Assembly (NCBI GenBank): GCA_001683735.1
Contig: LUGG01000014.1
Coordinates: 558,001 to 622,000 of the forward strand
Source: Grifola frondosa
Taxonomy: Eukaryota > Basidiomycota > Agaricomycetes > Polyporales > Grifolaceae
DNA: 64,000 bases
Direction: 5' to 3'
Within the stretch, counting starts at the first letter, position 1; every line of letters starts with the position of its first letter. The position numbers and the translations under genes were made by a program. Positions 1 to 64,000 of the stretch are shown piece by piece. Under the pieces are notes generated by a model that ran no database searches, was not told the DNA's origin, and was given only the letters and a program-made list of their open reading frames with translations.

Positions 1-33
1 AAATTTATGCGCTAAAACCCTTTCACCTCCCAG

Positions 34-1962
34 GAGGACGAAGAGCTCCTCCAGGAGTTCGACGAGCTCATGCGCTCGGGAGCTACTATGAAGGTCTCGT
101 TGACTCCGGATAGGTTGAAAACTATGGAGGTGCGTGTTCGATGTGTCCAGTTGATTAGCATAGTCGTCGACATCGTTTTTGAAGGTGTATAAGCAGGAGA
201 GGACTGAGCGGGCAAACCGTCGGCCCACGATCACCGCTGACAAGGGGTCGGAAGGTGGCGTTCCTGCTACTACCTCTGAGCCGAAGCATGGGGTCCATAG
301 TGGTCGAGCTGCTCTTCGCCACGTGGACTCTATCGTAGAGGACGAAGAAGAAACCAACAACTCCACTAACCCTCCACCGTCATCCTTTCAGCCCCCTTCG
401 GGCTCCCGAACGCGACAGACCAGTCTAAGCAGCACAAGCCCCACATCAGCATCTCGCCCTTTGAAGGGACGCTTTCGTTCCATCTCCATATCAAACGTGC
501 CTCATCCACGACACGACGACAGCGTGTCGCGAAAATCTGCCAAGATGCAGGCGTCCCCAATCAGAGCTGTTCCCATCTCATCTTCGCAGAGCGATGGGCC
601 TCGCTACAGCCTGCCGAAACATTTATCTGACCAGCCATCACGAACGAGGAAAGTCGGGCGCAATCGCGAATCGCTAGATTTAGACGAGGTGATGGCGGGC
701 GAGGATGGCGAGGATCATGCGGATACGGTATCGCGTTCATCCAGTGCTACTATCCGTACGAAGCCGAAGTCCCCACACATCTCGAGGGCTGCGAGGGACC
801 TCATCGATTTCCTGGATGAGGGTCCTCCGGAGGAGCCTAAGTTCCCTCCTGTTCCCAGTATGAATGCAAGCGTCATTTCATTCGAGTCGTCGAGGAATAG
901 GTCGGGTCGCTTGCAGCGGATGATGTCGAAGCTGTCGATTGGTGGGTCAAGGGAGAATTTGAATGGACGGGGTGTCAGCGAGGAGATATCGAAGCCGACG
1001 AGGTCGCTTTCGCGTAAGGCGTCCAACAAGGCGACCCCCCCTCCGCTAGCATACGCGCAGTCCTCACTATCGTCTAAGAAGTCATTCCCTAACGTTATAA
1101 TAGCGACTCCTCCACCTCGCCCGGCTCCACTCGTTTCAAACCTCATCTCACCTCCTATCTCAACCACTTCATCGTCTCACACTTCGACGGAGGATGTATC
1201 CCAGCCCTCTTCTCATCCCTCTCACTCTCTTTCAACGCGACGTGCGACTCGCAAAGCAGTCCCCGCATTTGAAGACTTCCCTCTACCCCCTCCTATTTCA
1301 CCTGCGGAAACAGATTCAGTGAAATCGTTGCGAAATTCTTCAACCCGCCATCTGTCCAACGGCCATTCGTCCCTACTGTACGTTTGAGGAAGTCCTCTCT
1401 TATCGGGGAGAATGGGGTCTCGAAGGCCGACGGACCTGAGTCGACTCTATCGCCGAGAGTCGTCACGTCTTCCCCCATCGGACGCAGGTCCCCGCAGTCA
1501 AAGGTTGAGAGCGGGTACATATCGCGCTCTGCTTCCAGAAGCCCGATTACTCCTTCGGACCGAACCCCAGCTCGCCTTCCCCTCGCCGCTGCTGATGTCG
1601 ATGATTTGCGGAGGCTGCTGTCATCAGCAACGAACGCGGACGAATGCCGTCTGCTAGTCGATATGTTCTTGGCCAAGAACGGGTTCCCATCCAAAGCGAC
1701 AACGCCTTCTGTTGACACAACTCAGCTATCGCCTCCCGAGAATATGGAAAAGTCGGAGTGTATCAACGATAGCCTCGAACGTTCCATTGTCGCATTGTTA
1801 CTCGGCGGAGATCACGAAGACGCGGAGGGTGCGAGTGACAACCATTCTGAATCCCCAGATACTTCTCCGGATACATCTCTTATCACTCCTGAAAACTCCG
1901 TCCTTCCTCTAATCGAGGACAAACAACGTATCGAGATACCTACCTCAATCGTTGCAGAATAA
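34..1962 (+). CDS. Uncharacterised Ser/Pro-rich protein, 3' part (5' end outside window)
   Basis: The window opens inside an intron whose acceptor (cag) ends at 33. Exon 34-129 reads EDEELLQEFDELMRSG and ends at a gtgcgt donor; the next exon starts at 185 and joins as ..LKTMEVYKQE. The protein is rich in Ser, Pro and Arg, with one compact stretch (RDLIDFLDEGPPEEP, near 800) and a structured-looking C-terminus ending at a TAA at 1960. The last part (DDLRRLLSSATNADECRLL) sits in a frame one base behind the first. The frames meet near 1315, where restoring one T gives ETDFSEIVAKFF, so I read one gene. The short conserved-looking blocks remind me of fungal GTPase-binding (Rid1/formin-GBD-like) proteins, but that is only an impression. 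Function unknown. Confidence 0.6.
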
Positions 1963-2270
1963 GTCTATACCGTAGATACCAAACTTATTAGTCCTTATTT
2001 CTTATTCCCAGCTCTTTGCATCTGGTATGCTTTAGTACTTGTACTGTGATCGTCTTACTCCAGCGCCGTTCATTACTTTTTACTCTTCACCGTCTACAAG
2101 ATTACTCGATCGTGATATACTGTCCCTCTATGATATACTTTTGACAGCTTCCCATCTAGGATGTGTGCATATATTACAGTAATAATGGGAAGAACGGGTC
2201 TCGAAAGGCTGAGTGTGCTAGGATGACAATACGACAACTGGACATGCAAACAAAACAACTAGATGAGAAA
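1963..2270. other. Convergent 3' intergenic, 308 bp
   Basis: This lies between the stop of the first gene (+) and the stop of RPA135 (-). It is AT-richer than the flanks and has no usable ORF. It presumably holds the two 3' UTRs and poly(A) signals. I see nothing else in it. Confidence 0.6.
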
Positions 2271-5200
2271 TCAACAAATTTCGAGTGAAACCGCGATCCC
2301 CATAGAAGCCAATTCAGCACACAGGTAACGGAACACATAGGGGATAGCTACGACATCAAGGTCCCCTCCCTTGGACGCAGGGCCCAGGACATGTTGAGAT
2401 GGAATTGCAACTCGGATGTCACCTTGCGTGATGGTCCGTCCGTTTTCTCGCCCGGCCAGCGCCTGACGTGCGCGTGCATCCTCTTCTTCTGCAGCGGCCC
2501 TGCAAACCCTGCAGTACTCTCCCCCAGGCCCTGTCGGCTTTAACGACCCTTTGGACCCAACAACCATCTCTCCCAAGCTGACGTCGTCGTATCCTAGCGA
2601 GATTAGACTGCCACATGTTCTGCAGACCCAGGCAGTGGAATAATCCGAGCAGTTCATGAGTCGATCTTGTAAGAGGAAGGCGGTTCCGTGAGCAATCAGA
2701 GCATCACGCTCCATTTCACCGAACCGAATACCACCGGCGCGTTTACGACCCTGTAGGCACATGCCATGAATAAATCACAAACATAAAAATGATGCGATAC
2801 TGACCTTGACTGGCTGTCGAGTCACGGGATCTACAGGACCTGTGGTTCGCACTTGGAACTTGTCCAAAACCATGTGTCGTAGACGTTGGTAGTAGACGAC
2901 GCCGATGTATATATCAGCAGCGAACTCCTGGCCAGTAATGCCAGAGTACATGGGCTCATTCCCATAGTAGTTGTAGCCGGCAGCAAGCAGCTGTTCTCCG
3001 AAGTAGTCCACCGCGGTATCATCTTCGGTAAATCTAGCATACTGATGAGGTCATGATACGGAAACACAACGGGAAACATACTGGAATGGGGTGGCATCTT
3101 GCGCAAGACCATGCATAGCGCCGGCTTTGCCTGCCATACTCTCCACTAACATACCGATGGTCATACGACTGGGGAAGGCGTGAGGATTGATGATGACGTC
3201 AGGTTGCATCCCGCTCTCTGAAAACGGCATGTCGATTGCCGGCCATTTTTGCGAGCATACACCCTTTTGACCGTGACGGGAGGAGAACTTGTCACCGATA
3301 ACGGGGGCGCGAGTTATCCGTAGAGTTAGGTTGATTTTTTCAACTCGGAATCTCCAGCGTCGCTCCCTGTTAGGTCAAATATATACATCAGTAATACTCG
3401 AACACAATCGATATTATTCTTACCGAGAAGGCGAACAGAATCTACGTAGGCCGTTTCGTCACCCTTGTACTTGACAAACTTCGTCCGGCCAGTGGTATCA
3501 TCCACATATGCAGCAAGAGGATCACCCATGGACAGTCGAGTACCAACAAACGGGAGCCCATCGTGATCGAGGAACTGACAGCAAGGATGTTGTCTTGGCC
3601 CTTCTTCAGTCCGAATCTCATAGCCCAAGCCGAAATGAAGAGTGGGCGTGGTTACTGTTCGTCTGGATCCGGACAATTCTTGCAGATCAACTGTATACGA
3701 TTTGTACACGGTGCCATATGCAAACCCACGCTCGTGCGCAGATTTGTTGAGAATCATGGCATCCTCCATGTCATACCCGGTGTATGATATCACCGCGACG
3801 ATGGCGTTAGTACCGTTCGGAAACGAATCCATGCCATAGGTGTTGTGTAGGGCAGGTCGTACTACCGGACTTTGACCAGTCTGCAGCCTGTACAGCTTGT
3901 TGTCTGTCCGGTGTATGAGAGCCGTTGCCGGTGTTCCCATGGTTTGTTTACCCATCTACATAGACGTATGCTCGTCATTCAGTAACTCAGAGAGAACGGG
4001 GGAGCTCACCTGGCATTGATAGATATTTCGGGGACTCTGCAATTGGTCAAGTTGGTGCTGCGACAGCTACAAAACCAGTGCTGACTCACCTGGTTGAAGT
4101 CCGAGAAGGGAGTGAGGTTGGCCAAAATAGAGAGAAAATTTGTGGGCGAATGCTCCACATGGGTAGATACGCCAGGTTCAATTTCCTCCGGTGTACACGC
4201 GATATCCATGTACACTTGCTCAAAGGAACCGACCTGGTCATCACGCCCATTTGCCAAATACTTCACAGGGCGCATCATCCGCGATCGTGAGGAGAACAAA
4301 TACAGCCCGGGGTATTGTCCACCTTTAGAGATCGGGACGTAACCGATTTCCAAATCCAAAGGAATGCTGTGTTTTCCCTCGGTCTTCCATATTCGCAAGT
4401 TCGTGGCAAGCTGCTGCATGACAGCGGGAGGTGCCCACCCGATCTGACGCCCGTCAAGCTGTATGCACAGATTGCGACGACCGTCGACGGAGGGGATGAA
4501 AGTCTGTGTCATGCCGTGAGCGGCTAGGAGGGAAGGTATATGAGCTACGGCTAATGGCGTGGTGACAATACGACATGTCCGAGACAAGTGATTGAGGAGA
4601 CCACAAGGTGAACCATCTGGGGTATGCACTGGACATAGGAAACCTGATATCGTACATCAGGACATATACGACGACTTTCAGTATGATGCTGCTCACCCCA
4701 TGCTTCCGGTAATAATTTTCGAACAGTCGTGGTCTTCAATTCCGCGAAGAATGCACCTCTGTGTATAGACCGAAAATGACTGATATATCGTTGCCAATTA
4801 AGCTTCTCGGCAACAATCGTGAAACCAGATGCTTGTTGTAGGTCAAGACCAGTTGGGGACACGAGGTTACCGGTAGCTAAGAAATTGGACATTTTAGCAC
4901 CGATGTCGAAGTTCGTTCGTGCAAGCACTTTCTTGATGTAGCGCTCTGAGCAATAACACCTCAGCGTTCGATACTTGATGGATCCAAACAAAAACCTACT
5001 GTCAAAGAAATCCACAGACGGGGCAGAATTCCGGACATCTATAGCGATCCCCTCGCGCAAACTGTTCAGTCCCTCCTCTAATCGTTCTTTGATAATCATG
5101 CCATACAGTGTCCCAGGAAGGAGAACTTCTTGATGTTGCGGTGAATCTGGATTGTCGACGCAACACGACTTGGACACCAAGGAGTAAAGTTTTCTCAACA

Positions 5201-6590
5201 TGAATCTAGAAGTGTTTATCTGAGAGAATGATAATTGCTACCATTGAAAGACTCACAAAAGCATGCGAAATTTCTCCCTCGGGGACTCAAGGTGAACGAG
5301 GACCAACTTTTGAATAAGCCACGCGCCGATAGCTTGATTGGTCCAATCTTCTGGCATATTCACCACCACGCGGAACTTATCGCCAAGATACTGGAGGCAT
5401 TGATCGCCAGTGTACAACGTGTACATCTTGAAACTGCGCAGAAGCAATTCTACACGGTCCGACAAGAACGTATCCTCGTAATCTTGCATCATGACACCCT
5501 CGAAGATCTCTTTGTCTGACGCAGAGACCAGGGCTTTTAGAATCAGCATGATTGGTATAACATATTCTTGCTTGCGCCAGCTGAACCGAAGCATCGCACT
5601 ACCATTTGATAGATAATGGAGGGTATTTGTGACACTAGTCTGGTCTGGGCGAACGCAGCGTATTTGCACAGCGTAAGAGGTATATGAAGGTCCTCGGTTC
5701 ACGAAAGATGGGCGAACGAGAGCTACAACGTGATGTCGTCGAGGTAAAATGAGGTATCGGATAAGTCGCTCGTTGCCATTAATGACAAAATATCCGCCGA
5801 ATTCTTCGGGTTCTTCGTGGTGAACGACGAGATCAGCAGAGGACATGCCTCGCAGATTACACCTTGCGGACTGGAAAATATTTGGATCCTCAGATATTAA
5901 TAATCGCACAAGCGTGTGCACTAACCCGGACCATGATGGGCAATAATCCACAATCCCTTGTCTCAACCTCAATAGGACCATCATTGACGCGCCAACATAA
6001 TTTGACTATCATACGACCACGGTACGATGTTAGGCGTTCGCGAGCCTAAACAGTGCAGCAAATAAATCAGCAGAGCGTTTGAGTCAGTAAACCCTTTTAA
6101 ATAATCCGAACGGAAGCACAGTCCACAACGCGTTCAATCTCACCTCTGATGGAAAAACCTTCCTCTCCAGAGCATCCTTATCCTTCTCAGATACCATAGG
6201 TCTCGCAACAGTCACCTGCTCGTACCACACTTGAATCCAACACTTCATGATCGCCATTAATAAAGACCAACTGCAATTACTTACTGGTCAAGCGATTGCC
6301 CCAACCCTGCTGTCCGCTCTCTGACCCAAGTTGACCCTTGCCATCAAATACGACACGTTCTCCAATGTCTTTAATTGCCAGGGAGAGAAGGCCACGACCA
6401 TCACCATCACCAGCAGGCAGGCCAGAATCGTCGAAGAGTGCATTAAAGGATTCTAGATGCGGGGTAACAAATTCGTTCAAGATTGGGACTACAGCGCCAT
6501 TTTTGGGGGGCTTTTGAACTGCTTCTCTCTATTTAACGTGTTGAATGTGCTGCCTAGCTTCGTAGAGGGGTGTCGGGATAGATCTGGCAT
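2271..6590 (-). CDS. RPA135: DNA-directed RNA polymerase I subunit RPA135 (second-largest subunit)
   Basis: Second-largest (beta-like) subunit of RNA polymerase I, which transcribes 35S rRNA in the nucleolus. Pol I landmarks appear in order: N-terminal [42 protein letters not shown]; the [14 protein letters not shown] fork region; [36 protein letters not shown] near 3260; [20 protein letters not shown]; and a C-terminal zinc site CRTCG..CRVC. About 1,200 residues, the usual family length, in a dozen or so exons. The start is ATG at 6590, because the alignment-like block NTLNREKQF lies in its frame. Exon 1 ends at 6285 and exon 2 starts at 6229. Two one-base slips (T run 3335-3340; 6500-6510) break the frame in highly conserved text and look like sequence errors. 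It shares a 183-bp promoter with the NUP98 gene. Confidence 0.95.
4010..4036 (-). other. 27-nt exon of RPA135
   Basis: The exon reads SPRNIYQCQ. It is flanked by a cag acceptor and a gtgagc donor and joins DFNQ to MGKQTMGTP exactly as the subunit family requires. Confidence 0.85.
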
Positions 6591-6773
6591 GACAAACAGC
6601 CTGAAGCCAGAATAACTACAGATATGAGGGACTTGCCAAAGAAAAATAGGCAATGCCGCGGGGAAGGCGCGAGCGCGTTTGAAGCTCCGCTTGAACGCGT
6701 CTTGCACTATCTGGAGCGCCATTTGCACAACGACCACGACCACGACCACGCTCACGTCGAGCTACCTTCAAAA
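6591..6773. promoter_or_regulatory. Bidirectional promoter, RPA135 / NUP98
   Basis: Only 183 bp separate the ATG of RPA135 (6590, -) from the ATG of the nucleoporin (6774, +). Both 5' UTRs and core promoters must fit here. There is a repeated cacgac/ccacgacc run at about 6730-6750 just before the nucleoporin start. No TATA box is obvious. Co-expression of the two genes is inference. Confidence 0.6.
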
Positions 6774-9700
6774 TGTTTGGTTCTAATACCGTCTCATCAT
6801 CTTGGGCAAACCCACAGCAGAACCAACAACAACAACCCAGTGCATTTGGCCAGCCTTCAGGCTTCGGCACCGGCAGTACGCTTCTGTCAACTAGAACTCA
6901 TTTCGCGCGCCCCTTCTAACCTGTCATGCAGCTTTCGGCTCCGGAGGTGCTTTTGGCCAACCACAGCAGCAGCAGCAGCAGCAACCTCAAACGAACCCGA
7001 TGTTTGGCAATCTTGGTGGCACTCCCAGTACCAACGCTCCCAATACAGGATTTGGTGCATCTTCGCGACTTTCGCTCTCTTCCTTCAATCTTTACTAAGC
7101 TGCTTTGCTTTTCATCTCAATGACAGGTGCTTTCGGATCCAATCCATCAGGCAGCACAGGCTCTCTCTTTGGCCAACCAAAACCAAACACTGGCTTCGGT
7201 GCATTTGGAGGCGGCGGTACTTCCGCGTTTGGGGGTGGTACTTCAGCTTTTGGCGGAGGAGGAGGAGCAGGGGCGTTTGGTGGTGGCAGTGCTGGCACTC
7301 CCGGGACAAGCAGTGGTATCTTCGGTGCCCAACCGTCTACTAGTACAGGAGCCTTTGGCGGCGGCTCATTTGGACAGAAGCCGGCCACGACTGGTTTTGG
7401 TATCGGGTCTAGTAAGTGGACTTTCCTCAACAACATGGGCGTCCGTTATGTCATCATGCTCATTCACTCGAGCAGGCGCTGTGGTACCCGTAACCACTGG
7501 AACGGGAAGTCCTCCGTATGCTGTCACCTCTGAGAAAGATAGCCCTTCCGGCGGCATGTCTCATTATCAGAGTATCACAGCCATGCCACACTACCGTAGT
7601 TCTTCTTTTGAGGTCAGGTTCCACGTGCATGTCTATTTTTGTTGTTGACTATTGACGACCACCATCCACTCAGGAACTCCGGGTACAAGATTACCAACAA
7701 GGTAGAAAGACAGCACCAACGACAAGTTTCGGACAACCTGCCTTTGGAGCACCTTCTCAACCAACTTCCAGCTTGTTCGGTCAGCCTGCAGCACCCGCCA
7801 CAAATCCGATGTTCGGAACATTTGGTGGCACAAGCACTAATCCCCAGCCCAGCACAGGTGGGGCTTTCGGTAGCTTTGGTCAACAACCCACTCCTGCTCA
7901 GGGAAGTGGGAGTGCATTCGGTGGCGGGGATTCGGCCAGCCATCGACCCAGCCATCCACTGGGTTTGGCACGGGTGCGTTTGGACAGGCTCAGCAGCAGC
8001 CCTCTACGGGAAGTACTTTTGGTGGAGGCGCGTTTGGGGGCGGTGGCGCTTTTGGTCAACAACAACAGAAGTCGGCATTTGGTAGTCTCGGTATGTGATA
8101 TTCACATCTATATTATGACTTTCGTTCTGACCGCATTATTATTCAGGTGGCGGCGGTGGCGGCACATTCGGCGGCGGCGGCGGTGCATTTGGTCAACCAC
8201 AAGGTCAGCAGCAACCTTCCACGGGATTGTTTGGGCAACCTCAGCAACCTCAAACTGGCGGTGCATTTGGTGCATTCGGTAAGGGATTTGTTTGTATGAT
8301 TTTGACGAAGCTGAGACTTCAATCATGAAGGTCAACCTGCAACGACTGCGGCGAATGTTCCGAAAACCGGTATCTTTGGTCAACCCGCGCAGCCAAGCAC
8401 TGCGTTTGGTGCCTTTGGTCAGCCTGCACAACAGCAACAGCAGCCGCAAAGTACACAACCAACGGGCGGTCTGTTTGGCGGAGGTGGCCTGTTTGGAACC
8501 CAGCAGCAACAAGCAACCCAGCAACAACCCCAGGGCGGTGGTCGTACGTCTCTAATTGAATCGTCGTTCTGCTCAGCGCTAACAAGAGTCTCCAGTGTTT
8601 GGTACCCAACCTGCTCAACAACAGACGGGTGGAGGATTGTTCGGCACGGGCGGAGGTGGTGGTTTGTTTGGTACCGCACTCAGCACGCAGCACCGCAACA
8701 GCAGCAACCGGCTCAGCCAACCGGGTTTGGCATATTTGGTGGTCCCAAACCTGCTACCACAACGACAGGAACAACAGGTGGAGGACTGTGGGGCCAAACT
8801 ACCCCTTCTGCTGCACCTACACAGCCAACTACAAGCCTCTTTGGCACGCCTCTAGGTCAGCAACCTGCGAACCAAGGGATAGGAGCCTTCGGCGGTGGTG
8901 GGCTGTTCGGCAAACCTGCTGCGCCTGCTCTAGGGTCGACTCTGTCAAGCGGACAGCAAACCGGTGGGCTCGGGGGTTCTCTGTTCGGCAGCACCTTCGG
9001 AGCGTCAACCGCTGCGCAGGGCCAGCAAGGGCCACTCACTGCATCCATTGCTCAGCCAATCGGTGCCAATCTTCCCATCTTCAGCATGTTGCCTCCTGGT
9101 CCTCGCGCGATACCCCTTGATCAACAGCCGAAGAAGAAAGGCGGATTCTTTGTAGATGTGCCGACGCGCTCGCCCGTTCCTAGATTGGAGTTAAGATACT
9201 CCCCCGCGGGGTCAAAGCTTCGTGGCTTTGCTACCGGTGCGGGTGCAAGTACCTCAGGACCCGGTGCGAGCCAAATGGGCAGCAGTCTAATGTATTCGTC
9301 CGGCAAGCCGAACGCTCTCTCGTTAAGCAAGGCAGCGACTACAAAGAGTCTTTTGGGCCCGGACGCGTTCTTGAACGGAAGCGCTCCGAGCCCCAGTCTT
9401 GGTAGCAGCATGCCTGCAAGCGTTAAGAAGCTCACGTTGGACAAGAAGGTCGAGCCTTCAGATCTCTTCAGCAAGTCGGGGATTCAGGGCTCGAGGCCGA
9501 CGTTCAGTCCTGCGTTGAGCATCGCTGCCCGCGAGAGGGAAGCCGCCGCGACTGCTGCCGCTGCGGCGTCATCCGTATCTGGGCGACCGCCTGAAACACC
9601 CACCCCCTCGTCCCGCATTCAGCCTGCGAAGTCGACTCCTAACCGCTTCAATGCGCAAGGCTCCGTGGAGCAGCTCGATGTCGGCGCCGAATCTCCAGCT

Positions 9701-10168
9701 AAAGCCCCTGAAGAGACAGAGTTGCGAGAAGGCGATTACTGGGTTAAGCCTGACCTGGAGACACTCAAGAAAGCCGGGCATGAGGAGCTCCTCTCGTTCA
9801 GTGGCCTCGTCGTGGGGCGCGAGGGCTATGGCAAGATCAACTTCCTGGAGCCAGTCGACCTCACCGGTCTCCCGAGATTGTCGAGCTTGCTTGGTGAGCT
9901 GGTGCGGTTTGACGACAAAGAGTGCTGCGTGTATCCGGACAGCGACGACGCGGACAAGCCGCCGCCTGGCTCGGGGCTAAATGTCAAGGCGCGGATCGAG
10001 TTGGTGCGGTGCTGGGCGCTGGACAAGGCGACGCGGGAGCCTATCAAGGATGAGAAGCATGCATCAGCGGTGCGACATCTGAAGCGGCTGCGTAACATGA
10101 AGCATACGCATTTCGAGAGTTTCGATATCGAGGAGGGGAAATGGACATTCACGGTGGATCACTTCTAG
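6774..10168 (+). CDS. NUP98: Nup98-type GLFG nucleoporin with GLEBS motif and C-terminal autoproteolytic-type domain
   Basis: Nuclear pore FG nucleoporin of the permeability barrier and mRNA export. It starts MFGSNTVSS at 6774 and is about 1,000 residues in eight or so exons. The order is FG/GLFG repeats; a GLEBS motif, the binding site for Gle2/Rae1 (about 7510-7700, core SHYQSITAMPHYRSSSF then EELRVQDYQQGRK after an intron); more GLFG repeats; a linker (PLDQQPKKKGGFFVDV); and the C-terminal domain from about 9730 (GDYWVKPDLETLKKAGHEEL) to WTFTVDHF and TAG. In cleaved Nup98 proteins the scissile bond follows HF and precedes Ser; here the codon after HF is the stop. No Nup96 follows, so this is the free-standing form. 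Two one-base slips (7926-7929 and about 8692) interrupt the repeats and look like errors. Confidence 0.92.
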
Positions 10169-10646
10169 TGCAATTGTTCTGGGCTGAAGGTCTCGCTCCG
10201 TCTCTATTGTCTTACTGATCATGTTGTTTGTGTCTACATGTATTCCGGATATCTTTTCAATACCATAACTTTCGACAACGTTAAGTGTCTGCATCGGGGA
10301 CGATTTTGGTGAACCAAGGTGAACCCTCGTGGCGCGCGCGCTTCGATCAAGTTGATCGGAACTACATACGAGCGTCTAAACTGTGGCACATGCGTTGTTT
10401 GGGCCCTGTGTTTGCAATACCTCTTTCCTTTTTTCTTGTATTCCCATTGTTCCCGGTAAGATTTTGAACATAAAAGTACCAGAGCTTGTTCGTATTCTTT
10501 TTAGCATTAGAACCAGAAGGACTCGGATGTGCTGGACGAAAGGCTTGGGTACGTACTACTGAAGAGCCTAAAACGATTTGCGTCATGATTCACGTTCTTC
10601 CCTTTGCATGCAGATTGTATATTATTGCCGTCTTCTTTCATCTCAT
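10169..10646. other. Intergenic, 478 bp; probable 5' UTR intron of next gene
   Basis: Holds the NUP98 3' UTR and the promoter of the coiled-coil gene. A good donor (gtacgt at 10549) and acceptor (gcatgcag ending 10613) suggest a 65-nt intron in the 5' leader, 33 nt before the ATG. No other feature seen. Confidence 0.4.
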
Positions 10647-13536
10647 ATGTCCGATTCCGAATCTTCGTCTCCCTTGGATGAACATAGTCCCTCAGGATCC
10701 CGACATGACAGTGACCACCATCGTAGGTCGCACCGCTCCTCGAAGGATCGGGAGCGGACGTACATGGAAATACTTGTGTCTCTGAAGCACGAAACTAGGG
10801 ATCTACGAAATAGACTTCATTCCACCACTGACCAGCTCAGAAGCGAGACGCAGCGCGCCGACACCGCAGAGAGCAAAGCCAGAGAAGCTGCACTTCGCTG
10901 TAAAGCCGCCAACGACGCCAAGGTGTTCGCAGACCTTAATGCAGCTCGCGCGAATGAGACACTCAATCTCTACGATATGCAGCTGCAAAATGCGCGGCAT
11001 GAGATTCATCGCGCACAGGATCTGCTGGACACCGTCGAGGCACAGAGGGTCGAGGCGGAGGAGGAGGCGGCCAAATTGCGCAGTGACGTACGCAAGCTCA
11101 AGCAGGAGAGGATCATCCAACTCGCCCGAGAGGAGGGTCGGCGGCAAGGATATGAAGAAGGCTTGGTCCAAGGCCGAGCCATCGGATTTGAAGAAGGTCG
11201 TGCCTCCCGATATTCGCGAGGGCACAAAACGCGCGCATCTGACCCTTCAGAAACACCGGATGAGGCGAGTGGAGGCGACGAGTCACCACCTTCCGGACCG
11301 TCAGCTCCCTCTTTCCAAGAATCTGAGCCTCGGAATACCGATAGTTACACACAGCCCCTGGACAACAACCTCCCGATTCCTCCACCTGTAACCACTCCCG
11401 TACACATACCTACTCCTGAACCCGCTCCGGCTCCGAGGACCAGGCATCAAAGGATTACGATACACGCCCTATCTCGGTATACAACGTTCTAACGTCTCCC
11501 TCTCATCCTCCAGTAGATTATCCTCCTGATGGCTGGATACCGAAAATGGATGAAGACATGCGTATCCGACTCCCACCTCAGCATGAACTGGGTCCGCCTC
11601 CACCTGTCTCCCCGCCGCCTGGTGTGATACTGAGCAAAGACATGGCTGAGGAGCGTCCGGCCATCATGATTCCTCCTCCTGCTGTAGATCATGGGGACTC
11701 GGCGTTAGTATCAGACACGGATTCGTTAACGACGCCTGTCGGTCGTTATCCTCGACATAGGCGCCGCGGTTCGTCAGAATCGCAGTCCACGACATTGTCA
11801 CAGTTCGAGATGCTCGCACCACTGAATAATGCTACGCGGAACGTGGTTAGGGAACGACCAAGTGTTTTGAGCGCCATCTCGGAAGAAAGGGAGCGGTCAT
11901 CATCGATGTCCTCTCCCACACACAGTTACGCGGCGGCGAGTGTCCTTTGCTGTTTACATTGTGGACGATTCTCACACTTATACTTATGGTTCACGTACCA
12001 ACAGACATCTAGTCCGAGCTTCCAGATGCCTCTGGCTAGGCCATCTCCACCAGCACACCACATTCATTTGAGTGACGATCTCCCTCATCCTCGTGATATC
12101 TATATGCGACCCCGTTCATCACAGTCCTCCCTGAACACCGGATACATCGCGGCTCCGACGCCATCTTCGATGCCCGTCCCACAAGCTAGAAGTAATCGAG
12201 GAAGTATGTCTTCGAACGAAGGGATTCCCATCACCATTGTGCCACCTGTACGATCGTCTCATTCTTCCGCTATGATTCACTACTCACTGCGCTACTGAAT
12301 GTCTTCATTTTTCAGTCTCGTCCGGAATCTAATCTGTCAAGAATCAGCGCGGAGCACACGCTATTAAGTGCAAACGACGTTCCCCCTTCACCTCAAAGTC
12401 AAGCTCAGATATCGCCACAAACTAGCGTTCAGCCACCGCCTCCTGTAATCCCTCCTACTGCCTCGATTCCTGTCTCGCTGGAACAACTTCCTCCTGGATT
12501 TGTGCCAAGTGGTCCGCCGCAACCCTCTGGGCCATTCACACCTCAGGCCGTGCAACCGTCAATGTTGAACAGAATAACGCCTCAATCTATCTATCGCAAT
12601 GGATCGAGCCCGGCAGGCGTACCTCTCCCCTCATCTTCTTACGCGGGCACCCCATCTATACGCTCAGACGCGATTCCCGGGACTTTTCCCACATCCGAAC
12701 CGCCAGTGATCCCGCTCCTTCCCTCCAGTGCAGGCTCCCAGACTGGTCTTGCATCGGCCAGAGGCCCATATAGCAGATCTCGTGCCAAGGGCTCCTCCTC
12801 TGATTCTGACGACGCTGTGTCGTCCAGGATGTCCGATTCGATGGATTCGCTCACGACACCACCTGCCCGGACACGGAAGTTGTCGGGCCGCTCGACACCT
12901 GCATACGACGTTGCGCCGCTTACGCCAGGCGTAAGCTATTCCATGATCCCACCCACACCGCGGTCGACGACGAGTATGAGCTCACATGCTACGCGGGCGG
13001 CGAGAGTCCCGCTACCCCCGTCGACGTCGACGTCGGCCGCGAGCCTGCCTATGAACGCAGCGTATCCCTACGCTCCTACGCCGTTCAATCGTAGCACTCC
13101 CGCGCTCGATGCTGGGAGGCCGCCCTCGGCGATGGAGAGGCCTCGGTCCCCGTTCATCGGCAGCGGCAGGAACTTGGCATCTCCGTCCCCGAGTCCGGCT
13201 CCCTTGCCAATCCATGTGCCTCAAGTGGTTCAGATGCCATCGTGAGTAGTTATATTGTGCGGCGAATGCAGTAACTAAGCTGATTCTATCAAATACAGCC
13301 CAGAGGTCCGGAATATTGCTCTTAATGATGATTCGATGCGGTCAGTCATCGACATGGAACCTGTTCCTGTCGTTTCTGCGTCAACTAGGATGTCGCGCAC
13401 GGCCTCCCCAGGCTCCTCAACGCTCACGTCTGTCACCGCAGCCAGTGCTACCACTTCAAAGTCGAAGAAGGCTAAAAAGAAGGGTAAGAAATCGAAAATC
13501 GCCTCCGTCGAAGAAGTGCCGGATGAAGAAGAATGA
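10647..13536 (+). CDS. Uncharacterised coiled-coil protein with long Ser/Pro-rich tail
   Basis: Starts MSDSESSSPLDEHSPSG at 10647 and ends VEEVPDEEE at 13536. Residues of roughly 35-200 form a long charged helix (RDLRNRLHSTTDQLRSETQ ... KLKQERIIQLAREEGRRQG) typical of a coiled coil, followed by a glycine-spaced arginine/glutamate stretch (EGLVQGRAIGFEEGRAS). The rest, in four or five exons, is disordered, Pro/Ser-rich and full of SP/TP sites, with a lysine block (SKKAKKKGKKSK) near the end that could act as a nuclear signal. The frame changes at about 11400-11450: either a 44-nt intron (gtacac..accag) or one missing base. I recognise no domain. It may be a basidiomycete-specific scaffold, but function is unknown. 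Confidence 0.65.
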
Positions 13537-14831
13537 TGTGGGTCAAGCCTGATGCTGTGACCGGTGTTATGTTTCATGGGGAACATGTTTCACGGCGGCT
13601 GGCGTTGAGGTGCGGTTAATGGACGCTCTTCGGAAGCTGTCTGTACTGAAGAGCTTGCACAATGCGCACTATGGTTCACGAATCCGGTATTATCGTCTAT
13701 TCGGGGTTCTGGGGATCTCTTTGTGTTGTCTTTGGGTTACAATGTAGCTAGTCGAACGAGCGTCAGCGCTCCTTCGTGTTAAGATATCATTTATATTGAT
13801 TCGTTCAAGCGAAGAAGGCCGTGTCTTAACTAGAGACAGAGACGCGCAGGTTCATTCATACTGGATTCCAACTGGATTCTCATAAACTCCTCGTCAAGAA
13901 GCTACCTAAGACTCAAACTTCTATTCCGTCCAGTGTCTATCACATTAACTGGACCTCATTAATGAAATATGCTTGTAGTTCCAAGCTGTACCTCAAACAC
14001 TGATGACTCTGGGTCTTATTTCCCCCCTTCTCGATACGAAATGTTACAAAAGCATCATGATCACCTCAAAAAACCTGTAGGATCAGCACCACGAGATGGT
14101 GCACACAGCGGATATCACATCATGTCGTGATCGAGCCTCGTCTCAAATGCCGCTAGTAGTGTGTAACACACTAGGTTGCACAGTGTTCTGCAGAACACCA
14201 TACAGAGTCCATAGCAGGCTCCGCCATCCGTGTATACGCTGACCGGTGCATAACTACATAAAAGAGCGTCCATTCCCGCCGTAAAAATTCACTTCAGACA
14301 AACATTAAGCTGCGCAACAAGCAAGGTATAAATAACGACAACGCCAACCCAAACATCGACGCGGACGGGACCGCGGGGATGCAGTCCGTCCGAAACCAGA
14401 CTATCAAACATACCGGCGAAGCGAAAATCGAAGAAGCACAGAACAAACGGGCCAGAAGGGCGTGGAACGGCGAGAGGACGGGGAGGCCAAAATCTCAAGA
14501 TGAACAAGGAATCGTAAGATAGATAATTCAACCGAATCTATTGCTTCAGGAAAGTACGAGTAAGAAGAGGAATGGGCATAGAGACGGATGGAGTGACGAA
14601 CGGGGAAGAGAGCGACTACCGCTGCCATGGACGGGAACCTAGCCCAGGTCAACCAGGCAGGTAGAAACAGACCAAGTCAAGAGGCATATCGAGAGAGTGC
14701 GGGTAGAAATGGGAGGATCGCGGAGAGGGAGATACACGACCACACATCGGGCTAACGTACATTCTGAGAGTCCGAGAGATCAACGGCAAACGAGGAAGCT
14801 ATACGACAATTTGCAAAACGGGTGCGCGACC
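13537..14831. other. Convergent intergenic, 1.3 kb
   Basis: This region lies between the stops of two converging genes. ORFs here are short and unconvincing on both strands. It contains two adjacent inverted repeats (listed separately) and presumably both 3' UTRs. No tRNA, repeat family or transposon remnant is recognisable. Confidence 0.55.
14158..14198. repeat. Two adjacent short palindromes
   Basis: AGTGTGT-a-ACACACT at 14158-14172 (7-nt arms, one-base centre) is followed by a perfect 16-bp palindrome GTGTTCTGCAGAACAC at 14183-14198. Both lie midway between convergent stops. They could form hairpins in either 3' transcript or bind a dimeric protein; neither is shown. Confidence 0.7.
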
Positions 14832-16820
14832 TCAGCGCCGCGGGGACGGCATTGGCGGCGCCTTATCGAAGCCTAAGGGGTACGACGACAAATCGCTCGT
14901 CAACGCAAGAGTGTCCAGGCTCGCACGCTTTCGCGTTGTGATCCCGTTTCCGTTCCCATATGCCGACGGTGGCACGGCGGGCTCCGCACCGCTGCCAGAG
15001 TCGATCTGGAAAGGGAACGAGCCGAGCCCGTTTGAGAGCGTTGAAGCTTGGGACGCAATGGACATGCCGAGCATCTTGCGGTCTGGCGGGGCTGGGAGGT
15101 CATGCGCCTCATCTTGGTGCGCATAGCCCTGCGCGAATGACTGCTGTGCTAGCGGTGAGCGCGGAGGCGTGCGGATGGGGCGGTTCGAGATGGGCGAGGG
15201 CGGGACGAAGGGGAAGCTCTCGAGGATCGAGTCTGCGCGCGTCGACGTCGATGAGATCACCGAGGACATGGACATACGTGCGCTAGGATCCAGATCTTGC
15301 AGCGCGCGTGCCTGCTGCTGCTCGAGCGCCCCGGAGGGCGGGGTAATCAGCTTCGCACTCGTCATTCTGTACGGCGAGCGGGGCGTGCTGAGCGATGCGC
15401 TGAGTGGCGTGTGCGGAACGCCTGCACCAAGCTGATCGAGTCCCAGGTGCACGCGCTTCGCGCTGCCAATGTCAGCCATGATTGCAGATGCCTGCGTATG
15501 GAGGCTCGAAGGGCGGCTGCCGTTTGAGCTGGTGTCGCCATACAAGAAACGCGGGTCCTGCTGCAACCACTCCGGGTCTGGACCGGTATATGCGCTGCCA
15601 GACGACGGTAAGGGACTGCCAAAGGTCGTCGCAGAAGGAGTTGGGGACTTCTGCAGGGAGCTCGAAGGGTAGGGAGAGTTCTCGTCGCCGAAGGGATTCC
15701 CGCGCATAATGACCTCCTGTTCCTCTTCCGTCTCGTGCATGACGTCCGATGGGCCAAAGCTCGATGCGGCGAGCGGCGAGCGTGCGGGGCGCGACGTCGT
15801 GTTCGCGCGCAGCAGCCCATCAGCGCGGACAACCTCCGCCTTAACGACGCCCACCACCTGCTTGACGATGCCGCGCGTGGGGGTGACGATAACAGGGGCC
15901 TCGTTGAGGAAGTCGCTTGCGTAGCTGCCGGTGGACATATACGACATGCGGTTTGGGGCAGTAAGCCCTGAGCGCTGCGAGTCCGCGTAGCCGCGCTGGA
16001 GCGAGTCGCTCGAAACGTTTACGCGGTCGTTCAGGATGAGCTCATCCGATCGCGGTGGGCGCGCAGGGCCTGAGGAACCCATCGTCGCCTGCGTGGGCAT
16101 AGTGGCCGCACCGTGAGATTGCGCAGAAGTTGAGGCAGCGGATGACGCGGAGCCGACAGAGCCGGAGGCACGAGGGCGATCGGTATAACATTGGACTGGG
16201 TGCCGGTGGAGGTAGTTTGTATGGAGTGGTTGTCCTCGAACGGGTTTGATTGGACAGAACCCCGGGGGGAGGTATGTCCGTGGTTCGCGAAAGCCGAAGA
16301 CGACGCCGCAGCAGGGTCAAGATTGATGGTAGTGTTGGACGCACCAGGGTACACCCTGACGTTGTTGGCCACTGGCTCTGGCTTTTCATTGGGATCTGGC
16401 CGGTTGAGTACGTCCTCTGCGCGGGCAGGGACGTCGGTCTTGGTCTCTCCGTTCATGGCTGTGTGGCGCTGGCGCAGCCGCCGGCGGTAGAGGATGAAGG
16501 CAATGATGCCACCTAGGACAAGCACACAGGCGATGACCGCGCCGGCAACGGCGCCCTTGGAAGTCCCGCCAGACGAGCTCGACGCGGTATCTGCGTTGGC
16601 GATGCATTTGGCGTAGCTGCATGTGTTACAGTCTCTGGTGGGCGCGAAGCCTTGAGCTGCGGATTAGATGAGATGTTGAGAGAACGAATCCGCACCTGTT
16701 TATGATAACACATTGCGAGCTTGGACATGAGCACGCGGGGGTTGCGTCGGAGCAGATCAGACAACCGTCGGAGCCCGTCTGGTTTTGGCGGGAAAGAAGG
16801 CGAGATTCAGAGAGCATCAT
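14832..16820 (-). CDS. OPY2: Opy2-like plasma-membrane anchor (HOG/MAPK pathway)
   Basis: Single-pass membrane protein whose family tethers the Ste50-Ste11 module at the plasma membrane for osmostress and filamentation signalling. It starts MMLSESRLLSRQ at 16820. The N-terminal cysteine domain is clear: CLICSDATPACSCPSSQC, then after a 62-nt intron RDCNTCSYAKC. This is the Opy2 N-terminal pattern. A Ser/Gly spacer leads to one membrane helix (AVIACVLVLGGIIAFILY) and the stop-transfer sequence RRRLRQRH. The long cytoplasmic tail (about 550 residues) is disordered, with NPF and many SP/TP sites, and ends PMPSPRR at 14832. One base is missing near 16163: adding a G gives VPPGSVGSASS and opens the rest of the tail. 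There is no cleavable signal peptide; the helix probably acts as a signal-anchor. Confidence 0.8.
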
Positions 16821-17348
16821 AACTTTGCAGAGAGAGCAGAGTAAGATTAAGAGGAAAGGAGTGTGTAGGTGCGAACGAAGAGGGAGCGAAATGGAAGAAA
16901 GACGCGCCCTGCGATGGCCAGCACGTTGGGAACGATGAAGAGTCCAGTGAAGACGAACGACAGCGTTCCTTACGAAAGGCGAGGGAGACAACGCACACCG
17001 CAGAGTTCAATTATCGAATCTTTACTATTATCCATTATTCTCCTGCTAACCCCCGTAACCATATCATCGTAACCACTTCGTCACACAATGTCACCTTCTT
17101 TCCTGTCACGGGGCTAGAATATTGCCAAACTGGGTTCCTTGTGCCTGATCATCTCCAGCTCGGCAGCCGCGGCTAAATGCCACTTGTGGAATGTACAGTT
17201 GAATGTGCTATCGGATACACTGCGGTTGTTGAAACAATACAAGCGTCCCTCTCCACATGCACAACCTCTCTAACCCGTGTGCATCTTCCATCAGGTTGAA
17301 CTCTATCCAGGGAACACATTGGTAGATGGGCTCGCACATCATCAGTGG
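16821..17348. other. Intergenic, 528 bp (OPY2 promoter / CAF16 3' UTR)
   Basis: Head-to-tail spacing on the minus strand. It carries the 5' leader of the Opy2-like gene and the 3' UTR of CAF16. No further ORF or repeat is supported. Confidence 0.5.
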
Positions 17349-19192
17349 CTATAATCGTATCTGTTCCAGGGAACACGTCCAGTTATCCATTGCCACACGC
17401 AACAGTGCCCGCACGTACTTCTTGTAGAATGTCTCCGAGTCGCTGGGAACCTGTCCATGCAACGTCACCACCCCATATGGTCAGTACAGATGCAATAATC
17501 ACGCATGCATCACCACCACGGTCGAGATCTAGACTCTCGCAGGCAATCCGAGAATAGCACTCACATCATATCTTCTCGCACCCCTCGTCTTCCTTCCCTG
17601 GTTCTCCAAGAGGCGTCGTCGCGCGCGGTCCTCCTTCAGCCACTGCAGCGCGACTGCGTACAGCGAGGGGTTGGGCCCGAGGTCGACGGACGTAACGTTA
17701 ACGGTTGTCGCGCCCACGAGCGGCCACGACGTCGGCGGCATCAAGAATGTCCCAAGATGCATGTGTGCGACATGCGTGGGGAAGTTGTTGAGCCCGTCAA
17801 AGATGTGCGTAGCGTCTGTGTGGGAACCGGATGAGGTTCTCCAAAGAGGGTGAGAAAAAGATGCACAGACACAGGATAGTAGCCCCGCGCGCCTCGCTGT
17901 CCTCTCTCAGAAATGTCAGGAGGTCGTCTCGCACGAGGACGTCCAGGTCCACGGTCACCTATGTCACCGGAGACAAGGAAGTTCAGTCTTACACTTTGTC
18001 TCACGGATTTTTGTAATTGGGAGAGAACCCCCGACCGCCACGTCAAAATATCTCGGCGACGAGCATTACCCGTCACAATGCACAGAGAGCTCTCTTCGAC
18101 ATCTAAAAAAACGAAGGCACGCCATTTGTGACACTGCGGAGTAATCTCACGCTTAACGTGAATAGCCTGTGTTTGAACACCCATCGGGGAGGGCGCCATT
18201 GCGCGCAGATATCAGTCAACCGAAGGCCGACGAACGGCCGCCTAAACAACGCTTGCGATCTCCCCTCTGATATTTCTAGTGAGGCCTTAGACGCAACAGT
18301 TTTTTCCGCAACTGCGGTTTCTTGATGGAGAAAGTGAAAAGAAGTTCCACAGACCTCGTCAAGTAACAAGATGTCCCAATCACCCATTAGGCCCATGCAC
18401 AATTGCACGCGGCGACGTTCGCCGTCAGAGATTGCGTGCATGTGCCAGTCGAGGTCCACGTCGAGGATATCCAGAAGCCTGTCACGCCGCTCCTTGTGGC
18501 GGTATCCGCCGACCGAGTTCAGGAAGTCGGAAACGACAATGTCGCCGCGTACAACGGGGTTCATGGCCCTGGGTGCCAGTTAGCATACACTCAGTTACAC
18601 TGCAGGTCGAAATGGGCCGCTGTGATCAATGCTGTGCCTCATAGATGCAAGAGACATAGTGGAAACTGTGAAAGATTTGGAGAACTGTTTGAGATGAAGC
18701 AATGAATGCATTATGATATGCAAGGGACTATCAATGTTATGACAGAGTTCATAACATCTGATCTTATTTGCGACACAAGCACAGCTGCCGCAGTTGAACC
18801 CAGAAAGGAGGTCGAAAACGAAAAGCAGACACAGACCATTCTGTCCCGAGAAAAGTGATTCCCTGTGGAGTGTTACGGAATACGTCGCGTCCTTTGATGC
18901 GCACGTCCGTGCCAGGGGTGGAGATGAGGCGTTTCCCAGCGAGAATCTGTAGCAAGGTCGACTTCCCCGCTGCGCGTGGACAAAATATTCACAAAACGGG
19001 AAGAACCCGCCTGATCAAGTTGGATTGAATGCAGAGAACGAGGGCCGTACCTCCATTCGCGCCGACAAGGATGGTGCGCGAACCCTTCGGGAGGGCGATG
19101 GAGATGTCGATTAGGGAGGGCGGGTCGCCCGGTTTGTGCGTGTATGTTAGGTTCTTAATGGAGATCTCATGCTTGTAGTCCGTGCTCGACAT
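17349..19192 (-). CDS. CAF16: CAF16-like soluble ABC ATPase (CCR4-NOT associated)
   Basis: ABC-family ATPase without membrane domains; the yeast homologue associates with the CCR4-NOT mRNA-regulation complex. It starts MSSTDYKHEISIKNLTY at 19192. Walker A is completed across an intron (VGANG + AGKSTLLQILAG). The central part reads TFLGTEW then MNPVVRGDIVVSDFL. The signature is SDGERRRVQLCMGL, Walker B is WDILLLDEV, followed by TVDLDVLVRDDLLTFLRE and ATILYATHIFDGL with the H-loop histidine. The last exon encodes SETFYKKYVRALL and ends at 17349. About 330 residues, no frame slips, and all catalytic motifs intact. One intron (18569-18836) is 268 nt, far longer than the others. Confidence 0.9.
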
Positions 19193-19367
19193 TATCGGCG
19201 TCGAGCAAGTCAGGAGAGACGGTGACCACGACAAGAGAGATGGCTGAGGCAAGTCAGCGGGCCGGTGCTCCGCAGCAAAAGTTGTTGCCAAAACGGGTTT
19301 GACAGACGCCGTTTTGCAACGGCTGCTGCTTCGCTCTGCTAAAGTACACTACACACCCTTCGATGCC
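19193..19367. promoter_or_regulatory. Bidirectional promoter, CAF16 / AIR-like gene
   Basis: Only 175 bp separate the divergent ATGs at 19192 (-) and 19368 (+). Both genes concern RNA turnover (CCR4-NOT and TRAMP-type). Shared regulation is inference from spacing. Confidence 0.55.
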
Positions 19368-21553
19368 ATGTCTTCCACCTCAAAACAACCAGAGATCATC
19401 GACCTCACCATGCCCACTCCGCCCCCGGAGCCCATCGAACTCGACTCCGATGGCGAGGTCGTTAACCCCACTGCGCTCGCCAACCCCGCCGCGCTCGCGA
19501 ACGCAATTTCCGCTCTGGGACAACAAGAGAAGAGGAAGCGGCGAAAGCGGTCCAGACGCAGCACCAATTTGAAATCGCCGCAGGACGTAGAGGAGGGCGA
19601 GATTGCCGGGAGCTCTGCGGAACTACCTACGAGAGAGCCCTCTCACGAGCGAGAGGACAGGAACATGGACAGGAACACGGACAGGCGTAGGGAGAACGAG
19701 TCCAGTAGGCGATCGTTGCTCGAGCGACTAGGGGGCGACACAATAGGGAATGCATCCGCTGATGTGCCCAGGAGCTCTCGCAAGGATCGTTCTGGGAAGC
19801 GCAAACGGCGAGACAGCAGGTCCCCTGCCCCAGAGCGCGAACGGGAGCGCGACCGCAATCGCGACCATGTCCGCGACCATCGACGCTCTCGTTCCCGAGA
19901 CAAGCGACGGCACGACAAAGAGCCTTCCAAGCCTTCTATCAAGGACGATGCCTTATTTTTTGAAGATGTGAAGCCCGCCGAAGTACCTATCGCTGCCCAT
20001 TTGGTTGTGGCGCCGACTGTGAACGTGGTGGAAGGAACAAGTACCTCGACCTCGACAAACCCTCCCCTACTGCTACCACCCCATGTCTCCGTGTTTGGCG
20101 AAGATGGCGTCGATCCTGTCGAGATTCATGCGCCGTCACCACCTGGATCGGACGAGGAAGACTACATTGAATATCTGGATTACGACGATGACCGAAGGGT
20201 GCGTTCGGACCACTTCACTATGTCTATTCAATAGTTCCAAAATTTATATGCGCTCTGCTGCTCAGGCACCGGGCATGGTGCGGTACTTCGAGCTCGAGAA
20301 GGCTGCAGCAGAGGAGGCGCGAGCGGCGAAGCCCGTACGGGTCGTGTGCAAAAATTGCGGAGCGGAGGGCGACCACAAGACATATGAATGCCCAGTGCTA
20401 ATTGTCAGTATGTCCGTCGTGTCTTCCGCGCACCCGCGTTGCTCAAACTCTGCGACAGTGCCTGACATGCGGTGCGCGCGACGAGCACTCGACGCGCAGC
20501 TGCCCGATCAGCAAGACGTGCTTCACGTGTGGGATGAAGGGCCATATCAACAAGGTGCGCACGCCCCTCTGGACCCGATGCAAGCCCGCTTACCTCCAAT
20601 AGACGTGCCCCAACCGCACAGCCAGCCGCACAGGCGGCTACAACCACTATCAAGACTGCGACAGGTGCGGGTCCCGGTCGCACAATACCAATGTAAGTCC
20701 AACGCTCTGTGTTGTTGCTACGTATGCTAGGGTGCAGTGCGCTGATGGGTGGAATAGGAATGTCCGACGTTATGGAGGATGTACGAGTACGTAGATGACG
20801 CCGAGAGACAGAACATCCTGCGCATGCGCGATCAAAAAAGCGTCCTGGCGTTAGGCCAGGGCGGCGAAGGCTACATCGCCACCGACGAGTGGTGCCACAA
20901 CTGTGGCGGCTGCGGGCACCTTGGAGATGTACGTCTACCCCACTCTACCTCTCTCACCTTTCACCCGCTCACATTTGCGTTGTAGGACTGCACGGACGTG
21001 CCGCACATGGATGACTTCCCGCGCGAGCCCTCCGCATTTGGCGTGTACAACATCCTCTCAGGCCCTTCTCCGCAGACGCGACAAGGCCCGCCAAGCGTCC
21101 CCGCGCGACTGGGAGGCCGCGGCGACGTTCGCAGACGGCTACGGCTTCGTCGCGCCGATGGAGGTCGGGAAGCAGGCGCGGCGGAAGGACCGTGCGCGCA
21201 TGGAACGCCGCGCGCGGGAGCTCGAGGAGGCGGATGACATGATTTTGGCGGCGCAAGTGCGAGGGGCGGAGGCGGAGGTGGAGGGGGAAGAGCACGTCCA
21301 AGGGGAACGGCGGCGGGAAGCAGATCAAGTTCGGTTTCGGAGGGGCGGGCGGACGCCGTGCGTCTGGGGACCTCCCGGGGCCATCAAGAGAGACAGAGTC
21401 GGTTCAGATTCGCGGCGCGTCGAGACGGCAGGAGGGGAGGTATAGTTCGGGTGGAGGTGAGCGCAGCGAACGGTCGCGGGATTATGGACGCAGGGAGGCC
21501 CGTCTGCAAGAGGACCGTGGACCTCGATATAAAGGAGGATATTCGAGATAATT
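19368..21553 (+). CDS. AIR1: Air1/Air2-like zinc-knuckle RNA-binding protein (TRAMP-type)
   Basis: Zinc-knuckle protein of the type that bridges poly(A) polymerase and helicase in TRAMP nuclear RNA surveillance. Starts MSSTSKQPEIIDLTMP at 19368. A basic Arg/Ser/Glu-rich first half (ERERERDRNRDHVRDHRR) precedes five CCHC knuckles: CKNCGAEGDHKTYEC, CLTCGARDEHSTRSC, CFTCGMKGHINKTC, CDRCGSRSHNTNEC and CHNCGGCGHLGDDC, several split by introns. Then come HMDDFPREPSAFGVYNILSG, RDWEAAATFADGYG..VGKQARRKDRARMERRA and an RG-rich tail ending at about 21553. The frame moves +1 at about 21060-21075 (two bases missing, or a 43-nt intron) and again at about 21255-21300 (a 46-nt intron fits). The symbol is by family; it could be either paralogue. 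Confidence 0.82.
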
Positions 21554-21828
21554 GATTCCTGCTTGGATATTGCAAGGAGACTGTTTTCATTCGCAGTTGC
21601 AGCACTCAGAATTCCGACACGGTCATTTAGTAAAGCCCGACGAACGTGCGGCGAATATAAGTCGCATTGCAGCATACATGAGGGCAAAATCTATGGAACA
21701 GTATACAACTACACAACTACAGCAATACATCATTGTTCGATATCGCGAGGTCGAGGCGGCGAGAACATAGAAATACAAAGTGAGTCGCACTAGCAATATC
21801 GTCCAATATCATGTCCATAGCGTAAGTA

Positions 21829-24800
21829 TTACCAGAATGTGGGTTGCGAAACCAGTGACTCCGGACTGGGATAGGTCTGCGCAAGCGGCTGGACGCTAGA
21901 CATGCTTGCCGTACCTGGGGAGTACTGGAATCCCGGGTAGGGCTCCGACGTGATGAATCCTAGACCGGATTCGAGCCCAAACACACGGCCGACGTTATCG
22001 TAGCTGTACTCTTTCATATACTGTGCGGATGGTTCCGGCTTCGCGGAGATCTTCTTCTCGGGACCCCCGTCGTCATCGCCAAGGGCTTCGCCAGCAGGTC
22101 GCTTTTGCCTCGCACTGGGCAACGAAGGAGATGTGAGAGCCGAAGCCGGGCTGCTTGAGAGCGTTCCATCCAGGAGCTGTTGCACCGCCTTCGCCATCGG
22201 CCAGGTGCCCTGGAATGATACCCTGCTTAAATACGCTGCCATTCCGCACAAGGACAATCTGCGCACCTCGAGCCGCTGCAGAATGGTCATATAACGTCGG
22301 AGCCTAGAGCTAGCTTGAAGGTCATTGGGCAAAGTCGTCACTAAAAACAAACAAACGCTCAGATATGTCCTCGTTGGGAAAGGCATGAAAGCGCACGTAT
22401 GAGAACGTCGATGATTCTGGCCAAGCACGCAATTGCAGACATCAACATGAGGCTCGCGTTCCAGAATATGACAAGGCGGAGATGGAGACGTACCCGGCAG
22501 AGAGAAGGTATCCAGGGATGAAGGCGGAGCCAAACCTCGATGCGTGGCTATCATCCCAGACTGTGACTACATTCTTATCAGAACTCCGCAACTCAATGAC
22601 AGCGAAGGCAAATAAGACCCACCGATGGACGATATCCGGTCAACGGCGTCTCGACAAACGGTAAGAGCCTTCGACTGCGTGCCCTGAGGTCCAGAGTAGA
22701 AGCTCTGGGTCAGCGGGCCATGGATGCTATTCTGCTTTAGTACAATGAGATTTGGGGTACGGAAGATCTGACTCACAAGGCGCGATGTAGAAGAATCACA
22801 GCCCACCAATATTGGAGATGGAGCTGAAGGACTGGAGAAGGGATTACGCCTCTCTGACGAGAGTCGATCTGTAAAACGATTGGCAACGACTGTACCCACT
22901 GAACGAGCTTATACTCCAAACGTTTTGAACGGATGTTGAGTGTTTTCTCAGAGGGCCGGGTGATAGAATAGAGCTCGTCCAAGACGGAACCGACGATAGT
23001 GGCTGCGAAGGTTCGAAATAGCGCTAGACGTTAAGAAAAGATCTACTTACAAAGGGATCTAGACGCGTTGAAGCATATTTTCATACATTCAGTCGTCTCG
23101 AACCCAATTGGCATGAGACTCCGAGACCCAGAAGGATCGTCCCCGTTCGGCTGGTTCTCGATGATCAGTAATCTTCTTGAAATGTGGTTATGCGCTTACC
23201 TGGTTCAGCTGGATGGGTGGAGTATCGACGTCTTGTAGATGGATCATGGTGGGCCGACCTAGACATGCAGAACTCAGAAGCAGGAGGTAAAAATAGCAAT
23301 GACTTTGATACCTATCAGCGCAGAAATGAACCTATGAAGAAACCGTAAATATGTCATACGTGAGGAGCAGAAAATGAACAAACCTATCGGCAACAATGCA
23401 GCCTGTCCATATTTGCTGCTGCATACATTGCTCTTCGTAAGATATAGGGCCCGATGGGGATTTGATGTCGTTCATAGCGCGGTGGAAGCTCAAAGCCTGT
23501 GCCTGTGAAAATACATCAGGACATACACACAGGAATGGACAACCTCCAGACCATTCGTACAGCCATGCCTACCACATGAGTAAATTAGCTCAACATCCGA
23601 CAGGATGAGGTCAGCGCCCTACTCACCGACGTATTCCCAGCTATCTTCAAGAAGCCCTGCCAGCCATTGTGAGGACAATGAAAAGATCTGACCTCCAGAC
23701 TGTTTCCCTACCGATTCCCATGCTGTAATATCCAAGGAGTAGAAGTGCCTGGCATAGCGATGGATGGCTTCGGCCACGCATAGATCCTTACATGATACAT
23801 GGATCAATATTAATTCCTATGTACGCTGTGGAAGCACACGAGACTTACGATGCAATCTAGCTGCGTCTGCGACAAAGGAGTCGCTATTATATTCCGAAAT
23901 ATCACCAGTTGGGGAGTCAAGATGTCGGGTTGCAATGGCAAAAATTGCCAGTAACAAAATCTCAAATGATCTCCGTGAACGTGCAGAATCGACTCTATCT
24001 TGAGCATCACTGGGCGAGACAGAGATAATGAAGCTAGTGTGTATGAGAGATGATGCTACATACCTATTGAAGTCATTGCAGAAATGCGTCAGATATCATG
24101 GGCAATTAGGAAATGTACAAATATTGACCTTCGATGATACATCTCTTCGAAACACGCTATGTTTACGACGGGAAACATGGGGTGAACCAAATCGAAGTAA
24201 CGTCGAATCAAACAGTGCTGTCGGGCAGGAGAGAGCCGTCGCAAAATATCCATATAATTCAAGTCTGGGTCGATTTCGTTCCCTGAGTCGAATGGATACC
24301 GTTCACTAAATATAAGTTATGATCAGAATGATAAAGTGAAGTTAGAAAACCTATAAAGACTACTCACATAGTATCTTCTCGCCGGCCCGTACGTAGTTTG
24401 CGGCATTGACGTAGAATGTGAAGTCCACTGCTACGAGATGCCGTACGGTACTGCGGTAGCGTGAATGAGTCTGCGCACCATAAAGTTGTATTCGACTGAC
24501 CTGTCCATCCTCATCAATATAGACGTCTTCCGACGTGACAGGAACTTTGAGCTCAGGTTCATCTGAAACATCCGACTCGCCTATGAAGGAAGTCAGTCAA
24601 CACGCCATGAATAAGGCATACGCACGCACATTCGATTTTCTCCAAACTGTCCCAGGTAGTTCCATCTTTTCCTCCAGAAAAAGAATACGTACTCGGCGAC
24701 GATGTCAGGGGTGACATCTCTTTAGTTGGGAATGTCACATTGGACATCATAGGGAACGACGCGCGCCTGTTTCTGACATCCGCCATCGACGTAGTGCTAT

Positions 24801-25742
24801 ATGAACTTTGCGAAGCCGATGGCACACGGGATTCTGTGTGCATAAGGAGAGAGCGAAGATTGTCTTGCCAATCACTACTGGGGCTGACGAGCATAAGGCT
24901 ACCTATAACCTTTAGTTAGGACGTCGAATCAAGAGAAAGATAAGAGCAATTGACGAACCTGTATGAGGCGTTGACCCACTACTGGAGGAGGCATCCTCGC
25001 CGATATTTGTGGTTATTGATGCAAGAAAATCTTCCTTGGTCGAACCGAAGCTAATGAATGGTACGCTTAGCAACTGTCTGTGGCGATACAAAAGTAGACT
25101 CGTCCTGCTCACGGATGGCTGACCCGTCCCTTGGGACCGAAAGGGCCTACGTTGACGCGCTGTATGATCTGACTGGCCAGCTTATCCTGCGACAGATCCT
25201 GGAGCAGTCCACGAGCACGGGGATCCTCAGAGCCGATAACAGTGCCTAATAGTGCTTCAACCTGGTGCAAACGTCGCTCGATAGCAAGGATGTATCTTTG
25301 GAATTTTTCAGTCGAGATATGGAGATAGATCCGCTACTACACAACTTACCCCTTTGGTGGTCCTCTCTTATGGCTTGGACCTGTCCGAAACCAGATGACG
25401 TTGAAGTGAATTCGTGGAACACGAAGGGCTCACCGACGAAAGTGCAGGCTATTTGCGATGGTGAGCGGTGAAGTCAACCTACAGCTCTGAAATGTCGACT
25501 CACCAAGACCCAGAGATGAACATCCACGACAAGGCTGGTTGGAAGGCCCTGACCGGACACGCTCACATTTGCTCTTCGTGCGGCGACATTCATCACAAGC
25601 TCATGAACAATGAACGACAGGATAGCCGTCAGACTGATAATGCAATACCTCGCGTACTGCGTCGCCGGCTGTGGCTGTCAATAGCTAGCTGGGTATCCGT
25701 TGGGGACACCGGTCTGTCTTCATCTGACGGTTCGGAATACAT
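21829..25742 (-). CDS. Zn2Cys6 fungal-specific transcription factor
   Basis: Nuclear sequence-specific regulator. The start MYSEPSDEDRPVSPT at 25742 leads through a basic stretch (SHSRRRSTR) to a zinc cluster that is complete once a 47-nt intron is removed: CDECRRTKSKCE, 11 residues, C-RG-C, SSLGLA, C. That is exactly CX2CX6CX11CX2CX6C, at roughly 25440-25599. A dimerisation-type helix follows (ILAIERRLHQVEALLG). The middle holds Ser-rich exons (about 24560-25110) and many small exons of the fungal_trans region, e.g. IHRYARHFYSLDITAWES near 23700 and LVQWVQSLPIVLQIDS near 22880. The C-terminus ends SLVSQPTFW at 21829. Exon joins in the middle are not all resolved. Target genes cannot be inferred; the E2 gene is divergent from it. 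Confidence 0.82.
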
Positions 25743-26973
25743 GCTACGAGGAAATACGGGGGTAAGAACTGTTGGGATAGAAGCGGCTTAAGGCTATATG
25801 TCGGAAAAGGAGCCAAGGGAATGGCGCTATGGCATAACGAATCTCTGCTTGAGCGGCCAATTGGGGACTTCCATTCCGAACTTGGAGGAACTTGCCTTTG
25901 ACCGAGGGACTGTCGCACACACGGGCCGAGTGGAAGACGGGGCGAACTCTCGGACGAAGTCCAGAACATTTTCTTGCTGGCCTGGCTATAGGAGGACGGT
26001 CAGGAAAGGCCTCAAAACGGCGCCCCTTGCCAATTCCGTGCCGGAGGGGAACATGACACTGCAGCCATCTGTCCAACCGTATTAAGTGACGTCACCCATA
26101 TCATCGCGGGACGTTGTTGAAGTCCGCAGAGGTCTGCAGGCCTCAGGCCTCAGCCAAGGTCCCGGATTGGCACAATCTTCGCGCTTAATCATAGACCACA
26201 ACTAATGTGACGACGAATCTGTGTAATGATGACATGCGCAACGCTTCATCGCTACAGCTTCCAATTGAGCGACAAACATTCGACCAGGTCATTCAAGGTG
26301 TAGCTCAATTCGGTGAGGTAGATTGTCGTTGCCAGCTACGCAGCTACTACAATTATCTGGGAACAAATGCTCAGCATGAGTGAACAATCTCGAGTGAATA
26401 AGTGAGCAGCACACCTACCATCCAGAGCTTTCTCGAGCAATGCGACGGAACCCTCCGAACCGGCACAATGGTGTCTAAGATGCACAAGAACCAGGGAGGA
26501 TTAGGAGTAGGAATAGAATTATAGGAGCCCGAGAGTATGGAGGGCTGTATTGGGCTGCAAAGCACATAATCTGTGCATATCAGAAGTGGTCCAGCACAAA
26601 CCTACACCTCCCACACATCCAAAGAGGATCCAGACACGCCGTGGCCAGGGGCTCCATCACCGAAGGAAGCCGCGGACGCTAACGGGAGTTGAAAGATTTG
26701 ACCATTTTCAAAGTAGCAACGAGAATCCACAGCCCTGGCCAATTGAGAAGGGAGATTATATGAGTCTAGATTGAAAGAGACCAACAATTACTTACTCCGT
26801 TAGTATGTTACGTAAACGAACTTCCTTACTTACTTTCAGTAACAAATTTGCTTATCCTGCATTGATAATAGTTGTTACCTTGGTTGTTACCTTTCTACTA
26901 TCAAACTCTGTCGTAGCTAAATCCTACATTGAGCCCTCGCTCGATATTTGCTCGATCTCGCCAAGCATCAGCA
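25743..26973. promoter_or_regulatory. Divergent promoter region, 1.2 kb
   Basis: Lies between the Zn2Cys6 regulator (-) and the E2 gene (+). It contains a CRE-type palindrome at 26086-26095 and a short direct repeat of caggcct around 26135-26150. Open frames in it have no coding character. The long spacer compared with the other divergent pairs suggests regulated promoters. Confidence 0.5.
26086..26095. promoter_or_regulatory. CRE/ATF-type palindrome GTGACGTCAC
   Basis: A perfect 10-bp palindrome containing TGACGTCA, the bZIP (ATF/CREB) consensus. It lies 344 bp upstream of the Zn2Cys6 start and 880 bp upstream of the E2 start. Binding is not shown. Confidence 0.5.
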
Positions 26974-29900
26974 ATGGACAGAGAGGTCCAGCAACTTGTA
27001 GAGATGGTGAGGTGGCCTTCATAGACCATCAGTGAAACAGAATCCTCATCCTCTGCCACTTAGGGCGCGACAGTGGCGCAGGCTCGAGCTGCTTTAAAGC
27101 AATACAAGGATGTCATGGAAGCCGCAGACCGCATTTTCGACGGGAGTTTTGATCACGTCGTTGACGAGGACGGAGATGCGGAGATGACGTCTGCCGACAG
27201 AGTGGAAGACAAGCAGAAGGCCAGGTTGATCGTGCGCGTTCTCGCCAAAATCCATCTAATGCGCGAGCGATGCTGACGGTGGGACAGACGCCAGACGATG
27301 AGGATGAAGACATAGAAGGGGCAGAAGAAGATGATGATGGCAAGTTCACGTATGCTTTCTTGATATTGTTGGCTGAGCGCGATTCAGAGGATGAATATGT
27401 GGACTACGATTCCGATTATGGCCATAACGCGGAGCCCCGTAAAGCTCGTCTCAAACATAGATCCATACGCAGGTGTGCATATCCTTCTGCGCATCTGATT
27501 GCATTGAAATCCCATATACTTGCACAGGCATTTTCTTCTCCAAGGACAGACGAGAAGAAGTCATAGAAGTGGAAGAAGAGCCCGAGGTCTGGATTGTTCC
27601 TGGGACAAACGAGCAGGTTCCCCTCATGACACAAGGCCAGTGGATGAAAGGCTGTCCCGAGGGCAGCGAACAGAGCTTTTTATTTAGTCTATATCGGGAG
27701 CTCAGCGAGGGCCGATGCTCTTGTCCACATGGATGTGGTACAAGTATCGCACGGAAGAAGAGCGACTTTTTCTCTCTTTTCGTGAGTCCTCACAACACTC
27801 GATGACTCGTTCGATCCAATTTACTCGATGTGCAGTCAAGTTTTTCAGCATATATCAAACACTTGCAGGAGATCGTAACCCAGAAATGCAGAGTGTGCTC
27901 AAAGACATACTGTTTCGCTTGTGGAGAATCTTCTACTGTAGAACGTAAGAGGCAAACGTCGCCTCCGGAACAGGACGAGTCGTTGTTCCATTGTTCAAAC
28001 CTGCAAGGCATCATCCTTGGCGTTGGGCTAGCCATGCTTGAGAAGACGTTTATTGATGAGACGCAAGACTCCGGAGAAGGCAAGGGCCATGGCCAGCCGG
28101 CATCGAGGACCAATAAGAGACGTAAAGTGGTCCCGGAGCCAGTTCCATTTGATATGGATGAGGATGATGAGGACGAAGAGGACGAAGACTATCGTCTCCC
28201 GGTGCCGGGCAGAAAGCCAAAAGTCGGCACGGGTTATGCGGGAAATATCAAAGAAGACGTAAGGATCGCTATGTGCAACATTGTACCTGTAACTTACGCG
28301 TTGAGAACAGACATCTGGACAAGTCGAAGCCCAAGCTATACAGCACGAGAAAGACCAGAAACTAGCTACTCTCTTGTCAAACATCCGTGTCTTCCTTCCT
28401 GCCATTAACCGACCAGGAGGTAGCCGAACTAGCGATTATCTTGTACATCCGACCACATTGGCCCATTTGCGGCGTCGGTTCAATTTCGTCAGTAGTCAGC
28501 TACTTCGGAATGATTCTCTCACAGACATGTCGGATCGGTCCGTACTGTACTTCGAACTGTTCGAGTGGCTCGAGGTGCGTCTCCGCCATGCTCGTTACCC
28601 CAAATGGCATGATCGACAGCTGCATGATAGACTATCTCTAGCCATGAAGCGCTAGCTAGCATGATGGCAATGCCTATTATGGTCGTCACGTCCGTGAAGG
28701 CTGTCGTTGCGAAGAAACCGTCCTCCAGAGGTGCCCCCCGCATACGTGAACGCACGATAGTCTACGAAGGAAGCTCTGGGCCGCGTGAGCTACTCGAGGC
28801 GATCGTCATTCAGGCAACGGCGGCGCTCAAAGGCCTCGAAGGCGTAAAACAGCCCGCGCAGCAGGTCGAAGAAATGTCTGAGGAACAGAAGCGGATGACG
28901 ACCGACGACAAAGGCAAGGCCCGCGATACTGGCCCGACCATGTCTGAAGAGAACTCTAAGTTGCTCAACTTCTGCCTGCGCATCGTCAACACCGCGAAAG
29001 CGATCGACCGGTCGCTGCGCGAGATGAAGGGCGACGCGTTCGTGGAGCGCCTGCATGCTGGATTGCCGAAGATCCCCATGTCGACGAATCAGGAGGACAG
29101 CATCCGCGTCGAAGCTGGCGATACCGAGGAGAGCGCGAGAAAGGCGTACATGGAATGGGCGAATCGCGTACGCTTCGAGTATTGCGACCTGACGATCCCG
29201 CCATCGAAGGGCTCGCCTCCAGTGGCGGATGATGATCAGACACCTCACTTCAAATTTTATTATAATAATGAGGCGCGCATGCTTGCGAATGCTGACATTC
29301 CGAAGCGGTCATTGGCAATCGCGAAGGAGGTGCGTAGAAAAGTAACTTCATCTGCCGCAAGAATGCACGACTAAATTACGTGATATTTAGCTGGCGGTGC
29401 TCACTACAAATCTGCCTGTGGCATGGGATTCTTCAGTTTTTCTCCGAGTAGATGAGACTCGAGTAGACGTAATTAAGGCCCTCATTACGGGCCCGGAAGG
29501 AACACCGTATGTATCATCATATATCTTCATCGTTGTTCTGCTGATAGATGTGTTTCTCGACAGTTATTACAATGGCTGGTAAGTTTTTTCCGGTCTCAGT
29601 ATGTACGTTGGTGGGTGCTGATTGGTCTCTAGCTATCTGTTCGATGTGTTTCTTGGACCGAATTATAACCACTCGCCTCCAAGTGTGAAGTACATGACAG
29701 TAAGACGGATTTAACTCCCAGATCATGCCGTCATTAACGACCATTTTGTTGCAGACTAATGGCGGAAAATTCAGGTTCAATCCTAATTTATATGCTGTAA
29801 GTTTCATGTTCGCTGCTCATGAAGACCCTTTTACCGAGCTGTATTTGTAGGATGGTAAGGTGTGCCTATCTCTCCTGGGTACGTGGCAAGGCCCCGGCTG

Positions 29901-30492
29901 GATTTCCGGGAAGTCGACATTACTGCAAGTACGAGCAACCTATAGTTGATACTTTTGCCCCTCGTTGACGAAGGCCATTTAGGTTTTAATTTCGATACAA
30001 TCCATGATCCTCTGTGAGGAGCCGTATTTAAATGAGCCAGGCTGGGCATCGAGCGGAGGAACACCACAATCGCGTGCATGTGAGTGCTTTAGCCTCAGTA
30101 CCAGAATTCTGAGTTGTTAATCCCGCTACTACATAGACTCTGCCAATGTGCGTCGAATGGTTGTGAAGACGGCGGTGCGTTCCATTCTAAGCTTCTATTG
30201 TGTGGTCGCTTACCCGGTCTTGAGAATGCAGATGTTGGGTAATCTGAAAGCTCCGCCTGAGCCTTGGGGCGACGTCATTCGGACACATTTCCGCTTGAAG
30301 GCTAGGTCGATCATTGTTCAGCTCGATAAGTGGCTTGAGGAAGATGATGGCAAGGCGACAACCGGAGACGGTGCATATACACAGAAATCGGTCGCAAGCG
30401 GCAGTTCGAACGGTTTCAGGGCAGACGTGGACGAGCTGAAGACGTTGTTGACTCGACTACAGTCGGGAGACAGCATCGACACGAGTTCGTGA
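26974..30492 (+). CDS. Large ubiquitin-conjugating enzyme: UBA + zinc half-cluster + UBE2O/BIRC6-type UBC domain
   Basis: About 950 residues in some 14 exons. It starts MDREVQQLVEM / GATVAQARAALKQY, a UBA domain split by an intron. Acidic linkers follow, then WMWYKYRTEEERLFL, SAYIKHLQEIVTQ and a cysteine cluster CRVCSKTYCFACG with a later HC. A helical middle (to about 29330) leads to the UBC fold: WDSSVFLRVDETRVDVIKA, GTP-YYNGCYLFDVFLGP, KFRFNPNLYADGKVCLSLL and LISIQSMILCEEPYLNEPG. The active Cys is in GKVCLSLL. This is the UBE2O/BIRC6 subclass, large E2s that can act as E2/E3 hybrids. Two missing bases (27712-27713, 27841-27845) explain the frame jumps; restoring the first gives EGPMLLSTWMWY. 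Confidence 0.85.
29564..29578 (+). other. 15-nt exon of the E2 gene
   Basis: The exon ttattacaatggctg, between cgacag and gtaagt, supplies YYNG within GTPYYNGCYLF. The UBC fold needs exactly these residues, so this tiny exon is real. Confidence 0.85.
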
Positions 30493-30845
30493 GCTTGACG
30501 CGTTTAACACACAAACTCTTGGGGGAGCAAGAATCTGTAGTATGTGTATTGTATCGCGTAATATATCCAGCACAGGCCAGTAGATGGTATCTTAATATTT
30601 CACTCGGTGAACTTTGCCGTGAGCAGCGGTTTTGAACTGCAAATAAATGCTTTGCGCGAGACTTGCATGTGATTGGCGCGCTACGCACATGTGATGTCGG
30701 AAAGAGGAGTACGCGCCGGATGAGGGTACGGACTATCGGACATGCTGCTCGTGCGTTATTAGACAGACCTTCTCACTGACTCCAACGGTCACCAGCTCAC
30801 CACTTTCCTTACCCCCATTCGCGCTGAATTCTTCTATTTCTCGAC
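30493..30845. other. Intergenic, 353 bp
   Basis: Tandem spacer between the E2 stop and the carrier ATG. Holds a 3' UTR and a promoter; nothing else recognised. Confidence 0.5.
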
Positions 30846-32138
30846 ATGGCTAGCGATTCCGTGATTCACGCGCTCGCAGGTGCTGCAGGCGGGATTGTCG
30901 CCATGACTGCTACATAGCAAGTCATAGTCGTTTCTTAGCATGATTTGTATGCTAAATATTTCCGGTGCAGCCCCTCGTTGTTCTATCTACACGAGCTGCT
31001 GTGGAAACCAAGAAGGAGCAGAAGGTAAGTACTCGCGGTGTAGGACGTCGAACCGAACCAACTGGTTTGCATCCAGTCCACCTATGAGGCAATCCTGGAC
31101 ATCATCAAGAGAGAGGGAATCCTAGGATTGTACAGCGGCCTCAATTCTAGTTTGTTGGGCATTGCAGTTACGAACGGGTAAGCTCGACTATTTTGATACT
31201 TTCCTGACTCTATGCAAAGTCTGACAACTTTCACTCGAAGGATCTACTACTATTTCTACGAAAGATCCCGCGGGTTTATTCTTACATCGAGGAAAGGCGG
31301 CAGGGGTTTAAGTACGGCAGAATCCATGCTCGCCGGCCTCATCGCAGGTTCCGCCACCACGATCATCAGCAACCCCATTTGGGTCGTCCAGACATCGCAA
31401 GCCGTACGGACGATGGACCAATCTTCCTCCTCATCCGACCCATCTGCACCCCAACCCGTCGCAAAGAGATTTGGACTCATTGGAACCATCCAGCACATCC
31501 TCCGCAAGGGCGGAATTGCCGCATTTTGGCGGGGCATCGGCCCTGCGTTGGTGCTCGTCATTAACCCGGTGATCCAGTACACCGTGTTTGAGCAGCTCAA
31601 AAATATTCTTGTGAAACGGCGTACGGCGAGGCTGAGGGCTGCAGGTCCAGCTGTGGGTACAGCCATCGCTGTTTTGTCTGACTTGGATTACTTCCTCCTT
31701 GGTGCTCTTTCGAAGCTTGGTAAGTCCTCTCGTTTTCACGGTTACATCATTCTGATGTCTTTTTGCACAGTGGCGACGTCTTCGACGTACCCGTACATGT
31801 GCGTACTTGCCCTTTACATAAACGTAACTACAGCTAATGTCATTTCATAAACAGCGTTGTGAAAAGCAGGCTGCAAGCCGGGAGCCTGAAGTACAAGTCG
31901 TCCGTTGATGGTATTCTCACCATTCTCAAAGAGGAGGGCATTGAAGGCCTATACAAGGGAGTCGGCAGCAAGCTGATGCAGAGCGTGCTGACAGCGGCTA
32001 TCCTTTTCGCCGGTCAGAGGAGATTTTATGAAATCACGAAGAAGGTTTGTGCGGCGAATGGCTGGATTTTTGGACATTGCGCTGACCATAATTTAATGTG
32101 TCTGTTCTTAGGCATTTGCTCCCACTCTCGCTAAGTAA
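30846..32138 (+). CDS. ANT1: Peroxisomal-type mitochondrial-carrier-family nucleotide transporter (PMP47/ANT1/SLC25A17-like)
   Basis: Mitochondrial-carrier-fold protein of the branch that imports ATP/CoA-type nucleotides into peroxisomes for fatty-acid activation. About 330 residues, seven or so exons, ATG 30846, stop 32138. The first repeat reads HALAGAAGGIVAMTAT-YPLVVLSTRAAV and lacks the acidic residue of the usual PX(D/E)XX(K/R), as in PMP47. The second has AGLIAGSATTIISNPIWVV. The third has ATSSTYPYIVVKSRLQ, then GIEGLYKGVGSKLMQSVLTAAILF. Each repeat carries the EG..G(L/F)Y.G or equivalent helix signal (EGILGLYSGL, GGIAAFWRGI, EGIEGLYKGV). The first intron has a GC donor, and one C is missing in the run at 30971-30974. 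Confidence 0.88.
30917..30970 (+). other. GC-AG intron in carrier gene
   Basis: The 54-nt intron starts gcaagt and ends gtgcag. No GT donor nearby avoids the in-frame TAG. It joins TAT.. to PLVVLSTR once the missing C after it is restored. Confidence 0.7.
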
Positions 32139-32752
32139 CAGATCAGTGTTCGTCACCAAGTTGCAATGATACCATAGAGAAGATATACTACTTGCAGAAA
32201 TTATTCATATACGTTATGTATACCCGCCATGCCAATTGCTCTTATTATGCCATCAAAGGTAACAGTGCATTCTGACCCGCGCGATGTCTCGAGTCTGTCC
32301 CCAACTTAGATCGTGAAAATTCAAACATGTTTGAGGACAGCGCTTTGGAGACTCTTGGGAGAGTGTGAACAATCCGATTGCGACCTTTGGAAGAATTATG
32401 TTTTGCACGTGACCGTGTAAGCGACGCGTCTGCGTTACGCGTCCTAGGGAGGCTGATCGGTGATCGATCTGACTGATCCCATAAAGATCACACATTCGTC
32501 CCTACATGCAAATTCTCTATTGTCCAATAGTTTATTATCAGCGTTATTTCGTACGAATTAAATCATGAAGTACAGTATGGTATATATATGCATCGTTGAA
32601 GATGGCAGTCTACAGCTAGTTCGGCCCAACGAACTGGTACAATATCCGACGCACAAGCCCCGACAGATGCTGAGGATCGTTCTGAATGAGTCGTTAGCAA
32701 ATTGCAGGCCCAATATTGCAGAAATTGTTGTACCTGATATGTACTCTGTTCA
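32139..32752. other. Convergent intergenic, 614 bp
   Basis: Lies between stops of the carrier (+) and the TMEM135-like gene (-). The 65-codon ORFs here on both strands have no homologous look. Nothing else seen. Confidence 0.5.
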
Positions 32753-35314
32753 TCACACATGATCTGTCAGTTTGGTGTGTATTAAAGAATGCGCGCGACG
32801 AACCATGACCATGCCCATTCCCATTGCCGTTAACTAGTGCAGTCATTGAAATCAGCGACCGCGCAGGACAAATAAATCGTGTAGCTTACGAGAATTTCGC
32901 CGAATTCCCCCGTACGGAATACCCATCCCTTTCCCCTCGCCATCACCCAGGCACTCTCCAGACCCTTTGGCAGCACATACATCGCAAGCTCCTCTCGCCG
33001 CCGTTTTTCCTCCACGAATAGCGAAAGTCCAGAGAGCAGCCCGCCAAGCCAGAAGGATGGTTTGGAGATTATGACGTCAATGAGCCGCTGAGGCAGACGC
33101 TTAGCTATGGAAGAGAAGACAGAATGCGCAGCGGGAGAACGCAAGGCCGTAAGGTGGTCGTATAGCTGGTGCTTTGCGCAGAAGAATGCTAGCAAGGAAA
33201 CGACGTGAGTTCATGACTGAAATGGCCACTTGTCTTGCGTAAGTCTGTCTTCCACTCACATTGGTAGATGATCACGAATACTCCGAGGAACGCAGAGCTC
33301 CGCGCAGTACCCAGAGCAGCACGAAGCAACATGCGCAGAGGCTCACGAGCTACTCTGCTACGGCGGAACAACAACATCGGCACGAAGTGCAATGCTCCGT
33401 AAATCGGGAGCATCCACCGGAACACTGCCCAGAAGCGATCGAGCTGGACCAAAGTACACGAGTCGATACTCGGGTGTATCGCAGCGCATGGCCCAAAATG
33501 TGGGCCAAAAGAACGGGCTGATGTGGGGGAGAGACGCACTTGTAAGGCGCTCTATCAGCTCGGCACAGTGTGCGGAGGTGGTGTCCTATGAGTACATCTA
33601 AGTAAACACGTGGAAAAGAGCTGTCGGAGTACTTGCCTTGCGCCGTAGCACAGACTCCATTTCTGAGAACTTGAATACGCCGTCCCGGACGAGGTCGCGG
33701 TTAATGGATACGCCTTCGGGCGAAACTTTTGATGCTGTTTGGATCCTGCCAGATTGTTAATAAGTTTGACAGAGTAGTAAGCAATCGACAACAGACCACT
33801 TTAGATAAGAACGAGGCAGCGTATCCGGACGGAGCAGGAAACCATACAGAATCTGCCCACAACTGAGAGGAATTCGTAACATGTGAGTAAGGTCGATCGA
33901 ACAAGGTATAAACATACCATAACGAGAATACAATGACGTCTCCATGTGGGATGCGGAAGCCGTGTTTATTTGACAACGCATTGAAGGATCCTTGTAGACC
34001 TCTGCAGAAGAAAGTCTCGCTTCAGAGAACTTTCACGATACGTATTCTCTTCCGTACCTCACAAACATTTGTTGCGCAATTCCTACACGCCGATTACGCG
34101 TTTCGAACGTGATCGCGATCCCGCCTGCGAGAGCTCCGGCGAGGACAGAATACCACCTACGTGTACGCTTGCGGACCCATACTTGGTGAGCCTGCGCACT
34201 GATGGAGAGCCGTGCGCGAACATGATGCGGTGTCCTTCCGCGCTCGGGAATGCCTAGTTCGAGATCCTCATTGAATTCATCGGAGAGGGGGAATCACCAG
34301 GCGCGGTGCGCTCCGTATTGTCTAGAGGTAGGGAAGCGCGGAAAAGAGAGCGCGAGCGGGCATGCGTGATGGTTTTTGGCACAGGCTCCGGAAGCAGGAT
34401 AGGAAGAGCATTCAGGATAAATTTGTATATCGCCACGAATGATCCTAACACCATTACAACTGAGTGAGATGTCTGGATGACTCTGTAGCGCAAGTTGTAA
34501 CATACCGAGCATGGCTGCGAATCGGAATGAGTCTGAGCCGAATAATGCATGCTGGACTAAAGCAAAACGGACGCGTCTGGGCAAAGACATAAGACCGCAT
34601 TCTACTCGATCGTTCAGGACACCAAACAGGATAGATGATTGGCACGGTAATGTTAGCGTAAAATGCTATCACTAAGAAGCCTACTAATTGGAACAGAGGG
34701 CTTCGATCAATAAACAAGCCTCTTAACGGTAAATGAACCTGTGAATATCAGGCCGAAATTCTGGAGACTAGGACCACTTCTTGCCGATTACATACACCCA
34801 CACGAAGATTGAACTTTGCTCGCGACCAAGAGCTAGAACTAGCTAGATGGAGAGCTGTTCCGTCGTGACACAGGATAGAATTGCAGAAGTTGCCGACAGA
34901 GAGGGCCCCATGCCAAGAATTATCACGCTATTACTCACTTTGGTACCTTCTTGATCCTCGTCATGAGCAAGATTAAGTTGACACCCGACCGAATTGCGAA
35001 TGCCAAAGTCCCCGACCCTGGGTCATGCCAGCGCTGAATGTCACAGGACGTAATTGCAAACTTCATGCATACATACGAAGACCGCCTCTGCTAGCGTGCT
35101 CAAGACATTCCCAGAGGTCTTCTAATTCGGCTGGTTTTTCGCCCCTGTCGCGCCATACGGCTTTCTTGGCTTCACGCAGACGTTCTTCATAGTTTGCCAG
35201 GACGACAAGATTCTCAAAAGAGGCCATCGCGCGTTTGGGTGCGAATTGGATGAACGAGGGTGTGCGGTTAGTGTATGGAAGGGATTCCTGCCGGCCATCG
35301 CGTTCTGAGGACAT
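32753..35314 (-). CDS. TMEM135-like multi-pass membrane protein
   Basis: A fungal member of the TMEM135 / Tim17-Pmp24-like membrane family linked to peroxisomes, mitochondria and lipid homeostasis. Starts MSSERDGRQESLP at 35314; the next block is NYEERLREAKKAVWRDRG..EDLWECLEHASRGG, then GTLAFAIRSGVNLILLMTR, HALFGSDSFRFAAML and GSFVAIYKFILNALPI. Later exons carry HPSIDSCTLVQLDRFW, LPIYGALHFVPMLLFR, SSAFLGVFVIIYQ and YVLPKGLESAWVMARGKGW. The last exon (GMGMVM) ends at about 32753. About 580 residues in ten or so exons. Near 33502-33504 the frame moves by two; adding two C to the run gives FFWPPHFGPCAAIHP. The last residues are less certain because another intron is possible. Confidence 0.75.
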
Positions 35315-35666
35315 GGTGGAAGAGTTCTAACATATGCTAGACCTTGGAATGCATGCAGGGTTGGGGAATTGGGGAACGGAGTATCGGTTGCTCTTTTGAG
35401 CCGATATACGCGTCCTCGTGACGTGCATACCTCGCGTAAGCGCCCGTTGAAAAGAAACCAGCGGCGAGCGCGTTCTGCTTTGCACATTAATCGTCTTCCC
35501 AACCTCATCTTCACCTCCATCTTATCCCGCACCTCTTTGTATCTCGCTTCCATGGCCTTTCTTAGAGACGCGAGAAGTTCAAGGCTGAAATATAATACGA
35601 CCATATGCACCAACTCCAGCCCTCTTTAGTCTATCTGCTGCTGTTTTCAAGAACTTTCCAACAATC
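35315..35666. promoter_or_regulatory. Upstream region of TMEM135-like gene, with an unexplained ORF
   Basis: On the minus strand, 35613-35430 reads as a charged helix (LLASLRKAMEARYKEVRDKM ... CKAERARRWFLFNGRLRE) ending at a gtatgc donor. This could be an upstream exon or a small gene. I cannot connect it to a start-to-stop model, so I leave it as promoter/5' leader with a candidate ORF. Confidence 0.25.
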
Positions 35667-36400
35667 ATGAATTCAATTCTTAGAGAGCACGCGGTGGACG
35701 CTTGGAACGATCAGTTTAGGCAGTAGGAGCAGGTTAAGACCAGCTTCATCGATGTCAGCGCGGGGATGCCTCATGCCATGGTAAGTGCACGCAGGTTCAC
35801 CACCAGGCGTCCCTCGACTCCGAAATTTCATCCATTAGTTTCATGTTCACTTTATTGTTCGGAGGTCATGCATGCAGCAGTTATATGCTAATAATCTTCC
35901 AACGGTGAATGTGATGATTGTATACCTATGAAACGCGTCGGTCACGTGGATTGAACTCATAACAGGTGAGTGTCCACTGTCCACTGTCCGAATGTGTCGG
36001 TAGTCCCGTACCGCGTCCTGACATCGAATTGCTTGGTACAGTCTATCAACGAACTTATGGAAGGCTGCGGAAAGGAAGATATCCTGCTCGAGCCTTATAT
36101 ATCGGACGACTGGATGCAAGCCTGGTGCACGTGTGAAGCCCGCAGCATGGAGAACGCGTTTCTTTGGTTGACAGCGGGCGGCGCTCGACGATTCGGACGA
36201 ACGTGCCTGTCATTCTCCGCGTGTATTGGCATGAACTATACAAAGATCCCTTTCCTGGAGATGGCTACCCCATTTCCTTCATGTCTCGCCCTCACAAGAT
36301 CGGTTATGCGGAGGTCGCATTGCTCGCTGACGACCCAACTACCCGAGTCGTCCTTAGCGACGTCTTCACCACCAGCAGTTCAACCGGATTTATTCATCGA
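35667..36400 (+). pseudogene. Decayed gene fragment upstream of phytase
   Basis: ATG at 35667 opens MNSILREHAVDAWNDQFRQ, then an in-frame TAG (35724-35726), then the same frame continues EQVKTSFIDVSAGMPHAM to a perfect gtaagt donor at 35781. Further on, coding-like text continues in two frames: LMEGCGKEDILLEPYISDDW (about 36050-36120) and VPVILRVYWHELYKDPFPGDG to ALLADDPTTRVVLSDVF (about 36195-36370). No stop separates the last frame from the phytase ATG. The nonsense codon cannot be fixed by the one-base additions that repair other genes here, because the frame is the same on both sides. I do not recognise the family. It could also be a live gene with a consensus substitution error. Confidence 0.4.
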
Positions 36401-38167
36401 ATGAGGATCATAGGTGTTTTGCTAGTATCGCTGGCTTTCTATGCTTGGTACGCATATGCGACACTGCTCTCGCGGAGGTCAGATCTCGACAGACCGATCA
36501 CTTCGTGGTTGGATCTACCCGAGAATGTTCAACGTACCTGGGCGATGTACTCTCCTTACTTTCCTGTGGAACCATATCAACCTCCACAGAATTGTGAGAT
36601 AACAGAGGTGAGCAATCCTTCTTGCGCTGATCATGACGTCTTTCATTGGGTGTGTTCAGCCGTGAGGCTGCGTTGCCACGCGAGAAGGGCATCGCTCACA
36701 TGTTTCTTGTGCTCATATCATGTAGTCGAGAAGCTGACTCCTTTCTTATTGTAGGTCAACATTGTGCGTACATAACTGTATGTTTGGAATGCTTCGCCAA
36801 CATGTTCATTAGCTGCAAAGACATGGTGCCAGATATCCTACTTCAGGGGCCACCAAATCAATCAATGCAGCTCTAGCCAAGCTACTGTCTGTGAAAAACT
36901 TTACCGACCCTAGGCTTGCATTCCTTGAGGAATATACATATAATCTTGGCCAAAACGATCTGGTGGCCTTTGGTGCGGCTCAGTAAGCTGTATTTCATGG
37001 TGCTATCAGTGGTACGAGTCTCACGTTATATAGATCATACGACGCTGGACGGGAAGCTTTGATACGGTATTCGCACCTTGTCAGCGTAGACAATCTGCCT
37101 TTTGTGCGGGCATCGAGTTCCGATCGTGTCGTAATGTCCGCCGCAATTGGACTGCAGGTAAAAGTAGCTCATGTTTGAAGCAACATGACTTGAGCATAAA
37201 ATGCCGCTTTTAAGGATTTGCTGCCGCAAGTCAGAGCAAGTACACACCAGGCTTATCAGTCATCCTTTCCGAAGCTGTATGTACATTTAAATATGTCGAT
37301 TAACCTGCCATTCACGGAATACTGTTAGGGAAACGATACGTTAGACAATAACCAATGTCCTTCTGCAGGTTCTTCGGACTCTGAGACCGCGCAATGGCTC
37401 GCCACATATGCTCCTTTGATCACGATGCGTCTCAACGCCGCCGCGCCGCACGCGAACCTCACCGATGCCGACACATATAGCCTGATGAGCCTATGCCCGT
37501 TCGAGTCCGTTGCTGAGGAAAAGCGGAGCAACTTCTGTAACCTTTATGATGAGTTTGACGCGTTCGAGGGGTTTGAGTATGGCGGAGACCTAGATAAATA
37601 CTACGGTACAGGGTGGGTGGCAGTCATCTGTCTGGTCTTTTGAATACTCTCCTGACATTGGAGATCGTGTTTTAGATATGGACAATCGCTTGGGCCTGTG
37701 CAGGGTGTCGGTTATGTCAACGAACTGCTCGCGCGGCTCACGAATACCGTCGTCTCCGACCATACGCAGACAAACACCACACTTGACGCTGATCCTGCTA
37801 CGTTCCCGCTCAACCACACGTTATATGCAGACTTCTCCCACGACAATCAGATGATCGCGATCTATGCTGCTATGGGCCTCTTCCCGCAACACGCGGCACT
37901 CGACCCCACAGCGCCGAATCCGCACAGGAGTTGGCGCGTCGCAAAGCTGGTGCCATTCTCTGCGCGTATGGTATGGAGAAACTGCGGTGCCCGGGGCGAG
38001 GGAGGGACGGGGGCGAGTACGTGCGAGTATTGGTGAATGATGCCATACAACCGCTGGCGTTCTGTGGTGCAGGAGACGACGGCGTGTGCGCGCTTGACGC
38101 GTTTGTAGAAAGCCAGAACTACTCCAGGAGTGATGGAAATGGGGACTGGGAAAAATGTTTCTTGTGA
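36401..38167 (+). CDS. Histidine acid phosphatase, basidiomycete 6-phytase-like
   Basis: Secreted or membrane-tethered phosphomonoesterase that releases phosphate from phytate or other esters. ATG 36401 gives a hydrophobic N-terminus (IIGVLLVSLAFYAWYAYA), then MYSPYFPVEPYQPPQNC. The catalytic RHGARYPTSGAT motif is near 36820, reached over a 49-nt intron. It continues NLGQNDLVAFGAAQSYDAG, SSDRVVMSAA, NDTLDNNQCPSAG, EFDAFEGFEYGGDLDKYYG, GPVQGVGYVNELLARLTN and the proton-donor motif FSHDNQMIAIYAAMGLF. The C-terminus is VRVLVNDAIQPLAFCG ... WEKCFL. Conserved cysteines and N-glycosylation sites are present. Two bases are missing: 37145-37146 (repair gives AANWTAGFAAAS across the intron) and 37972 (repair gives RMVMEKLR). 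Confidence 0.88.
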
Positions 38168-38276
38168 GTATCTGGGTATAAGAATGTGATGTACATGACT
38201 TGTATGATAGTGGTGATGAAGTAGTGATGATGAAGTAGACCATGTAATATCAGTCCAAATGCATGGTTCCCTAACT

Positions 38277-40505
38277 TCAAGCCTCCGAGCGAGTCGTCAA
38301 TTCATGGGCAGCGTTACCCCTCTTTGGCCGACGGAAAACCTTCTTCAGGTCGGTACGCACCCTCCTAATTGAGTGTGCCCAGCCATCGGCAATGACCTCG
38401 TCCACGTTCTCGTCTGAAATCTCTTCCCGGTGCGGCCCGCGCCAGATGTGCCAGAAGAACAGGATCGTTGCAATACTGAGCACGCCAAGCAGGATGAGCA
38501 TTGCCGCGAGCAGCCTGCGCCCGTGCAGCCCAGTGCCTTGGATGCAAAACGCGCCGAGCGCGATGGAGAAGCTAAGGAGGGACCAGATGAGGGCGACGGG
38601 AGGGAGCGAGAGGAAGCATGCTAGCGCGGCGAGGTCGTTTTCTTTTCCCAAAGTGTGGAAACGGTACAAGTATCCGCGCTGGTATTGTAAGGGTGAGAAT
38701 GCAGAGAGAAAACAGACATGGGGAGACGCACCACTTCTTCCGCGCTGGCGTCGACACCAGACCTGTGCTGCCAGACGTGGTGAAGGCCTGTGATGATACT
38801 CATAATCGCGAAAAGCGACGATGCTAGGGACGCAGTTCGTTGCAGGCCATTAATACCCTACGTCCGCATCCAGTCAATTATGATTTCCGACGAGCATATA
38901 AGCACTTACCGGTACAGCCAAAAATCCAATGTTGCCTCTGTGACAGCCGGTCAGCAAATAGCTAACTGATGCAGTAGAGTATACATACCCAACAAACACA
39001 GTAGCCTTCAGGGAGGGTGATATCAGCAAGAAACGCAACTAATCCATGGATATGTCCACTGACCAACAGGTTGGTATCTAGCAGCCCACAACGTCAGCAT
39101 ATAGCTGGGAATGCTGATCAAATTTTGACCCTCACCAGACCACTCCGCCAAGAAATGTTGGAATAACTCGCGCATGTCAGGCGTATAGATGACCCCGCCT
39201 ACGCGCTCTCCTTCCAGTCGCACACGGTACATCTTTTGTACACCGAACAGTACGCACGCCAGGAAGATGTCTGTAAGTCGCATGGACCATGACGATGGCG
39301 CAACAGCGACTTGGCGGTAGATCTGTGCTTGGTCTGTACCATGTTTAGCGCGCGCACGACTCCCCTCGATCACTGCCATCGTGCGTGCAATGTGCCACAC
39401 AAGTGTGGAATGATTTCCTGGTCCTGTTTAGCGCCATCTAGTGTTAATTGTCAAAACCAGTGGGACGGAAAGAGACCAGTGAAGAGGCGAACTTTTCAGG
39501 TCGAAATATACTTGGAGCAGCCGTTGTGCCTGTTGATCGCTGAAAGGGAAGGATGTCTTGGACCACTCGAGGACACGTTCTAATTCAATGAAGTAAGCGA
39601 GGTGAACGTCAAGCACGCACGAAAGAACTTACCACTAGCACCATAGCTTAGCGCACCGAGGAACTCCGCTTCTGCTCTGTATGGTACACGCACCAAATGC
39701 ATGGGGAAGGTCTCGAGTGTTTGCCAGTAACGCTCGGTCTTCTCCTCCACATTGACTTCATACGTAGCCCCGGCCTCTCCAGTCCCGGAAGGACGCGATT
39801 CTTTGCGGACGACCTCAACGTAATAGCCAGAACGACAATTGAGAAAGTAAGCCTTGGGACCAGATTTGTAAAAGCCCATTGAAGACCACATCGCAATTAT
39901 CATCATTGTAATATTTATTGATTAGCACCTGGTTTTCGGCCTCGTACTTGCTCCACGCATTCATGAATGCTGTCATGACGGCATGGTTGCGGATGTTCTC
40001 TGGTGTGTGATAAACCGACGCGAGGGCTGGTAATAGTAAACGCTGCCATCAAGATGCCTGAATTCTAACCATTCCCTGGAACAGGAGTGCTACGACGAGG
40101 TTAGAGGTCAGTCATGGAATAATTAAAACAACTTTAACCGTACCCATCGTCCAAAACTCCCACCGGACGGCAAGGAGTCCCGCCGATATTGCATTTGATT
40201 TTCGGAAAATCCTCTCCGGAAGAAGTACTCCCGACTGTCGATGAATTGGCAGTCGGTGGACGCGGGTTTGGGGTAGCAAGCGGGGTCCCAGAGTTAGTAT
40301 CGGCGGCTCCTAGCGGGACGGTTGTCTTTGGCATACTCTCTGGCTTTAAAGAGCGCATAATGGAGAGGAACGGGTCTTGAGGCTTTGGAGGAGCCTGAAC
40401 GCGAGCACTTGGAGGAATACTAGGAAGATCGCGCAGGGGCCTAACAGTTGAAGGCATGCTAGGTGTACTAGGTGTAGACGAGGGTCCAGATGGGTTTGGC
40501 GACAT
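38277..40505 (-). CDS. Uncharacterised protein with Pro/Ser-rich N-terminus and C-terminal membrane helices
   Basis: Starts MSPNPSGPSSTPSTPSMP at 40505 with about 120 disordered residues, then NIRNHAVMTAFMNAWSKYE, AYFLNCRSGYYVEVV, MHLVRVPYRAEAEFLGAL, SFPFSDQQAQRLLQVYFDL and HSTLVWHIARTMAVIEGSRA across many short exons. The C-terminal exon has two clear membrane helices (LACFLSLPPVALIWSLLSFS and LLAAMLILLGVLSIATILFF) and a basic tail (DLKKVFRRPKRG) ending at 38277. I recognise no named domain; it looks like a basidiomycete-conserved membrane protein. It lies tail to head with the next minus-strand gene, which has a similar plan. Confidence 0.6.
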
Positions 40506-40637
40506 TGAAGATGACTGCTACGGCTTGTCCGAAAGAGAGGTAAAGGTATATGCCCGGTAGAGGGCCGCGGAGTTGTGGTTTAAGTACCATAAAATATAAC
40601 AAGAGTTACTTCAAGAGAACGGTCGCCGCCTGCAGGA

Positions 40638-40663
40638 GTCAACCGTCAACCGTCAACCGTCAA
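40638..40663. repeat. GTCAACC heptamer, three tandem copies plus partial
   Basis: Three perfect head-to-tail copies and a partial fourth, 133-158 bp upstream of the ATG at 40505. The position suits a promoter element array; it may equally be a random microsatellite. Confidence 0.75.
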
Positions 40664-41039
40664 AATCGCTGGCAGAACGTTCGCGATGCCAGCTATGTGC
40701 TGCCATGATTCTGAAGCGAGAGAACAAAGCGACAGGCCTTGGAAGATGCGGTGTTGTACCTCAGCGCTTTGGACAACTTTGTTTACAATAGACGAAGGGA
40801 AGGCGTGCTGCGGAGATAACTTGCCACCACTGCATGGTTTTCAGAACGTCGAACGAGCCTGACTACTGCGCATGCAGGATTATTAAAGACGCCATGGATA
40901 ATAAAAACATTTTCCGAACCTTTAGGCCCATCTTCTTGTCACCTAATAATTCCAAGGACAGTGATATGACGTGTCAGCTGTGCTAAAGGCATTTGGTGTA
41001 TTGTGGTGTTGGTCCATGTGGGTCCTTTTACTCGTTCAT

Positions 41040-41051
41040 TTAGGGTTAGGG
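41040..41051 (+). repeat. Interstitial TTAGGG dimer
   Basis: Two copies of the usual fungal telomere unit in an intergenic region. Single dimers can be Tbf1/Teb1-type binding sites or chance. Confidence 0.6.
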
Positions 41052-41423
41052 TCCACTACATTGTATTTCCTTTGGGTCATGCTTGTCCTAGTTTCCATGG
41101 GACACTAGTCAACCGCCCTGAATCAATGTGAGAAAGGAAAGCTCAATCAACCCAAGCTACTCGTAGTACCACATGTACACCCGAGGCACCTGGGGCTTTA
41201 TTGTTCAACGGTTGTTTGATATGTCAAAACGTCTCGTGTAAGAGAAGTCAGAGTGCCGTAATACGCATCCGGGGTAACTCGAAAGCTACACATCAACAGG
41301 TATCACCCATGGAAACCATGATCATCCAATCGAACATTCGAATCTATCTGTTACTACAACACGTAAACTGGATAAATAGATGACACTCATCCAAATCTTC
41401 AAATACATCGCCATCATCTCATA

Positions 41424-44400
41424 TCACCGCCGCGCAAGAAGCGCAGCAATTAAGAGCATTCCACCGAGCCCTCCTAGAGTCCCTACCACAGCCCAGTGTG
41501 TGTAGTCTTCGAAGGGATGTTTGATTATCACTGGGCTCGTCACTGTCGCACCGCGGAAGGAGTAAAACGTGATGCCTGTCATGAACGCTGCGATTGCCCA
41601 TGCCAGAAACACGAGCGGCAGAGACATGATGATGCTGCGCTTCTGAAAAATCACGACAGATGAGCATAACGCACAATGCCACATAGAGCAAACTGACAGA
41701 TAGATATACGAGTCCTTCGCCGCCAACGTAGACCACTGTCCGCTCTAAGTCCGTTTTGTACCGGAACAGCGCGACCACGGTCGATACCATACTTGACGCC
41801 GAGAACAAGATGGCGATCAGGCCAGCAAGCCGCGCGACGTCGTCAAGTTGAGGGAGCGAAAGAAACGTCACTGAGGCACTCAAAATCACAGCCGCCTATG
41901 GAAGATCAGATACGAGACATTCCCTGGCTTATGGACAGACATACCACTAGACAAGAGCAAGCGGCGACCATGAGCATGGGACCCGCACCTCGCATGCCGC
42001 TTTCTTCGTCCATGTGGTGGTGATTCGAACGATCCAGGAAAAGGTACGGGATCCCCAGGCACAAGCATGAGACGAAGAAATCGAGTATCGTGCGACGGAA
42101 TGGCACACGGTGTTCAAGACGACCTTTCATTGCATCTCTGGGCAGCGGCTTATTTGGGCGGAAGTAGATCTGTCGCCATTGTGCTGTGACGATGATGAGC
42201 AGAGGGCACGGAGATATTAATGTGAGATAAACATACCGACTCGGAGCAACACGCTGGCGACAATGCGTGTACGCACGATTACAACGTTCTGGGAATCACC
42301 CTCGAATGAACGTAACAGGCCCATCAAATCCTGACACTCCTGCTGTGAAAACGGAGGCGGCGCCGGTCGGATCGAAGAGAGGAGACAATCTGGACAGTGT
42401 GACGTGAGATACATGCAAAAATAAAAATGAAGACGTCAACGTACCAGCATACGACCATTGCAAGGCATCCATCGCTTCATTATAAGTCTCGGCAGGAAGA
42501 GGTGTGTGAGCAGGATGTCCTTCCATAAACGCCCAATATCGGTATTCCATGTCCAGTCCTAGCAGGCACATCGATCAGCAAATTTTCTCCCAGGACGATA
42601 ACAAAACATCTTACTGTCATCATCCCTGAACTGCTCTGCTATCACTCCCTCTCCGGTGATAGTCGGAGGTGGGTCCGGGGAGACCATTCGTGCTTTGTGA
42701 TTTATCCAGTTCCTCACAGGGACGAAGTCGTGCTTGGTGATGCCCAAATCGCGCAGCCAAAGCTCCCATCCATGTGGCGGTAGGGCTACCTCCTCAGGAA
42801 GTCGCCGCTCAACATACTCAGTGACAGCTTTGAGCTTCTTCGCGTCGCGCAAGTCGATGTCGGTAGTGATGCGCATGTCCGCGTGCGAGTAGTAGAAGGA
42901 GCTGTCGGGCAGAATGTGTGCGGTCCACCCGTGCAACTGTATGGTGCCTGAAGATTCGCCAGCGGACAGTTCAGTGGGAAGAACGAGCGCGGTGCTGTTG
43001 GACGGCTTCGCTGCGACAGGAAATTTGCTGGTTCCCCCTCGAGCGGGGTTCGCAATATGCTGCAGAAGTGGGAGTCGTTCGCTGGTTGTAACATCAATGA
43101 GTGAACGACAGGATAAGATGAAAGAAGTGATGTACTCAGTGTTGTGCTGATAGGTGTCCACGGTGTCTGCAAGCGACGTTCCGTCTCTTTCTCCCAGGTT
43201 GTAATGTGAAGGCATCTCTCGGCTGCGTCTTCTACGTGTCAGTTGGTCAATCTGATGGGACCGCCAAAGGACTCACTTGGAGGTGATTACATCATGCATG
43301 GGTGGCAAAGGAAATGTGATTGGAGAGGGGTCGGATTCCTGGGAGGTCTGTTCTAGAGGTGGCAGCGGCTGCTGATACGGCTTAGGTGATTCGGTTACCT
43401 CCGGTCTAACAATTGCTGCTGAGCGAGCTATCCGTACATATATAAAGAAACTCACTCAGGCATGTTGATGTCGATACTATAGATTGGAGATAACACATGT
43501 CTCTGGATCTCGGTAGGTTTAGTCGGAGGGTCGGCGAAAGGATCATGCGGATCGTTAATGGATACCCTGTATGTGCTAGATTAGAACGGCATATCGCCTG
43601 AAGTCAGTGAATATACACGTACCGGGCACTTGAACCACGACGACGCCTTGCATCGCCATTGCTTGAAATAGAGATCTGTCTTCCAGGCACAGAGACGAGG
43701 ACCTGTCCATAGGACGAGGCAAGTGAGGATTTGCTCGCACGGGAGGACAGCCTCCCGTATTCAGACGGTTGCGACGGATCGCTTGGGTGTTGCGTGTGCT
43801 CCACGGATATGCTATCCACTGATCGTTTCTTCCCGAGCGCATGTTCGTCGCTCCACGCGAACCTGGAGGTATCGGGTTCGACGTCGACAGCGACATTTGA
43901 AGATGTGGCCTCGACTGGTGACTCGGGCTGAGGTTCTTCTGGTGGAGGAGGCGGCGGTTCCGCGACTGGTTCCTTGGGACCCAAGCTCGACGCAGATTTC
44001 TTCGAAACAACCGCTGGATTGTCATTCCATGCGAAGTAGTCTGCGCGCCTGTCCTCGACAGCAGGAGGGGGCGGGGGCTCTGTGACAGGCGCCGGTTCGG
44101 GCATTCGCTCGACAACGTCGCGGTCAGAAGGAGCTGAATGTATTTCCTCTGATACTACAGAGGCAGGTTCCACGTGAACAGGCTCCGGCTGCGCAACAGG
44201 GAAAGGATCGCTGAAGCCCATAGGAACTCGATAAGGTTGATCTTCTGCTCTGACGAATGGAGCGGGATGCAGCTCAGCGATGATCGGTTCTGGGGAGGCT
44301 GTTCTGACGGGAGGTTCGACCATCGGAACTGGCTCAGGCGCAGGCGCGGGAGCCGCAGGCTTCTCCTCAGGCGGGGGCGTGGGCGCAGACATAGAATCTA

Positions 44401-44698
44401 CCAGAGGAGAGGGCCCCACTGGAGGAGGTGCTGAGGGACCGTCGACCGCTTCAGCCTCACGAGCAGGAGATTCAATGACAGGACTTGGCGCGACATGCGC
44501 ATCCTCGATAGCTACCGCCGGGGTCGAATCCACCCTTAGGGAGGACTTGGATGATGGGCGCGACAAGGGTCTAGCAAATGCGAGGCCTGTCGAAGTCCGC
44601 CTCATTATGGTGGACATGCGGGTGCGAAAAGACTTCCCAGCGGGAGACGCAGGTCGCCCAGGGACTGGTGATTCGGATCTCGCAGGGGCGGCTGCCAT
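41424..44698 (-). CDS. Uncharacterised Pro-rich protein with WW-like region and C-terminal multi-pass membrane domain
   Basis: Starts MAAAPARSESPVPGRP at 44698. The first 360 residues are Pro/Glu-rich and disordered (PPPPPEEPQPESP). Exons then join through DPFADPPTKPTEIQ, PLPPMHDVITSK and RRSREMPSHYNLGERDG without a break in phase, so this is one gene and not two. The middle has a WW-like strand pattern (LHGWTAHILPDSSFYYSHAD) followed by DAKKLKAVTEYVERRLPEEV and ALPPHGWELWLRDLG. The C-terminal third has several membrane helices (TILDFFVSCLCLGIPYLFL, MLMVAACSCLVVCLS, LPLVFLAWAIAAFMTGITFY, VVGTLGGLGGMLLIAALLA) and ends at 41424. No enzymatic motif is seen. It resembles basidiomycete-only membrane proteins of unknown role. 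Confidence 0.6.
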
Positions 44699-45594
44699 CG
44701 TAACGTCGTAGAATGTGATCAGTCGTGAGCAGTTGAATAGGATATGAACGAGTCAATGGAGAGTTGGTGTGCTTGATACCGAGAGGGTAACGTAGACAAG
44801 GGCGTATATAAGAGAGAAGGCGAAGTCCTGCCTGATGTTTTCATTGAGGACGGCAGGAGACAGCCACGCATCATCCATCTGCGCATGCGAGGAAGATGTG
44901 ATAGTATGACCTGCAATCTTTGGACAACCTCATCTTCGAAGGCGCGAACCACACGTGTCGGGCTGGACAGATAGTGGAGAGAAAGATACAAGGACATGGA
45001 CTCGCCTCACGCGCCCGGACATATTGAACATAAAATCATCCAACTTAGGTCACAAGGAAGGGTTCGGGCCTGGCAGGGCACAGCACTGATATCCAAACCC
45101 GTAGCAGTCACCGGACCCACGCTGAGAACAGCGTGCCTCCGCGCCATAAGCTTGCGGAAATACACTGCGCTATCACTCATATGAAGGCCATGAGGACGGA
45201 TAATACAGGCAGGGACAAGCTCTAGATACACGACAGAACCGCGTGCAACGACCGCCAGATTTCAAGGAGTGTATCATGAGCCTGCTGAAAGTTGTGGACG
45301 GTATGTAGACAGGCTTTTGGAAAAATATCAACAGTCTCAACATTGGACGAACAGAGAAGGCTGCAAGAGGCTCTGAGCTCATGGTGGTCAGCGTCGGAGT
45401 CGGTCATTGAGCGCACATAGGCGCTCAGCTTCGTCGATCACGTTTCTATACCTGCACTTCCACGTCTACACCGGATTTCTGCATACACTTCCTCGCTGTG
45501 AGAGCTGGCGACGTTCGCGTGATAGTGCATATACTCGGTTGACCGCGCAAACACTTACAGACATTGGGGCGTACTAGGGGACTGAAGAGCCAGA
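44699..45594. promoter_or_regulatory. Divergent promoter region, 896 bp
   Basis: Lies between the Pro-rich membrane protein (-) and SEC27 (+). ORFs here have no coding look; no tRNA or repeat found. Confidence 0.5.
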
Positions 45595-48500
45595 ATGTTG
45601 CTGGACGTCAACGTGAGTACACCAGTCGTGACGAGGCATGAACGCGGTCTACATTCACCTCATCTCAGCGGAAGCTGTTCACTCGCTCGGATCGTGTCAA
45701 AGGCGTCGACTTCCATCCAACAGAACCCTGGATACTCACCGGCCTGTACAATGGCACGGTCAATATCTATAACCATGAGACTGGCGCGCTCATCAAGACA
45801 TTCGAGGTCGCTGAGGTCCCGGTGCGCTGTGTCCGCTTCATCCCTCGCAAGAACTGGTTCGTCGCAGGCTCGGATGATTTCCAACTACGTGTTTTCAATT
45901 ACAACACACACGAGAAAGTCGCTGCATTCGAGGCACATCCGGACTACATCAGGTGTCTGACAGTACACCCCACCGCTAGTATCGTCCTTACTGGCAGCGA
46001 TGACATGACCATCAAAGCATGGGATTGGGATAAGCAGTGGAGGTGCATACAGGTGAGCGCGACGGCTTAAAATGCATTGGAACACACATGAATTCGTTCG
46101 TCACCATAAGACGTATGAAGGGCACACACACTACATCATGAACATTGCGGTCAACCCTAAAGATCCTAATACCTTCGCTTCATCATGTCTTGACCGGTCT
46201 GTCAAAATGTGGTCTCTCGGCTCGTCTACCGCGAACTTCACGATGGAGGCGCACGACAAAGGCGTTAACTACGTCGAGTTCTACCCCGGAGCAGACAAGC
46301 CCTACCTCGTCACCGCGAGCGATGACAAGACTGTCAAAGTCTGGGACTACCTCAGCAAGAGTTGCGTACAGACATTGGAGGGCCATACCAATAATGTCCT
46401 CTTCGCCGTCTTCCACCCGAACATCCCTATCATCATCAGCGGTGGTGAAGACGGCACGGTGAAGCTCTGGAACAGCGGGACGTACCGGCTAGAGAATACC
46501 TTGAGTTACGCTCTGGAGCGCGCATGGTGTATCGCGCTCCGGAAAGTATCGAACGAGGTTGCCATTGGCTATGACGAGGGTTTGGTTGTGATCAAGGTAT
46601 GATTGTCTCCATCTCAGTAATATTAATCCATGGCTTACAGCCGGCAGCTCGGACGTGATGAACCTACTTTCAGCATGGACCCCTCTGGCAAGCTCATCTA
46701 CACTCGCAACAACGAAGTTCTCTCTGCCAATCTTCAGACAATTCAAGACGAAGCCCTAGCCGATGGCAACCGGATACCCCTCTCCATCAAGGAGCTCGGC
46801 ACTACGGAGATTTTTGCTACGTCGCTCAACCACTCCCCCAACGGAAGATTCGTTACTGTAGTAGGTGACGGGGAGTACATCGTCTACACTGCTCTGGCAT
46901 GGCGTAATAAAGCTTTTGGCAACGGCAACTCTTTTGCATGGGCGGGAGACTCGAACACCTATGCTGTTCTCGAGGGCCGGATGAAGATCCGTGTATACAA
47001 GAACTTCCGTGAACGTGGTGGAGCCGGAATGAAAGGCGCAGGCTCCTGGAGTATTGACGGCATCCACGGCGGTACGTTACTTGGCGCTCAGGGGCTGGCT
47101 TTGTTGTCTTTTGGGACTGGGAAAGCGGTGATATCGTGCGGAGAATCGAAGTTGACGCAAAGAATGTAAGTGTTTCTTGGAATGATTGTCTCCGCCCTTT
47201 TTTAAGTGTAATGTCAGGTCTTCTGGTCCGGCACAGGGAGTCTTGTCGCAATTGCTGCAGAAGGTTCTTTCTACGTTCTCGCTTTGACCGTGATGCGTAC
47301 AATGCGAAGCTAGAGGAAGGTGTCGAGGTCAGTGATGAGGGTATAGAAGAGGCATTTGAGCTTATTGCCGAAGTTTCTGAGAGGTGAGTAGCACTTCTCT
47401 CCATATTTCAATGGGCACTCATTTCGGTACAGCGTCAAAACCGCTAAGTGATTGGCGATTGCTTCATTTATACTACATCAGCGAATCGGTTGAATTACTT
47501 CGTCGGCAATGAGTCGTATACAATCACTCCTTTCGATACGTATGTTATTCGCACTCACGAACGTGTCAGTTTGTTCACTTGTATCATAGGCCTCTGTTTC
47601 TCCTTGGGTACATTCCCGCGCACAACCGTGTCTATCTCGCAGACAAGGATGTCAACGTCTACAGCTATTCGCTATCACTGAGCTTGGTCGAATACCAGAC
47701 TGCTGTGCTGCGTGGCGATATGGACGCTGCAGCGGAGATTTTACCGACTGTTCCCAAGGAGCAGAGGAACAAGATCGCGACATTTTTGGAGGGCAGAGGT
47801 GCGGTATTTTGACTTTGTGTAAATGGGGCTGACCTCCATTATATTGCAGGCCTGAAGGAGCTGGCTCTGGAGGTCACCACTGACCCTGACCAAAAATTCG
47901 ATCTGTCTCTTCAGCTGGATGACTTGGACTCGGCAGTCGAGATTGCTCGTTCTGTGCCCGAGTTGGAAGCCGAAACGAAGTGGAAAGCGATTGGGGACCG
48001 GGCGCTGACGGTTTGGCGTTTCGACCTTGCCCGAGAGAGTTATGAAAAGGCAGGAGATCTTAGCGCGCTGATGTTGCTATTGCTCGCGATCGGGGACAGA
48101 GATGGATTGACCAAGCTCGCGTCGACCGCAGGTGGGTATGGAAGTCTGTCCTGCCTGCCGTAGCTAATGCAGACGTCTTCAGAGGAGAAGGGGCAAAACA
48201 ACCTTGCGTTTGCCAGCCTACTACAGTTGGGAGATCCGAACGCATGTGTCGATCTACTCGTGAAGACGCACCGGGCACCTGAGGCCGCGACGTTTGCGCG
48301 GACATACGCGCCTAGTAAAGTGTCTGAGGCGGTAACCGCGTGGCGTGCAGACCTGCAGGCAAAAAAACGTCCGAAGCTGGCTTCAGTCATTGCTGATCCC
48401 TCTGACCACCCAGAACTATTTGAGGAAGGCTGGGAAGAGGCCTTGCGACGCGAGCGGGGTCAGCCCCCTCAACCTGTGGTGAATGGTACTTCAGGTTTGT

Positions 48501-48606
48501 CGTTGGTATGACTCCTTCCTTGATGCTGTCTCACCAATGTGTCTGTTCAATTTCAGCAGATGCTCCCGCATCAGAGATCGTTGATGATACTGTAGATACC
48601 GTGTAG
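45595..48606 (+). CDS. SEC27: Coatomer subunit beta' (COPI, Sec27)
   Basis: COPI coat subunit for retrograde Golgi-to-ER vesicles; its WD propeller reads dilysine cargo signals. Starts MLLDVN then, after an intron, [19 protein letters not shown] repeats are plain: [79 protein letters not shown] and [17 protein letters not shown]. The WD-associated region ([45 protein letters not shown]) and an alpha-solenoid ([34 protein letters not shown]) follow to a TAG at 48606. About 840 residues in ten or so exons. Three single bases are missing in the middle (47091-47094, 47284-47285, 47450); restoring them gives [20 protein letters not shown] and TAKWIGDCF. Confidence 0.95.
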
Positions 48607-48917
48607 GGTACAGGATTGATTTTATTATCATTTCGTTTTCATGATCCCGTCCGAGCTGGAGTAAGAGCACGGCATACCGGCGTGGGCGACCAATTGAGCT
48701 GCCGTCCGTCAGTGCTGTTCCTACCTCATTGTAAACAACAACCGGCCGGTGATCCCGGCGAAAGCTGGGGCTGCCTGGTTACACGGTCACGTCACGTCGC
48801 AGTCACAGCCTTGCCTGGCCGTCTCACACAGCGCCTCTTTACCTCACTTCCCACTCGTTTCGCTCACTGTGTCGGACGGTGACGACTCTGTTGTTTTTCA
48901 CTATCTCCCTGTAGGCT
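48607..48917. promoter_or_regulatory. Intergenic, 311 bp (chitin synthase promoter)
   Basis: Tandem spacer between the SEC27 stop and the chitin synthase ATG. GC-rich with CACGTCACGTCGC near 48790. No ORF supported. Confidence 0.45.
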
Positions 48918-51900
48918 ATGGCCTCCCTCAATTCTCAGGCGGTCAGCTCCGGGGACCTCATTGACTTGGTTTCGTCCTCGACATCTGCGACAGTCTATCC
49001 TTCTGATGACACCATCCTGTCCGTCCTACAAGCACGCTTTCGCGCAGATTTACCATACACCAGAGTCGGTGCATCAAACCTCATTGCCATTAATCCGTAC
49101 AAGGCATTAGCCAATGTTAACGACGCCAGCGCAAAGGAGTACGAGGAGAGATGTTACAAGGATACTAGCTTTCCGTTACCTGGGACATCACCTCTGCCAC
49201 CGCATCTATATGACCTTGCTGCGAGGGTATATCTGCTTATGAGAAGGCGGAATGAATCGCAGGCAGTGGTGTTCCGGTGAGCGCCCGTTGACTGCCGACT
49301 GGTTGAATATATGAGGTGACCTTGGTTCCATAGCGGTATCACAGCATCCGCGAAGAGCGCTAGTGCCCAGCTGCTGGTCAACCAGGTGCTAAAGCTGTCC
49401 ACGCACTCAAAGAGAGAAGCTAGGCTCGCCGAACAAATTAAGGCGCTGACGCCGCTCCTTGATTCCTTCGGCAACGCAAAGACACTGATCAACCCTAATG
49501 CATCTCGACACAGTCGCTATCTCGAGCTACACTTCAACGAACGTGGCCGCATTCAAAGCGCGAAGGTTCTGGCGTACGGACTGGACAAGACCCGTCTTAA
49601 CCGCCTTACGTTCGAGGAGCGCACGTATCATGTCTTCTACCAATTCCTGGCAGGAGCTACTCCTGAGGAGAGGGATCGTTACAACTTGGAGGATCCATCA
49701 GATTACGCCTTGCTTGCATCATCAGGGTGCTACCGTCTACCCTCGGGTCCCTTTAGCGATGATTCGATTGCCATGGCTGATTTGCGTGTGGCAATGAAGA
49801 CTCTCGGATTCAAGTCTAAACACGTTGCTTCCATCTTCAGCCTCCTCGTCGCTATTCTCCTTCTAGGAAACCTTCAATTTGGCGAGGCGGATGCGCGTGA
49901 CGTTTCTGCTTACGTCTCCAACATGCCTGTGCTTGAACATGTTGCGAGACTCCTAGGAGTCGGTTCAGAAGAGCTTGGTGAGGTGTTGACGAACAAGACA
50001 AGCTACGTGCGGAAGGAACTGTACACTGTCATGCTGAATGCTCATCAGAGCGCTGCCCAACGCGACCAACTCGCGCGGGACCTCTATGCGATTCTCTTCG
50101 CCTTCGTTACTGAAACAGCCAACCACAAAATCGCGCCCGGTGCGCAGGACTCTCCGCCGCCCACGCAGATCGTCATCTTCGACCAGCCTGGATTCCAGAG
50201 CAAGGGTGCTCCTGGTTCGGCATCAGTGTACTTTGGAGGCCCGGCGCCTTTAGTTTCGGCTCAAGGCCAGGCTAGTTTCGACGAGTTCTGTATCAACTTC
50301 TCCAACGAACTTCTGCACTCATACGTGCTGCGGAATACTTTTGAGGATGCGGTCGGATACAATAGTCAGCTCACGGGCGACGGCATCACGTTACCTTCGG
50401 TGACTACGATGGATAATGCAGGTTGCATTGAGCTGTTACGAGGAGCGCAATTGAGTGAGAGGGCACACAGGAAACCTGGAGGTATGCTTGGGGTGATGAA
50501 CAAGGCATGCTCATCCTTCAGGCTGGGAAGAGCGGGGATAAGAAGGAAGAAGAGATGTTGCAGGACCTCGTCTCGAAGTTCGGAGTTCACGCGTCCTTCG
50601 TTGCCCCTTCGGCGGAAACACCAGAGACTTTCACCTTTGGCGTTAACCACTATGCAGGTAGCTGCACTTACGACGTTCATGGCTTTATCGAGAAGGACGC
50701 GGACATCCTCGATTCCGCTTTCGTGACTCTTCTTCGCAACTCTTCAGATTCATTCGTTTCAAAGTTGATGTCAGGCCCCAGTTTGGCTACAGAGCGTCAT
50801 TCGAAGGACGAGAGTATTCTTGTTCAAGCTCAGGTTTCATCACGACCGCTCCGTCAACCTACTCCCATCTTGTCTCGAGACAGCTCATTACCCTCAAATG
50901 GCGAAGAACACGGGCGCCTTGACCCTACGAAGGTTTACCCCGTCACCACGCAGCTTAACTACAATCTTTCCGAGATCATGTCCAGTCTCGACAGAGCCCG
51001 CTTGTGGACCATATCCTGCATTCGCCCTAATGACTCCGGCTCGTCGAATTCTTTCGACAAGCGAAGAGTCAAGGCACAAATTCGTTCCTTGTTGTTACCT
51101 GATGTCGTCGCAAGGCGAAAGGCCGACTATGTGGTCGACTTCGAGCATGCTGCGTTCTGTGACCGATACGTTCCTACTATCGGGGGTTCAGAGCAGGAGC
51201 GAATCGCCCAATGTGCTCGTGCCAATGGATGGCAGGATGGGATGGATTATGTGGTCGGCCATCGCATGATCTGGCTCACCTACTCTGCTTGGAAGATGGT
51301 TAGGATGTTCTTCGGGCGACAGAAAAGGAGTTGAAGAAGGGTTCCGGAGAAGGCGCTGAGGATGACGAGAGCATATTGCCGGATGATGCAACCGAGTACA
51401 CGCATCACGATGGATCGCTCGCGACGCCTACTCCCTTCTACGAAGTCGGCGCCAGTGAGGAAAACCTGTTGCTCTCACGGATGGGGACCAACGGTACTCA
51501 TTATCATGACCCCAACCTCAATGCCAGTCACCTCCAAGTACCCACATCGCCCTCTCACGCAGATACGCCGGCGTATAGTGAAGGTGAAGGCGAAGGTTGG
51601 GGTTCCGAGTGGGACAAGAAGGGTGACGGCAGCGGTGGTCTGCCTCTCGCACAGTCCAAAGAAGGCGGCATGGTGGTCAAGGAAGCGCCTAACACTGTTG
51701 AAGAGGTACCGACGAGTCGTGTCCGGCGGAATTGGCTGTATCTCGTGTGGGCGACAACATTCTGGATCCCGAACTTTCTCTTGAACAAACTCGGCCGCAT
51801 GAAGCGACCTGACATTCGGCTTGCTTGGCGGGAGAAGGTGACCATTTTCTGGCTGATCGTATTCTTCAACGGTGTTATCCTCTTCTATATCATTGAATTT

Positions 51901-54900
51901 GGCCGTCTCCTCTGCCCTGATAGTAACAAAGTCTGGGCCATCAATGAGGTCAACCAACACACAGGAGACTCAGATTTTTGGGTTGCTATTCAGGGTCAGG
52001 TCTACGACGTCTCGAACTTCATTCACGGTGACCACAGTGACATTTCTGGGGAAGCTAGCAATGGTGCCGACACGCTGGCGACTATCGCTGGCCAGGATTT
52101 GACAGGCTACTTCCCGATTCCACTCACTCTTGGATGTCCAGGGCTCGTGTCGGACACGAATGCCGCGCTCACGCCTGCAAATTTCACGGATTACGTGCCC
52201 ACCGCGATACACACCTCTGGTTCCCAGCAGGCTGTCTCGACGTCCAAACTTCACCAGGACGATTGGTATACCGCCATCTTCTTACCCAAGATAAAGGAGT
52301 TTCGCAAGGGTAATCTCGTGGTCACCAAGCAGGACATTGCGGCTGAGGCTAATCAGCAGGATACCCAACGGTAAGCATACTACCTTTATTACGTTCTTTC
52401 ATTCCTCATTCCTCATACCTCCGAAGTCTCTGGGCCATCTGGAACGACAACGTCTATGATCTTTCAGACTACTTCAATTCCATCACCGTCAATACAGGGA
52501 ATTCGGAGTATTCCTTCCTCAGTGAGGCCATTACAGACTTGTTCAAGCAGCAACCTGGTCAAGATATTACGAAGTCTATCAATTCAGCATTGGCCACCAT
52601 GGACGCGACGACTGCTGCTCAGAATATCGACTGTATCAAAAATTTGTTTTACGTTGGACAGGTCGATTTCCGGAAGACTCCCCGTTGTCAAGTACAGAAC
52701 TATATGCTGTTGGCGTTTAGTATTCTATTGATGTCTTCGATGGGACTCAAGTGTAAGTAGTTCTAATACGTCCGATGAATATCGCTGGGAGCTGATCTTG
52801 TTGGTATATTTAGTTCTGGCCGCATTGCAGATGTCTCCCAAGCGGCATCCAGAGATGCTCGACAAGTTTGTTCTGTGTCAGGTTCCTTGCTATACTGAAG
52901 GCGAGGATTCCTTGCGTCGTACCATTGATTCCCTCGCTGCGCTTAACTACGATGACAAGCGGAAACTTATATTCCTCATCTGCGATGGCAATATTATCGG
53001 TACCGGTAACGACAGAACAACGCCTCGTATCGTCCTCGATATTCTCGGCGTTGATCCCAAGTTGGACCCGGAGCCCCTGTTGTTTAAGTCGATCGGCGAA
53101 GGGTCTAAGCAGCTGAACTATGGAAAGGTCTATTCTGGTCTTTATGAGTTCGAGGGCCATGTCGTTCCGTAAGTGCTCTCTTCGATGTCACACGATGTCG
53201 AACTGAATGTCTCTCGTTTAGGTATATCGTTGTGGTCAAAGTCGGCAAACCCACCGAGCGCACAAAGCCAGGCAATCGTGGCAAACGTGACAGTCAGATC
53301 TTGTTGATGCAATATCTCAACAGAGTTCACTTTGATGCGCCTATGACACCGCTGGAGCTGGAAATTTATCATCAAATGCGCAATGTCATCGGTATCGATC
53401 CTGCGTTCTATGAATATATCTTCACTGTGGATGCTGATACGGTATGTCTCCTACGGTTTCTTGGTCTTACAGCTGCTCAAACTTCTGTACTATTCACAGA
53501 CTGTAACACCTGAATCACTGAATCGTCTCGTTGCCTCCGCTGCCGACGACTCGTCTATCATTGGCATCTGTGGAGAAACAAAACTTGACAACGAAGAAGG
53601 ATCGTGGTGGACCATGATTCAGGTATGATTGCCTTTGAAGTGATTTTATACATACCCACTCACCGTCTATAAAGGTTTACGAGTACTACATTTCTCACCA
53701 TCTATCCAAAGCCTTCGAGAGTCTTTTCGGTTCCGTGACATGTTTGCCTGGTTGTTTCTCGATGTATCGCATTCGGACAGCCGACAAGGGTCGACCTATC
53801 ATCATCTCCAACCGCATCATAGAGGAGTACTCTGAACCGAACGTCGATACTCTGCACAAGAAGAATCTGTTGTCTCTCGGAGAAGATCGTTTCTTGACAA
53901 CTCTTCTTCTCAAGCACTTCCCCACATTCAGGACGAAGTTCACGCCGGACGCTCTTGCCCACACAATCGCACCAGAGTCATGGCGTGTTCTGTTCTCTCA
54001 GCGACGTCGCTGGATCAACTCGACCGTCCACAACCTTTGCGAGCTGGTCTTCCTGCCTGAACTCTTCGGTTTTTCTGCTTCTCAATGCGATTCTTTGTGT
54101 TCATCGATTTGCTTGGTACATTGGTGCGTATTGTTCACATATCACTCTCACTCGCAGCTCACATATGTTGCAGATCTTGCCATCGACTGTCGTTTACGTG
54201 AGTAGTTTGCATGCGGTTCAAGTCTCGCTCGCTGACGATATTTCTTCCAGCTGGTTTATCTGATCATCGTCACGGCCACCGGACAATCGGCCATTCCTAT
54301 CATCTCTATCATCATGTTGGCTGCAGTATATGGTCTCCAGGTGTGTAGTTCGTGGTTCAAAAATGTGACTGTTAGCTCATGTCACATGCAGGCAATCATC
54401 TTCCTTCTTAAACGAGAATTCATGTTGATCGGATGGATGGTGGTATACATCCTCTCGTAAGTTCTATTTGCGTTAACACTAACGAGAAGTTGATGTAAAT
54501 TGCTTGCACAATAGTTATCCGGTCTACAGTTTCTTCCTACCGCTGTACTCGTTCTGGTGCATGGACGATTTCAGTTGGGGTAACACGCGTCTTGTTATCG
54601 GCGAAGGTAACAACAAGAAGGTCCTCATGAATGATGATGAAAAGTTCGATGATTCCATGATTCCTTTGAAGAAGTTCAGCGGTATGTGCCATTGTTCAAC
54701 ACTAACACTTACTCTAACTTCTGACGCATGTATAGAATACGAGGCGGAGGCTTGGGAGACTGGCTCCCGTCATTCTGACGAGACTGGCTACAGTGGTAAA
54801 GCACGTTCGCGGTCACGCGCTCCCGGTTCAAGAGCAGAATCTCCACACAGCTTCCACCAGGCGTCGCATGCGGGCGATTACTATCGGGATACCAATGTAA

Positions 54901-55506
54901 CCAGCCAAAACGGCTCACAACGCAACGCGTCCCAAAGCAACCTCTCGCATTACACTGCCCAACAGCCGATGTCTCAGTTCAGCCTTCCGCACCAGCCCTT
55001 CATACCATACGGAGGGCCTGGATCCGCTGCTGGATCGGATTATGGTGGTCAAATGCCCATGCCTGGACCTATGCCCTACCAGAACACGGGTAGTGTCTAC
55101 GGAATGATGCCAACCGCTCCTCGCAATACCGTCATGACAAACCTGAACATGTTCGGTGGCGACCCCAATGGCTCGCAAACAGGGTTTGCACCCCCCATCG
55201 CGCCAGGAATGCAACGGCCGATGTCGACATTCTCTTTAGCGACATCGGTGAATCCGTTCGCCGGACCAAGCATGAACCCTAATCCCAGTGACGATGATCT
55301 CGTCAACGCACTGCGGAACTACCTGAGCACGCAAGACCTGATGACAGTCACAAAGAAGTAAGTTTTGCGCTTCAGACATTACCAGATATTGACAGCGTCG
55401 CAGGACTGTTCGGGAAGCCATCCAAGCGCGATTCCCCAAGGCAGATCTCTCAGACCGAAGACAGTTCCTGAACGATGCTATTGACAATATACTCTCCCAG
55501 TCATAG
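48918..55506 (+). CDS. Chitin synthase with N-terminal myosin-motor-like domain (class V/VII type)
   Basis: Plasma-membrane processive glycosyltransferase making cell-wall chitin from UDP-GlcNAc. About 1,950 residues. Order: myosin-like motor (about 1-750; [68 protein letters not shown]); linker; two membrane helices ([35 protein letters not shown]); cytochrome-b5-like domain ([20 protein letters not shown]); chitin synthase core with [41 protein letters not shown] and [12 protein letters not shown]; membrane helices; a Ser/Gln-rich stretch; and a DEK-C domain ([20 protein letters not shown]..). The P-loop position reads [12 protein letters not shown], not GESGAGKT. Three missing bases (50520, 51301-51302, 54070-54074) break the frame; repairs give [29 protein letters not shown] and [10 protein letters not shown]. 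Confidence 0.95.
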
Positions 55507-55831
55507 ACGCTTTTTGGTAAAGCTTATTGTGATGACACTCGGACATTTGACGTAGTGGACTTTGGCCTATCTCCTCCATCTTTAGCTGCATTGAAACGGA
55601 CTTCCATCGTTGCATCATCAGTCATTATAGCAATTGTAGTAGTCGTGGGACGTTTTCCTAATATCCAATGGAACATTATCTGCTTTCGAGTCCTTTCGAG
55701 TCTGACGCAAGGCAGCCAATGTAGAGCAATGAGGCAGGTGACGGCGGATATACCCGGTTAGGCATGCGAGTACTTCAGCATCGACCCCGCCTCCTAGCTA
55801 CTTACACTTTTCTTGCACTTTTCTTGCTGTT
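55507..55831. other. Intergenic, 325 bp
   Basis: Tandem spacer between the chitin synthase stop and the next ATG. A pyrimidine-rich repeat (ttcttgcactt twice) lies just before the ATG. Nothing else seen. Confidence 0.45.
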
Positions 55832-57084
55832 ATGCCTGCCCCAGTTGCGCTATATGTAGTAGCCGTTTTCGGCGTTGCTGCCGCCGGCTTTGCATTTCAT
55901 CAAGTGAGTAGCACTACCGACCAACTTGCCAAAGCATTGTTCTCATCAACTTACTTATCTTAGTTCGTTTACGAACCTCATATCGCCCCTAAGATCGAGA
56001 CATGGGCGGAATCCTTCTTAGAACGCCGCAGACAGCGGAAGATGCAATTGCGAGGTCTCGTCCCTGCTCATATCGTGCATGAACACAGCGACGAGAATGG
56101 GGCTCGGAGAGCGACCGACAGGAAAGGACACAGTGCAGATGGGCTCCTCGATAAGAAGGGGCATCGAGACGATCACTCGGATGACGATGACGACGATGCT
56201 CACTTTGGAATGTCCATCGAGCTTGAGCGACTCGTAGCGAAAGAGAGGGATGAGTGGAGAGACAGCGGCAGTGCCTCCGGCCTCAGACGTAGGAAGACTG
56301 CGGGTACAATGGACGAGGTATGCTGCCAGCTCATGTTGTTGTATGCGCACCGTTGACGTGCACCCGGCCCCAGTCCAATCACTTTATCCCATATCCTCCT
56401 ATCTCCCCGACGCATGTAATTTTCGACTCGTCTGTGCCGCCTTCTCCATCTTCCTTGGAAGGCAGGTCGATATCAAGCAGCCCAGTGTCCTCTCATCGAT
56501 CATCTGTTCAATCTTCTACTGCCAACAGTCCTTCTCCTCTAGTCATCCGTCTTGCAGAATCCCGCCAGCCCTTACATAATATGTCTAGGAATTCGTCACC
56601 CAGGTTGCCCACTCCCATATCGAACTCTTCTGTAGTATCAACCCGTGCCCTAACTCCCAACGTCACAGATGAAGGATCATTTCATTCAGCTTATTCGTCT
56701 CGGGGATCTACACTGCACGTCTCTCCTGTCACAGGACCCGCTGTCCCATCCAGCGAAGTTCACATAGCCGCTGGTACCGACGTGTTGAGCCCGAGCCCTA
56801 TTCATCTCAACATCCCACTGGCCGCTCTCCAACGGACGGAATCTCCATTCTCGGACATATTCTCCGTTGCGACTAGCGGCACCATGTCCTCTATGGGCTC
56901 GCCTCGCGTGCGGTCTCCCAACACGGACTCTGGCCTGGACCTCCCATCTGACGAGGAGTTCGACGTGCTCTCTCCGCGCTCGGGCATGTTCAGCCCCCCG
57001 AGCGTCCCCGGAGACGATCTCTTCGACCTCGCGTCCGATGCGTCGAGCTGGGCCAGCGTCGGTCATCGCTCCCCCTCGCCCTGA
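55832..57084 (+). CDS. Uncharacterised N-terminally membrane-anchored, Ser/Pro-rich protein
   Basis: ATG 55832 gives MPAPVALYVVAVFGVAAAGF, one membrane helix, then after an intron FVYEPHIAPKIETWAESF and a basic stretch (RRRQRKMQLRG). A histidine/aspartate-rich patch (DDHSDDDDDDAHFG) and ELERLVAKERDEWRD follow. After a second intron the rest is Ser/Pro-rich and ends SSWASVGHRSPSP at 57084. The first 60 residues look structured, the remainder disordered. It could be a small ER or mitochondrial outer-membrane tail-out protein. No family recognised; it runs in tandem after the chitin synthase. Confidence 0.6.
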
Positions 57085-57628
57085 TATGTCTCTTCCCAAT
57101 TTCGGCTCGCATATTGCTCTTGCTCTCACGTGTTGTACAATGGAATGATCCTTGCCACTGTTGTTTGTACTCTCGCGCTCTCCAATCTTAGTCGTTCCTG
57201 TCCCATCGTCACCCCATCATTAATTTGGCCTGTAGCAATGTTTCGCATTCTTGTTGTAGAATTGCTATATCATTAACGCCTCTCGCCTCTCGTACTCGAT
57301 GTTGCAATGTATAATCTTTGTTTCTGACTCGGATGAGTGAATCTCAAGTGAATGCCTCTACAGACCGGTATGGAATGAACCTTACAACGTTCCAAGAGCA
57401 TAGACAAAGCCAACTAAATAGTTGAGTCCCCATGCTAAGGCTCTAGTTCAATGATTGTCCGGGTCCACCCTGCGCAGCCTCACGTCCTCCGGCAGCATTA
57501 GACGAAAACTCACTGCATTTTCATTGTTTGTTACAGGACATGCACTTAGTTGATTCAAAAGCTACAATTGTAAAATATAGGAACTGCCGGCGACCGAAAT
57601 CACCTCGAAAGATGCGCCGTGGTATCCC
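57085..57628. other. Convergent intergenic, 544 bp
   Basis: Lies between the stop of the small membrane protein (+) and the stop of DPP III (-). AT-rich 3' UTR sequence, no ORF or RNA gene supported. Confidence 0.5.
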
Positions 57629-60600
57629 CTACAGCTTCCGCTCGATAAAGCTCTCAATAACTCCTGCAGTTGTGAGGGGATATTCCTTGAGCACGACCTC
57701 CCCGTCGACTATGAACGTGTTCGGCTGCACGAAGATTTTCCGCGGCTATACCAAGACAGTCACAGTCAGCACGCGACCGAGAATCGACGACGTTTGACAT
57801 TATTCTCACCAGCTTCTTCTTGAGGACGAGATCCCTGATCTCGCCATCCCACCCGGGAAGTGGCGTCGTGAGCGCGGTGTAGAACTGTCGCGCACCCGCG
57901 CCGTCCGCGGTGCTCTTGCGCGTCTGCAGCTCGACGAGGAGCTTGCCCGCGACATCCTTGCCCTCTGTGAGCACCTTCTGTCTGTCGACCTGAGTGGGGA
58001 CGTCGGTGTCAGGGTAGAAAGGCAGAAGGCGGGACAGAATATACGTACGCGGACATAGAGGTTCTCAAGGGACCCGTCCGCTGTGCGGACCTCTTCGAGG
58101 CGCGCGAGTCCAGCCTTGATCATGAACAGTGTGATACCCATACTGATGAAGGGATTAGTGCGCTTGCTGGGGCAGGAAGGGAGAGGAAAGAGCATACCGC
58201 GCCTGCATATGCGCCTGGCCGTGCTTCTTGGTTGCAGGGTCGTAGAACTCGAGAGCGCGTAGGCCTGCACGAGCCATGAGCAGGAAGGAAATGTACTGAA
58301 TGTCGTCGATGTCCTTTTGGTCGACATACTGGTGTGAGAGAAGTTGATTAGCGTGCGATAGGGCAATGAGGGAACATCGCTGGAGCTTACGCTGAAGATC
58401 TTCAGAATGTCCAGGTTGCTGACGACTTCGCAGATGCAGGAGATTAGATACGAAGACACTGCAGAAACGTTTGAGGGCACTTACGATAGAGCGCAACAGA
58501 CTCCGCCCGGCATTCCTCCATCGACGAGGACACTTCACCCAGAATGGAGTCGGGAGTTTGGCCCGGCTTGTACCACGACGTACTAAGAAGCGACGCTCGT
58601 GAGTCAGCATTCATTCTCGGGGGAATTAGCGGACTTACATGGGCTTCCCGGTGAGGGGGTTGATAACCTAAACCATATCTCAATAAGCCCCGGTTTATTT
58701 CGCATGTGAAGAGCTTGACCGCACCTTCGCGGGATCAAAGTTCATCTTCCCATCGGCGCTCTCCTGGAACAACTTGCCGCTTCCGTGCCCAACAACTCAT
58801 GGTTCGCCACCTGCAGCTCGAAGGCGCGGGTGTCCCAAGCGTTGTACAGCTCGACCACGTCGTGAATGAATGTCAGCTCCTCATCTATATGAATTACGGC
58901 CTTGTTAGCATCGCACTAGGCAGATGGGAACATGAGCATACTTGGAGCTTTAGCGGCAAGGATATTCTGCATGTACAGATTTTATGTAAGTACCGGTTAA
59001 ACCCGTCATGAGAGACGAAAACGTACCGCTAGCGAGACATTCTTGAAGCCCGTCGACTCGCGGATTTCATAGTAGTTCTGGAGGGATGGTTGGGTATCAT
59101 ATACTAGATGTAAACATGCAACTTACTGGAATCTACACAAAAAAGGGTAAATGAAGATCATACGTTTAGTGCTTTGCGACACTCACATTGATACCGGCAG
59201 GGATGCCTAAAGAAATTTGAGACAGGTTGAGAATCAATAAGCGATACTGGCTTACCTCCTGTGGCAAAGGTCACGACCTCCAGGGCGGTGAAATCCGGTT
59301 TTCTAAATACATCAACCTCGAAGTCTTTGCCCCATGGCAATGACTTGATTAACTCCGGCGCATCGTTGACCAGCTTGTCGTATTTGGCACTCAGTTGCTT
59401 GTCCACAATGGCAGTGAATCCTAACGAGAAACGGTCAACGTGTTATATTTGCACGTGGTGGACTATATTACCTTCCCATTCCGCTCGGCCGCCATATGGG
59501 TCAACATACGTTTCCACGAAGCCGATATAGCTCTCGACCACAGGGCCGACGTCCTTGACCCACTCCGTCGAAGCTTTCTTGTGCGCAGGGATGGAACCTG
59601 TCTTAAAACTATTCGCCGGTGGCATTAAAGACGTTAGGCGGCATTCAGATTGCACCGAAACGGAACACACACGACTCGATGTAACCTTCGATCATGGCGG
59701 TCTGATGGTCGTTTGCGGCATATTTCTTGGCCTATAGAGATAGAGTTAGAAGGGTGAAGAGATTATCTAGAGAATCTCAGGACCTCAGCGAGCGCCGCGT
59801 TGACTTTCTGCAACGCATCTGCGAAGTCGCCGTATTCAACAGTCAGCGCTGCCTTTTTGTCAAGTATGTCAATCGTATGCAGGGAGGAAGCCTGCGAGGC
59901 GGCCGACGCCACGAGTAAAGTGAAGGTGTCAGGACCGTCCTTGCGTACCCTGCATGTAGTAACCCGGTAAACAGCAGCTTCCCAGAATGAATTGGGATGG
60001 CATACCGGGTGTTTAAGACGTCGATTCCAAGTTTCTCCGCGGATGCCTGCACCGAGGCGACCTCCTCGTCGAGAATCGGATCTCCAAGATAGTAGTTGGA
60101 GATGTGGCCAAGATTAGGCTTGCCGATAGAGTTGCTGGACTCGGGAACGAGTTGGTAGATATGGCCTTTGAGCTGCATCGATCTCGCTAAGTCCACAGCA
60201 CGTCACGCATAGATGGCATGGACTGTCGACTCACTTCATTCCACAGCTTCAGTGCCTCCGACGCATTCGCACATTTTGCGACGACAGCGCCAAAGCTGTC
60301 CTCGGAGATCCGGGGCACGATCTTCGTGAACCCAAAAGATTTGTAGTTCACCAGATTGCTCAGCACCTAAGGCAGAAGGCACGGTGAGCACAATTAAGCC
60401 CTGCCATATGGCACGGCGCGTCGTTGAGAGAGCGTGCACCGGTGAATTACCTGGCTAGTGTACTGCATCAGATCTTCCCATTCCTCCGCTGTCACACCCG
60501 AGCGTTGCTGCAGGCTCCCAAGGTCCGTAAGCTTATCGTTATCGCTGAAAGTCAGGATCAGGAGATCATAGAGCTTCTGCGCCTGAGGCGTCCACTGGCC

Positions 60601-60814
60601 CTGGATGATGCGCACGCCCGCCCAGGAAGCCTCGCCAACGTGGTGCGCGTATTTCTTCTCCTTTGAGCTTCAAGCGAATTGATTAACCGCATGTGCTGCG
60701 ACAGCTATAGCGACGTCAGACGCACCTCAGCAGCGCGAACGACTTTGCCACATTGAGGCTGCACAGCGGCGCGGCGCGGTCTGCAAGGAAACGTTCGGCG
60801 GCGATGTTAACCAT
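57629..60814 (-). CDS. DPP3: Dipeptidyl peptidase III (M49 zinc metallopeptidase)
   Basis: Cytosolic exopeptidase releasing dipeptides from peptide N-termini. Starts [17 protein letters not shown] at 60814, then [58 protein letters not shown] and [26 protein letters not shown]. The zinc site is VANHELLG.. (58780-58800) with the second ligand motif EECRAE (about 58510). The C-terminus reads [13 protein letters not shown] and ends ESFIERKL at 57629. About 710 residues, the family length, in roughly 18 exons including two tiny ones (20 and 6 nt). One C is missing inside the zinc motif at about 58787; restoring it gives [15 protein letters not shown]. As written the frame is lost there. Confidence 0.93.
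59127..59132 (-). other. 6-nt microexon of DPP3
   Basis: The exon ATTCCA (Ile-Pro) lies between a gtgtag acceptor and a gtaagt donor, phase 0 on both sides. It completes INIPNYYEIRE, which the family requires. Confidence 0.85.
59187..59206 (-). other. 20-nt exon of DPP3
   Basis: Codes GIPAGIN between a ttag acceptor and a gtgagt donor. It sits directly upstream of the 6-nt exon in the transcript. Confidence 0.85.
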
Positions 60815-61329
60815 GGTCCTTGAGTGTGCTACGGGGTTGAAGCGCAAAACAAGTGGTATTGGTGGGCGTGTAGACGATTTGGAGAGTAAATGCGAAGAGC
60901 GGAGGACCCGCAAGCTCGATAATCGCATTCGATCGTCTTTAGCAGCTTGATCAGGAGCAAGAACCACCAATTCGGCAATCACCGCAACTTTACTACGTTA
61001 GTAGAATGTATGCTCTGGTGGTTTCATACTTTTATCAGACCTCCTTAAGGTTGGGTATGCAGATCTAGCTATCCCAGCGAATTTGAAGATCGGAAGCTGC
61101 ATGAAGTCGTTAAGTATTCCAGTCGTATCATCGTCATAAAGAAAAGTGAAAAGTATCAATGTATACAATACAAACAAACAATTAAGGTCCGTACATATGA
61201 ATCCTAATCCAAAGCTTCTAGGGTGGACATACAATCCAGAAATGCAACGAAGATTAAGCAAGGATCTCCTTCCGATAACATGAACCCGGCGAAATTGACA
61301 ACAGTCAAAAGGCACCCTGGCCGAGACAT

Positions 61330-62775
61330 TACCTCCCGGGCCAGAGCATATTCTCATTTCCGGTTTTGTCGGGGAACCAGGCTCTTCAAGCTCTTCAATA
61401 ACGACTCCGTCCGCATCGAGCCCGATCCCAGCGACATCCACGCCCGCCTGGAAGTACGTGCGCTGGACGTCCAATTCCAGACGAGGTGTCCGCGCCTGGG
61501 CTTGTGGCGGTGGCGACGACCGCACCAGCGCGGGCGGTGGCGGGAGCGTGAACACCGGTGAGAACATAGCAGACGATGCGAGCGGTGGATTGGGGGAGTA
61601 CGGTCGCGGAGACGCCGTCCACCTGTAGCCATAATCTGGGAGCGTGTCAGGTGTCGCCGGTCTACTCCCGCGCCGAGCGAAGTCAGGAGATGGTGGCGGC
61701 GGGAATGAATATGGGCGCGAAGGAGAGACGCGGTCTGCGAAGAATGTGTAGTAAAATCGTGGAGAATTCCGCGTGCCGGCGGCAGGCCTTGCAGTACCTG
61801 AGGAGGATGCGCGGCGGGTATGTGTGGGAGTCCGACATTGCCAATAGCTTGGTCCGGAGGGGTGAAGAGGTCTGGATGGCTGCGGGGATATAGGAATACT
61901 GGCCGAGAAGATGCTCTCAGAGGCTGCTTGACATGGGAGGTACCGCGTGCCCAGAGCGTTTCCACTGCAACAGGGTCAGAGTAAGATAGCTGAGATCAAA
62001 ACGCCACTGCTCACCAGACCGCACAGCCTATCCCTTCGCGAACGCAACCGCATGCGCTCTTCAGCATTTTGGCGACGATGGAGCGATCAAAGTACTTCGA
62101 GTCCATGCCTACGACGGCCTCCTGCGCATCGTCGCGCGCCATCCATACTCCACGGCCGCACTGCGGAAATGCCCGCATGTGCACAAGCGTGCCGCAGCCG
62201 TTCGTTCTGCGCGTTGGGCGTGTGCCTGCGCTTGCCCGGGCGCAAGGAGAACCCGTACGAGGATACAAGGGTAGAGGCGAGGGCTGGAACGGCGCGGGCG
62301 CGGATTCATCCACGCTACACTCCTCCCCTCCACAAAACAACATAAACGGCTCCTCCTCCACCGGTGCGTCTCGCCTCACGTCCTCGAATTGGATACCGCT
62401 GCTCTCGCCTCCGACGTCCTCTGCATTCCACTCACGCCACTCTCCGCCGCTGTAAGTGTACTCGTCCTCCCCGGCACCGTCAGATACTTGTGTCGGGCTA
62501 GCTGTTCTCGCGATTATTATTGGGCGTGGGTTGGCAGTCACAGAACCAGAGGCTGGGGGTATCGTGCCAGACAAGGGCCGAGCGCCACTCGGCAGACCAT
62601 GCTCGAGGCGCATAGCACCACGCCGTCGAAGGCGAGAAGCCTCCCCTGTGCGCACGAGGTCCGAGAGGAAGATAGAATCGTCTGCATCGACAGGCTGCGG
62701 CGGGGCCAAGCTGGAGCGACGGCGGGGTGAAGGACGCGGAGTATATTCAGAATGCCTACGGTAGACTTGAGGCAT
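61330..62775 (-). CDS. Uncharacterised protein with a small cysteine cluster
   Basis: Starts MPQVYRRHSEYTPRPSPRR at 62775. The first part is Arg/Ser/Pro-rich, then ARPLSGTIPPASGSVT, an acidic patch and MDSKYFDRSIVAKMLKSA. The only compact element is a cysteine cluster spanning an intron: CGCVREGIGCAV + CGNALGTRYLPC, probably a zinc-binding ribbon. The next exon continues in phase as FYYTFFADRVSPSPPYSF and a Pro-rich tail to ELEEPGSPTKPEMRI near 61345. A gtaatg donor follows; the true end is unresolved and could lie as far as 60998. No family recognised. Confidence 0.55.
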
Positions 62776-63139
62776 GGTACAAAACAAGATGGGAGATATA
62801 CAGTATGGGTCTGCGGTGAAAGATGGAAGTGGTCGAGATGGAAAAAGCGGAATGAGCGCGGGCACAGACTTTCACCGCCGCAACAATCCGTCGTGGAGGA
62901 CGCAAGGTCTTAATTATGTCAGCATCGTCAAATTACTTCCGCACCGTCGGCGCTTAATTACCCCATACGGCATTACTATCGAATGCCGAGCCAAATAAGG
63001 TTGGTACCCCCTGTTAAGAGGCCGAACTTATCACCAAAACGTGGTACATATAGCGCATGTAGGTAGAGCCATGTACCTCTGGAGAAAATATCGTATCGTA
63101 CAAAAATAGTGCCTATACATGAGACCGGGGTATTCGCGC
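62776..63139. other. Intergenic, 364 bp
   Basis: Promoter of the Cys-cluster gene and 3' UTR of the Nudix gene, both on the minus strand. AT-rich near 62900-63000. Nothing else seen. Confidence 0.45.
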
Positions 63140-64000
63140 TCATAGCTTGCTTCGAGCACGCCGCTTGTCTCGAGTCCGAACCTGTCGTCGCAGAGCAGAG
63201 GGCTCTGGAATCCTGCCAGGGTCGATACCTTCCAGCGCAGCAGCTTCCCGAAAGATGGGGTCATGCTTGAGCGCACGTGCTATCCGCTGCTCCTGCGAGG
63301 GCTGGCCAGGCGCGTTGACCTCAAAATCAGGCGCACGCGCATACCCTATGGTAGCTACCCTGATGAGAATGGCGCTACACCTATATGAGCGTTTTGCGAG
63401 CAAGTGAGAATGCGGAGCAGGAACATACGCAGTGAGCCCGAAGATAGGCTTCGTCCCGCCTGTTTCTCTTCCGGTCATAAACCGGTGCAGGCGGACCTTG
63501 CCTGGACGAGTGCTCGAGCTGACGTCGTCGTATGTGTGGTACTTCATCTCGAGCATCTCGGGCTCAGTAGCGAAGGGCGGTTCCGAATGCAGGAAGGAAA
63601 TCAGCGGATGCGAGAAGAGTGAGGTCACCTCTGGCGTATTCAAGATTGGCTAGAAATGCCGTAAGCAAAATAGGGGGATGGGTGGTGAATGGCTGACGGA
63701 CTCGAAGCGTGTTATCCAAAATTAATACCACAACACTGCGATAAATAGTGGGTCAACAAACCTCTTGTATGTCAATTATGAAGATACGTACGGAGTGACT
63801 ATCAGGCTATTACCAGCCAAGAACGGTTCCAGGATACATAGTAACGGAACTTTCTGAGGATCTAGCGGTAAACCTATCTGCTGGATTCAACGATGTCGCC
63901 TGATGGTATTCAAAACGCTATACCTCTTCGAATGCTTCACGTCGCTGAATAATGATTAATGAAGGGGGAAGCATTAAAACGTAAGATATACACGTACAGC
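63140..64000 (-). CDS. PCD1: Nudix hydrolase, coenzyme A diphosphatase type (PCD1-like), 5' end outside window
   Basis: Hydrolyses CoA or CoA derivatives to phosphopantetheine and 3',5'-ADP, often in peroxisomes. The Nudix box tail is visible across an intron: RREAFEE (about 63930) + IGLPLDPQKVPLL, matching REXXEEXGL. It then runs LCILEPFLAGNSLIVTP, VVVLILDNTLR, PILNTPEVTSLFSHPLISFL, HSEPPFATEPEMLEMKYHTY, RFMTGRETGGTKPIFGLTA, LIRVATIGYARAPDFEVNAP and a basic tail (RRQVRTRDKRRARSKL) ending at 63140. The final three residues, SKL, match a C-terminal PTS1 peroxisomal targeting signal. Introns are short and all joins keep phase. The catalytic domain start lies beyond 64000. Confidence 0.85.

What the first reader, a model, noticed from the sequence alone, without database searches (positions are those of the whole stretch)
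1..64000. About 20 frame slips in conserved genes, all in the deletion direction: an indel-prone consensus
Slips are near 1315, 3335, 6500, 7926, 8692, 16163, 27712, 27841, 30971, 37145, 37972, 47091, 47284, 47450, 50520, 51301, 54070 and 58787 (one base each), and about 21065 and 33503 (two bases). At each site adding base(s), usually to a homopolymer, restores family-conserved text; none needs a base removed. Essential genes (RPA135, SEC27) are hit repeatedly. This is a sequencing-consensus signature. Automated callers would split these genes or call pseudogenes.
Basis: partly seen in the sequence, partly recalled or inferred. Interest (0 to 1): 0.75.

Follow-up and report, generated by a model that had tools for sequence, protein, structure and literature searches.

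The report
Missing-base errors in maitake genome assembly
The broken reading frames in this stretch of the maitake mushroom (Grifola frondosa) genome look like single-base losses left by long-read sequencing, not biology, and they have damaged gene models deposited from it.

Summary
The window is G. frondosa, almost certainly strain 9006-11 (GCA_001683735.1), listed in a published table as PacBio only, 100x, 2016. I tested 12 of the 20 listed sites; all 12 are frame slips in the missing-one-base sense. Eight (RPA135 two, SEC27 three, a myosin-motor chitin synthase three) are each called by 30 of 30 relatives. DPP3 and phytase rest on one solved relative each. Two in an FG nucleoporin are the only frame switches there without a fitting intron. 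In one search no gained-base slip was called by more than 1 of 30 relatives, and a control shows no bias towards calling losses. RPB2 on another contig has the same fault. The rate is about one per 1.7 kb of conserved coding sequence. Three deposited proteins bridge slips with extra introns, off-frame stretches or truncation, losing 770 of 4021 conserved codons. Homopolymers explain part: 4 of 10 sites lie within 5 bases of a run of four or more. Six sites could not be tested; two fit only by reading. No reads were seen. An assembly artefact of a known kind.

The parts
2277..6590 (-). RPA135 (RPA2) gene, RNA polymerase I second subunit, 11 introns
   Evidence: Aligned with 30 relatives, 11 introns in at least half of them; extent; PDB match 7aoc_B
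6493..6512 (-). frame slip, -1; deposited protein P0002 starts only after it
   Evidence: 30 of 30 relatives
3339..3346 (-). frame slip, -1; inside a 206-base intron of the deposited protein P0002 that the relatives do not support
   Evidence: 30 of 30 relatives
45595..48603 (+). SEC27 (beta'-COP) gene; extent worked out from the deposited protein P0123, approximate
47089..47096 (+). frame slip, -1; P0123 runs off frame from here to 47261
   Evidence: 30 of 30 relatives
47278..47284 (+). frame slip, -1; inside an unsupported 46-base intron of P0123
   Evidence: 30 of 30 relatives
47449..47450 (+). frame slip, -1; inside an unsupported 141-base intron of P0123
   Evidence: 30 of 30 relatives
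48918..55403 (+). chitin synthase with myosin motor domain; start worked out from deposited P0241, end at least here
50514..50524 (+). frame slip, -1; P0241 has an unsupported 71-base intron just upstream and runs off frame up to here
   Evidence: 30 of 30 relatives
51302..51303 (+). frame slip, -1; at the end of an unsupported 50-base intron of P0241
   Evidence: 30 of 30 relatives
54074..54075 (+). frame slip, -1; deposited protein ends just before it
   Evidence: 30 of 30 relatives
57632..60175 (-). dipeptidyl peptidase III (M49) gene, aligned part
   Evidence: Pfam PF03571, 5yfb_A
58791..58792 (-). frame slip, -1, in the conserved HELLGH region
   Evidence: one reference, same at three penalties
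36813..38161 (+). phytase-like gene (histidine phosphatase branch 2), aligned part
   Evidence: PF00328, 1sk8_A
37971..37972 (+). frame slip, -1
   Evidence: one reference
7003..9001 (+). FG-repeat nucleoporin-like coding region
   Evidence: FG dipeptides by frame; PF13634 below its cut-off
7917..7931 (+). frame switch, no fitting intron, -1
8667..8726 (+). frame switch, no fitting intron, -1
30971..30974 (+). possible -1 slip in a mitochondrial carrier gene, by reading only
   Evidence: translation; carrier domain downstream
37138..37150 (+). possible -1 slip in the phytase gene, by reading only
   Evidence: translation; not needed by the alignment

Best explanation
The frame slips are residual single-base deletions in the assembly consensus. 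The strain was assembled from PacBio reads alone (published table); the dominant residual error of such a consensus without short-read polishing is a lost base, more often but not only in short homopolymers (recalled). The real genes are intact. Gene prediction on the faulty sequence then hid slips by an invented intron, a stretch read in the wrong frame, a late start or an early end. Shown: the slips, their direction, their recurrence on another contig, the damage in three deposited proteins. Inferred: that the living strain has the bases, and which step of the assembly lost them.
For: Eight slips in three genes, each by 30 of 30 relatives, all -1. Caller control: 1 false call in 24 simulated genes (97,284 coding bases); planted losses found 59 of 72 (53 with the right size), planted gains 64 of 72 (63 with the right size); 3 of the 59 found losses were given a gain sign and none of the 64 gains a loss sign, so the caller leans, if at all, against losses. 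No in-frame stop in 9 of 9 alignments of the three genes (the aligner penalises stops, which helps it avoid them). RPB2 on contig C1: one -1 slip in a highly conserved stretch, worth 85 to 95 half-bits net of the slip penalty. HSP70 family, six copies besides the one used as reference: one strong -1 slip on C12, three weaker -1 slips in two genes on C5, no gain. PacBio only, 100x, 2016. Runs of 5 or more within 5 bases at 3 of 10 sites against 2.2% of coding positions. The deposited proteins are read from this sequence (1084 of 1086, 793 of 796, 1472 of 1474 codons identical) and lose 151, 86 and 533 conserved codons.
Against: No reads were seen. At 100x a properly polished PacBio consensus should be better than one error per 1.7 kb (recalled), so polishing must have been skipped or failed, which I cannot show. 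Six of 10 sites are not within 5 bases of a run of four or more. The homopolymer spectrum of 254 kb is close to geometric up to eight bases and not cut off above that.
Confidence: 0.96

Rival explanations
1. The strain truly carries these deletions: the genes are decaying pseudogenes or belong to one damaged nucleus of a dikaryon.
For: The sequence as given is broken in these genes.
Against: No in-frame stop in 9 of 9 alignments and 79-89% identity to relatives. RPA135, SEC27 and RPB2 are essential (recalled). Of 17 matches to an RPA135 relative in this genome, those at 78% identity or more all lie at the window's own gene; the rest, at 26-51%, look like RPB2 and RPC2, so no second RPA135 was seen. 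Only losses, no supported gain.
Confidence: 0.02
2. The genes are expressed through programmed frameshifting or RNA editing.
For: A slippery-heptamer-like string lies on the coding strand near 2 of 12 examined sites, both in RPA135 (frame and chance rate not checked).
Against: No such string at the other 10 sites; relatives encode these genes in one frame with shared introns; sites are scattered over unrelated genes and contigs.
Confidence: 0.01
3. The reader mistook introns for slips.
For: The genes are intron-rich (11, 8 and 12 shared introns in three genes), and five of seven FG-nucleoporin frame switches do allow an intron.
Against: The aligner allowed GT-AG and GC-AG introns and still needed the slips; forbidding slips cost the RPB2 alignment 85 to 95 half-bits. 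It may still hold for some of the six untested sites and the two read only by eye.
Confidence: 0.01

Closest known systems
Indel errors of unpolished long-read assemblies (PacBio continuous long reads, nanopore)
   Same: Scattered one-base losses, frames broken in conserved genes, enrichment at homopolymers, damaged gene prediction. Seen: the starts of abstracts in search listings (PMC12007338 and PMC8812927, PMC9985148).
   Different: Here, in an intron-rich fungus, the three deposited proteins that I saw carry the errors as extra introns, off-frame stretches and truncation.
Purported pseudogenes that may be technical artefacts (PMC11017572, start of abstract in a search listing)
   Same: Broken frames that need not reflect gene decay.
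   Different: That work concerns bacterial genomes; this is a basidiomycete assembly.
Programmed -1 ribosomal frameshifting (recalled)
   Same: A gene that must be read across a -1 shift.
   Different: No motif common to the sites; relatives have one continuous frame.

Membership tests
Long-read consensus indel errors | One direction (losses) dominates | tested here: met
   12 of 12 tested sites -1; caller not biased towards losses
Long-read consensus indel errors | Genome-wide, not one locus | tested here: met
   RPB2 on C1, HSP70 relatives on C12 and, weaker, on C5; a handful of genes only
Long-read consensus indel errors | Enrichment at homopolymers | tested here: met
   4 of 10 sites with a run of 4 or more within 5 bases against 11% of coding positions; 6 of 10 without. 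All 20 listed places: mean longest run 3.45 against 2.76
Long-read consensus indel errors | Assembled from long reads without accurate-read polishing | tested here: inconclusive
   PMC9171200 Table 1, passage seen: PacBio only, 100x, 2016; polishing is not stated there
Long-read consensus indel errors | Accurate reads disagree with the assembly at the sites | not testable with these tools
   no reads held
Pseudogenes | Stops and relaxed constraint besides the frameshifts | tested here: not met
   0 in-frame stops in 9 of 9 alignments, 79-89% identity
Programmed frameshifting | Shared slippery motif at the sites | tested here: not met
   heptamer-like strings near 2 of 12 sites on the coding strand, both in RPA135

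The most novel reading that the evidence does not exclude
The strain's DNA really lacks these bases and the fungus restores frame during transcription or translation on a genome-wide scale.
Probability: 0.005. Interest if true: 0.95.

Novelty: not a real feature. Interest (0 to 1): 0.15.

Why it matters
The assembly is a working reference: passages seen show it used for a 60-strain SNP panel (PMC11340509), QTL mapping (PMC12734058), hydrophobin phylogeny (PMC10820438) and gene-family comparison between strains (PMC12028448). At about one loss per 1.7 kb of coding sequence a large share of its gene models is likely (inferred) to be truncated, wrongly spliced or read off frame, so counts of unique or missing families, CAZyme tallies and protein lengths taken from it need care. 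Deposited proteins with invented introns also enter protein databases without a mark.

Tried and rejected
Homopolymer truncation as a whole-genome signature: not seen. The run-length spectrum of 254 kb is near geometric up to eight bases, with fewer G runs of six or more than expected (13 against 25-31) and a small excess of A and T runs of nine or more (10 against about 1); the window itself has no run over seven. Codon-usage scoring around sites without homologs: too noisy to decide a site by itself. Pfam on the other sites: no useful match. RPC2-like gene on C5 with three RPA135 relatives as references: only losses were called (-1 and -2), one -1 near C5:693,690 by 3 of 3 and four other places by 1 or 2 of 3, worth 21-25 half-bits in all; not counted because the references are distant paralogues. 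An HSP70 reference first held a probable retained intron, and two slips were called beside it, one +2 and one -2; with that stretch removed both vanished. In one search slips called by only 1 of 30 relatives (one -2, two +1) were treated as noise. Phytase at the lowest penalty: an extra -1 and +1 pair, treated as alignment noise. A test on ribosomal RNA could not be run.
Full report
What the window is. The window is bases 558001-622000 of contig C13 of a 39.06 Mb assembly in 64 contigs; the contig has 1,314,274 bases. Public G. frondosa proteins from a contig of exactly that length are among the hits for RPA135 (P0002, 1086 aa), beta'-COP (P0123, 796 aa) and chitin synthase 8 (P0241, 1474 aa), and their codons are those of the window in 1084 of 1086, 793 of 796 and 1472 of 1474 cases (codons split by introns probably account for the rest). 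So these proteins were predicted from this sequence. Papers tie strain 9006-11 to GCA_001683735.1 (passages). Table 1 of PMC9171200, passage seen, lists it with 127 scaffolds, 100.0x, PacBio, 2016; the 64 contigs held here are fewer, for a reason I do not know.

The test. I wrote an aligner of protein to genomic DNA that allows introns (GT or GC to AG), whole-codon gaps and slips of one or two bases either way, with the same cost for losses and gains. For RPA135, SEC27 and the chitin synthase I used, of each list of 120 hits, the first 30 of fitting length, the G. frondosa proteins left out. Hits outside the length limits were dropped before this.

Result. RPA135: two slips, 60 calls over 30 relatives, all -1. 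SEC27: three slips, 90 calls of -1 and one stray -2. Chitin synthase: three slips, 90 calls of -1 and two stray +1. Each of the eight slips is called by 30 of 30, and each lies at a listed site. Introns found with at least half of the relatives number 11, 8 and 12.

Control. On 24 simulated genes without errors the aligner, with one relative each, made one false call (-1) in 97,284 coding bases. With three losses and three gains planted in each, it found 59 of 72 losses (53 with the right size; 3 were called -2, 2 were called +2 and 1 was called +1) and 64 of 72 gains (63 with the right size, 1 called +2), and made no extra call. It does not favour losses, and it misses nearly one loss in five, so the true rate is somewhat higher.

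Other listed sites. In dipeptidyl peptidase III one solved relative gives a -1 slip in the conserved HELLGH region, the same at three penalties, and one residue fewer upstream. In the phytase one solved relative matches one frame up to the site and another frame from it, and the alignment places a -1 slip there; at the lowest penalty a cancelling pair of slips appears upstream. In the FG nucleoporin the repeats change frame seven times between 7003 and 9352; for five of these a fitting GT-AG intron exists and for two none does, and these two are the listed sites 7926 and 8692. The sites 30971 and 37145 look right when read, but rest partly on recalled family text. For 1315, 16163, 21065, 27712, 27841 and 33503 I have no test.

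Not local. RPB2 on contig C1 has one -1 slip within YYPQKPL, in 1168 aligned codons with no in-frame stop; without slips the alignment loses 85 to 95 half-bits, net of penalties of 24 down to 14. In the HSP70 family the reference was built from one copy of this genome (C16). Of the six other copies, one on C12 has a strong -1 slip (51 half-bits net), two on C5 have three weaker ones (7 and 12 half-bits net), three have none, and there is no gain; the copies on C1 and one on C5 match at only 28-31% identity.

Rate. Ten slips (the eight, DPP3 and RPB2) in 17.19 kb of aligned coding sequence: 0.58 per kb, 95% interval 0.28 to 1.07 (for DPP3 I entered an estimate of 541 codons). RPB2 was taken because it was a paralogue hit, before any slip in it was known.

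Homopolymers. Of ten sites in the window (the eight, DPP3, phytase), four have a run of 4 or more within 5 bases (background 11.1% of coding positions) and three a run of 5 or more (background 2.2%). Over all 20 listed places the mean longest run within 8 bases is 3.45 against 2.76 (permutation p 0.0008). Enrichment is there, and incomplete.

Effect on deposited models, each compared with the path of one relative and the shared introns. P0002 starts late and has one intron of 206 bases where the relatives have a 57-base intron followed by an exon, losing 151 of 1225 conserved codons. P0123 reads off frame from 47095 to 47261, then has introns of 46 and 141 bases that the relatives do not support, losing 86 of 829; a further 65-base intron and a short off-frame stretch lie near its end, where relatives align poorly, and may be real. 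P0241 has unsupported introns of 71, 50 and 260 bases and ends after 54055, losing 533 of 1967; its Pfam list lacks PF13632, PF13641 and PF08766, which most full-length relatives listed have (not counted).

Conclusion. It is an artefact of a known kind. I found no paper that says this of this assembly in searches, which cover open-licence PMC papers only; one search listed 15 of 21 papers and one search listed 12 of 3,028, and PMC13150532, which holds all four terms, was not opened. PMC12028448 warns in general that differing sequencing technologies among the four G. frondosa genomes may bias comparison (passage).

Noticed in passing
45595-55403: SEC27 and the myosin-motor chitin synthase are neighbours here, and consecutive locus tags suggest the same pair is adjacent in other mushrooms (for example Taiwanofungus, Fibroporia, Rhodofomes, Agrocybe; names). 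Perhaps a conserved gene pair.
   Followed up: no
window and 19 other 10-kb stretches, 254 kb in all: Homopolymer lengths are nearly geometric up to eight bases; G runs of six or more are about half of expectation (13 against 25-31), A and T runs of nine or more are in slight excess (10 against about 1), and the window has no run over seven.
   Followed up: partly
58861 (-): One residue fewer than the reference in dipeptidyl peptidase III, 70 bases before the slip; a natural difference or further lost bases.
   Followed up: no
G000:C16:270449-272419: An HSP70 gene with an in-frame extra stretch of about 18 residues that other copies lack, probably an intron without a stop.
   Followed up: partly
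14835-16663 (-): Membrane protein candidate with one hydrophobic segment and a VSP-like Pfam score under its cut-off; site 16163 lies here and stays untested.
   Followed up: no
27806-28405 (+): Cysteine-rich stretch with an IBR match under its cut-off, perhaps an RBR ubiquitin ligase; site 27841 lies in it and 27712 just upstream.
   Followed up: no
G000:C5:690070-693685 (L042): RPC2-like gene; three distant references call only losses, one -1 place by 3 of 3. Not counted.
   Followed up: partly
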